Shown: positions 1 to 34,834 of the stretch, in pieces | Layout of the letters: every line of letters starts with the position of its first letter | Numbering within the stretch: position 1 is the first letter of the stretch | Assembly: GCA_004020545.1 (NCBI GenBank) | Contig: SAQE01000026.1 | Span: forward strand, 44,955 to 79,788 | Reading direction: 5' to 3' | Origin: Mesorhizobium sp. | GTDB lineage: Bacteria; Pseudomonadota; Alphaproteobacteria; Rhizobiales; Rhizobiaceae | Length of the DNA stretch: 34,834 nucleotides | Translations under genes and position numbers: made by a program | Notes under the pieces: model-generated | The model's database searches: none | What the model saw: only the letters and a program-made list of their open reading frames with translations | Told to the model about the DNA's origin: nothing

Positions 1-61
1 TTGCCGGTTCGCCGCCATGCCGCCGGCCGACGATTGGCCAGGCCAAGTTCAGAAAATTTCG

Positions 62-247
62 TCACCCTCGCAATTTCCTGGCTTCGCGCTCGAGCGTCTT
101 GCGGTCATTGCCATGCTCGCTGATCAGCTCTCGAACCTGCTCGGACGAGATGCGATGCTGCTTGGCGAAGTAGCGAACCTCGTAGTCCTCATCCGCTGAG
201 ACTCGGTCGCGATCCCGGAAATCCCGCTTCGTCTTGTCGTCTGTCAT
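62..247 (-). CDS. DUF3606 family protein
   Basis: A 61-residue protein with the DUF3606 pattern: a charged N-terminus, then VRYFAKQHRISSEQVRELI and the closing HGNDR..LEREARKLRG. The fold is thought to be a small helical module; its biochemical role is unknown, although members often belong to stress regulons. The ATG at 247 is chosen because AGGAGG lies a few bases upstream; a longer in-frame extension has no such site and would run through the promoter. An EcfG-type promoter (GGAAC-N16-GCTT, 270-294) ends 22 nt before the start. A related protein follows upstream on the same strand (298-474), with its own promoter, and further relatives lie at 20849 and 32671. Confidence 0.85.
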   Translation of the reverse strand: MTDDKTKRDFRDRDRVSADEDYEVRYFAKQHRISSEQVRELISEHGNDRKTLEREARKLRG

Positions 248-269
248 GCCGGCTTCCTCCTGGGAGGGA

Positions 270-294
270 AAGCAGGATTGCACCGTAAGGTTCC
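270..294 (-). promoter_or_regulatory. EcfG-like promoter
   Basis: On the minus strand, GGAAC (290-294), a 16-nt spacer and GCTT (270-273). It lies 22 nt upstream of the DUF3606 start at 247. The -35 box is perfect; the -10 box keeps the TT of the cgTT consensus. Confidence 0.6.
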
Positions 295-297
295 GGT

Positions 298-474
298 TCA
301 ACGTTTGGCGTGCTTGCCGCGTTTCCTTCTCGGCTTGAGACTGGCGCTGTAGGCGGTCTCTATGATCCGCAGCACCTCGTCGCGGGTTATGCCGCACTTT
401 CGGGCATAGTATTCGGCTTCGGCAAGTCGTTCTTCCGAAACGCCTTCGGTGACCAGCTTCGCTCCCTTGTTCAT
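298..474 (-). CDS. small DUF3606-like protein
   Basis: A 58-residue basic protein. The core AEYYARKCGITRDEVLRIIE resembles the DUF3606 core and is close to the core of the protein at 32671-32877 (VYFARKCGLTPDEALWMM). The C-terminus is a run of Lys/Arg (KPRRKRGKHAKR) that could contact nucleic acid. The ATG at 474 is chosen over a longer reading frame starting at 603, because an EcfG-type promoter (505-530) lies between the two. No strong Shine-Dalgarno is visible. The function is unknown; stress induction is inferred from the promoter. Confidence 0.65.
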   Translation of the reverse strand: MNKGAKLVTEGVSEERLAEAEYYARKCGITRDEVLRIIETAYSASLKPRRKRGKHAKR

Positions 475-504
475 CTGACTTCGTCCATTGAAAACCGAAC
501 TGAC

Positions 505-530
505 AACAAATTCGCAGCGCTCTTTGTTCC
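505..530 (-). promoter_or_regulatory. EcfG-like promoter
   Basis: Minus strand: GGAAC (526-530), 17-nt spacer, TGTT (505-508). The -10 ends 30 nt before the start of the small protein at 474. Confidence 0.55.
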
Positions 531-673
531 AGCACTTGCTAATGGAACGGAGAGCGTTTCGCGCTATTTGATTGCTGTGCGCAGCTTCGAAAGCGACCGC
601 CACAACTCGTCTTCGATCGGTGAAGCCATTTCAGACCTCAGTCGCACTTCCATAGCGACCGTAGACTCATCCC

Positions 674-698
674 GGAACGTTCGCTCTAAACGCCCGTT
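674..698 (+). promoter_or_regulatory. EcfG promoter, full consensus
   Basis: GGAAC (674-678), 16-nt spacer, CGTT (695-698): a perfect match to the alphaproteobacterial general-stress promoter. It lies 29 nt upstream of the 35-residue membrane protein at 728. Confidence 0.75.
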
Positions 699-727
699 TG
701 CTTGAAGGTCCAGAAGGAGCGAAGGCC

Positions 728-835
728 ATGAAAATTGATGATTGGAACAATAGCGTCCTCGAAGCCCGGTGGCTTCTCGCTGTCCCTGCCTCGCTTGTAC
801 TTACGGTCCTTTTGGCCGGCCTCTTGCTGACTTAA
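728..835 (+). CDS. 35-residue single-helix membrane protein
   Basis: A tiny gene: MKIDDWNNSVLEARW followed by one hydrophobic helix (residues 16-35, LLAVPASLVLTVLLAGLLLT) and a stop. AGAAGGAG lies about 7 nt upstream of the ATG. A full-consensus EcfG promoter is placed correctly upstream, so both transcription and translation signals support a real gene despite the length. The predicted topology is a short acidic cytoplasmic tail and one inner-membrane helix. It is followed 41 nt later by the DUF1236 protein and probably shares its mRNA. I recognise no family. Confidence 0.7.
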   Translation: MKIDDWNNSVLEARWLLAVPASLVLTVLLAGLLLT

Positions 836-876
836 CCAGCCAAGCTTTTGGCACGAAACCCAAATAGGAGAATAAA

Positions 877-1176
877 ATGAGAACGCATCTTACCGCGGCT
901 GCTGCAGGGTTTTTGCTGCTCGCCGGCATCGGCGCGGCCGCCGCCGACACCGTGGTCATCCAGCCGGAGCAGGAAACGGTCATCAAGGAGTACGTGAAGA
1001 AAAAGCCTCTGGCGTCGGTGAAGCTTCCTGGCGTGGAACTCAACATCGGGACGGCACTCCCGGATACTGTCGAGCTTCATGAAGTTCCCAATGTAAAATA
1101 CCGCTACACCGTCATCGACAATCAGACGGTCATCGTGGATCCGGACACACGCAAGGTCATCAAAATTATCCAGTAA
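877..1176 (+). CDS. DUF1236 family secreted protein
   Basis: A 99-residue protein. Residues 1-23 form a Sec signal peptide (hydrophobic core AAAAGFLLLAGIGA, cleavage near AAAA-DT). The mature part, with VKLPGVELNIGTALPDTVEL, then YRYTVIDNQTVIVDP and RKVIKIIQ at the end, is typical of DUF1236 periplasmic proteins common in Rhizobiales. Their function is unknown. AGGAG lies 7 nt before the ATG. The gene sits 41 nt after the tiny membrane protein at 728 and is probably transcribed from the EcfG promoter at 674. Confidence in the family is high. Confidence 0.88.
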   Translation: MRTHLTAAAAGFLLLAGIGAAAADTVVIQPEQETVIKEYVKKKPLASVKLPGVELNIGTALPDTVELHEVPNVKYRYTVIDNQTVIVDPDTRKVIKIIQ

Positions 1177-1501
1177 ACCTGGCAGCGGCATCTCCAAGCA
1201 GCCCGGCCTGCAAGACTGGCGTTTCTGGCGGGGCAGGCCGGGCAACCGCTCCGGCCGTTGAGTATGCCGATTGGAGGGCAACCGAAGCCCGCCAAGACTG
1301 TTCCCTTATCGACAGGCCTGCAATGCGACCGAAGTCCGATACCCGGTCGCATTGGTCTCAGTCGCGAAACTATTAGTCGCGGTATCTCATTGTGAGCGGG
1401 ATCGACGAGAATGGTCCCTTCGTCGTCGGTTGGACGGATGCCCGCCATTTCCTGCGATGTGGCGGGCATCCATCACAACACAAACGGGGTGAGGCAGGGC
1501 A
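1177..1501. other. intergenic stretch with two inverted repeats
   Basis: I see no credible gene here. It holds a perfect 11-bp inverted repeat (1201-1211 with 1233-1243, 21-nt loop), which may end the DUF1236 transcript although no T-run follows. It also holds a perfect 12-bp stem-loop at 1436-1471, listed separately. Confidence 0.5.
1436..1471. repeat. 12-bp perfect stem-loop
   Basis: GGATGCCCGCCA (1436-1447) pairs perfectly with 1460-1471 across a 12-nt loop. There is no T-run. It ends 30 nt before the zinc-ribbon gene, so it could be part of that gene's leader or a dispersed palindromic element. Confidence 0.55.
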
Positions 1502-1714
1502 GTGCCGATATCCGACCAGTTGCTCAACGTCGCCATGACGTTCGAGTGTCCAGCGTGCCGCCATCCCATCGTCAAGGACGGCCGTTGGTTCAAGGCAGTA
1601 AGCACCTTTCGCTGCAAAGCCTGTAGGACCAAGCTTCACCTGGGCTACGCCGACAAGTTGAGCCTTTTTCAAAAACACAGGCAATCGGCAGTACCATGCA
1701 TCTCGGCGAATTGA
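1502..1714 (+). CDS. small zinc-ribbon protein
   Basis: A 70-residue protein with two CxxC knuckles, CPAC at 16-19 and CKAC at 38-41, separated by an aromatic and basic segment (GRWFKAVSTFR). This is the layout of a treble-clef or zinc-ribbon fold binding one Zn, followed by the Tyr/Asp/Lys-rich stretch GYADKLSLFQKH. The GTG start at 1502 is preceded by GAGG; an internal ATG at 1535 is the alternative. The 3' end overlaps the next reading frame by 19 nt. The function is unknown; nucleic-acid or protein binding is only inferred from the fold. Confidence 0.6.
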   Translation: MPISDQLLNVAMTFECPACRHPIVKDGRWFKAVSTFRCKACRTKLHLGYADKLSLFQKHRQSAVPCISAN

Positions 1715-1929
1715 TCGCGAACATCCTTGCCGCCCTTCTCCTGATGTGCGTTCTGGCGGTCGCGTTCTTCGCCGCCAGCCAGCCGCTCTGGCCGGATCGC
1801 GAGGCGAAGATGGTCATCCTGATACCGCCAGACGTATTGACTACAGCATCGATCAAAGCGCCCACTCATCCACGCTTGCCCGACGCGGTTGATACCAGAC
1901 TGGTGAAGCCGAGACCGGAGCGGGACTAG
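1696..1929 (+). CDS. small single-helix membrane protein
   Basis: A 77-residue frame with one clear transmembrane helix (about residues 5-27, ELIANILAALLLMCVLAVAF) and a polar, proline-rich C-terminal tail. It begins inside the end of the zinc-ribbon gene (19-nt overlap), which suggests translational coupling, but no Shine-Dalgarno is obvious. I do not recognise a family. The hydrophobic pattern argues for a real gene; the lack of a ribosome site and of a known homologue keeps confidence moderate. Confidence 0.45.
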   Translation: MHLGELIANILAALLLMCVLAVAFFAASQPLWPDREAKMVILIPPDVLTTASIKAPTHPRLPDAVDTRLVKPRPERD

Positions 1930-1935
1930 AATCAC

Positions 1936-2286
1936 TTGACAGACATATTAACGCCGCAGCAGTCGCTGGCCGCACGGGCGCTCTTGAAGTGGTCCCGGGT
2001 GCGGCTTGGCGCTAAATGCAGCCTCGGTGAAGGCACTATCAAGGACTTCGAGGACGGGATCAGGATTCTACTCCCTCAGAAACGCGCTGCCATTCGCCAG
2101 GCCTTTGAGTTGGCGGGCGTGGTCTTCGCCGCGGAAGATCCTATCTTCGGCGCCGCGGGCCGCGAGCTCCCGAAAAGGGAGCGCCGGCGACCGACAGCTC
2201 GCGTTGGAATACGTAGGTGTCAGGCAGTTGCCGGCGCCCAAAGAGGGAGCTCACAGGCGCATCTATGCGGAAGATCAAGCCGCTGA
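1936..2286 (+). CDS. XRE-type helix-turn-helix protein, possibly degenerate
   Basis: A 116-residue frame. Residues 5-64 match the short HTH type common in Rhizobiales: LTPQQSLAARALLKWS, then TIKDFEDG, then AAIRQAFELAGVVF, where normal members read ARALLGWSQ..LA, TI..FE.G and AIR.AL..AGVEF. The recognition segment is atypical (RLGAKCSLGEG). Homologues usually end soon after AGVxF, so the remaining 50 residues, rich in Arg and Ser, look like read-through. The start would be TTG at 1936 with only a distant GGAG. I infer a decayed or fragmentary regulator. A 6-bp hairpin (2166-2182) lies in the tail. Confidence 0.4.
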   Translation: MTDILTPQQSLAARALLKWSRVRLGAKCSLGEGTIKDFEDGIRILLPQKRAAIRQAFELAGVVFAAEDPIFGAAGRELPKRERRRPTARVGIRRCQAVAGAQRGSSQAHLCGRSSR

Positions 2287-2648
2287 TCGTGGTTAGCGGC
2301 TGACCCGTTCCCCCGGATGAAGGCGACCCACAGGGTGGCCGGCGCCGCTCGCGAGCATTGCCTGAAGACGCCGGCCTTGGTCGGCCCACTGGGACCGCCG
2401 TATATGCCGATAGCCACAATTATCCCCGCCTGACATGGTGTGATCGCCTACGCCCTTAGCAACGGCGCCTGCTCATAGGAAACGCTCGCCTTCGCCGCAG
2501 TGCTCGAAGCAGAACCAGTGCGACGGCTGCTTCGGCCGGGCAAAGCCCCAGCCGGCATCTTTGCCGCAGCCAGCATGCTCACAGACGGGACCGAGAGGGC
2601 CGCGGTCGCGCGTCAGGACCTGTTCGCCAGGGATTGCCGGTTCGTCGC
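2287..2648. other. stretch without recognised gene
   Basis: Several overlapping frames are open on both strands, but none has a Shine-Dalgarno, a motif or a natural composition that I recognise. It may be remnant DNA. Confidence 0.4.
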
Positions 2649-2861
2649 TCATGGTTCGGCCTCGAAGTATTCCAGGATAATCACATAGCCGGCTTCGACC
2701 CTCGTGCGCGGGTCATAGTCGGTCTGGTGATCGATTGCATCATGCTCAGGCTGCCATATGACGTTCAGAACGCGGCCACCATTGTCGGCAGCTTCGTTCA
2801 GCTTCATGTGCAGCACCGTTGCATTGTTCGGGCACGTCTCGACAGCATAGCGCAGCGGCAT
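2649..2861 (-). CDS. conserved-looking small hypothetical protein
   Basis: A 70-residue soluble protein (MPLRYAVETCPNNATVLHMK... ending YVIILEYFEAEP) with alternating hydrophobic and acidic residues, suggesting a compact beta-rich fold. The ATG at 2861 is chosen because GGAGGAG lies about 8 nt upstream; an upstream in-frame start would add a basic, Cys-rich leader of unnatural composition. It is transcribed away from the three-gene plus-strand cluster that starts at 2936. I recognise no family, and no EcfG-type promoter is visible upstream. Confidence 0.6.
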   Translation of the reverse strand: MPLRYAVETCPNNATVLHMKLNEAADNGGRVLNVIWQPEHDAIDHQTDYDPRTRVEAGYVIILEYFEAEP

Positions 2862-2935
2862 GCAACATCTCCTCCTGCAGAAAAGATTCCACAAACCGGC
2901 TTGACGAGCAAGGAATTTGTTCTCATTTCGTTCTC

Positions 2936-3253
2936 ATGCCCGAGACCTATGGCCCAAAGGGACGCGTCTATCCGCTGTCCGCGCTCAACGACACCATGCG
3001 CCTGGTGCGCATCCGGTGCCCCTATTGCAAGCGCCAGCACTGCTACCAGCCGTCCGATCTGATCCAGATTTTCGGGGACGTCGATGTAGATTCGCTCATG
3101 GAGCGCATGAAGTGCGAGCACGGCCGCGACCACGGCCGGCTCGAGGTCGAGGCGTTCGCACCTACCGGACGGGAAGCCGTCGGCTTGCGCATTCGCCGCC
3201 TGGTGGCGATCAAGATCAACCGCGTGCCGGTGTGGAGGGAGGATGCCGCATGA
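2936..3253 (+). CDS. zinc-knuckle hypothetical protein
   Basis: A 105-residue protein. CPYC (28-31) with C36, plus a second Cys/His group around C60, H62 and H66 (KCEHGRDH), suggest a zinc site. Between them lies DLIQIFGDVDVDSLMERM, and the C-terminus RIRRLVAIKINRVPVW is basic. Proteins of this pattern are common but uncharacterised in Rhizobiales. It is the first of three tightly packed genes; its stop overlaps the next ATG (ATGA). No strong ribosome site precedes the ATG, so the start is the least certain part. Confidence 0.6.
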   Translation: MPETYGPKGRVYPLSALNDTMRLVRIRCPYCKRQHCYQPSDLIQIFGDVDVDSLMERMKCEHGRDHGRLEVEAFAPTGREAVGLRIRRLVAIKINRVPVWREDAA

Positions 3254-3510
3254 ACTCGGACATTCCGCCCGGCGCCGCGGCACTGTCGCGCTATCCAGCC
3301 GCCAAGATCATCGTCACCTGCGAGAAATGCGGCTTGCGGGCGAAATACGACAAGGCGGAGATGCTGGCTGCCGGCGGCGATCGCGCCTTGACCTTGCTGC
3401 TCAACGAGATCGCCAGGCGACATGGGTGCCAGCGCCTCGACGCCAAGCCGTTCGACGTCAAGAACATCTGCGGCGCGATCTATGCGAACATTGGAGCCGG
3501 CTGTGTCTGA
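3250..3510 (+). CDS. Cys-containing hypothetical protein
   Basis: An 86-residue protein that starts in an ATGA overlap with the preceding gene, so translation is probably coupled. VTCEKCG at 22-28 is a CxxC knuckle; C60, C74 and C85 could complete a metal site. LLLNEIARRHGC forms an amphipathic helix. Composition and coding bias look natural. The first two cluster members share the CxxC theme, so both may bind zinc and act together. The function is unknown; I recognise no named family. Confidence 0.6.
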   Translation: MNSDIPPGAAALSRYPAAKIIVTCEKCGLRAKYDKAEMLAAGGDRALTLLLNEIARRHGCQRLDAKPFDVKNICGAIYANIGAGCV

Positions 3511-3697
3511 TATCGTCGCCGCGCTCGAGCAGCTGCTTGCCGAAAATCCCGGCCCGATCTCGATCGCCGCCGGCATCGCCACGCTACGCGCGATCGGCGC
3601 AAAGGATCCTTCCGAGGACCTTCAATCATTGGTGGGCACGTTCGCGGCCGAGAGACGCCGCGCGATCCGCTTCGATCGTTTTACAGGCGCGACCTAA
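3503..3697 (+). CDS. small helical hypothetical protein
   Basis: A 64-residue protein, VSDIVAALEQLLAENPGPIS followed by AAGIATLRAIGAKDPSEDLQ. It is predicted to be all helical. I choose the GTG at 3503 because GGAG lies 8 nt upstream and because it overlaps the previous gene by only 8 nt; an ATG at 3482 in the same frame has no ribosome site. It is the third gene of the overlapping cluster that begins at 2936. No known domain is recognised. Confidence 0.5.
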   Translation: MSDIVAALEQLLAENPGPISIAAGIATLRAIGAKDPSEDLQSLVGTFAAERRRAIRFDRFTGAT

Positions 3698-4019
3698 CCT
3701 GTTGATATGCTTCGAACCGCTTTTGCCCGATTTTACAGGCAAGCGGCTGGAATCAAACGGAAAGGACTAGCTTCCAGTCGCAGTCTTTGAATTGCCGACA
3801 TTCGCGTCGGCGTGGGCATCGTCGTGACAGAGCCCAGAGCGGGCCTGTCTCCGGTGCCAACTTGGCTTCCGCTCAGGGGATGCGGGCGCCGTGCCGACCG
3901 TCGGTCGTACCGCGGGTTCGCCTTCAGTCAGCAAGCAACCCGAGAAGGACGATGGTGATCGCGCGCTTGGGAGTCTGGGCGAAGCCGCCGGCTAGGAACA
4001 CAAGCGACGGGTCGGCGGC
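3698..4019. other. stretch without recognised gene
   Basis: There is no convincing frame. The stretch leads from the small-gene cluster into the integrase remnant and may be part of the same insertion. Confidence 0.4.
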
Positions 4020-4136
4020 GTGGGCGCTTTCGATGTACGTGGCCACGGCAACATCTCCTTCACCCTCGACCGCTACGCCAAGGAATGCCCGGCTAGGAGG
4101 AACCGGCATCCTCAGCGGAGGTCGTCGATCGCGTAG
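4020..4136 (+). pseudogene. C-terminal remnant of a tyrosine recombinase (phage integrase)
   Basis: In one plus-strand frame this stretch reads HGNISFTLDRYAKECP. This matches the last conserved block of phage-type integrases (GHxSIxxTLDRYGHLxP), where the Tyr of LDRY is the nucleophile. The frame then runs to a stop. I cannot follow the gene further upstream: the HxLRH box and the N-terminal domains are absent, so only about 30 codons remain. It abuts the GNAT/LuxR cassette, which fits a scar of site-specific integration. The match is short, so chance is possible. An opposing 61-residue frame (3924-4109, minus) overlaps it. Confidence 0.4.
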
Positions 4137-5089
4137 ACATCGGGACGGCAGTAGCCGGGCTCGTCGGGGCGCTGCATTATCACTCCCTCGAGCCAGGTGC
4201 GGTAGCCGCGAGCAAGCATGCGGCGGTAGGCCTCGTGGCGACCCGAGTTGACACCGGCGACGATTCGCGCCAGCCCCCGCTCGGCTGCGAGCTGCTCACA
4301 GGCATCCAGCAGGAGCTCGAAGCGCTCTGGCGCTGCGTGCCCCGGTCGTGCAGCGGCGAACTTGACGAAGCACGTACCAGTGCCGGCTTCGCCGGCACCG
4401 CAGTGACAGACCGCGAATCCGCCGAGTTCAGACCCGTCGCCCAGCAGCACGGTGTCGCCCAGCTTCTGGGCGTCGGTCGTGAAGATCTCATGCGAGAGAT
4501 CGAGTCCCTCAAATATCGAATCGGTGAGCTCGCGACAGGCGCTGAGGATCGCGGCCCGCTCATCCTCGCCGGCACTCGAGAAGGTCGAGTGGCCGTCCCG
4601 GTCGAGTGTCGGTCCGACATGCTTCTCCAGAAGCGGCGTCAGCCGCTGCGGCCAGAACCCGAACTTCTGGTACAGCCCGATGTGCTTCGGGCTCTGGGGG
4701 AAGGTGAACAGGCCTGCCTGGCGCACCTGCCACTGTTCGAATAGGTCGACGATCGGCTCCATGAGCCGGCTGGCGATCCCTTGACCCCAGAGGTCGGGTC
4801 GGACGGTGAGCGGCCCGAAGAACGCGAAGCTGCCCCATCTGGTGGCGAAATTGGAACCGATCAGCTCGCCGTCCAATTCGGCGGCGAACGCCCAGCTGGG
4901 CGCGGCCCGGTAGCGAGGTCGCACGTACTGCGCATCGCCGAACACCGCGATTGGATCCGGGGCGGCCAGAAAGGTCCCGAACGCCGTGCGCATCACGCGA
5001 TCGGCGGCGTCGAGGTCGTTCTCGGCGAGCGGACGGATGGCAACTCCGGCCGCGACGACCTCTCGGTTTTGCTGCTCGGTTACGGACAT
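4112..5089 (-). CDS. GNAT-family N-acetyltransferase
   Basis: A 325-residue protein. Residues 18-150 hold a GNAT fold: LTVRPDLWGQGIASRLM (about 94-110) is motif A, the acetyl-CoA pyrophosphate loop (Q/RxxGxG/A), and LYQKFGFWP (139-147) is the usual C-terminal Tyr/Phe block. The second half resembles a further, degenerate GNAT-like domain, ending GVIMQRPDEPGY. The substrate is unknown. The ATG at 5089 is chosen for AGGAG seven nt upstream. Style and codon choice (very GC-rich, GAG/CTC/GTC) resemble actinobacterial genes. It is divergent from a LuxR-type regulator, which probably controls it. Confidence 0.8.
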   Translation of the reverse strand: MSVTEQQNREVVAAGVAIRPLAENDLDAADRVMRTAFGTFLAAPDPIAVFGDAQYVRPRYRAAPSWAFAAELDGELIGSNFATRWGSFAFFGPLTVRPDLWGQGIASRLMEPIVDLFEQWQVRQAGLFTFPQSPKHIGLYQKFGFWPQRLTPLLEKHVGPTLDRDGHSTFSSAGEDERAAILSACRELTDSIFEGLDLSHEIFTTDAQKLGDTVLLGDGSELGGFAVCHCGAGEAGTGTCFVKFAAARPGHAAPERFELLLDACEQLAAERGLARIVAGVNSGRHEAYRRMLARGYRTWLEGVIMQRPDEPGYCRPDVYAIDDLR

Positions 5090-5171
5090 TTCCTCTCCTC
5101 CATCGGTGGTCATCGCTGGGTGGCATTGTAGGCGGCGAGCCCGCCTCCGTCTTCCCCAGAAGCCTGGGGTT

Positions 5172-5199
5172 TTGGATCTGCCCCGATCCATGCGATAAT
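5172..5199 (+). promoter_or_regulatory. sigma70-type promoter giving a leaderless mRNA
   Basis: TTGGAT (5172-5177), a 16-nt spacer and GATAAT (5194-5199). Only 8 nt separate the -10 box from the ATG at 5208, so the transcript would begin at or next to the start codon. No Shine-Dalgarno precedes that ATG. Leaderless mRNAs are common in actinobacteria. Confidence 0.5.
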
Positions 5200-5207
5200 C
5201 GCCCCTG

Positions 5208-6419
5208 ATGCACGACACTCAGGAGGCTCTCCGCGCCCGCCAGGCGATCATTCGCCTAGCACACACCCGCTCGGACTCGTTCGCGCTGCGTCAGGCCGTC
5301 GCTGACCGGCTTCGTAAGCATGTCCCGTTCGACGCGTTCTGCTGGTGGACGACCGACCCGGCGACGATGTTCCTTACCACCTCGGTCGCCGAGTGGTGGG
5401 AGATGCCCTCAGCGGAGTGCGTCGAGATCCATCGCAACGAGTATCTGGAGCCCGACTTCAACAAGTTCCGCGAGCTGGCCAGATCGCGTCTCCCGGCGGC
5501 GACACTCGCGCACGCGACCGACGGGAAGCCCGCGCGCAGCGCGCGCTACCGGCGGATGATGCGTCCGGACGGGTTCGAGTTCGAGTTGCGTGCATCCCAG
5601 GCGGTCGACGGGGCGTGCTGGGGCGCGCTGGCCCTTTACCGTCGCGGCGGCAGCCCGGCCTTCGAGCGGCACGAGGTGGAGTTCGTCTCGAAGCTCGGCC
5701 CGCACCTCGCCGAGGGTCTGCGCACCAGCCTGCTGGCGGCTGCGATCGAGGACGGGAAGGTCTCCGACGCTCCCGGACTGCTCGTGCTCGACGGGAAGGG
5801 GCGCCTCACCGCGGCTACCGCGGGCGCCGCTCGCTGGATAGATGAGATCCACGGATCAATCGGGCGGCGCCCGGCCGAGCACCGCCTCTCAGAAGCAGTC
5901 TGGGCGGTGGCCTCGCTGGCGCGCAGCCTCGACCAGGACGCCGGCGCGCGCCTGCCGCGGGCGCGCGTGCGCACCGACGAGGGAGAGTGGCTGCTGGTCC
6001 ACGCCGCTCGCATGGAACGCGATGGCGAGGTGGCGATCATCATCGAGCGAGCCCGACCGGTCCAGATCGCATCGCTGCTGATCCGCGCCTACGGGCTCAG
6101 CGATCGCGAGGCTGACGTCGTCAGGGCCGTGCTGCAAGGCCTCTCCACCGAGCAGATCGCCAGGACCACCTACCTGTCCCCGTACACCGTCCAGGACTAC
6201 CTGAAGTCAGTATTCGTGAAGACTGGGGTACGCAGCCGCCGCGAGCTGGTGGGCAAGCTGTTCGCCGAGCAGCATTGGCCCCAATACGGTGGCGGAGCCT
6301 CCGAGCTGGGCGCCGACGGATGGTTCGCGCAGACGTCTCGTCGCCTGTCGAACCTGGGCCGGCCCGGCAATCAAGCGCATATTGCCCCTGGCGCCGGCGA
6401 GCTCGCAGCGCGCGGATAG
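5208..6419 (+). CDS. LuxR-type transcriptional regulator with sensory N-terminus
   Basis: A 403-residue protein. The N-terminal part (about 20-175) looks GAF-like and a middle part (about 185-280) PAS-like; a LuxR/GerE helix-turn-helix follows at 296-353 (YGLSDREADVVRAVLQGLST...SPYTVQDYLKSVFVKTGV). It should bind DNA as a dimer in response to an unknown ligand. The layout is frequent in actinobacteria, and the codon bias differs from the flanking rhizobial genes. The last 30 residues after GWFA look like read-through. The gene is divergent from the GNAT gene across 118 bp, so regulation of that gene and itself is the obvious inference. Confidence 0.85.
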   Translation: MHDTQEALRARQAIIRLAHTRSDSFALRQAVADRLRKHVPFDAFCWWTTDPATMFLTTSVAEWWEMPSAECVEIHRNEYLEPDFNKFRELARSRLPAATLAHATDGKPARSARYRRMMRPDGFEFELRASQAVDGACWGALALYRRGGSPAFERHEVEFVSKLGPHLAEGLRTSLLAAAIEDGKVSDAPGLLVLDGKGRLTAATAGAARWIDEIHGSIGRRPAEHRLSEAVWAVASLARSLDQDAGARLPRARVRTDEGEWLLVHAARMERDGEVAIIIERARPVQIASLLIRAYGLSDREADVVRAVLQGLSTEQIARTTYLSPYTVQDYLKSVFVKTGVRSRRELVGKLFAEQHWPQYGGGASELGADGWFAQTSRRLSNLGRPGNQAHIAPGAGELAARG

Positions 6420-6616
6420 CAGGGCACGGTGCGTGCTTTGCCTGCGCGAGCGTAAGCCAAGACGCACCCGAGAACATGCTCGCAACCGACGAGAGGCGGG
6501 TCTGCTCTTCCCCGCCGCTCAAACCCGATTCGCAGGGTCATCGCGCTTGGCCGACATCTCCTCGAGGATCGGGTGGGGTATAGGAAGGGGGATCATGTCC
6601 CTTGGTATGGGCCCTG
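6420..6616. other. gap after the LuxR gene
   Basis: No gene is recognised. This is the probable right-hand edge of the foreign-looking cassette. Confidence 0.4.
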
Positions 6617-6928
6617 ATGCCCCGTCCTACCCCCCAAGCGATCATTGCAGGTTGCGCGTTTCTCGGGCTTTTTGCCTTCGTCGGCTACGCGCTGCTCTTT
6701 TCGACAGCCGTGATGGGACACGCCTATCAAAAATCCCGCTGGATTGAAGGTACGCTTGCCATGGGCTTTGGCTATGTCGGAATCCGCCTGCTGTTTTCGA
6801 AGGCTGAGGTGGTCTGCGATTGGCTGTATGACCGCTCTGTCCGCAAGCGCGACCTCCAGCGTCGCAGGCAATGTCGGCTTACGGGAAGTGGCAAAGCTGG
6901 CCTCAACGGCCGATACGAAGGCGCATAG
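6617..6928 (+). pseudogene. two-helix membrane protein, possible LysE/RhtB C-terminal remnant
   Basis: A 103-residue frame. Two hydrophobic segments (about 9-34, IIAGCAFLGLFAFVGYALLF, and 48-61, GTLAMGFGYVGIRLLF) flank a short basic loop, as in the last two helices of LysE/RhtB amino-acid exporters, which end GALFxGxGLRLAL. LysE proteins are about 205 residues, and the N-terminal half is not visible upstream. After RLLF the sequence becomes basic and unlike the family. There is no Shine-Dalgarno. I infer a truncated remnant; an unrelated small membrane protein is the alternative. Confidence 0.35.
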
Positions 6929-7222
6929 CTACCATTCAACACGTAGAACTATATACGTTTCGGGCTGACGTAGACGACCTGCGAGGTCACGCGCGTTGGA
7001 AAGTCGAACTCCTCAAATTTTTCCTAAAACCGAATCTAATGGCCCCATTGGTCCCATAAGCACACGCAATTCGGGCTGGGGCGCGACCCAGAAAGTTCGA
7101 AAAGCTTCCAGGAACCCCAGCCAACGCTCGAAATCACCATTGTTGAGTCGCCCGACCATCTGCGCCGCACGAAGCGCGCTGATCTCGGCATCGCTTTGAT
7201 CGATCTCGTTGTGGGGCCGACC
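6929..7222. other. gap before the oxidoreductase gene
   Basis: A minus-strand frame (7013-7159, MVGRLNNGDFERWLGFLEAF and onward) has protein-like composition but no ribosome site and no family, so I do not call it. Nothing else is seen. Confidence 0.35.
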
Positions 7223-7247
7223 GGAACAACTGGGTCTCGTTACGGTT
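7223..7247 (+). promoter_or_regulatory. EcfG-like promoter
   Basis: GGAAC (7223-7227), 16-nt spacer, GGTT (7244-7247), 35 nt upstream of the YdeP-type gene. The same GGTT -10 recurs at 11504, 13128, 23254 and 23519. Confidence 0.6.
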
Positions 7248-7282
7248 TTCCCCTCAATGTTCTTCCTTTTGGGACAAGTCGC

Positions 7283-9583
7283 ATGGACCCCCCCGTTACC
7301 GACCACGTGGAAATCAAGAAATACAAATATCCGGCTGGAGGATGGGGCTCGCTGAAATCGCTGGTCCGCAACGCTCAGGACCAGGGGCTGCTGCTATCGG
7401 GCATATGGAGCACGCTGCTGAGGCAGAACAAGGCGGACGGCTATATGTGCGTTTCTTGCTCATGGGCGAAGCCGGCCGAGCCGCGGCCTTTCGAATTCTG
7501 CGAGAACGGCGCCAAGGCAACGATGTGGGAGCAGACCAGCAGACGCTGCGAGCCATCATTCTTTGCCGCACATGGTCTGACCGAACTCTTGGACTGGCCG
7601 GATCACGATCTGGAGAAGCAGGGGCGCCTTACGGAGCCGATGCGCTACAACCGCGCCACCGACAAATACGAGCCGGTAGCGTGGCCGGATGCATTGGGCG
7701 ACATAGGCGCGCAACTCAGGCGTCTCGACCCGAAATCCGTGGTCTTCTACACGTCCGGACGCGCCTCGCTCGAGGCGTCGTTCATGTACCAGCTCTTTGC
7801 CCGCATCTATGGCTCTTCGAACCTGCCCGATTCCTCGAACATGTGTCACGAGTCGACGTCCGTCGGCCTACCGGAATCGATCGGCTCTCCTGTCGGCACG
7901 GTGCAGCTAGAGGACTTTGCCAAGGCCGACATGATGCTCTTCTTTGGCCACAATACCGGCGTCACCGCTCCGCGCCTGCTGCACCCCATCGAGGACGCCC
8001 GCCAGCGCGGCGTGCCGGTCATCACCTTCAATCCTCTGCGCGAGCGCGGCCTGGTAAGATTCAAGAACCCGCAGAATCCGGTCGAGATGCTCTCGCCGGG
8101 GCCGGGGACGAAAATGTCGAGCGACTTATTCCAGATCCGCGCGGGCGGCGACATCGCGGCCATGACCGGGATCGCCAAGGCGGTGTTGGCGCTGGACGAC
8201 GTGGCCCGGGAACGTGGCGGAAAACGTGTTCTCGATATTGCATTCATCGAAGAGCAGACATCCGGCTTCGCCGAATTCGAGGCCTATCTGCGCGCCACCG
8301 GCTGGGAAAGCATCGTCCGACGATCCGGCATCTCGCAAGCCGATCTCGAACATGTCGCCGAAATCTATAGCCTGGCCAATGCGGTGATTGGCAACTACGG
8401 CATGGGGCTTACCCAGCATCGCCACGGGACCGAGAATGTGCAGATGCTGTGCAACCTTCTGCTCATGCGGGGCAATATCGGCAAGCCCGGGGCCGGCGTT
8501 TCGCCATTGCGCGGACATTCCAATGTCCAGGGACAGCGCACGGTCGGCATTTCCGAAAAGCCGGAGCTCGTCCCGCTCGACAAATTCCGCGACTTCTACG
8601 GCTTCGAGCCCCCACGGGAGAAAGGCCTTGACACAGTCGAGACTTGCGAGGGCGTGATCGATGGGCAGGTTCACGGCTTCGTCGGGCTCGGCGGCAATTT
8701 CGTGCGCGCCGTGCCTGAAACCGGGTTGGTCGAAAAGGCTTGGCGGAACCTCGACCTGCATGTCGAGATCGCCACCAAGCTCAACCGCAGCCATCTGATC
8801 AACGGGAAGGTGACATATCTGCTGCCGTGCCTATCGCGGCTGGAGAAGGACGTCCAGGCCAGCGGGCCGCAGTGGCTCTCGATGGAGGACTCGACCGCCT
8901 GCATCCATGGTTCGTTTGGATCGCGGCCAAAGCCTGGCGAACACCTGCTGTCGGAGCCGACCATCGTCGCGGAGCTGGCCAAGGCGACGGTCGCCGGCAA
9001 GAGTTCGATCCCGTGGGATGATTGGATTGCAGACTACTCCCGCATTCGCGACGAGATCGAGCGTTGCTTCCCGGGAGATTTCAGGGACTTCAACAAGCGC
9101 TTCCTCACGCCCGGCGGATTTCATCGCGACATCAAGGCATCGAAGCGCATCTGGCAGACTCCGAATAAGAAGGCGAATTTCAAGCTGCCCACCACGCTGG
9201 AAAGCGATCCGGACATCGATCTATCCGGGAAGGATGTGCTGACACTGATCACAGTGCGGTCCAACGACCAGTTCAACACCACCGTCTATGGCTATCGCGA
9301 TAGACTGCGCGGAATTAGCGGTACGCGAATGGTCCTGTTGATGAATGAAGAAGACATACGACGAATGGGCCTCAGCGAGGGGCAGGAGGTTGATCTCGAG
9401 GCGTATGCCGGTGACGGAGTCGAGCGACGGGTGAAAGGCCTGCGGGTTACACCCTACTCCATCCCGAGCGGCAACTGCGCAGGCTACTATCCGGAACTCA
9501 ACCCTCTAGTGCCGCTTTGGCACCGTGCTCATAAGGCGCATGTGCCGGCGGTAAAGTCGGTGCCGGTAAGGATAATCGCATAG
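7283..9583 (+). CDS. ydeP: FdhF/YdeP-family molybdopterin oxidoreductase
   Basis: A 766-residue protein, close to E. coli YdeP (about 759). The N-terminal cysteines C56, C59, C73 and C89 (MCVSCSW..., FEFCENGAKA) lie where the family has its predicted iron-sulfur site, and NMCHESTSVGLPESIG (186-201) is the YdeP version of the active-site loop. RGHSNVQGQRT and the C-terminal molydopterin-dinucleotide-binding part (LITVRSNDQFNTTVYGY) follow. The family is cytoplasmic, with unknown substrate; E. coli YdeP is linked to acid resistance. The ATG at 7283 aligns with the family N-terminus; the longer frame would contain the EcfG promoter at 7223. It is convergent with the hydrolase gene. Confidence 0.9.
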   Translation: MDPPVTDHVEIKKYKYPAGGWGSLKSLVRNAQDQGLLLSGIWSTLLRQNKADGYMCVSCSWAKPAEPRPFEFCENGAKATMWEQTSRRCEPSFFAAHGLTELLDWPDHDLEKQGRLTEPMRYNRATDKYEPVAWPDALGDIGAQLRRLDPKSVVFYTSGRASLEASFMYQLFARIYGSSNLPDSSNMCHESTSVGLPESIGSPVGTVQLEDFAKADMMLFFGHNTGVTAPRLLHPIEDARQRGVPVITFNPLRERGLVRFKNPQNPVEMLSPGPGTKMSSDLFQIRAGGDIAAMTGIAKAVLALDDVARERGGKRVLDIAFIEEQTSGFAEFEAYLRATGWESIVRRSGISQADLEHVAEIYSLANAVIGNYGMGLTQHRHGTENVQMLCNLLLMRGNIGKPGAGVSPLRGHSNVQGQRTVGISEKPELVPLDKFRDFYGFEPPREKGLDTVETCEGVIDGQVHGFVGLGGNFVRAVPETGLVEKAWRNLDLHVEIATKLNRSHLINGKVTYLLPCLSRLEKDVQASGPQWLSMEDSTACIHGSFGSRPKPGEHLLSEPTIVAELAKATVAGKSSIPWDDWIADYSRIRDEIERCFPGDFRDFNKRFLTPGGFHRDIKASKRIWQTPNKKANFKLPTTLESDPDIDLSGKDVLTLITVRSNDQFNTTVYGYRDRLRGISGTRMVLLMNEEDIRRMGLSEGQEVDLEAYAGDGVERRVKGLRVTPYSIPSGNCAGYYPELNPLVPLWHRAHKAHVPAVKSVPVRIIA

Positions 9584-9637
9584 TGCCAGAGTAGTGCGGC
9601 GAGCGGCAGAATGCTGAACTGCCCTGAAACCGCCGTT

Positions 9638-10246
9638 CTAGGTCCAAGCCGAAAGGACCGTCTCCATCTCGACGGTCTCGACCTGTTGCGCAAAGCGCTG
9701 GTGGTAAACGGTCATCAGCGCATCGTGCGTCGCGTCCGAGGAACTGCAAAGCGCATCGGTGACCAGCACGACACGGTAGCCGATGTCGATCGCTCCGAGG
9801 ACAGTTGCAAGCACGCAGACATCGGTCTCGCCGCCGGTGACCACCAGCGTGTCGATTTGGCGGGCGGCAAGCAGCGCCTGCAGCCTGCCTTCAGGCCAAG
9901 GCGAATAGATATGTTTGTCGACCACCTGCGCTGGCGGACAGAATGAGCACAAAGGCGGCAGCAATTCGATCATCTCCGGGCCGATATTCTCAATCGTCAT
10001 TGATGACCAGCGCTCGTAGTACCGGCTCCAGCTGCCGGCACCCATGCCGGCCCTTTCTGCCGGCACGAAGCGCGTGAAGATGGTTTGCTCCGCCTTCCGT
10101 TCCACAAGGTTCGCGATCATCGGAAGGACGCGAGTGATCCACGGTGTCGCCCATTCCGAAGGTTCGGCGAATAGTCTCTGCATGTCGACGCAGACATGCG
10201 CGCAACTATCGCCGAGAGGACCATAGCTCAAGCCGGAAGCCGACAT
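9638..10246 (-). CDS. isochorismatase-like cysteine hydrolase
   Basis: A 202-residue protein of the cysteine hydrolase superfamily. The catalytic triad is visible: D21 in VDMQRLF, K111 in VVDKHIYS and C144 in GGETDVCVLATVL, which also shows the non-prolyl cis-peptide context. Length and order fit isochorismatase, nicotinamidase or N-carbamoylsarcosine amidase relatives; the substrate cannot be told. The ATG at 10246 is chosen because AGGA lies 8-9 nt upstream. A perfect EcfG promoter on the minus strand (10332-10356) would give an 80-nt leader. It is divergent from the ligase gene and convergent with the YdeP-type gene. Confidence 0.85.
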   Translation of the reverse strand: MSASGLSYGPLGDSCAHVCVDMQRLFAEPSEWATPWITRVLPMIANLVERKAEQTIFTRFVPAERAGMGAGSWSRYYERWSSMTIENIGPEMIELLPPLCSFCPPAQVVDKHIYSPWPEGRLQALLAARQIDTLVVTGGETDVCVLATVLGAIDIGYRVVLVTDALCSSSDATHDALMTVYHQRFAQQVETVEMETVLSAWT

Positions 10247-10331
10247 CAGGATTCCTGTCCGAAGTTTCGGTATGACGACGTAAGGTTGTCTTAATTGATC
10301 GAGATTCAGCGTTTCGGTCCTGCGGTGAAGC

Positions 10332-10356
10332 AACGCCCCGCTGTGCAGCTCGTTCC
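10332..10356 (-). promoter_or_regulatory. EcfG promoter, full consensus
   Basis: Minus strand: GGAAC (10352-10356), 16-nt spacer, CGTT (10332-10335). It points to the hydrolase gene, 85 nt before its start. Confidence 0.65.
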
Positions 10357-10365
10357 AACCCGGCC

Positions 10366-10391
10366 GGAAACAACATCTGTGATCGAACGTT
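10366..10391 (+). promoter_or_regulatory. weak EcfG-like promoter for the ligase
   Basis: GGAAAC (10366-10371; an extra A relative to GGAAC), 16-nt spacer, CGTT (10388-10391). The ligase ATG is only 8 nt further on, so the mRNA would be leaderless or translation would begin at a later codon. Confidence 0.35.
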
Positions 10392-10399
10392 CAATCGAG

Positions 10400-11431
10400 A
10401 TGGAGACTTCCCGGATTTCGTCCCGAGCAGTGGCGTCGAACGACAGCCTTCCACTGTCTCTGGACACGCCGCCGATGGAGGCCCGAACCGCGGATGCGCT
10501 GCCCGAAGGTCCCTGGCAGTACGAACCGAAATGGGACGGGTTCCGCTGCCTGGTGTTCAAGGGCAACAAAACCGTCGAGCTTCGCGCCAAATCCGGCAAG
10601 CCGCTCGGCCGCTATTTTCCCGAATTGACAACGATGCTGCGCAATCTCGCTGCAAGGCAATTCGTCGTGGACGGCGAGATCGTAATCGAGATCGATGGGC
10701 GCGCTTCCTTCGACACGCTGCAGATGCGTCTTCACCCGGCCGAGAGCCGGATCCGCAAGCTGAGCGTGGAGACGCCGGCGCGGTTGGTCCTGTTCGATGC
10801 ACTGGTCGCCCCGGGAGGCGAGATTTTGCTCGAAATGCCCCTGGCCGATCGACGTCGGGTGATTGATGACTTCGTTGCCAAGGCAAAGAATGATGCACTA
10901 AGGCTCTCGCCTGCTACTATGAGCCTCGCGACCGCGAGACGATGGTTGCGTGGCTCCGGCCAAGGTGCCACCGATGGGGTCATCGCCAAAGCGCTGGCCG
11001 AACCCTACCGGCCGGGCGAGCGCGCGATGATCAAGATCAAGCGGCTGCGCACAGCCGATTGTGTGGTCGGCGGCTTCCGCTACCTGAACGGCCAGCGCCA
11101 GGTCGGCTCGCTGCTACTTGGGCTCTACAACGAGCGCGGCGAGCTCGATCACGTCGGCTTCACCTCGACCATCGCCAATGACGAGCGGGCGGCACTCACT
11201 AAAAAGCTCGAGGTGTCGCGCGGCGGACCCGGCTTCACCGGCAAGGCGCCGGGTGGCCCGAGCCGCTGGAGCACCGAGCGCAGCGCAAAATGGGAGCCGG
11301 TGCGGCCAGAAATGGTCGTGGAGGTCCGCTTCGATCATGTGACCGGTGATCGCTTCCGGCACGGAACAACGCTGGTGCGTTGGCGGCCCGACAAGTCCCC
11401 ACGTCAATGCACGTTCGAACAGATCGCATAG
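10400..11431 (+). CDS. ATP-dependent DNA ligase (LigC-type, stand-alone)
   Basis: A 343-residue ligase. Motif I YEPKWDGFR has the adenylated lysine K44; motif III is VVDGEIV (about 89-95), motif IV is DGVIAK, motif V is MIKIKRLR. The C-terminal OB-fold carries RPEMVVEVRFDH and TLVRWRPDK. The protein lacks the polymerase (PrimPol) and phosphoesterase domains of LigD and has the length of LigC. It seals nicks and breaks, and the neighbouring Ku gene suggests a role in non-homologous end joining. The ATG at 10400 has no good ribosome site; an ATG at 10472 is possible. Confidence 0.88.
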   Translation: METSRISSRAVASNDSLPLSLDTPPMEARTADALPEGPWQYEPKWDGFRCLVFKGNKTVELRAKSGKPLGRYFPELTTMLRNLAARQFVVDGEIVIEIDGRASFDTLQMRLHPAESRIRKLSVETPARLVLFDALVAPGGEILLEMPLADRRRVIDDFVAKAKNDALRLSPATMSLATARRWLRGSGQGATDGVIAKALAEPYRPGERAMIKIKRLRTADCVVGGFRYLNGQRQVGSLLLGLYNERGELDHVGFTSTIANDERAALTKKLEVSRGGPGFTGKAPGGPSRWSTERSAKWEPVRPEMVVEVRFDHVTGDRFRHGTTLVRWRPDKSPRQCTFEQIA

Positions 11432-11482
11432 ATGATGGTACGCAGCCGGCTCGACAACGGCCGTCCGGTTACTGGAATAGGC

Positions 11483-11507
11483 GGAACCACCGATCGCCTG
11501 AGCGGTT
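11483..11507 (+). promoter_or_regulatory. EcfG-like promoter
   Basis: GGAAC (11483-11487), 16-nt spacer, GGTT (11504-11507); 51 nt upstream of the acidic protein. Confidence 0.55.
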
Positions 11508-11558
11508 TTGCAACTAAGTGAATCGTGCGCCGGAACGCTTGAAGCATTGGAGAACAAG

Positions 11559-11840
11559 ATGGAACCGGGCAACAAGCAACGACCCGCAATCCAGGATGAA
11601 ACCGAAGCTCCGACCCTGGAGCAGCAGGACTGGGATGCGCTTGAGGGCGACAGTATCCACCCCGACAGTGTGGCGGTGGACGGCGATCCGCAAGATGATG
11701 CCCAAGCGGAGGGAACCTTGCCCGAAGAAGAGGACGACAACGCGTACCAGGAGAGCGATGAGGCTTTACCGGACGACAAGGAGGAGCGCGCGCTTAGGCG
11801 CGACCCTTCCAAGGAAGGGACACGGTTCGACGAGGTCTGA
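11559..11840 (+). CDS. acidic hypothetical protein
   Basis: A 93-residue, strongly acidic, low-complexity protein (many Asp/Glu, e.g. LPEEEDDNAYQESDEALPDD). It is predicted to be disordered and soluble, with no signal peptide or helix of the membrane type. GGAGA precedes the ATG by about 6 nt, and an EcfG-type promoter lies upstream. It sits between the ligase and ku and is convergent with ku. No family is recognised; a DNA-mimic or chaperone role would be speculation. Confidence 0.6.
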   Translation: MEPGNKQRPAIQDETEAPTLEQQDWDALEGDSIHPDSVAVDGDPQDDAQAEGTLPEEEDDNAYQESDEALPDDKEERALRRDPSKEGTRFDEV

Positions 11841-11842
11841 TC

Positions 11843-11861
11843 AGCAGCTGCCGAAGCTGCT
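11843..11861. terminator. hairpin between convergent genes
   Basis: A 7-bp perfect stem (AGCAGCT 11843-11849 with 11855-11861) and a 5-nt loop, lying exactly between the stop of the acidic protein and the stop of ku. There is no long T-run, so this is a candidate only. Confidence 0.35.
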
Positions 11862-11866
11862 TCGGT

Positions 11867-12691
11867 TCAAGCCGACTTGCGCTTGCGACCCGCCGGGGGC
11901 TTGGCGTTGATGCCTTCCTTTGCCAGGCTTTTACGCAGAACGTCGGCCAAATCGACGACGTTTTCACGTGGTTTTGGCGCAGCCATAGGCGGCTTCTTGC
12001 CTTTGCGCTTGGCCTCGATCATGGCAATCAGCGCATTCTCGTATGTATCCTCGAATTTCGAAGGGTCGAATTTCGTCGCCTTCTTGTCGATTAGCAGCCC
12101 GGCAATTTCGAGGAGGTCCCGGTCGTAGTCCTGCTTCTGCAGCCCCTCGAAGGCCGACGCCTCTGAAACCATGTCATTATGATCTCGCAATTCGGTGAGA
12201 AGCATTCCCTTGCCGAAGGGCTGGATGAGAACCTCCCGGCCACGCTGGTAGAGGACGACGCAGGATCGCGCCGCCACGCGTTTATTCTTCATGGCCTCTC
12301 GAAGAACGTTGAATGCCTCGGCTGAAGCCTTGTCCGCCGGTAGGAGATAATAGGGTTTTTCGAGATAGCGTGTGTCGATCTCGGCGACTGGCACAAACTC
12401 GCCGATTTCCAGCGTGTGTTCGGAGGTCAGTTTCAGTGCCTTGATCTCGTCTGGCTCGATCTGGATGAAATCGTCCTTGTCGGTCTCGAAGCCCTTAACT
12501 TGGTCCTCGGCCTCTACCGGCTCGCCGGTCCCCTCATCGACATATGCGCTTTTTACCGGCAGGCCGTCCTCCCGATTCAATATCCTGAAATGGATCTTCG
12601 AAGCTTCGCTGGTGGCGCCGACGATCTTGACCCCGCAGGAAACCGATCCGACCTTCATGAAACCTTTCCAGATGGCGCGCGGTGCAGCCAT
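11867..12691 (-). CDS. ku: Ku protein (end joining), intact copy
   Basis: A 274-residue bacterial Ku. It shows the standard N-terminus (APRAIWKGFMKVGSVSCGVK), the Ku beta-barrel core (IHFRILNREDG, EHTLEIGEFVP, PYYLLPADK, LYQRGREVLIQPFGKGMLL) and a Lys/Arg-rich C-terminal tail (AGRKRKSA). It forms a homodimer that encircles DNA ends and recruits the ligase. An in-frame GTG at 12700 overlaps the stop of the upstream small gene (GTGA), so translation may be coupled; ATG 12691 matches the usual family start. The mRNA probably starts at the EcfG-type promoter at 12902-12926. A second, interrupted copy lies at 21109. Confidence 0.93.
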   Translation of the reverse strand: MAAPRAIWKGFMKVGSVSCGVKIVGATSEASKIHFRILNREDGLPVKSAYVDEGTGEPVEAEDQVKGFETDKDDFIQIEPDEIKALKLTSEHTLEIGEFVPVAEIDTRYLEKPYYLLPADKASAEAFNVLREAMKNKRVAARSCVVLYQRGREVLIQPFGKGMLLTELRDHNDMVSEASAFEGLQKQDYDRDLLEIAGLLIDKKATKFDPSKFEDTYENALIAMIEAKRKGKKPPMAAPKPRENVVDLADVLRKSLAKEGINAKPPAGRKRKSA

Positions 12692-12696
12692 CGAGC

Positions 12697-12876
12697 TCAC
12701 TGCTTCAGGATATGTTCGGCATGGGCCGGCGGTTCCTCGATTTCGTCCGGATTGGGATGCGGCGCCTCATTGGGCGGATCATCCGGCTCCGGTTCCTTGA
12801 CTGGCTCCGGCTTCCAATTGGGGGACAGCATCGGCGCGTCGCGATCAGGACCTGGTTGTCTGGGATCAGGCATCAT
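12697..12876 (-). CDS. small proline-rich protein
   Basis: A 59-residue protein rich in Pro, Asp and Glu (PDRDAPMLSPNWKPEPVKEP, then DDPPNEAPHPNPDEIEEP), predicted to be unstructured. It lies directly upstream of ku; its TGA overlaps a GTG of ku by one base pattern (GTGA), so the two genes are almost certainly co-transcribed. An ATG at 12888 in the same frame would lie only 13 nt from the -10 box, so I prefer 12876. The family is unknown. Co-expression with Ku suggests a stress or end-joining context only. Confidence 0.55.
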   Translation of the reverse strand: MMPDPRQPGPDRDAPMLSPNWKPEPVKEPEPDDPPNEAPHPNPDEIEEPPAHAEHILKQ

Positions 12877-12901
12877 CGGCTGCCCCATACATCTAATGTC
12901 G

Positions 12902-12926
12902 AATAGTGAGCCGCCACTTTTGTTCC
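12902..12926 (-). promoter_or_regulatory. EcfG-like promoter for the Ku operon
   Basis: Minus strand: GGAAC (12922-12926), 16-nt spacer, TATT (12902-12905). It precedes the proline-rich protein and ku. Confidence 0.5.
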
Positions 12927-13106
12927 ATGCGGCGGGTCGCCTTATTCGACAACGGGCTAAAGCGGGTTGAGTGAGACCCCAGATCGCCGGAGGGAAAGCG
13001 ATCCGGCACCGAACCGCGAGGCGGGCCAAAAGTTCCGACAGTTGGCGAAGAGTTGCGCCAAAAACTTTGGCGGCCCCGAAGCCTTCAACTCGCCGCCTGG
13101 ATTGAA

Positions 13107-13131
13107 GGAACCAACGGCTGTCCCGTTGGTT
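13107..13131 (+). promoter_or_regulatory. EcfG-like promoter with internal palindrome
   Basis: GGAAC (13107-13111), 16-nt spacer, GGTT (13128-13131), 26 nt before the ThDP enzyme. The spacer contains an inverted repeat, CCAACGG (13111-13117) with CCGTTGG (13123-13129), which could bind a dimeric regulator. Confidence 0.6.
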
Positions 13132-13157
13132 CGGAAGGCATTGAACGGAGCCTTGCC

Positions 13158-14918
13158 ATGCCAAATGCAGCGGAAATTCTCGTGGACACTTTGATTGCCT
13201 GGGATGTCGAGGTCGTGTTCGGCCTGCCTGGCGACGGCATCAACGGCATCATGGAGGCTCTACGCAAACGCCAGGACAGGATTTCGTTCGTTCAGGTGCG
13301 TCATGAGGAGTCTGCCGCATTCATGGCCTGCGCCTATGCCAAGTGGACCGGAAAGCTCGGCGTGTGCCTCGCCACGTCGGGTCCGGGCGGCGCCCACCTT
13401 CTGACCGGCCTCTACGATGCCAAGCTCGATCAGGCTCCGGTGCTCGCAATCACCGGAATGCAGTTTCATGATCTGATCGAGACGTTCACCCAGCAGGATA
13501 TCGACCTGACCCGCGTCTTCAACGACGTCGCTGTCTACAACGTGCAGGTCTCGGATGCGGCCCATATGGAGAACGTGTCAAGCCTTGCCTGCCGCACGGC
13601 GCTCGCCCGCAAGGGCGTCGCCCATCTCTCGATCGCGAGCGATATCCAGGAGCAGCCTTCCGATGCGGCCAACCGTTCGAAGCGCAACCGCCCGGCGCAC
13701 ACGCCGCAGGACATGTTCGTTCCCCATTGCGTCGCCGAAGTCGAGGAATTGGACAAGGCGGCAGCCATCCTGAACGGTGCCGAGCGCGTGGCGATCCTGG
13801 CCGGCCGCGGCGCCATCGGCGCCGCGGCCGAACTCGAGGAAACCGCACAGTTGCTGCAGGCGCCAGTTGTCAAGGCGCTGCTCGGCAAGGCCGTGCTTCC
13901 GGACGACCATCCCTACACCACCGGCGGCATCGGCATCCTGGGGACCCTGCCATCGCAGGAGGCGATGGAAGCCTGCGACGCCGTTCTCATCGTCGGCTCA
14001 ACTTTTCCCTATATCGAATATTATCCAAAGCCGGAGCAGGCTCGCGGCGTCCAGATCGACTGCGACGCGCAGCGTATCGGCTTGCGCTTCCCCGTCGAGG
14101 CCGGCCTGGTCGGCGACGCGGCGGAGACGCTTCATGCGCTTAACCAGCGGCTCAGACGCAAGGCCGACTGCGCGTTCCTTGCCACAGCTCAGGCCTCCAT
14201 GCGCAAATGGCGCGACATGATGCGGCAGTCGGAAGACAGCGAAGCCCACCCGCTCAAGCCGCAATTGATCGCCCGCGCGTTCGGCAAAAGGCTGGCCGAC
14301 AATGCGGTGTTGGCCACGGATTCCGGTCAGAACACGGAACTTGCCGCACGCCATGTCGACCTGCGCGACGGCCAGGCCTTTGGCGTCTCCGGCGCGCTGG
14401 CCTCCATGGCCTGCGGCCTGACCTATGCCATCGCCGCCGGTATCGCATTTCCCGGCCGACAGATCGCGGCAATCGTCGGTGACGGCGGGTTCGCCATGCA
14501 GCTCGGCGAGTTCTCGACGGCCGTGCGCTACGGCATTCCCCTGAAGCTACTGGTCATCAAGAACAACATGCTGAACCAGATCGCCTGGGAGCAGATGATG
14601 TTCCTCGGCAATCCGCAGTTCGGCTGCGAATTGCAGCCAATCGACTTCGCCAAGGCCGCCGAGGCGATGGGCGGCAAGGGCTTCAGCATCGAGCGCGCCG
14701 ACGAGGTCGAGCGCGTTCTCGACGAAGCCTTCGCCGCGGACGGACCGGTCGTCGTCCAGGCGCTCGTCGATGCCTATGAACCGATGATGCCGCCGAAAAT
14801 GCCGCCCGATTACGCCAAGAATTTCCGAAGGGCGCTGCCGCAGACCGCGGGGCACGAACGGATCGAGCAGAACGTCGAGCGGCAGCCGGCCAAGACGATG
14901 ATGGAGGCCGAGAGCTGA
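13158..14918 (+). CDS. ThDP-dependent enzyme, pyruvate oxidase/acetolactate synthase family
   Basis: A 586-residue protein with the three domains of the family. The N-terminal pyrimidine-binding domain has the catalytic glutamate in VRHEESAAF (E50), followed by TSGPGG. The middle domain (about 195-335) is the nucleotide-binding type. The C-terminal domain has the ThDP/Mg motif GDGG (441-444) to NN (469-470). The C-terminus EPMMPPKMPPDYAK recalls PoxB-type pyruvate oxidases. The substrate is probably pyruvate or another 2-oxo acid; this is inferred. CGGAG lies 9 nt before the ATG. The methyltransferase fusion gene follows after 53 nt, probably on the same mRNA. Confidence 0.85.
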   Translation: MPNAAEILVDTLIAWDVEVVFGLPGDGINGIMEALRKRQDRISFVQVRHEESAAFMACAYAKWTGKLGVCLATSGPGGAHLLTGLYDAKLDQAPVLAITGMQFHDLIETFTQQDIDLTRVFNDVAVYNVQVSDAAHMENVSSLACRTALARKGVAHLSIASDIQEQPSDAANRSKRNRPAHTPQDMFVPHCVAEVEELDKAAAILNGAERVAILAGRGAIGAAAELEETAQLLQAPVVKALLGKAVLPDDHPYTTGGIGILGTLPSQEAMEACDAVLIVGSTFPYIEYYPKPEQARGVQIDCDAQRIGLRFPVEAGLVGDAAETLHALNQRLRRKADCAFLATAQASMRKWRDMMRQSEDSEAHPLKPQLIARAFGKRLADNAVLATDSGQNTELAARHVDLRDGQAFGVSGALASMACGLTYAIAAGIAFPGRQIAAIVGDGGFAMQLGEFSTAVRYGIPLKLLVIKNNMLNQIAWEQMMFLGNPQFGCELQPIDFAKAAEAMGGKGFSIERADEVERVLDEAFAADGPVVVQALVDAYEPMMPPKMPPDYAKNFRRALPQTAGHERIEQNVERQPAKTMMEAES

Positions 14919-14927
14919 CTCGGCCTC
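14904..14927 (+). terminator. hairpin across the stop codon of the ThDP gene
   Basis: A 9-bp perfect stem (GAGGCCGAG 14904-14912 with 14919-14927) and a 6-nt loop; the stop codon lies in the loop. There is no T-run, so it may lower read-through into the next gene or stabilise the upstream mRNA rather than end it. Confidence 0.4.
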
Positions 14928-14971
14928 GGCTGCTTGTGGTTTCATACTCCTGACCAGCGGAGGAGGCACAT

Positions 14972-16963
14972 ATGCTCGAACTGTCCCGTGAACGTCGTCG
15001 AATGGTCGATGTCCATCTCAGCCGCCGCGGCATTCATGATCGGGAGGTCCTGCAGGCCATGCAGGAGGTTCCACGCGAAGCTTTCGTCGACCCCGGCTTC
15101 GAAGAATTCGCCTATGAGGACGGGCCGCTGCCGATTGCCAAGGGCCAGACGATATCGCAGCCCTATATCGTCGCGTTCATGCTGGAAATGGCTGGGATCG
15201 GCCGTGGCGACCAGGTCCTCGAAGTCGGCACGGGCTCGGGTTACGCAGCCGCCGTGATGAGCCGCATCGTCGATCATGTCTACACGATCGAGCGGCACGC
15301 GGACCTCGCCGAAGCCGCGAGACGGCGCTTCGAGAAACTCGGCTATGGCAACATCGCGGTCAGGACTGGGGATGGCACCAAGGGCTGGCCCGAAGCGGCG
15401 CCCTTCGATGCCATCGTCGTTGCGGCGAGCGGACCGGGCGCGCCGCTGTCGCTGCAGCAGCAGCTGGACGTCGGCGGCAGCCTGGTTATCCCGGTGGGGG
15501 AGGACCCCGAAGAGCAGCGCCTCCTCAAGGTCGTGCGCACGGGCGCGTCCACCTACACCGAAGAAGATTTCGGTGCGGTGCGCTTTGTCCCCTTGATCGG
15601 CGAGGAAGGCTGGCGAGAGGGCGGCCGCAGTGGGGTCAGCCATGTGTCCCGGCTTCCGCGCTTGCCGAGCCTGCCGCAAATGATCGCCGCGGCCGCCGAA
15701 CCGCTTCCCGAATTTGATCACCCGTCTTTTGCGAAGGCCTTCGACCGCTTTGCCGATCGTCGTATGGTACTGCTCGGCGAAGCCAGCCACGGCACATCCG
15801 AATTCTACCGGGCGCGCGCCTGGATCACCAGAAGACTGATCGAGGAACACGGCTTCACGATCGTTGCGGCCGAAGCCGACTGGCCCGATGCCGCGGCGGT
15901 CGACCGCTATGTACGTCACCGCCAGGCTTCACCGCGCGCCACCCAGCCGTTCCAGCGGTTCCCCACCTGGATGTGGCGCAACGCCGAGTTCGCAGCGTTC
16001 GTGGAATGGCTGCGCGGGCACAACGAAAGGGTGAAAGCCCCGGGAGGGCAGGCAGGCTTCTACGGCCTCGACATCTACAATATGCGCGGCTCCATCGCCG
16101 CGGTTCTGGAATATCTCGACCGCGTGGACCCGGAGGCTGCTGGAATTGCCCGCGAACGCTATGGCTGCCTGACCCCTTGGCAACACGAGCCCTCAACCTA
16201 TGGCCGCGCGGCGCTCACCAGAGGCTATCGGGAATGCGAGGAGGCCGTGCTGAAGCAATGCCGCGACATGCTGGCGAGGCAGTTCGATGACGCCAGCCAG
16301 GACGGTGAGGAATTGTTCGACGCGGCGCAGAATGCCCGGCTGATCGCCTCCGCCGAACATTACTATCGCACCATGTACTATGGCGGCGCGCAATCCTGGA
16401 ATTTGCGCGATACCCATATGTTCGAGACACTGCAACATCTTCTCGAAGCGCGTTCGCCAGATGCCAAGGCCGTGGTATGGGCGCACAACTCCCATATCGG
16501 CGATGCCCGCTTCACGCAGATGGGGATCGTGAGAGACGAGGTGAACATAGGCCAGCTCTGCCGCCAGCGGTTCGGCGAAGAGGTGGCTCTCATCGGCTTC
16601 GGGACGCATAGCGGCACGGTTGCTGCCGCCAAAGATTGGGATGGCGAAATGGAGGTCATGTCAGTGCGACCTTCCCGCGAGGATAGCTATGAGCGGCTTT
16701 GCCACGACGCCAGCGTCGCTCGTTTCCTGCTCGCCCTTGCAGCCGATCCAGCCCTTCGTGATCGGCTGATCGAACGCCGGCTAGAGCGCTTCATCGGCGT
16801 GATTTATCGGCCGGAAACCGAACTGCACAGCCACTATGCCGACGCCTCGCTGGCGCGGCAATTTGATGCCTTCGTCTGGTTCGATGAAACCACTGCCGTG
16901 ACGCCTCTGGGGCCCGAGCATGTAGCGAGCGGTGTACCGGACACCTATCCCTTTGGGGTGTAG
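14972..16963 (+). CDS. pcm: fusion of protein-L-isoaspartate methyltransferase and erythromycin-esterase domain
   Basis: A 663-residue two-domain protein. Residues 1-215 are a PCMT: GQTISQPYIVAFM (58-70) is the substrate/SAM block, VLEVGTGSGYAAAV (82-95) is motif I. It repairs isoaspartyl residues in aged proteins with SAM. Residues 245-650 are an erythromycin-esterase-like domain: LLGEASHGTSEFYRAR with E270 and H273, EADWPDA (301-307), GFYGLDIYNMRGS, WAHNSHIGDAR and FVWFDETTAVTPL. Members of this second family are often not macrolide esterases. GGAGGAGG precedes the ATG, so expression should be strong. It follows the ThDP gene in an inferred stress operon. Confidence 0.9.
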   Translation: MLELSRERRRMVDVHLSRRGIHDREVLQAMQEVPREAFVDPGFEEFAYEDGPLPIAKGQTISQPYIVAFMLEMAGIGRGDQVLEVGTGSGYAAAVMSRIVDHVYTIERHADLAEAARRRFEKLGYGNIAVRTGDGTKGWPEAAPFDAIVVAASGPGAPLSLQQQLDVGGSLVIPVGEDPEEQRLLKVVRTGASTYTEEDFGAVRFVPLIGEEGWREGGRSGVSHVSRLPRLPSLPQMIAAAAEPLPEFDHPSFAKAFDRFADRRMVLLGEASHGTSEFYRARAWITRRLIEEHGFTIVAAEADWPDAAAVDRYVRHRQASPRATQPFQRFPTWMWRNAEFAAFVEWLRGHNERVKAPGGQAGFYGLDIYNMRGSIAAVLEYLDRVDPEAAGIARERYGCLTPWQHEPSTYGRAALTRGYRECEEAVLKQCRDMLARQFDDASQDGEELFDAAQNARLIASAEHYYRTMYYGGAQSWNLRDTHMFETLQHLLEARSPDAKAVVWAHNSHIGDARFTQMGIVRDEVNIGQLCRQRFGEEVALIGFGTHSGTVAAAKDWDGEMEVMSVRPSREDSYERLCHDASVARFLLALAADPALRDRLIERRLERFIGVIYRPETELHSHYADASLARQFDAFVWFDETTAVTPLGPEHVASGVPDTYPFGV

Positions 16964-17194
16964 GCAATGGCTGGATGCGATCTCGGACTATTTCCCTCGC
17001 CTGGGTGGGCGTCGCTCCGACCGCACATTTTCGACTTCCGAATGATGCTGTCTTGTCTTCCACCTCACGCCCATATCGATCGCGAGGCTTCGTTGTTGGC
17101 GCAGCCTACGAAAACCGCTCCGAAGGATCCGGATCCGATTGATCTGAAGGTCTATAAGATCATCGGAAGAGCGTTCTTCCCCCTCACGCCTGAT
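16964..17194. other. gap after the fusion gene
   Basis: An 84-codon frame begins at 16967, but it has no ribosome site and contains the promoter found at 17195, so I do not call it. Confidence 0.4.
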
Positions 17195-17219
17195 GGAACA
17201 AACACCCGTTTACCCAATT
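17195..17219 (+). promoter_or_regulatory. EcfG-like promoter
   Basis: GGAAC (17195-17199), 16-nt spacer, AATT (17216-17219), 21 nt upstream of the broken DUF2934 gene. Confidence 0.5.
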
Positions 17220-17240
17220 AGGCGAGAGGAGGCGGCAGCC

Positions 17241-17400
17241 ATGAACAGGGAAGAACGCGTCAGACGCCGCGCCCACGAAATCTAGTCTAGGAGCGGAAAG
17301 GGCGGCCACAGGAGACTCGGGGCATCCACCCGGCCAGCAAGCTCCGCCCCACGCGATCAAGCAGAGCGGCTGAGAAAGCCTCAAGCGGCCTGCGGTTTCC
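17241..17400 (+). pseudogene. DUF2934 gene broken by an amber codon
   Basis: AGGAGG (17227-17232) and an ATG at 17241 begin MNREERVRRRAHEI, the exact style of DUF2934 proteins (RIRxRAHEIWEREGRPEG). The next codon, where the family has the invariant Trp, is TAG (17283-17285): TGG changed to TAG. In another frame the sequence continues ERKGRPQE, resembling the next family block, so a frameshift follows as well. Only 14 residues can be made. The upstream EcfG-type promoter and the perfect ribosome site are intact, so loss is recent. Confidence 0.55.
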
Positions 17401-18005
17401 TCAGCGCATTGTTGTCTCACCGGTCTTGTTTCGCCGTGCCTTAGGAGGCACAAGCCGGCCGGAGTTGGCTCGCAGTCCTCTGAAGAGCTCCTCCAAATAG
17501 GGCAGCAGTTCGAACAGCAGGATCACGCTCATAACCGTCGCGATGTAGCCCACCGGCAGCTGGTGCTGCTTCCAAGCGAGATAGAAGCGAGCACCCTCAG
17601 TGCCCCAACTCCGAACAGGGCCAGAAACTGGCCCCAATGCAATGAGACCACGCTGACAAGACCCATCAGCGGGATCATCTCCAGGAAACTGTGCACGTGT
17701 TGTTCTACCGGGCTCACCGTACGCGCGGTGGTCGCATAGCGCACGTCCCATATGGCGGTCGCTTCATGGATTAGAAAAACGACCATCATCAGGGCGATGA
17801 TCAAGGAATTGACCTCCAAGAACATCGCCGCGAGCAGTGGAATGCCTACTTCGACAAACATCAGCAGATGGATAAGCGATTCTTTTGCTCCAGTTGTGGA
17901 TTCGATGTGGGTCGCGCGATGGCAGAGCCAGTCGGCAAATCCGGCAATCAGCCAGATGGGCATGACGAAATACATCAGGATCAGCACCATCGGATCGTTC
18001 AGCAT
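17401..18005 (-). pseudogene. histidine-rich multi-helix membrane protein, frameshifted
   Basis: The ATG at 18005 (GGAGC upstream) opens a frame with about four membrane helices and conserved-looking histidines: CHRATHIE (28-35), LIHL, FLIHEA (78-82), VEQHVHSFLE (100-109). It runs to SLHWGQFLALFGVGA and then loses sense. The other frame continues naturally as GTEGARFYLAWKQHQLPVG and ends RRNKTGETTMR at 17401. The frames join at the run of four C at 17603-17606; one extra base there would restore a protein of about 201 residues. The His/Glu pattern might bind iron, but I recognise no family. Confidence 0.6.
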
Positions 18006-18115
18006 TGAGCAACGCTCCGGCCCTGACCTGTTTCCGCGGATCAAGTTTGCTGCATAACGTTCGAGCACCGCAGGCGGCTTTCGCAACAGCCGCACGGCCA
18101 AGAGCTTGACAGATG

Positions 18116-18541
18116 TCAATGCATGAAGCGGCTTCTCAGCCAGGCAAAAAAGCGATTGCCGGTGATGATCCTGCGGACGCGTCCAGCAGCCCAACCTGCC
18201 TGCATGGTTGCGCCGGCGTGGCAACTGCAGACGACCTCATGCAGTTCCCAGTCCGAAACTTGGAAGAAGCGTTTTGCCTCCCCATAGGTATCAGATTGCA
18301 GACCCGAGGCACGCAACAGCGGGTCTTCGAACGCAACTGTGATTGGGGATCCTGCCGCCCGCGCTTCTTCGCGCATACCCGGATAAAGATACTCGGTGCC
18401 AGTGAGCGCGGAGAGACAGCGCAATGGATTGCGGTCGAGCAGCTCTGCCCACCTCTCTATCTTTTGGGCCCTTGAAGTGAGTGGCGCGAGCGGATTGACG
18501 TCCGCGACTGAGTGCAATTGTTCGAGTGTTTGATGTCTCAT
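18116..18541 (-). CDS. hypothetical protein, rhizobial type
   Basis: A 141-residue soluble protein. It has a helical N-terminus (RAQKIERWAELLDRNPLRCL), the segment GTEYLYPGMREEARAAGSPI, and CSCHAGATMQAGWAAG with two close cysteines and a His. GGGAGC precedes the ATG by about 7 nt. An EcfG-type promoter (18677-18701) points to it with a leader of roughly 130 nt. It lies upstream of the frameshifted membrane protein on the same strand. I recognise no named domain. The natural composition and the ribosome site support a real gene. Confidence 0.65.
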   Translation of the reverse strand: MRHQTLEQLHSVADVNPLAPLTSRAQKIERWAELLDRNPLRCLSALTGTEYLYPGMREEARAAGSPITVAFEDPLLRASGLQSDTYGEAKRFFQVSDWELHEVVCSCHAGATMQAGWAAGRVRRIITGNRFFAWLRSRFMH

Positions 18542-18850
18542 TGCTGGGCTCCCGTCATTCTTGTCTGACCGGCTTGTCTTGGCGAGGTCAGGCCCGCGTT
18601 GGAGGAGGGCGTGGACCGATCAGTGTTGCCCGCCGATCTTCGGCAAGTGTCGACGAGCGGCGTCTGTACCAACACGAACTGACAGCGATCTCTAATGTTC
18701 CCGAAGAACCGGAATTAATGTTGCGTCCAGGGCTTGCGCTTGACTTCGAGGGGACATGTCGCAGCATCGTCTGCATTCCTCTTGCGGTCACATCAGCAGA
18801 GGGCTGCGTTTGCCAGGACGCATGGCCGAGCGGGAAAAACTTAGCATCGT
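18542..18850. other. leader and gap
   Basis: No gene is recognised on either strand. The stretch contains the minus-strand EcfG-type promoter at 18677. Confidence 0.4.
18677..18701 (-). promoter_or_regulatory. EcfG-like promoter
   Basis: Minus strand: GGAAC (18697-18701), 16-nt spacer, AGTT (18677-18680). It is 135 nt from the nearest start, so the leader would be long. Confidence 0.4.
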
Positions 18851-19099
18851 CTAGCTTTTCCGGCGTCGGACTTTGAAGCTTTGCCGAGCTGGAAAACGAA
18901 GCACTCCCTTTTGCTGCGATCCGTCGACATTACCGACCGGATTGGGACCGGCCTGGTTCTGTCCGAACTTGGCCTGCCGGAGCGCGATCACCCCAGGCGC
19001 GGCCAAAGCAATGCGTGATCTAAGCAGGCGGGCAAGCTTGGGGTGCAGCCCGTCGCCGCGCGGCGCCGCCAGCATATCCAGTGCCAGGAACGGGTGCAT
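18851..19099 (-). CDS. small basic hypothetical protein
   Basis: An 82-residue frame, MHPFLALDMLAAPRGDGLHP then KLARLLRSRIALAAPGVIAL, with a basic tail RQSFKVRRRKS. AAGGA lies 6-8 nt before the ATG. It follows the DUF6894 gene by 45 nt on the same strand and may share its mRNA. The first half could be an amphipathic or membrane-associated helix. No family is recognised, and the second half has weak composition. Confidence 0.4.
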   Translation of the reverse strand: MHPFLALDMLAAPRGDGLHPKLARLLRSRIALAAPGVIALRQAKFGQNQAGPNPVGNVDGSQQKGVLRFPARQSFKVRRRKS

Positions 19100-19144
19100 C
19101 GTCTATCCTTTCTTTTTGTCTTTTGGCTGAAGCAGCAGCGGTCC

Positions 19145-19384
19145 TCATTCCGCGGCAGCTTCGTCCTGTTTCGCCTCATCGAAGTCGACCGACAGTACTA
19201 TCTTTCCGTTGCGGTCGCGGACCCGGACGGCCCAGCCCTCCTTCCCGCCAGTGTCGTCAAGCATGCCGATCGCCGAACGCAACGCCTCTTCATGCACCGC
19301 TTCCAGGTTCGCAAGTTCCACGCCCTGAAGTTGCCGTACGCTGTCGCCGTTGCGATATTCGAATGTGAAGAGGCTCTCCGGCAT
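19145..19384 (-). CDS. DUF6894-like protein
   Basis: A 79-residue protein. FTFEYRNGDSVRQLQGVEL, then LEAVHEEALRSAIGMLDD and GWAVRVRDRNGKIVLSVDF follow the DUF6894 pattern (strand, GxEL/LxxAxxEALR helix, WxVxVxDExGxxVxxV/LxF). The role of these small rhizobial proteins is unknown. The ATG at 19384 fits the family length; an ATG at 19465 would add 27 residues without similarity. The downstream gene at 18851 may be in the same transcript. Confidence 0.6.
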   Translation of the reverse strand: MPESLFTFEYRNGDSVRQLQGVELANLEAVHEEALRSAIGMLDDTGGKEGWAVRVRDRNGKIVLSVDFDEAKQDEAAAE

Positions 19385-19510
19385 GGCCAAGACGGTAGGT
19401 TCATTGAACTCGCGATTGCTCTCCAGCGCTTCTGTCGTCTCGAAAACCGCGCACTGCATCATCATCGCTTTTGCACGGTCGATGAGAGCGGCGCCGCCGG
19501 GCGTCAGTCG

Positions 19511-19621
19511 CTAATCGGATGCCACCAGTATGACGGCAGTCTTTTCTCCGCCCTCGCCGAGAAATTCGACCACCACCACACCTTCCGGCTTGGGCAGTAT
19601 CGAGGTTTCGAGAACCTGCAC
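19511..19621 (-). CDS. very small hypothetical protein
   Basis: A 36-residue frame: VQVLETSILPKPEGVVVVEF followed by LGEGGEKTAVILVASD. The regular alternation suggests a beta-hairpin protein. The frame stays open upstream to an ATG at 19726, but an EcfG-type promoter (19655-19679) lies inside that extension, and its -10 is 33 nt from the GTG at 19621, the usual spacing in this window, so I prefer the GTG. No strong Shine-Dalgarno is present. The family is unknown. Confidence 0.4.
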   Translation of the reverse strand: MQVLETSILPKPEGVVVVEFLGEGGEKTAVILVASD

Positions 19622-19654
19622 CGGTGTCCCGTCATCTTCACATAATGAAGATAA

Positions 19655-19679
19655 AAGCTGGCCCAATCTGAAAGGTTCC
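19655..19679 (-). promoter_or_regulatory. EcfG-like promoter
   Basis: Minus strand: GGAAC (19675-19679), 16-nt spacer, GCTT (19655-19658), the same boxes as at 270-294. Confidence 0.5.
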
Positions 19680-19770
19680 GGCTGCGCTCGAGATCGTCGC
19701 CAGCGAGTGTGCCGGCACGCCCACACCGAGCTGCATGGCGGCGTTCTCTTTCATTGATCAAACGATGCCT

Positions 19771-19795
19771 GGAACAGCAAGGTCGGACAGATGTT
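19771..19795 (+). promoter_or_regulatory. EcfG-like promoter
   Basis: GGAAC (19771-19775), 16-nt spacer, TGTT (19792-19795), 21 nt before the tail-anchored protein. Confidence 0.6.
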
Positions 19796-19816
19796 TGTTT
19801 GTGAAGGAGCTGTTTG

Positions 19817-20137
19817 ATGAACTCACAGAGCAAGCGAACGCCGGCCGAGGATCGAGGCGAAATCCAGTCAGGCATGACTCACGACAAGACGCCCGGTTTC
19901 GATCCGGCAGCCGCACCCCAGGAAACCGATGCCGAGGCAGGGGATTCCGCCAGTTCGGCCCGCCCCGCATCTCGGCACCGACCGGGATTCTCCAATCAGG
20001 CGAGCTTCGCCAACGCCATGCGGCGCCCCGAGAACGCGACCGGCCTTCAGCCGAGCAGGAAGGGACCGGTGCTGGTGATTGCAGCGTTCGCGGTTCTGGC
20101 GGCAGTCGCTTTCTTGTTTGCCGCCGTGCTCAGTTAA
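19817..20137 (+). CDS. tail-anchored membrane protein
   Basis: A 106-residue protein. The first 80 residues are polar, rich in Pro, Ala, Glu and Asp and predicted to be disordered; the end GPVLVIAAFAVLAAVAFLFA plus AVLS forms one C-terminal membrane helix, so the polar part should face the cytoplasm. AAGGAG lies 8 nt before the ATG, and an EcfG-type promoter is correctly placed. The family is unknown; the promoter suggests a role in general stress. It is divergent from the very small gene at 19511. Confidence 0.7.
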   Translation: MNSQSKRTPAEDRGEIQSGMTHDKTPGFDPAAAPQETDAEAGDSASSARPASRHRPGFSNQASFANAMRRPENATGLQPSRKGPVLVIAAFAVLAAVAFLFAAVLS

Positions 20138-20390
20138 CGTCCGTGCCGGCGGGTCGTTAAAGGATGTGCGCTCCAACGCTGAAATATCCGTCCTCGACGC
20201 AAGTTTGGCTGTTCAGGGAGGTGATTTTCGATGCCAACGTTCTTCGCCATCTGTGGCGATGGAAGATCCAACCGGCGGCTGATCCTTCTCCGGTCGATGC
20301 GATCGTGCGGCTGTTGCGTGAAACCAAGAAACAGGAGTTGCGCGGCGGCAAAGGATAGAGACTTTTCGATCCTGTTTCGTGCTGGCGTTC
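20138..20390. other. gap with an uncertain frame
   Basis: A frame at 20164-20358 contains NVLRHLWRWKIQPAADPSPV and has natural composition, but the ATG has no properly spaced ribosome site. A perfect GGAGGTGA lies before an ATG at 20231 in a different frame with poor composition. This may be another frameshifted small gene; I do not call it. Confidence 0.3.
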
Positions 20391-20415
20391 GGAACGACGG
20401 CCCGCCGGCCAAGTT
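20391..20415 (+). promoter_or_regulatory. EcfG-like promoter
   Basis: GGAAC (20391-20395), 16-nt spacer, AGTT (20412-20415), 13 nt before an ATG at 20429 that opens the degenerate small gene. Confidence 0.35.
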
Positions 20416-20428
20416 GGTCGCTCCAACG

Positions 20429-20678
20429 ATGAAAGATTCTGGAACGACCGTGACCGCGCGGAAGATCGGCAAGGACGGACGAGAGCGCATACCGGCTGCG
20501 CGCGCGAGTTGTTGGAGAGGCGGAACGACTGACGTATCAGGCAAAGACGGCTCGGCTGCGGGAACAGCGTCTGGCTGCGAGGCCAGCGACAAAGGCGCCC
20601 TCTCCCGCGGAACCGCCCCCCGCGGTTAGGCCTAAGCCGCCGCCAATGAAGAAACGAAAAATAACAGATATCAGCTAG
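20429..20678 (+). pseudogene. degenerate small helical protein
   Basis: Two frames together look like one gene. The ATG frame at 20429 gives MKDSGTTVTARKIGKDGRE. After about 20490 a second frame (open 20454-20678) continues ESAYRLRARVVGEAERLTYQ, AKTARLREQRLAARPATK, a Pro-rich linker and KKRKITDIS. The second frame has natural helical composition but no start codon of its own. A single-base slip near 20485-20492 would join them. No family is recognised. Confidence 0.3.
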
Positions 20679-20848
20679 CATCTGGCACCGCTCGGTGCTG
20701 CCGCTCCTTGGCAAAGTCCCGGGGGATCAGTCCGACCCAGTCTTGCCCAGATGCATGGGAGCGACCTGTTGACGTGCCTGCCTTGTCACTTCATCAGCCC
20801 CGCTGGCGTCCTGATCGCCGGACTCCCTCAGCGCCTTCGTCGCCTCGG

Positions 20849-20992
20849 TTAAAGCGCTCGGTCGTTTCCGTGCTCCGCAATAAGCCGCTTTACCTGCTCG
20901 ATGGTGACCCCGTTGTGACGCGCGAAATGCTCAATCTCGTGGTCTTCCACGACAGTTAGCGCGTCTCGGTTCTTGCCTGTGCTATTCGCCAC
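20849..20992 (-). CDS. DUF3606 protein, truncated by a frameshift
   Basis: GAGGAGG precedes a GTG at 20992 that opens VANSTGKNRDALTVVEDHEI, then EHFARHNGVTIEQVKRLIAE and HGNDRAL-stop: 47 residues of clear DUF3606 type. Family members continue HGNDRxxLxxxAxxLR. In another frame the DNA reads ALTEATKALRESGDQDASGA and goes on to a stop at 20727-20729, so one missing base near 20855-20860 cut off the end. The intact protein would have had about 88 residues. An EcfG-like promoter (21027-21051) lies 34 nt upstream of the start. Confidence 0.65.
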   Translation of the reverse strand: MANSTGKNRDALTVVEDHEIEHFARHNGVTIEQVKRLIAEHGNDRAL

Positions 20993-21026
20993 CTCGATCC
21001 TCCTCGAACCGTATTTGACAAAGTGC

Positions 21027-21051
21027 AACGCCTCCCAGCCTTGTTCGTTGC
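21027..21051 (-). promoter_or_regulatory. EcfG-like promoter (one mismatch)
   Basis: Minus strand: GCAAC (21047-21051), 16-nt spacer, CGTT (21027-21030), 34 nt upstream of the DUF3606 gene. Confidence 0.45.
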
Positions 21052-21108
21052 CTCCGCCTTATTGCGATTATCAAGCCAGACGGTATCGCTCGCCGCGGAG
21101 GGCAGTTC

Positions 21109-21972
21109 CTATGCCGATCTGCGCCCGGACGCAGGAGTCTTCGTCTTCTTTCGTTTCGGCGCCCTTCTTGACTTCGGGGTCTTGGGTTCCCTTCCGGCTT
21201 CCGCGTTCAGGCTCTTCTTCAGCGCATCGAACAAGACCACGTTGGATGGCTTGGGTCCCGCCCTTGCTCGCGGCGCCTTCCTGCCGGCCTTCTTGGTGCG
21301 AACCAGTTCCAGAAGTGCCTCCTGATATCTGTCGCGGAACTCGGTCGGATCAAAATTACCCCTCTGCTTGTCGATGATATGTTCGGCGAGGCCAATCATC
21401 TCGCCATTCGGCTTGCCTGCCTCGATATCGGCAAAGACGTGGTCGGCCCCGCGCACCGTGTCCCCATAACGCAGCGTAGTCAGCATCATGCCCTTGCCGT
21501 GCGGTTCAATGACGACCGGGCGCTCCCTTTGATAGAGCACGATGCGCGCGAGCCCGGCCATCTTCTTTTCGGCTAATGCATCGCGTATCACGGCAAAAGC
21601 CTCTTGCGATACTTTGTCGGCCGGCGTCACGTAGTAGGGTGTGTCGAGATAGATCTGCTCGATCGAGGATTTGTCGGCGAAGCCGTTAAGGTCAAGCGTG
21701 TGCGACGACTCGACCTGCACAGCCTCGATATCTTCCTCTTCTATGAAGATGAACTCGTCCTTACCGACTTCGTAGCCCCTGACCTCGTCGTCTTCTTCCA
21801 GCGGCTTGGCGCTCTTGGCATCGACATAGACACGCCGGACCCTGTTGCCGGTCTTGCGGTTGAGAACGTGAAACGAAACCTTCTCGGCTTGGGTCACGGC
21901 GTTGGTCAATTCAACGGCGCAGGTGACCAGTGAGAGTTTGAGATAGCCGCTCTAGGCGGGCCGCGGCGCCAT
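21109..21972 (-). pseudogene. ku: second Ku gene, interrupted by an amber codon at position 7
   Basis: AAGGAG and ATG (21972) begin MAPRPA, then TAG (21952-21954), then SGYLKLSLVTCAVELTNAVT and the complete Ku core (VSFHVLNRKTGNRV, HTLDLNGF, PYYVTPADK, LYQRERPVVIEPHGKGMML) with a Lys-rich tail (RAPKRKKTKTPASGRRSA). Ku proteins have Trp at this position (APRPxWxGYLK), so TGG became TAG. Without suppression, only internal TTG/CTG starts (TTG at 21909) could give protein lacking about 21 residues of the barrel. The intact paralogue is at 11867. The rest of the 287-codon frame shows no other damage. Confidence 0.8.
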
Positions 21973-22094
21973 GGCGATCTCCTTGGCGACAAGAGTATAG
22001 CCGGAACGGCGAAACGCGCCGCTTCGGTTCCGACGTTGGGGAGCCGGCGAATGGTGTCAGCTTTAGTTGGCCCGCAGACCAACGCCAGGGAACT

Positions 22095-23240
22095 TCATTC
22101 TTCCAGGAGATGTCCTAAAGGCCGGAGAGGCCGTAGCCGATCGGAAACGATTTTCAGGATGGCCAACAGTGGGAATGCCAAGAGCGCTCCGGGTGCCCCC
22201 CACATCCAAAACCAGAATATCAACGACAATACGACAAGCGCAGGATTTAAGGTGAAGCGGCGCGCCAGAAGGAAGGGAGTGAGCGTCTCGCCCTCGATAA
22301 GGTGGATCACAAAGTAGAGGACCGGCAGAAGTAATGCCCACCACAGGCTGTCGAACGTGAGCAATCCGGCCAACAGAAATATACCGACCCCCAGCAAGGG
22401 ACCGAGAATTGGAACGAAGTTGAGCAAGAATGCCATCGTGCCCCAGAGCAATACATCGTGAAGCCCGCACGCATACATCACTCCGGCGGTGGCGACGCCC
22501 ACTGCGGCATTCATAATGGTTATCGTCAGTAAATAGACGGATATGTCGCTTTCGATTTCCTGGAAAATTTCAACGGCCTGCCGCTTGTCGGCGAAAGTCG
22601 GAAGTATTTCGACGATGCGCCGGAGGAAGGTGTCTCCCGACAGCAAAAGAAAATAAAGAACAAGGACCGTCGTGATCAATCCGTCCAGAACGGCCTTTGT
22701 GCCCGCAAATAATGCTCCGGCAATACCGAGGTCGCTGCGTACCGCCACCGTCGTACGCCCTTGCGGGGGTGCGTTTGCGATTTCCTCGGCGACTTCGAGG
22801 GCCCCCTGCAACTTGTGCATGGGGCCGCTCAGCACCATCAAATGCTCTTCCAGCCTCGGCACGCCTTGTGGCAGCTTTTGAGCCCATGTCGCTACGGGCG
22901 CGGACAAGGCGGCCACCAGACCGACCAAGATTCCGACCACCAGGACGATCGGTAAGATCGCTCCCAAGGCCCTGGGCACAAAGAAGCGTTCCAGTAGGCT
23001 GACGGCGGGCTGCAGGAGCAATTTGAGGAAGACGGCAAGCACGAGCGGTAGCACTATGGCACTCGCAGCAAAGGCGGCGCCAAGAATTGCCAGGACGAAG
23101 AGACCTCCTGTGAAGAAGGTCACGACGCGCAATCGAGCCGCCAGCCGACTTTTGCCTGTTTGCAAAATGGGCTCAACCGTTTCCACGGGAGCCGGCGATG
23201 ATCGTTCGAACTCAGAGCGTCCGTTATGCATAGAAGTCAT
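22095..23240 (-). CDS. AI-2E family transporter (PerM-like permease)
   Basis: A 381-residue membrane protein of the PerM/TqsA (AI-2 exporter) family. There are two or three helices at the N-terminus, a soluble segment (about 125-190), then the typical C-terminal helix block with VLYFLLLSGDTFLRRI, YLLTITIMNAAVGVATAGVM, LLNFVPILGPLLGVGI and LTPFLLARRFTLNPALVVLS. The cargo is unknown. The ATG at 23240 is chosen because an EcfG-type promoter (23254-23278) excludes the longer frame; an ATG at 23231 is equally possible. It lies upstream of ku2 on the same strand. Confidence 0.88.
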   Translation of the reverse strand: MTSMHNGRSEFERSSPAPVETVEPILQTGKSRLAARLRVVTFFTGGLFVLAILGAAFAASAIVLPLVLAVFLKLLLQPAVSLLERFFVPRALGAILPIVLVVGILVGLVAALSAPVATWAQKLPQGVPRLEEHLMVLSGPMHKLQGALEVAEEIANAPPQGRTTVAVRSDLGIAGALFAGTKAVLDGLITTVLVLYFLLLSGDTFLRRIVEILPTFADKRQAVEIFQEIESDISVYLLTITIMNAAVGVATAGVMYACGLHDVLLWGTMAFLLNFVPILGPLLGVGIFLLAGLLTFDSLWWALLLPVLYFVIHLIEGETLTPFLLARRFTLNPALVVLSLIFWFWMWGAPGALLAFPLLAILKIVSDRLRPLRPLGHLLEE

Positions 23241-23253
23241 TGTCCGCGTACTC

Positions 23254-23278
23254 AACCGCGAAGCGGCGCTGATGTTCC
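23254..23278 (-). promoter_or_regulatory. EcfG-like promoter
   Basis: Minus strand: GGAAC (23274-23278), 16-nt spacer, GGTT (23254-23257), directly before the permease. Confidence 0.6.
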
Positions 23279-23289
23279 ATGCGCATGGG

Positions 23290-23392
23290 TCCAATCCGAA
23301 GCCGGTCAACCGCTTCTCGGCTGGTCGCCCAAGGTGCCTCTCAGGCAGGGCTTGCAGCAGACCGTCGTTTATTTCGCCGATCTTGAGGATAC
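23290..23392 (+). pseudogene. C-terminal remnant of a nucleotide-sugar epimerase/decarboxylase
   Basis: One frame reads QPLLGWSPKVPLRQGLQQTV followed by VYFADL. This is the usual C-terminus of extended SDR sugar enzymes such as UDP-glucuronate decarboxylase (LLGWxPKVxLxEGLxxTIxYF). The preceding domains are absent, and the frame then runs on into unrelated sequence. It is a scar of a lost gene next to the permease. Confidence 0.5.
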
Positions 23393-23497
23393 GGCGATGG
23401 TGCCGCCGGTCTCGACCAACGGCAAGGCGGGTGCGGGCAGATCAGGAAGCTTCAGCTCCGAAGACGCGGATTCTGCCAGAGTTCTTTTCGCCCAGGC

Positions 23498-23522
23498 GGA
23501 ACATCCGACCGATGTTCTGGTT
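23498..23522 (+). promoter_or_regulatory. EcfG-like promoter
   Basis: GGAAC (23498-23502), 16-nt spacer, GGTT (23519-23522). The next well-supported gene is DUF3309, 191 nt downstream, so there is a long leader or an unseen small RNA or gene. Confidence 0.5.
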
Positions 23523-23713
23523 AGACCTGACAAACAGTTGGGAGAACATAGCCGTGCAGCCGAAGCGATCATCGACCAGATGGAGGACATGGAAATCGCC
23601 GCCTTCCTGCGACCAGCCTCCATCAATCTCGAGTACTACGTCAGCCTGGTGATGACGCAAAGAGGTCGGCCGGACCGGCCTGCGCACCATCCTTACCGAG
23701 AAGGAGAGCCGAT

Positions 23714-23872
23714 ATGGGTCTCAGTACAATCATCATCATCATTCTTATATTGCTGCTAATTGGCGCCATCCCGGCTTGGCCGTATTCGTCAGGCTGGGGC
23801 TACGGGCCTTCGGGCCTGCTTGGCGTCATCCTCATCGTCCTACTGATCATGGCTTTCATGGGCAGGATTTGA
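23714..23872 (+). CDS. DUF3309 family tiny membrane protein
   Basis: A 52-residue protein: MGLSTIIIIILILLLIGAIP (helix 1), AWPYSSGWGYGPSGLLGVIL and a second helix IVLLIMAFMGRI. The WPYSxxWGYGPSG turn between two helices is the DUF3309 signature. AAGGAG lies 7 nt before the ATG. It is a probable inner-membrane hairpin; the function is unknown. It is convergent with the oxidase operon and probably transcribed from the EcfG-type promoter at 23498. Confidence 0.85.
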   Translation: MGLSTIIIIILILLLIGAIPAWPYSSGWGYGPSGLLGVILIVLLIMAFMGRI

Positions 23873-23880
23873 TGTGCGGT

Positions 23881-24921
23881 TCATTTTTGATCACGCATGC
23901 CCGGTCTCGTGACCTCTGACGAAACAAGAGCACTGTGATTCCTTCGGCGCTCCTGCATGCCATAAATCGGTACTGCGTTAATTTCGCGTGGAACCGCACC
24001 GCTGCCGATTTTCTTCACAGCGGACGATCCGCTCCCGATCCAAAAGGCTGCCAGGATCAATGCGGCTGCCAAGTAGAATGCGCTGGCACCTACCCACATG
24101 ATCAAGCCACCAAGCTGCTGGTCTTCAAGCGCTGACAGGCCCCATTGCGCCGCTACCGAGTTCCTCGTGACGAATATCTCATTTTTCGACAGAGCCAAAA
24201 TAGCGCCTAGCAACCCACAATGCATGGAGGTGAAGAACAGATAGAAAACCGACGCTCCGTAGCTCTTCCGGCGCGTGCGGCTACTGAGCAAAGCCCACCA
24301 GAAGAGCAGTGCGGTTGCCAGGAAGCTGACATGCTGCAGCCAATGGACTGGCTCCCGTGCCAACGCCGCGCTGAACAGGACCGGCATGTGCCATGACCAG
24401 ATCGCGAAGCCGTGAAGGACTGTCGCGGAAGCAGGCTCGGTCAGGCCTCGCCATGTCACCCGCACAATCGGCCATCGCACCGTCCCTGCAATGTGCCGCC
24501 GTATGGCGCGCGGAAACGACCACAACATGGCGCCGAGCGGTCGCGACAGGACAAGTGCGGGAGCCGCTGCGATCATCAACACCTCGTGCTCGATCATATG
24601 AGCCGTGAAGAGCCGGTCGCCCAATTCATGCAGCGGTGACAGAAGGGCCGCGACAAGCAGTGCCCACCCCGCCGCGAAGCTGCCTGGTTGCCACAAAGCG
24701 ACGCCGCGCCCCACCCCTGCCTGTCGCCATAGCCGCGCCATGCCGGCGGCGTAGAGGAGCACCGCAAGGTCTAGCGGGATGAGGATCGCGCCGGGGAGAG
24801 ACCGGCCGCCAGATTCTTGATCCGCTCCATGCGCTGTGAGGGCCGGCGCCAGCACCATGCACGAGCCGAAAAATAGCACGCCAAGCAATCGCGTCCCGCC
24901 AATGGAAGGCACGACCCACAT
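23881..24921 (-). CDS. ctaG: CtaG-type cytochrome c oxidase assembly protein
   Basis: A 346-residue membrane protein of the caa3-type CtaG family (COG3336). It has seven or more helices, with conserved histidines in LSPLHELGDRLFTAHMIEHE, WHMPVLFSAAL, WLQHVSFLATALLFWWAL and FTSMHCGLLGAILAL, thought to assist copper-site assembly of the oxidase. Its ATG (24921) overlaps the stop of subunit III (TGATG), so translation is coupled; a TTG at 24939 is also in frame. It is the last gene of the oxidase operon. The C-terminal 50 residues are polar and poorly conserved in style. Confidence 0.85.
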   Translation of the reverse strand: MWVVPSIGGTRLLGVLFFGSCMVLAPALTAHGADQESGGRSLPGAILIPLDLAVLLYAAGMARLWRQAGVGRGVALWQPGSFAAGWALLVAALLSPLHELGDRLFTAHMIEHEVLMIAAAPALVLSRPLGAMLWSFPRAIRRHIAGTVRWPIVRVTWRGLTEPASATVLHGFAIWSWHMPVLFSAALAREPVHWLQHVSFLATALLFWWALLSSRTRRKSYGASVFYLFFTSMHCGLLGAILALSKNEIFVTRNSVAAQWGLSALEDQQLGGLIMWVGASAFYLAAALILAAFWIGSGSSAVKKIGSGAVPREINAVPIYGMQERRRNHSALVSSEVTRPGMRDQK

Positions 24922-25517
24922 CAGAGCCTCGGCAGCCAATAGAGCACCGCGTAAAGCGGCAACCAGGACAGCACGACGAAATACCAGTAGAACGCGTTGT
25001 CCTCGGCATCGCTGAAGCGTTTACCCGTCCCATGTCGAGTAAACATCAGCACAGTCAGGACAAGCGTATCGGCAACGTCGGTCAGCACATGAACGCCATG
25101 CAGACCGAGCAGGAGCCAGATGAAGGAGCCGTACGCATTGTCGCTCCAGCGTACCGGAAGGGCCGAAAATTCCATGATGCGCAAGACGATAAGCACCAGA
25201 CCGACCGAGCTCATGGCCAGCAGCAGCAGGCGAACCGAGCGCAAATTCTCCTGCAATGCCGCTCGCTTTATCAGGAAATTCGGTATCGCGCTGGCGACCA
25301 GGACGAGCGTAAACGCTGCGGACCAGACCAGGTTCAAGGGAACCGCATCCTTCGCCCAATGGGTGTTGGTGACGGCCAGGTAGAGATAGCCGCCGATGCC
25401 AAGGGCGAAGCCAGTTCCCTCCAGCAGGCAGAACGAAAAGGTGCCCCACCAAGGCGTGACACGCGAGCCGAAGGCATAGGTCGGTAAACCGGAGACATCG
25501 ATGACGCTGCGGGCCAT
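24921..25517 (-). CDS. ctaE: cytochrome c oxidase subunit III
   Basis: A 198-residue subunit III with five membrane helices, the short form found in caa3-type oxidases, where helices 1-2 are fused to subunit I. Visible blocks are WWGTFSFCLLEGTGFALGIG, LLLGLHGVHVLTDV (HGxHV is the family motif) and NAFYWYFVVLSWLPLYAVLY. It stabilises subunit I in the inner membrane. The ATG follows the stop of ctaD directly, and GAGGAG lies in the end of that gene. It overlaps ctaG by one base. Confidence 0.88.
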   Translation of the reverse strand: MARSVIDVSGLPTYAFGSRVTPWWGTFSFCLLEGTGFALGIGGYLYLAVTNTHWAKDAVPLNLVWSAAFTLVLVASAIPNFLIKRAALQENLRSVRLLLLAMSSVGLVLIVLRIMEFSALPVRWSDNAYGSFIWLLLGLHGVHVLTDVADTLVLTVLMFTRHGTGKRFSDAEDNAFYWYFVVLSWLPLYAVLYWLPRL

Positions 25518-27431
25518 CTAGGCGTTCTCCTCAGTGGTTTTCGGCCAGAACCAGGCGACGAGCAAAATGGCGACGACAGGCGATCCCCAGGTGATCGCCC
25601 ATGGCGTGTAGATCGAACCGATGAAGGCGACGGCGGTGGCGAATGCCGCCAGAAAGGGCCAAATCGACGGCGCTGGCGATTCCTCTCGAATGTCGGGCCG
25701 CGCCTCGGTGATGCTCGTCACGACAAGCTCGCGCTCATCGACCTTAAGGCCACTGACCACCGGCGTGTCGTCGCCTTGGCTCCATAGCGGCGACCCGCTG
25801 GTGACAAAGGGAATGCGGTCGAAATTCTGTGGCTGGGGCGGCGAGCTGGTCGCCCATTCCAACGTATCGGCATCCCAGGGATTGTCGCCGGAAGGGGGGC
25901 CTGAGCGAGCGCTGATGACCATGTTGTAGAGCATCAGCAGGAAGCTTGCGAAGAAAAACAGCGCACCGGCGCTGGCGAGCAGGTTGAGCCCGCCCCAGCC
26001 CATCTCCGCGGGATAGGTGTAAACCCTGCGCGGCATGCCATAGAGGCCCAGCAGGTGCATCGGAAAGAAGGCGGTGTTGAAGCCTATGAAGGCAAGGGCG
26101 AACTGCCATTTGCCGATCTGCTCGTCCATCAGCCGGCCCGTCACTTTTGGGAACCAGTAGTAGACCGCCGCCACAAGCGGAAAGACAGTGCCGCCTATCA
26201 GCACGTAATGAAAATGGGCAACCACGAAATAGGTGTCGTGCGTCTGCGTATCGATGGGCACCGAGGCCAGCATGACGCCCGAAAGCCCGCCGGCGACAAA
26301 GATGAAGAAGAAACCGAGCACGAAGATCAGCGGCGCCTTGAGCACCGGCTTGCCGTCCCAGAGCGTCGCGATCCAGCAGAATATCTGGACTCCATTCGGA
26401 ATCGCGATCGCCATGCTGGAGGCGGTGAAGAATGCAGCGCCCACCTCAGGCAGGCCGGTCACGAACATGTGGTGAACCCAAAGGCCAAAGGAAAGAAAGC
26501 CGATCGCAATCAGCGACAGCACCATCGGCAGATAGCCGAAGACCGGCCGTCGGGAGAATGTCGCCACGATCGCAGACACGAAAGCGGTTCCGGGCAGGAA
26601 GATTATGTAGACCTCAGGATGGCCGAAGAACCAGAAAAGGTGCTGCCAAAGCAGCGGATCTCCGCCTGCATCAGCATTGAAAAACTGGGTGCTGACCAGC
26701 CGATCCATGATCAGCATCGATGAGGCGAGCATGACCGCCGGCATGGCAAAGATGATGATGAAAGAATGGACCAACATGGTCCATACGAAGAGTGGGATGC
26801 GGTCAAGCGTCATGCCCGGTGCGCGCTGCTTCAGGACTGTGACGATGATCTCCACCGACACCGCGAGGGCAGCAACCTCTGTGAAAGTGATCATCTGAGC
26901 CCAATAGTCGGGCCCCTTGCCTGGAGTGAAATCCAAGTTTGCGAGGGGCACATAGGAGAACCAACCCACGTCCGGGCGAATGCTCAGCGCGAAACCGCCC
27001 CATAACATTAGGCCGCCGAACAGATAGACGTAGTAGGAGAAGGCGTTGAGGCGCGGAAAGGCGATGTTGCGCGTGCCGACCATGAGCGGCACCAGATAGA
27101 TGGCGAACGCCTCACCGACCGGCACCCCGAACAGGAACATCATCGTGGTGCCATGCATGGTGAAGAGCTGGTTGTAGAGTTCGGCGCCGACGAGATGACT
27201 GTCTGGCCGCGCGAGCTGCAGCCGCATGATGATCGCCAGGACACCCCCCGCCAACAAGAAGATGAAGGCGGTCACGGCATAGCGTATCCCGATGACCTTA
27301 TGATCGACCGTCGAGAGAACGCCGATCAAGCCGCCCGTCGTGCCCCAGGTCTTGCTCAGTCGTGCGCGTAGTTCTTCGTCGCCAAGATCGCTGTCGCGCG
27401 TTTCGTGACGCTCTTCTATCACAGGGCTCAT
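25518..27431 (-). CDS. ctaD: cytochrome c oxidase subunit I
   Basis: A 637-residue heme-copper oxidase subunit I of about 14 helices; the last two correspond to helices of subunit III in other oxidases. The heme and copper ligands are present: MHGTTMMF (low-spin heme), WFFGHPEVYII (CuB His, the Glu and the cross-linked Tyr), VHHMF (CuB), HDTYFVVAHFHYVL (both hemes). It reduces O2 with electrons from cytochrome c. Unusual: the D-channel Asp is Asn (GTRNIAFPRLN, canonical DMAFPRMN) and the K-channel Lys is Gln (NGVQIFCW, canonical GIKIFSW). It overlaps the stop of subunit II by 4 nt (ATGA). Confidence 0.93.
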   Translation of the reverse strand: MSPVIEERHETRDSDLGDEELRARLSKTWGTTGGLIGVLSTVDHKVIGIRYAVTAFIFLLAGGVLAIIMRLQLARPDSHLVGAELYNQLFTMHGTTMMFLFGVPVGEAFAIYLVPLMVGTRNIAFPRLNAFSYYVYLFGGLMLWGGFALSIRPDVGWFSYVPLANLDFTPGKGPDYWAQMITFTEVAALAVSVEIIVTVLKQRAPGMTLDRIPLFVWTMLVHSFIIIFAMPAVMLASSMLIMDRLVSTQFFNADAGGDPLLWQHLFWFFGHPEVYIIFLPGTAFVSAIVATFSRRPVFGYLPMVLSLIAIGFLSFGLWVHHMFVTGLPEVGAAFFTASSMAIAIPNGVQIFCWIATLWDGKPVLKAPLIFVLGFFFIFVAGGLSGVMLASVPIDTQTHDTYFVVAHFHYVLIGGTVFPLVAAVYYWFPKVTGRLMDEQIGKWQFALAFIGFNTAFFPMHLLGLYGMPRRVYTYPAEMGWGGLNLLASAGALFFFASFLLMLYNMVISARSGPPSGDNPWDADTLEWATSSPPQPQNFDRIPFVTSGSPLWSQGDDTPVVSGLKVDERELVVTSITEARPDIREESPAPSIWPFLAAFATAVAFIGSIYTPWAITWGSPVVAILLVAWFWPKTTEENA

Positions 27432-28237
27432 TGCGAGCTCTCCAATAAAGCGGAGGTGAAGACGCGTTGCTTTCTGAGATAAGCCGTCGGCTTCGCCGGC
27501 GCGGCTTGATCGGCGCGCCAGCGTTCGAATTCATGCGGCTCCAGCGCCACGACGAAGATCGCCATGTGAGCATGCTGCTGGCCACAGAATTCGGCGCACT
27601 GACCGCGATATACGCCGGGCTTGCTCGCTTCGATGCGCAGCTCGTTCCTTTTGCCAGGAATGAGATCGAGCTTGCCGGCGAGGCTTGGTATCCAGAACGA
27701 ATGGATGACATCCGCCGTGGTGAGCTTGATTTCGACCGGGCTGCCGACCGGAATGCGGATCTCGTTGGCCGTCTCGAAACCGTTCTCTCCTTCATAGCGG
27801 ACCTGCCACCACCACTGGTGCCCTATGACCGAGATTGTCAGCGCGGCACCGGCGCCGCTCCCGAAAATCGTTCTTTGTCCGCCGAAGCTGAGCACGGCCA
27901 AGCCCGATAGAACGATGGCGCTCGACGCGAGCATCGCGGCAAAGGCGATAAGCATCGGTCGTTTGACGGCTGGACGCGCCTCTGCGGATTCGCCGCGACC
28001 GTCTCGCCGGCGGGTTAGCGCGAGGAGCAGGCCCGCCATTGTGACGAGCCAGACAAGTCCGAGCACTGCCGTGAAGGTCCAGAACAGAGCAGCCAGCGTA
28101 TCGGCCTGCTCGCTATGGGGATCGAGGGCCGACTGCACGCCTGCACAGCCCGAGAGGAGAGAAGAGCCGGTAAGCAGAAGATCAGCCGACGGCGCCCAAA
28201 CCCTTTTTTCGGGACGGCTGGGAAGCAGAGGGAACAC
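27428..28237 (-). CDS. ctaC: cytochrome c oxidase subunit II, signal region possibly frameshifted
   Basis: A 269-residue subunit II from a GTG at 28237: lipobox LLSGC, two helices, VIGHQWWWQVRYE, then the cupredoxin domain with VIHSFWIPS and the CuA site GQCAEFCGQQHAHM. It lacks the cytochrome c tail of caa3 enzymes. In the other frame, ATG 28242 with GGAGAG 8 nt upstream reads MPCSLCFPAVPKKGFGRRRL then IFCLPALL, a better signal peptide. One added base near 28152-28167 would join it to LSGCAGVQSALD. So either the GTG form is used or the N-terminus is frameshifted. It is the first gene of the oxidase operon. Confidence 0.8.
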   Translation of the reverse strand: MFPLLPSRPEKRVWAPSADLLLTGSSLLSGCAGVQSALDPHSEQADTLAALFWTFTAVLGLVWLVTMAGLLLALTRRRDGRGESAEARPAVKRPMLIAFAAMLASSAIVLSGLAVLSFGGQRTIFGSGAGAALTISVIGHQWWWQVRYEGENGFETANEIRIPVGSPVEIKLTTADVIHSFWIPSLAGKLDLIPGKRNELRIEASKPGVYRGQCAEFCGQQHAHMAIFVVALEPHEFERWRADQAAPAKPTAYLRKQRVFTSALLESSQ

Positions 28238-28244
28238 GGCATCC

Positions 28245-28270
28245 GGAACTCTCCGATCTCGTTCGTTGTT
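28245..28270 (+). promoter_or_regulatory. EcfG-like promoter
   Basis: GGAAC (28245-28249), 17-nt spacer, TGTT (28267-28270), 33 nt upstream of the 38-residue gene at 28304. It overlaps the promoter zone of the divergent oxidase operon. Confidence 0.5.
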
Positions 28271-28303
28271 GTTGTGTTCATCCGGTGCCAAGGAGGCGGA
28301 GCA

Positions 28304-28420
28304 GTGAGTCTTAAACGCGACACCAGGATTTTCGGCGAGCCAGGATTCTACGTCGCGACGCTCCTCACCTTGTGTCTTATTGGGGGCGTTCTTCTGTTTT
28401 GCGGTATTTTCGCGCCATAA
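28304..28420 (+). CDS. 38-residue single-helix membrane protein
   Basis: AAGGAGG (28290-28296) stands 7 nt before a GTG at 28304. The peptide VSLKRDTRIFGEPGFYVATL continues LTLCLIGGVLLFCGIFAP: a basic N-terminus and one membrane helix. The ribosome site and the EcfG-type promoter support it. It is divergent from the oxidase operon, so a role as a small accessory subunit of a membrane complex can be imagined but is not shown. No family is recognised. Confidence 0.6.
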   Translation: MSLKRDTRIFGEPGFYVATLLTLCLIGGVLLFCGIFAP

Positions 28421-28652
28421 ATGCGCCAGCGAACGCCGGGGGCAGTCAACCCCGAAATTTTGCATCTCGTGAGCCGGCCGGAAGTCCATTCAGCGTGGTC
28501 GCCTGCGGGAGGATGCCTCAGTCCTTGTCCGCTTTACACGGCCCGACTGTGCCCTGTTTGAACTGACAAGGAGAGAGAAAGTTCCTTGAGCCGGTAGCGC
28601 AACATTTGCCCTCCCTGCCTTGGCGGAGGTTCTGCGAAACCCTCGATGGGGT
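28421..28652. other. short gap
   Basis: Nothing is recognised between the tiny gene and the end of the triheme cytochrome gene. Confidence 0.4.
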
Positions 28653-29816
28653 TCATTGCGGGCCTTCAGATCGCTTGGAGAAATAGGCCGATACCGCTCG
28701 TATATCGTCGTCCGTGAGGCGTTGGGCGGCGGTCGCCATGATACGCCAGAACTGCGTGCCACCTCGGTTCTCGGACCGGAACAGCTTCAGTTGCCGTTCG
28801 AGATATGCGGCATGCTGACCATCAAGGTGCGGATAGATCGGATTCTTGTCGGAACCGATATGGCAGCCGGAACAGGCAGGCACGTTCCGTTCTGGAATGC
28901 CGATTTCTGCGATTTGCTGTCCCTTATTGACCATCTCCGCCGGAACTTGATCGCGGTCGGCTGATAAAGGCCGTTGCGCCGCAAAATGCCGGGCAAGCGC
29001 AGCCAGGTCGGCTGGGTCGACCCCGGTCACCGGCAGAGCCATGAAGCCGCTCGTGCGATCACCGCTGGCAAAGGCGTGGAGGCTGGCGAATAGGTAAGCT
29101 TGTTTCTGTCCGGCGAGCGCAGGCACCAGATCGCCCCTGCCCTGGCCGTCGCTTCCATGACAGCGCCTGCAGTCGGCGAGTGCCGCTGGAGCGGCTGGTT
29201 CCCTCTCGCCGCCGGTTGCCTGGCCGGCATCGAAGGCAAGTGCCCGAAACTCGTTCGCGTCGAGTTTCGGAAGTTCCCGCAGGAAGGCAACCATCGCCCA
29301 AACCTCGTCGTCGCGGTCGCGGGCCGGCCAAGCTGGCATTCCCGTGAAACGTATTCCATGCTTGACGATCCGAAACAGCTGAGCGTCGGTCCAGTCTCCG
29401 ACTGTCAGCGCAAGGTTCGGTGGTTGCGGAAGCATGCGCATCACCGCCGGCGAGCGTGGCTCGCCTGGTTCGCCGTGGCAGATCGCGCAACCCCGCGCAA
29501 AATGCCCAGCTGCCGCCGGGAGCCCCCGCCGGTCGAGAGTTTTCGGAGCGTCGACCGCCAAAGCATAAGTGCGCACAGCCGAGCGCATGGCAAGCTGAAG
29601 GAACAAGGCCGTCACCTTCCAATGGCCGCTGCTGGCACCAACGTTGAAAAAGCCGATCCACGCTCCGAGCAACACAATCACAGGCAAACCGACAGCGCCG
29701 AAGACGACATGCTTCAGGCGGATCATTATCGGCTGGTCTTTCACCCGGTTAATCGCATCTTTTTCGTCGGAAGCACTTGACGGCTTGGGCGAGCGACGGA
29801 CGCGAGAACCGGGCAT
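28653..29816 (-). CDS. membrane-anchored triheme cytochrome c
   Basis: A 387-residue protein. One N-terminal helix (about 36-57, HVVFGAVGLPVIVLLGAWIG) anchors it, with the rest in the periplasm. Three heme-c sites are present: CAICH (110-114), CRRCH (216-220), CSGCH (315-319). It is likely an electron carrier to or from a membrane enzyme such as the neighbouring oxidase. The ATG at 29816 overlaps the stop of the preceding cytochrome gene (TGATG), so the pair is translationally coupled; an ATG at 29726 just before the helix is possible. The last two domains resemble class I cytochromes of the c553/c4 type. Confidence 0.85.
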   Translation of the reverse strand: MPGSRVRRSPKPSSASDEKDAINRVKDQPIMIRLKHVVFGAVGLPVIVLLGAWIGFFNVGASSGHWKVTALFLQLAMRSAVRTYALAVDAPKTLDRRGLPAAAGHFARGCAICHGEPGEPRSPAVMRMLPQPPNLALTVGDWTDAQLFRIVKHGIRFTGMPAWPARDRDDEVWAMVAFLRELPKLDANEFRALAFDAGQATGGEREPAAPAALADCRRCHGSDGQGRGDLVPALAGQKQAYLFASLHAFASGDRTSGFMALPVTGVDPADLAALARHFAAQRPLSADRDQVPAEMVNKGQQIAEIGIPERNVPACSGCHIGSDKNPIYPHLDGQHAAYLERQLKLFRSENRGGTQFWRIMATAAQRLTDDDIRAVSAYFSKRSEGPQ

Positions 29817-30274
29817 CACTGTAAAGCTTTCAGATATCGCGCGATCGTCTGAATTTCAGTTTGCGGAAGCATATCGAATGCCGGCATCTTCACGCCCGGC
29901 TTCTGCAGATCGGGCCGAGCGATGAAACGCGCAATGGCTTCCTCGCTATTCGGTAGAATGCCGGCACCGATCGCCGTTCGCGACCCGATGTGGGACAGGT
30001 CCGGGCCTATCGTGCCGCGTGCCTCGGTCCCTCTTATGGTGTGGCATGCGCCGCAACCGTTGCGCAGGAACAGCGATAGCCCCGTGCCCGGCGGGTCTTG
30101 AGGCGCAGCTGGGTCTTCGAGTTGCGGCGCAATCAGAGCTGCCGGCGCGATCGAAGGTTCGATGACCTTCGCCCGTTGATGGCCGAGTTCCTCAGCTGCG
30201 GCCCAGTTGCTGCCCTTGGCGAGAAGCAAAAATGCACAGCCCACCAGAACGGAAAGGCCGACGTTTGCGGACAT
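29816..30274 (-). CDS. monoheme cytochrome c
   Basis: A 152-residue exported protein. It has a signal peptide or anchor (2-27, ending WAAAEEL), a Pro/Ala linker and one class I cytochrome domain with CGACH (74-78), GTIGPDLSHIGSR and the Met ligand in VKMPAF (M130). This domain closely resembles the cytochrome c tail that caa3 oxidases carry on subunit II. The local subunit II lacks such a tail, so this protein may be the detached equivalent. GGGAGC precedes the ATG, and an EcfG-type promoter (30295-30320) lies 20 nt upstream. Confidence 0.87.
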   Translation of the reverse strand: MSANVGLSVLVGCAFLLLAKGSNWAAAEELGHQRAKVIEPSIAPAALIAPQLEDPAAPQDPPGTGLSLFLRNGCGACHTIRGTEARGTIGPDLSHIGSRTAIGAGILPNSEEAIARFIARPDLQKPGVKMPAFDMLPQTEIQTIARYLKALQ

Positions 30275-30294
30275 GACAATCGCTCCCGCGCTTT

Positions 30295-30320
30295 AACTTG
30301 GCAGGGATGGGCGAGGTTCC
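30295..30320 (-). promoter_or_regulatory. EcfG-like promoter
   Basis: Minus strand: GGAAC (30316-30320), 17-nt spacer, AGTT (30295-30298), directly before the cytochrome c operon. Confidence 0.5.
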
Positions 30321-31016
30321 ATTGCCGCATGCCCACGCCCCCGCTCTCGCTGTTCCGCGACAAAACGAAGGCGACGCTCTGATCGGCGGCCGACCACAGC
30401 AATTTTTCCGCCGCCAAGGAACATTCCTCACCGGGAGCGAAAGCCTCTCAACAGAGTAAAGGTCGGCTTGAGGACATAGCCGCGCTTCTTTCCCGCAACG
30501 TCGAAGCCCTCGAGTATCCGGGTCAACGGCGGTTTCCGTATGTCATGGCCGCCCGGGCGGCGAAAGGACCGAGCTGACGATCCGCCGGCTGGCCAGCAGC
30601 TTTGACCGTGCGGTTGCCATTCCTCCGGCCGCCAGTGTCCAGCTTTCTTCCCTTGGCGATGAGGAAGAGCTTTCGGCCTCAACCTCCGAGATTCTCTTGG
30701 CTGGAGCGGCAAGGTTTTTACAGACGCGGGCAAGACAGTACTCGATATCGGCTGCGGTATCGGCCGCCTCGAATGCGTACTCCCCGATGGCACCGCATCA
30801 AGCGGCGGAGACACCAAGGCGGCGCTGGCCCTGCCGACCAGATCTCGGGTGTCATGGATGAGGCTTCCACCGCCGGCGTCACCACATGGTGAACTGCAGG
30901 TTCCGATCATCGCGGCCGGCAGCCCGACATTCATGGCAGTAACTCACCTCGATCAGATCCCCAAGGGGTCGCCTCACCAGGATCATAGTTTGCGAGTGGA
31001 TTGCCAATTGACTTTT
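30321..31016. other. long stretch of remnant-like DNA
   Basis: No intact gene is seen. Short coding echoes occur: in one plus frame KTVLDIGCGIGRLE (near 30730-30772), the SAM-binding motif I of a methyltransferase, and VPIIAAGSPTF (near 30901-30933), recalling D-threonine aldolase-like enzymes. Neither continues. I read this as decayed genes. Confidence 0.35.
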
Positions 31017-31041
31017 GGAACCGCCACAGCCCGGCTCGCTT
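31017..31041 (+). promoter_or_regulatory. EcfG-like promoter
   Basis: GGAAC (31017-31021), 16-nt spacer, GCTT (31038-31041). The next gene starts 153 nt further on. Confidence 0.4.
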
Positions 31042-31194
31042 ATCAGGTTGACACAGGATTCGCGGGCCGGGCCGTGTCCCAGAAAGTTGGGCTCCCAGGG
31101 CAAGCGTACATTGCTCCCTTTTGCCCGGCTGAACAACTCACCTTTTTGATTAGCAATCACTTGACGACTGCGCCGACCGCCCCAGAGTCACGGC

Positions 31195-31491
31195 ATGGCT
31201 AGGGGCATCAACATCGGCGATGAGGTTGCCATCACCGCGACGGTGCGCCGACGGGTCACAGAGGACCGCGTCAGTGTCTCGATCCCAAGCTATGGCTTCC
31301 CTCACTCCATTGTGGACCGCACATCGAAAGTGAAAAAGGGCCAGCCGATGGAACTCATCGGCGATGTCACCCAAATCGAGGACGAGTGGGTTACGGTGAA
31401 TCTTGGTGTCCCGGTGACGGTGAACATCGACACGCTCAGGCTTGTGACAGCCTATAAGCCGCCGACGAGGAAGGTGGACAAGCCTACATAA
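31195..31491 (+). CDS. small beta-rich hypothetical protein
   Basis: A 98-residue protein, MARGINIGDEVAITATVRRR then EDRVSVSIPSYGFPHSIVD and GDVTQIEDEWVTVNLGVPVT. The spacing of strands and glycines suggests an OB-like or SH3-like barrel. There is no signal peptide or membrane helix. The ATG at 31195 has only a weak ribosome site (CAGAG). It is convergent with the KTSC gene, with a hairpin between them. The family is not recognised by name, although the composition is that of a conserved protein. Confidence 0.65.
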   Translation: MARGINIGDEVAITATVRRRVTEDRVSVSIPSYGFPHSIVDRTSKVKKGQPMELIGDVTQIEDEWVTVNLGVPVTVNIDTLRLVTAYKPPTRKVDKPT

Positions 31492-31530
31492 GGAACATTC
31501 CGGCACTATGCGAATGTACCAGCGGCGACG

Positions 31531-31564
31531 GGAGCAGGGCTTGGCTGTTTAGCCCTCCTGCTCC
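31531..31564. terminator. hairpin between convergent genes
   Basis: GGAGCAG and GGCT (31531-31541) pair with AGCC and CTGCTCC (31551-31564), with a 3-nt bulge and a 9-nt loop. It lies between the stops of the plus-strand gene at 31195 and the KTSC gene and may stop both transcripts. Confidence 0.45.
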
Positions 31565-31689
31565 TGCGGTAGGCCGTCTGCCAGATCATAAAAGTCGGAT
31601 TTCGAGCCGACGAAGATGTGCTTGCCAATTCGAAGGCCAGTCGGGCGGTCGAGAGTGCCGGCCGCGACGAAGATCTCCCTGCCGGGCTG

Positions 31690-31905
31690 TCAAATATCGT
31701 CCTCGCCCGAAACTCGGCGATACCGGAAGTGGTTGCGTATGTGGTCGTTGAAGAAGCGGCCCTTTGCGAAGGCTGCTCGGAATGCTGCAAAAGTCTCCGG
31801 CGGCACACCCTCAAATTCATAGCATTTGCCGCTGGCCACAAACCACACCGACAGAATCCTCCTGGTCGGATCGTATTCTGTTTTCCTGATCGAGGTGGAC
31901 GGCAT
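31690..31905 (-). CDS. KTSC domain protein
   Basis: A 71-residue protein matching the KTSC domain along its whole length: MPSTSIRKTEYDPTRRILSV, then YEFEGVPPETFAAFRAAFAK and GRFFNDHIRNHFRYRR. The domain occurs alone or fused to lysyl-tRNA synthetase; its role is unknown, with nucleic-acid binding suggested. No strong ribosome site precedes the ATG. A weak EcfG-like pair on the minus strand (GAAAC-N17-CGTT, 31938-31963) lies 32 nt upstream of the start, the spacing usual in this window. Confidence 0.82.
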   Translation of the reverse strand: MPSTSIRKTEYDPTRRILSVWFVASGKCYEFEGVPPETFAAFRAAFAKGRFFNDHIRNHFRYRRVSGEDDI

Positions 31906-32281
31906 GACCTACGCACCCGGTGGTCTGGCTTAATGCGAACGATCGGTACCTGCCTTTTGTTTCGCAGCTGGATGAACTGAGGGGCAGAAACGCGCTTAGC
32001 CGACGACGCAACACAGGGCCGCTTCTTCCGGATGGCAGGACGAATATCACAACCGCTACGGGAACGTTCAGGGAACCGCCGCCCAGTAAACTATGGCCAT
32101 CTCGATCCCGTCAATCCAAAACCCGCCTCGGCTGGGAGACGACCAAGGCGGCGCTCTGGATACCCGGTTCGGCAGCGCGCTTTTCACGTAAGTGCGGGAA
32201 CCGCGCGCCATGGTGTGAGAGGAACCAGTGACTTCTAAATGTTCGCAATCAATTGCCGAATGTGGTGTTCATTCAAAAGCC
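31906..32281. other. stretch without recognised gene
   Basis: Only short unconvincing frames are present. The stretch contains the weak promoter candidate for the KTSC gene. Confidence 0.4.
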
Positions 32282-32306
32282 GGAACCTCCGAGCAGCGGG
32301 GCCGTT
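32282..32306 (+). promoter_or_regulatory. EcfG promoter, full consensus
   Basis: GGAAC (32282-32286), 16-nt spacer, CGTT (32303-32306), 33 nt before the CsbD gene. Confidence 0.75.
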
Positions 32307-32339
32307 AGCGCAATACGCAAAACGAAGGAGTTTCGCACC

Positions 32340-32543
32340 ATGGATTGGAATCGCGTCGAAGGAAACTGGAAGCAGATCAAGGGCAAGGTCAAGGAACAGT
32401 GGGGCAAGCTCACCGACGATGACCTCGACCGCATCGCCGGCAAGCGCGACCAGCTGGAAGGGAAGATCCAGGAACGTTACGGCATCGAGAAGGATCGTGT
32501 GCGCCGCGACGTCGACGACTGGGCGCGCCGCCAGGGGTGGTAG
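32340..32543 (+). CDS. CsbD family stress protein
   Basis: A 67-residue protein that is a complete CsbD domain: MDWNRVEGNWKQIKGKVKEQ, then WGKLTDDDLDRIAGKRDQLE and GKIQERYGIEKD. CsbD-like proteins are small, hydrophilic and helical, and are classic members of general stress regulons in both Bacillus (SigB) and alphaproteobacteria (EcfG). The mechanism is unknown. AAGGAG lies 9 nt before the ATG, and a perfect EcfG promoter stands upstream. The frame is open further upstream, but the promoter and the ribosome site fix this start. Confidence 0.93.
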   Translation: MDWNRVEGNWKQIKGKVKEQWGKLTDDDLDRIAGKRDQLEGKIQERYGIEKDRVRRDVDDWARRQGW

Positions 32544-32670
32544 CATCCGCCGTCCGAATGAACGACGCCGCAGCCCTCGAAGCAGGGCTACGGCATCAAG
32601 CGAGGGATTTGAGCGGCCGAACAATGGTGACATTATTAGCCGACTAGGTCATTCGTGGTCCGGTGAACCG

Positions 32671-32877
32671 ATGGCCAAAAAGAAGTCGAGACCCCCCTTG
32701 TCCGCCATAGCGACAGCCTCACGATCGGAGGCTTCCGAGGCAGTCTATTTTGCGCGTAAATGCGGTCTCACTCCTGATGAGGCGCTATGGATGATGCGCC
32801 AGGCGCAGAGGCGTCAGGGCGTAAGGCTCGGGGAAACCGGAACCGCTGAACGGCGCGCGCGGCGAAGCGCACCGTGA
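32671..32877 (+). CDS. small DUF3606-like protein
   Basis: A 68-residue basic protein. The core SEAVYFARKCGLTPDEALWM is close to the core of the protein at 298-474 (AEYYARKCGITRDEVLRI), and both end in a basic tail (here RRARRSAP). GGTGA lies 5-6 nt before the ATG. No own EcfG-type promoter is seen; it may be read from the CsbD promoter, since only 127 nt separate the genes, although a 6-bp hairpin (32572-32589) lies between them. The function is unknown. Confidence 0.6.
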   Translation: MAKKKSRPPLSAIATASRSEASEAVYFARKCGLTPDEALWMMRQAQRRQGVRLGETGTAERRARRSAP

Positions 32878-33216
32878 TGAAACGGATTCAGCCGACACGC
32901 CTTGGCTCAGGCCCGGCCGAACATATTCACCTATCGTCGCTTCATCGATCTCGACGGCAAACATCACACTCCTGGCCATCCTCAGTTGGGAGGGCGCATC
33001 GAAAAGTCCGCCGCTGATTGCCGCCTGCTCTCAGCCGGAGTGTTTCGCCGCCAGCTTTCCTGCCAAATCGAAAAAATAAGCGAAGACCGGCAGGACCGCC
33101 TTGCACCGATTGTGCGCCAATATGCCTCGAGGTTCGGTTGGGAATTGCTTTGGACGAAGACCGAAGCGGCCCGGCGTTTCGAGCAACTCCAGACAACCAA
33201 GCTCCTGGCGAGATTG
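32878..33216. other. gap with an uncertain frame
   Basis: A plus frame from a TTG at 32902 has natural-looking composition (EKISEDRQDRLAPIVRQYAS) but continues as the antisense of the strong gene at 33217. There is no ribosome site. I do not call it. Confidence 0.35.
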
Positions 33217-34137
33217 TCAGCCGCGAATGAACTGCGCTTCGTTTTCGTCGCGCTGGTTGCCGCCGAGTACTGCCGCGACGCTTGCGATAAAGGCGCCCAC
33301 GATCATAGACAGGGCGCCGACCAGCGCAAAGGTGGCGCTCGCCTTCCTGGCCGTATCGGCGGCTGCCTTCGCCTTGTTCTTGGCATCTTCCATGCTGGCG
33401 AGGACGGTGTCGACACGCTTCGCTGCATCGGCCTGCGCAAGCCCGGTGCGGGAAGCGACAAGCTTCGCAAGATAGGCCTTGTCGTCGGCCGACACTTCGC
33501 CTCTAGCGGCGCTCGCTACCAGGATGCGAGATGCCTGCGCGGTCGAGCCGGCATCGTTCTGTCCAGGCGGAGCGACTGCTCCGGTGTCGGCCGGACGGAA
33601 CAGTGCATCGACGAAATAGGCCAGGCCGTTGCCTTCGGCCGTGCCGCTCGCTGCATTCGTGGCTGCAGACGTGGCGCCCGCCGCCACGCCCGATGCGACG
33701 TTGGACGCTGCCTGCACCCCCGCACCGATCGTTGCGGATAAAGCGGTACCGAAGACGCCCGCAACCAGCAGTGTTGCCAGCGCCCAGGCAAGGAAGCCGT
33801 GCGCCGTATCGCGGAAGTAGACTTCGTCGCCATGAATGTCGACCCATTTTGTGCGCAGGCGGCCGGTAAGATAGCCACCTAGGCCGGCCGAGAGCCATTG
33901 TACGATGACCAGCCAAACCGCGGCTGAAACCGCGAAAGTGGTGATCGACGCACTTGCACCGGTCCAGGGTGAAACCATGGTGAGCCCCAGTCCGGAACCG
34001 ACTAGCATGAGAATAACCGTGAGCGTCGATGCAGCGAGAGCACCCGCAATGATCGGGCCCCAGCTTACGGCGGATGATGAAGACTCCCTTGCGCCGGATG
34101 CGCCGGAAACTTCAACGTCAGTAACTTTGGAGTTCAT
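33217..34137 (-). CDS. four-helix membrane protein, rhizobial type
   Basis: A 306-residue protein. Helices lie at about 26-52 (WGPIIAGALAASTLTVILML), 65-90, 110-133 (AHGFLAWALATLLVAGVFGT) and 270-295 (ALVGALSMIVGAFIASVAAV), with an Ala/Ser-rich and a charged periplasmic or cytoplasmic segment between helices 3 and 4. This architecture (SWGxIxAGAxxA at the start, GG..TGRLR after helix 2) is common in uncharacterised Rhizobiales proteins, often stress-linked. TAGGAG lies 7-8 nt before the ATG. The 25-residue gene ends 9 nt upstream, so they form an operon under the EcfG-type promoter at 34257. Confidence 0.8.
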   Translation of the reverse strand: MNSKVTDVEVSGASGARESSSSAVSWGPIIAGALAASTLTVILMLVGSGLGLTMVSPWTGASASITTFAVSAAVWLVIVQWLSAGLGGYLTGRLRTKWVDIHGDEVYFRDTAHGFLAWALATLLVAGVFGTALSATIGAGVQAASNVASGVAAGATSAATNAASGTAEGNGLAYFVDALFRPADTGAVAPPGQNDAGSTAQASRILVASAARGEVSADDKAYLAKLVASRTGLAQADAAKRVDTVLASMEDAKNKAKAAADTARKASATFALVGALSMIVGAFIASVAAVLGGNQRDENEAQFIRG

Positions 34138-34146
34138 CTGACGCTC

Positions 34147-34224
34147 CTACCGTGCGAACAGCATGAGCAGAATGATGATCGGAATTGGAACTCCGAGCAG
34201 CCAAAGTAATATACCGCGTCCCAT
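34147..34224 (-). CDS. 25-residue hydrophobic membrane peptide
   Basis: GGAGG lies 5 nt before an ATG at 34224 that opens MGRGILLWLLGVPIPIIILL then MLFAR and a stop. Similar peptides (GRGxxLWLLGxPxPIIIL) are widespread in Proteobacteria, mostly unannotated because of their length. The peptide has one membrane helix with a Pro-x-Pro kink. The ribosome site, the EcfG-type promoter 32 nt upstream and the position 9 nt before the four-helix protein gene all support it. The function is unknown. Confidence 0.75.
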   Translation of the reverse strand: MGRGILLWLLGVPIPIIILLMLFAR

Positions 34225-34256
34225 GGAGACCTCCTATATTCTTGAGACGAAATACC

Positions 34257-34281
34257 AATTCCGCGAACCGGCTTTCGTTCC
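34257..34281 (-). promoter_or_regulatory. EcfG-like promoter
   Basis: Minus strand: GGAAC (34277-34281), 16-nt spacer, AATT (34257-34260), 32 nt before the 25-residue gene. Confidence 0.5.
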
Positions 34282-34535
34282 AAATATCCAGTGAGCAAAA
34301 TTGGAAATTGACAGGCCCGATTTATTTTCCGATCTGGTGCGCGCCCAACGGTTTTGCTTCCTCGCTCCTGGCTAGGAAGCGCGGCCGATCGGATGCCAAT
34401 ATGCGGTGCCCTGACGGTCGGTACCGAAGGACCAAACTTCAAAGCGGCGTATTAGTTCCATCTTAAAGACGACGGGCGGCTGTAGTGACAACTCGGCCCC
34501 GCCTGCAGTCCTGCGGCTGCTTATCCCTCGGCTGA
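34282..34535. other. gap with an orphan promoter
   Basis: No gene is recognised. The stretch contains the minus-strand EcfG-like site at 34435-34459, which has no clear gene before the next promoter. Confidence 0.4.
34435..34459 (-). promoter_or_regulatory. EcfG-like promoter, orphan
   Basis: Minus strand: GGAAC (34455-34459), 16-nt spacer, AGTT (34435-34438). The first start codon with a good ribosome site is at 34224, behind another promoter. Confidence 0.35.
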
Positions 34536-34601
34536 TCAGCCGTCTGGGCCGCAGCCGTTCAGCCGGAGGACGATGGGTGCCGCGACAAGCGCTCTCTTCA
34601 T
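34536..34601 (-). CDS. 21-residue lipoprotein-like peptide
   Basis: CGGAGA lies 6-7 nt before an ATG at 34601 that reads MKRALVAAPIVLRLNGCGPDG and stops. The charged start, the hydrophobic stretch and LNGC recall a lipoprotein signal of the entericidin type, although the Arg inside the hydrophobic part is unusual and nothing follows the Cys but three residues. It begins 15 nt after the SDR stop on the same strand. It may be a truncated entericidin-like gene or a chance frame. Confidence 0.35.
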   Translation of the reverse strand: MKRALVAAPIVLRLNGCGPDG

Positions 34602-34616
34602 TATGTCTCCGTGTGG

Positions 34617-34834
34617 TCAATAGCCTCCAATGATTGGCAGAATCTCGCCGGTGATGTAGCTGGAGCATTGCGGCGAGGCTAAAAACACATAGGCAGGCGC
34701 GATCTCCTCCGGCTGGGCGGGCCGCTTCATCGGCGTCTTGGCGCCAAACTGCGCGACGTCCCCGGCCTCCTTGTCCGACGGGTTGAGCGGCGTCCATACC
34801 GGGCCGGGCGCAACTGCGTTCACGCGAATGCCTC
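34617..34834 (-). CDS. short-chain dehydrogenase/reductase, 3' part
   Basis: The C-terminal 72 residues of a classical SDR; the 5' part lies beyond the window. GIRVNAVAPGPVWTPLNPSD is the conserved block after the catalytic Tyr/Lys, and MKRPAQPEEIAPAYVFLASP followed by SSYITGEILPIIGGY is the usual C-terminus. It is an NAD(P)-dependent oxidoreductase of unknown substrate. The form with PLNPSD and the CSSYITG ending resembles the YghA/GsiB-like SDRs found in stress regulons; that assignment is inferred. Confidence 0.88.
   Translation of the reverse strand, partial: GIRVNAVAPGPVWTPLNPSDKEAGDVAQFGAKTPMKRPAQPEEIAPAYVFLASPQCSSYITGEILPIIGGY

Follow-up and report, generated by a model that had tools for sequence, protein, structure and literature searches.

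The window (the whole stretch of 34,834 nucleotides of Mesorhizobium DNA that we analyzed) very probably holds about 20 real promoters for ECF15 (EcfG-type) sigma factors, with the approximate sequence GGAACAWW-N13-nGTT, in an island that would be controlled by PhyR, NepR, and EcfG. The clustering of EcfG-type sites in the window is real: the motif is in excess, it is conserved in relatives, and it lies upstream of genes. The genome contains phyR, nepR, and ecfG as well as a second EcfG paralogue. We infer recognition of these sites by EcfG-type sigma factors, and we take the variety of -10 boxes as the mark of an accessory tier that is read by EcfG1, EcfG2, or both.

Each promoter would precede a small accessory stress unit: DNA end joining, CsbD, DUF3606, a ThDP enzyme, YdeP, a permease, an extra cytochrome oxidase, or one of many small unknown proteins. 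Under stress, PhyR would titrate NepR, EcfG would be freed, and the promoters of the island would fire together. (This mechanism is established for the family.)

The window belongs to a larger Mesorhizobium general-stress island and forms its right-hand part; this island begins about 12 kb further left and is truncated where the contig ends. In the closed relative G001, the island's genes are reordered and spread over about 300 kb. On that chromosome, site density starts to climb at 3.00 Mb and stands at 0-1 per 10 kb at 3.32-3.37 Mb; the zone is uneven, with mostly 0-4 sites in each 10 kb between 3.09 and 3.19 Mb.

Excess of the motif in the window

The sequence-only reading had listed 21 sites, and all of them are present, with a perfect GGAAC, a spacer of 16 or 17 nt, two more bases, and then TT. 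Across both strands of the whole window, GGAAC is followed by TT after 18 or 19 nt at 30 unique starts. In 100 dinucleotide shuffles of the window, we found 5.9 ± 2.4 such starts (maximum 12), and other gap pairs for GGAAC and TT in the same window gave 9.0 ± 2.3 (maximum 14), which roughly agrees with the original estimate of six to nine by chance. Across gap lengths, the counts peak sharply at 18 (24 matches) and 19 (15 matches) alone, with about 5 matches elsewhere.

Genome-wide, the raw pattern is mostly chance, as GGAACN{18,19}TT has 1104 matches in 6.99 Mb, which barely differs from the control gap N{24,25} (1079 matches). The window has 39 matches (counting both gaps) instead of the 5.5 expected, or seven times the genome's rate. 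The sequence-only reading had staked itself on a comparison of densities, and the window is far denser: 8.6 sites per 10 kb vs. 1.4 (median 1.0, maximum 5.0), or 23.7 vs. 2.8 in intergenic DNA, where the background is 51 stretches (1.02 Mb) that were picked by hand across contigs and are not random.

In an unbiased scan of pentamers and gaps, GGAAC with a gap of 18 before TT came out on top both in the window (z = 8.5) and in a set of 28 homologous Mesorhizobium loci (z = 41). This pair was absent from the eight strongest pairs in 50 background stretches from the same genome and in 13 outgroup loci. The -35 box might be somewhat looser, as CGAAC also peaks at gap 18 (227 matches in the 28 loci). 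GGAAA rises slightly in the window (11 and 11 matches) and does not rise in the 28 loci.

Sites, genes, and conservation in relatives

The 21 sites had been placed between genes, but the site at 28245 is within cox2 and antisense to it, and two others (23498 and 31017) overlap ORFs that are weak and doubtful. The statement that most sites end 20-35 nt before a start codon was generous: given our choice of starts, 8 of the 21 do, and 12 of the 21 end 13-35 nt before one. The GNAT/LuxR cassette was said to have no site, but it has one match (4853, within the GNAT gene). Nine sites beyond the 21 also fit the pattern (13036 on the minus strand, 28585 on the minus strand, 9493, 18248, 23990, 19087, 544, 1304 on the minus strand, and 4853). 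Three of these (9493, 18248, and 23990) are within genes and are kept in 0/28 loci; 19087 is kept in 1 of 8 aligned loci; and 544, 1304, and 4853 have no alignment in relatives. Chance likely explains a minority of the individual sites (4853, 9493, 18248, 19087, 23990, and 28245).

Table. Genes and EcfG-type sites in the window (distances are from the site to the start of the gene; "kept" is the fraction of aligned loci)
Feature	Position	Strand	Context or evidence	Kept
Site GCTT	270..294	-	22 nt 5' of DUF3606 gene (62-247)	not alignable
Site N17-TGTT	505..530	-	30 nt 5' of small ORF 298-474	not alignable
Site CGTT	674..698	+	178 nt 5' of DUF1236 gene (877-1176)	not alignable
Site GGTT, not among the 21	1280..1304	-		not alignable
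Site GGTT	7223..7247	+	35 nt 5' of ydeP-like gene	3/4
ydeP-like molybdopterin oxidoreductase	7283-9583		TIGR01701 above cut-off
Site CGTT	10332..10356	-	85 nt 5' of isochorismatase-family gene 9638-10246	1/1
ATP-dependent DNA ligase (LigD-type ligase domain)	10475..11431	+	NF006078 above cut-off
Site GGTT	11483..11507	+	51 nt 5' of small ORF 11559-11840	1/1; orthologues 2/2
ku1, NHEJ end-binding protein	11867..12658	-	TIGR02772 above cut-off
Site TATT	12902..12926	-	13 nt 5' of small ORF 12697-12888	2/2
Second site GGTT, not among the 21	13012..13036	-	upstream of small ORF/ku1 unit	8/8
Site GGTT	13107..13131	+	26 nt 5' of ThDP enzyme	29/30
ThDP enzyme, pyruvate-oxidase-like	13158-14918
Site AATT	17195..17219	+	21 nt 5' of small gene's broken start	7/7
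Site AGTT	18677..18701	-	135 nt 5' of ORF 18116-18541	19/19
Site GCTT, exact place doubtful	19655..19679	-	before DUF6894 gene 19145-19465	3/9
Site TGTT	19771..19795	+	21 nt 5' of ORF 19817-20137	15/15
Site AGTT	20391..20415	+	13 nt 5' of ORF 20429-20629	2/3
ku2, N-terminally truncated via in-frame stop	21109..21909	-
AI-2E family permease	22095..23240	-	PF01594, 1e-43
Site GGTT	23254..23278	-	13 nt 5' of AI-2E family permease	1/1
Site GGTT	23498..23522	+	before small ORF 23538-23759	1/1
Cytochrome c / cox2-cox1-cox3-ctaG respiratory cluster	23881..30274	-
Site N17-TGTT, probably chance	28245..28270	+	within cox2, antisense
Site AGTT, not among the 21	28561..28585	-	71 nt 5' of cox2	1/1
Site N17-AGTT	30295..30320	-	20 nt 5' of cytochrome c genes 30274-28653 and cox genes	1/1
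Site GCTT	31017..31041	+	153 nt 5' of ORF 31195-31491	1/1
Site CGTT	32282..32306	+	33 nt 5' of CsbD gene	1/1
CsbD gene	32340-32543		PF05532, 8e-24
Site AATT	34257..34281	-	119 nt 5' of ORF 33217-34137	6/6
Site AGTT	34435..34459	-	upstream of 34257 site	1/1

Of the 21, 18 could be aligned with a relative (the exceptions are the three at the left end), and 17 are kept in most of the aligned loci, including the site within cox2; for ten kept sites, the evidence is one aligned locus each. (One and the same genome underlies L054 and L190-L209.) The site at 19655 is poorly kept by alignment. Pooled identity was 82-99% in the columns for GGAAC and the four bases of the -10 box, vs. 40-76% in 12 of the 16 spacer columns; part of this contrast is modest because the upstream flanks are 53-85% identical.

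We also looked upstream of orthologues. For several of the genes named by the sequence-only reading, sites are much commoner before the orthologues than matches with control gaps. For example, 58 of 77 ThDP orthologues have some site within 220 nt upstream, vs. 0/77 and 1/77 for the control gaps. Sites are also upstream of 22 of 23 Ku matches (14 loci) and of the orthologues of orf18116 (18/18), orf19817 (17/17), YdeP (4/4), and the DUF6894 gene (6/6, any site). At least one control gap matches often as well for CsbD (6/6), Ku (8/23), and orf18116 (14/18), and the count of 6/6 for CsbD itself is uninformative because control gaps match in 6/6 and 5/6. Upstream sites are found for 7 of 15 LigD orthologues and for just 1 of 9 isochorismatase orthologues, and there were none before the orthologues of PCMT (0/19), cox1 (0/10), or cox3 (0/11).

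For individual genes, the DUF3606 orthologue in G001 has a GGTT site at about the same distance (roughly 25 nt upstream). The small gene after the site at 17195 matches a family of proteins of about 67 amino acids in relatives, and its frame stops after 14 codons here. ORF 18116-18541 (141 amino acids) has no Pfam family above the cut-off. The small ORF at 12697-12888 precedes ku1. The window's LigD gene has no upstream site on its strand, and ku2 lacks a correctly spaced site of its own.

Overall, the idea that these genes belong to one response is supported, with some corrections. Sites are kept by alignment at Ku1, the ThDP enzyme, and YdeP, and also at CsbD, the AI-2E permease, and the cytochrome operon, each of the latter three from one aligned locus, but ku2 lacks a correctly spaced site and a few of the 21 sites are probably due to chance. 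These patterns suggest that the NHEJ genes, CsbD, the ThDP enzyme, and the extra oxidase may be induced together.

Candidate sigma factors and the first base of the -10 box

The EcfG/RpoE2 promoter published for Rhizobium etli is GGAAC-N16-CGTT (PMC3892343). The window's sites have the GGAAC -35 box, a GTT-like -10 box, 16-17 nt between them, and a location upstream of genes, and they are conserved before orthologues, as for an ECF15/EcfG regulon; the first base of the -10 box deviates. The genome has one phyR/nepR/ecfG locus, with a single NepR match beside PhyR and an ECF sigma gene, and both of its divergent promoters carry the same motif. PhyR is above the cut-off of NCBIfam PRK09191; NepR is above the cut-off of PF18557, yet below that of the NCBIfam model for NepR; and the core sigma gene was assigned from its position and a generic sigma-factor model. 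The published motif, this locus, and the sites before orthologues support the original prediction of an EcfG regulon. Because most of the -10 boxes are not the canonical CGTT, what had been called "one response" may in fact form an accessory second tier.

In NepR-centered stretches from 20 Mesorhizobium genomes, the first base of the N16-xGTT boxes was C in 161 of 166 cases (G2 A1 T2), vs. C20 G31 A46 T6 in the EcfG2-centered stretches from the same genomes. Islands mostly use GGTT, AGTT, or TGTT instead of CGTT. The share of C (N16 and N17 combined) was higher at NepR than at EcfG2 in 20/20 genomes. After similar promoters were collapsed (a crude procedure), C was the commonest base in 49/53 groups at NepR and in 10/58 groups at EcfG2, or 29/30 vs. 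5/18 if considering groups with at least two members. In 17 of the 20 Mesorhizobium genomes chosen, a single contig carries both the second EcfG gene and the island's ThDP gene, and the two are at most 38.1 kb apart in 16 of the 20. (In the window's own genome, ecfG2 is on a separate 9.9-kb contig, C13.) In one stretch of region 2, 20/20 EcfG1 proteins have GTNLKAW..RNEF, while the corresponding residues of EcfG2 are R/S/T in 29, 30, and 30 of 30 proteins. That part of sigma region 2 reads the -10 box.

It is quite conceivable that EcfG1 alone reads every site and that the non-C boxes are weaker or tuned promoters of accessory genes. In Sphingopyxis granuli TFA, a change away from CGTT cut one promoter's output and changes towards CGTT raised two (PMC7083833), and autoregulated core promoters would need strength. 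However, some non-consensus promoters in S. granuli are stronger than consensus ones (PMC7083833), and five Rhizobium ThDP loci have C in 0/47 cases (G27 T11 A9), which goes beyond mere relaxation from a C consensus.

Tentatively, the island's promoters might instead be chiefly EcfG2's own regulon, with the GGAAC -35 box kept and G, A, or T accepted at the first base of the -10 box, so that core CGTT and accessory DGTT are split by one base. The base counts at NepR and EcfG2, the proximity of EcfG2 to the ThDP gene, and the differences in region 2 all argue for this. In R. etli, moreover, each of the two EcfGs favors its own promoter, EcfG2 yielded no motif, and the EcfG1 motif was present in just 1 of 19 ecfG2-dependent units (PMC3892343). 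But both R. etli EcfGs read the phyR promoter (PMC3892343), overexpression of RpoE5 in Sinorhizobium meliloti affected one target (PMC6180224), and both S. granuli EcfGs transcribe all five templates, including GGTT (PMC7083833). Several second EcfGs from Rhizobium and Sinorhizobium have S or K instead of the loop R. The base counts are not uniform either. Six clade-2 Mesorhizobium ThDP loci are C-rich (30/56 for N16 and N17, 13/34 for N16) despite the presence of EcfG2, and the two NepR loci from Rhizobium have C4 G2 A2; both speak against a strict one-base rule. At N17, the NepR stretches have C24 G9 T2. The genome's own intergenic sites outside the island have C9 A5 G1, so AGTT also occurs outside islands. 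Across groups, island loci are non-C in most, clade 2 is C-rich, and genomes with a single EcfG are mixed (C in 11/26).

It is very unlikely that another ECF sigma factor (such as an RpoE6-like ECF26) drives the sites. The genome does have several ECF genes, as 15 stretches match the EcfG query, and the targets of RpoE6 and RpoE2 overlap in S. meliloti (27/40; PMC6180224), but the ECF26 consensus is GGAATA/GT (PMC6180224), and GGAAT has no gap peak in the window or in the 28 loci. Finally, chance or base composition has essentially no prospect of accounting for the sites: the window does have 1.5 times as many GGAAC pentamers as shuffles do (106 vs. 71), but the gap-specific peak, the conservation with diverged spacers, and the flat profile in 13 outgroup loci refute chance for the set as a whole.

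Comparison with known systems

In 2019, Dupuy reportedly found that the Ku genes of S. meliloti are stress-inducible, which is a likeness to the island. The RpoE2 (ECF15) regulon of S. meliloti is also similar in having GGAAC with a TT-ending -10 box at 16-17 nt, in that most targets are of unknown function, and in that the ECF15 paralogue RpoE5 is an RpoE2 target (PMC6180224, PMC3616915). It differs in that the RpoE2 promoters compared, from part of Table 1 of PMC6180224, have CGTT (a biased set, as they were also RpoE6-responsive), and rpoE5 itself has CATT. The excerpts of these papers describe no island-scale packing of non-C sites (PMC6180224, PMC3616915).

In R. etli, as here, the core ecfG is beside nepR and phyR and a second ecfG is in accessory DNA (PMC3892343). 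In contrast, EcfG2 sits in the chromosomal stress zone of G001. Since the R. etli EcfG2 motif was not found in that work (PMC3892343), the one-base split is a testable candidate. S. granuli also has flexible -10 boxes: in vitro, both of its EcfGs supported transcription from promoters with CGTT, TGTT, CATT, and GGTT (PMC7083833). In that species, the commonest box is CGTT, the master regulator is the factor named EcfG2, and the excerpts describe no genomic island (PMC7083833).

In a broader and similarly tentative reading, rhizobia might have a two-tier general stress response that is split by one base, with EcfG1 and the core genes using GGAAC-N16-CGTT and the island-borne EcfG2 owning GGAAC-N16-DGTT. 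If so, the island would be a sigma factor that is kept with its regulon while the surrounding units reshuffle. The finding offers a candidate one-base code that can be tested directly, links EcfG2 physically to many accessory stress genes, and lists small protein families of unknown function whose stress promoters are conserved. Among the switches open to comparison, most are kept in relatives, and their slight deviation from the textbook motif may betray a second, little-understood stress regulator.

Site density and the EcfG promoter pattern

The sequence-only reading had listed 21 GGAAC-N16/17-NNTT sites between the window's genes and interpreted them as an island of the EcfG general-stress regulon. 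All 21 are present. On both strands of the window, 30 starts of GGAAC have TT at a gap of 18 or 19 (a spacer of 16 or 17 plus two bases), versus 5.9±2.4 in shuffled sequence; other pairs of gaps gave 9.0±2.3. The reading had also proposed a comparison with the genome mean, and the window has 39 matches (as the search tool counts them) instead of the 5.5 expected from the genome's rate. For a background, we chose by hand 51 stretches, 1.02 Mb in all, from across the contigs, leaving out C107 (which holds the window), C147 (which holds the core nepR/phyR locus), and the motif-chosen starts of two others (C88 and C119). Sites had a density of 1.4 per 10 kb in this background (never above 5.0, with a median of 1.0) and of 8.6 in the window. 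Between genes, the densities were 2.8 and 23.7 per 10 kb, while control gaps in the window gave 4.3-6.5; these values rest on a home-made hexamer gene caller, which makes some starts too short. Genome-wide, the raw pattern GGAACN{18,19}TT was rejected as a marker because a control gap yields as many matches.

We also paired every pentamer that occurs 30 times or more with TT at each gap from 10 to 29. GGAAC at gap 18 ranked first in the window (24 versus a median of 5) and in 28 Mesorhizobium loci around the gene for the ThDP (pyruvate-oxidase-like) enzyme, several of which are near-duplicates of each other (413 versus a median of 69.5, z = 41). It was outside the best eight pairs listed for 50 background stretches and for 13 hand-picked loci of distant or non-alphaproteobacterial hosts, where the gap profile of GGAAC-TT was flat. 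In the 28 loci, CGAAC likewise peaks at gap 18 (227), so the -35 box may be looser there; GGAAT, GGAAA and TGAAC have no such peak. In these loci the motif reaches past its boxes, with A (60%) after GGAAC, then two A/T-rich places, and preferences for C, G and G downstream of the -10. Overall, the excess over shuffles, control gaps and the genome's rate indicates that the island is real, and its sequence supports the interpretation as a putative EcfG regulon island.

Extent, conservation and gene content of the island

The window (C107:44955-79788) lies at the right-hand end of its contig, which is 79.8 kb long; the genome has 7.0 Mb in 188 contigs. Contig C107 has about 60% G+C, versus 62-65% in most other stretches first sampled. 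Of 67 matches to the stricter pattern GGAAC-N16-GGTT in the genome, 11 lie in one part of C107 (see table), and therefore the island starts about 12.5 kb before the window's left edge and continues past the contig's end. Another dense group of sites lies at the left end of contig C11, among open reading frames that, by our reading of the sequence, presumably encode a small protein resembling DUF3606 and a ligase; this group might belong to the same island. Since GGAAC reads GTTCC on the opposite strand, a single stretch of 27 bp can bear candidate sites in both directions; such overlapping divergent pairs turn up repeatedly in our lists.

The closest matches of the window's ThDP enzyme are Mesorhizobium proteins. 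In the closed chromosome of Mesorhizobium sp. M1B.F.Ca.ET.045.04.1.1 (G001; NZ_CP034448.1), most of the window's genes have homologues at 3.02-3.31 Mb, in a changed order; no match to the window's GNAT gene or its LuxR gene was seen there. Along this chromosome, sites become denser from 3.00 Mb onwards, with as many as 15 per 10 kb. They thin out to mostly 0-4 at 3.09-3.19 Mb, increase again to 14 at 3.30 Mb, and number 0-1 at 3.32-3.37 Mb. A plasmid search with positions 10200-20200 of the window returned 63 records, all 60-80% identical, and none covered most of the query. In other Mesorhizobium loci, site-bearing units include an ECF sigma factor (confirmed by search) and what we take, from sequence, to be catalase-, Nramp-, DUF4142-, receiver- and CheB-like proteins. 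Among the papers that literature searches listed for EcfG or the general stress response in connection with Mesorhizobium, genomic islands or EcfG2, no title or beginning of an abstract describes such an island.

Each site was aligned, together with its flanks (60 nt before and 200 nt after it), to 100 loci (80 from a search with the ThDP protein and 20 from G001, of which another locus, L054, is also part). Eighteen of the 21 sites could be aligned to at least one locus, and the motif was kept in most loci for 17 of them (including 28245, inside cox2); at 19655 it was kept in 3 of 9, and 270, 505 and 674 aligned to none of the 100. Among nine sites that the earlier list lacks, 13036- was kept in 8/8 loci and 28585- in 1/1, while 9493, 18248, 19087 and 23990 were kept in 1 of 36 all told and three more could not be aligned. 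For ten of the kept sites, support comes from a single aligned locus. When the 30 sites were combined irrespective of spacer (N16 or N17), the columns of GGAAC and the four of the -10 were 82-99% identical. The values were 40-76% for 12 of the 16 columns in the spacer and 53-85% over the 20 bases preceding the site.

Sites also lie upstream of many orthologues: for Ku in 22 of 23 matches (14 loci; 2 and 8 for two control gaps), ThDP in 58/77 (controls 0 and 1), orf18116 in 18/18 (controls 0 and 14), orf19817 in 17/17, YdeP in 4/4, DUF6894 in 6/6, LigD in 7/15 and isochorismatase in 1/9. The 6/6 for CsbD carries no information because the control gaps match 6 and 5 times. Sites of any kind were absent upstream of PCMT (0/19), cox1 (0/10) and cox3 (0/11).

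Some of the window's genes are damaged. The ku2 frame can be followed upstream as far as an ATG preceded by a good ribosome site, but its codon 7 is TAG (a relative has tryptophan there). Upstream, GGAAC and CGTT are separated by 18 bases, one more than fits. The ku2 product is predicted to be N-terminally truncated, and the gene is perhaps a decaying copy. A small gene found in many relatives (about 67 amino acids), with a conserved EcfG-type promoter, is cut by TAG after 14 codons. Besides the two Ku genes in the window, another Ku-matching stretch lies just to its left, and the Ku of G001 is nearer to it (85% DNA identity) than to ku1 (75% protein identity). Both R. etli and S. meliloti are reported to have several copies of ku and of ligD (PMC10932983).

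Features and their coordinates (window positions unless a contig, locus or chromosome is named)
Feature	Location	Remark
ku2	21109-21960	
Start of small gene	17241-17285	
GGTT-rich part of island	C107:32407-68476	
Third Ku-matching stretch	C107:40337-41230	
Overlapping divergent sites	L036:356-382 (C107:40356-40382)	one per strand
Dense group, left end of C11	L039:2838-8871	
ECF sigma gene (EcfG1)	C147:8654-9205-	beside NepR
NepR	C147:9230-9334	
PhyR	C147:9628-10422+	divergent
Sites between them	C147:9504- and 9539+	putative promoters of the two directions
ECF sigma-like stretches	C118:51503-52006; C146:36809-37270	match EcfG query; one in-frame TGA apiece
ThDP homologue	G001, 3.306 Mb	
YdeP homologue	G001, 3.31 Mb	
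cox cluster homologue	G001, 3.284-3.291 Mb	
Ku homologue	G001, 3.048 Mb	
CsbD homologue	G001, 3.038 Mb	
DUF3606 homologue	G001, 3.021 Mb	
EcfG2 orthologue	G001, 3.274 Mb	90% identical

The first base of the -10 in core and island

To locate the regulators, we used the NepR profile PF18557 (PF20239 was rejected as an EcfG marker, as it is DUF6596), and NepR had a single match at E ≤ 0.001. The adjacent PhyR scores 385.5 bits with NCBIfam PRK09191 (cut-off 240). Contig C13 (9.9 kb; 6.1 sites per 10 kb) carries a second EcfG-like gene, with 50% identity over 145 residues.

The core locus and the island differ in the first base of xGTT. As a control for the choice of loci, we compared 20-kb stretches around NepR and EcfG2 from the same 20 Mesorhizobium genomes, picked among those with EcfG2 (one stretch per set is shorter). 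The share of C was greater at NepR in 20/20 genomes; the p-value of this comparison does not reflect independent events because most of the promoters are orthologous. After promoters were collapsed by similarity, C was the commonest base in 49 of the 53 NepR groups versus 10 of the 58 EcfG2 groups, although the collapse is crude and orthologues are still split.

First base of the -10 (xGTT)
Set	Spacer	C	G	A	T
Core stretch, C147	N16	7	0	0	0
C107:20001-79788	N16	5	11	5	2
28 Mesorhizobium ThDP loci	N16	34	127	83	75
Six Rhizobium ThDP loci	N16	0	31	10	6
Five Sinorhizobium loci	N16	2	14	0	6
Nine clade-2 Mesorhizobium loci	N16	17	5	21	5
NepR stretches, 20 genomes	N16	161	2	1	2
EcfG2 stretches, 20 genomes	N16	20	31	46	6
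NepR stretches, 20 genomes	N17	24	9		2
EcfG2 stretches, 20 genomes	N17	2	10	2	1
Own genome, intergenic, off the island (56 stretches)		9	1	5	
Two short Rhizobium NepR loci		4	2	2	

The off-island sites include AGTT, so it is not confined to islands; GGTT seems to be. Two Sinorhizobium NepR loci have C at 4 of 4 sites, but the two short Rhizobium NepR loci run contrary to a strict rule, as do six clade-2 Mesorhizobium ThDP loci from genomes with EcfG2 (C at 30/56). Whether or not a genome has EcfG2 did not, as a simple rule, explain its class of -10. In the few single-EcfG genomes (loci L086, L122, L127 and L095), C is at 11 of 26 xGTT sites; in L086, EcfG2 may simply be missing from the assembly.

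EcfG2 and the reading of the island

EcfG2 had matches at E ≤ 1e-43 in 42 of the 50 genomes searched, and was absent in L086. Identity of the best copy is 74-91% in most Mesorhizobium genomes, and 50-66% in L077, L079 and L082 (named Mesorhizobium) and in other genera. Of the 20 Mesorhizobium genomes retrieved, 17 have a contig with EcfG2 whose length is identical to that of the ThDP contig, which we counted as a shared contig; the exceptions are G007, the fetched copy of G013, and G033. The two genes are at most 38.1 kb apart in 16 genomes (in G031 via a second copy) and 82 kb apart in G027. EcfG1 has GTNLKAWLFTILRNEF (20/20) where EcfG2 has GTR[LM]KSWLFTIMRNT (R in 29/30, S and T in 30/30), and we take this stretch to be the part that contacts the -10. 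In Rhizobium and Sinorhizobium, whose second EcfGs are more distant, KSW is retained and the R position varies.

In R. etli, PMC3892343 gives the EcfG1 motif as GGAAC-N16-CGTT and reports none for EcfG2; the EcfG1 motif occurs in 1 of 19 ecfG2-dependent units, each sigma factor prefers its own promoter, both read phyR, and the EcfG2 subgroup is plasmid-borne. In S. granuli, PMC7083833 describes up to 14 different -10 boxes, of which CGTT is the commonest; both EcfGs transcribe five templates, TGTT, CATT and GGTT among them, and point changes away from CGTT lower output while changes towards it raise output. In S. meliloti, the ECF26 consensus is GGAATA/GT, the targets of RpoE6 overlap with those of RpoE2, and RpoE5 has one target (PMC6180224), and a mapped start and motif are given for 76 genes that depend on RpoE2 (PMC3616915).

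The plainer reading, that EcfG1 reads all of the sites in both core and island, is about as likely, on the present evidence, as one that involves EcfG2. In our view, the most useful addition to the earlier finding is this split between core and island, together with the EcfG2 that accompanies the island.
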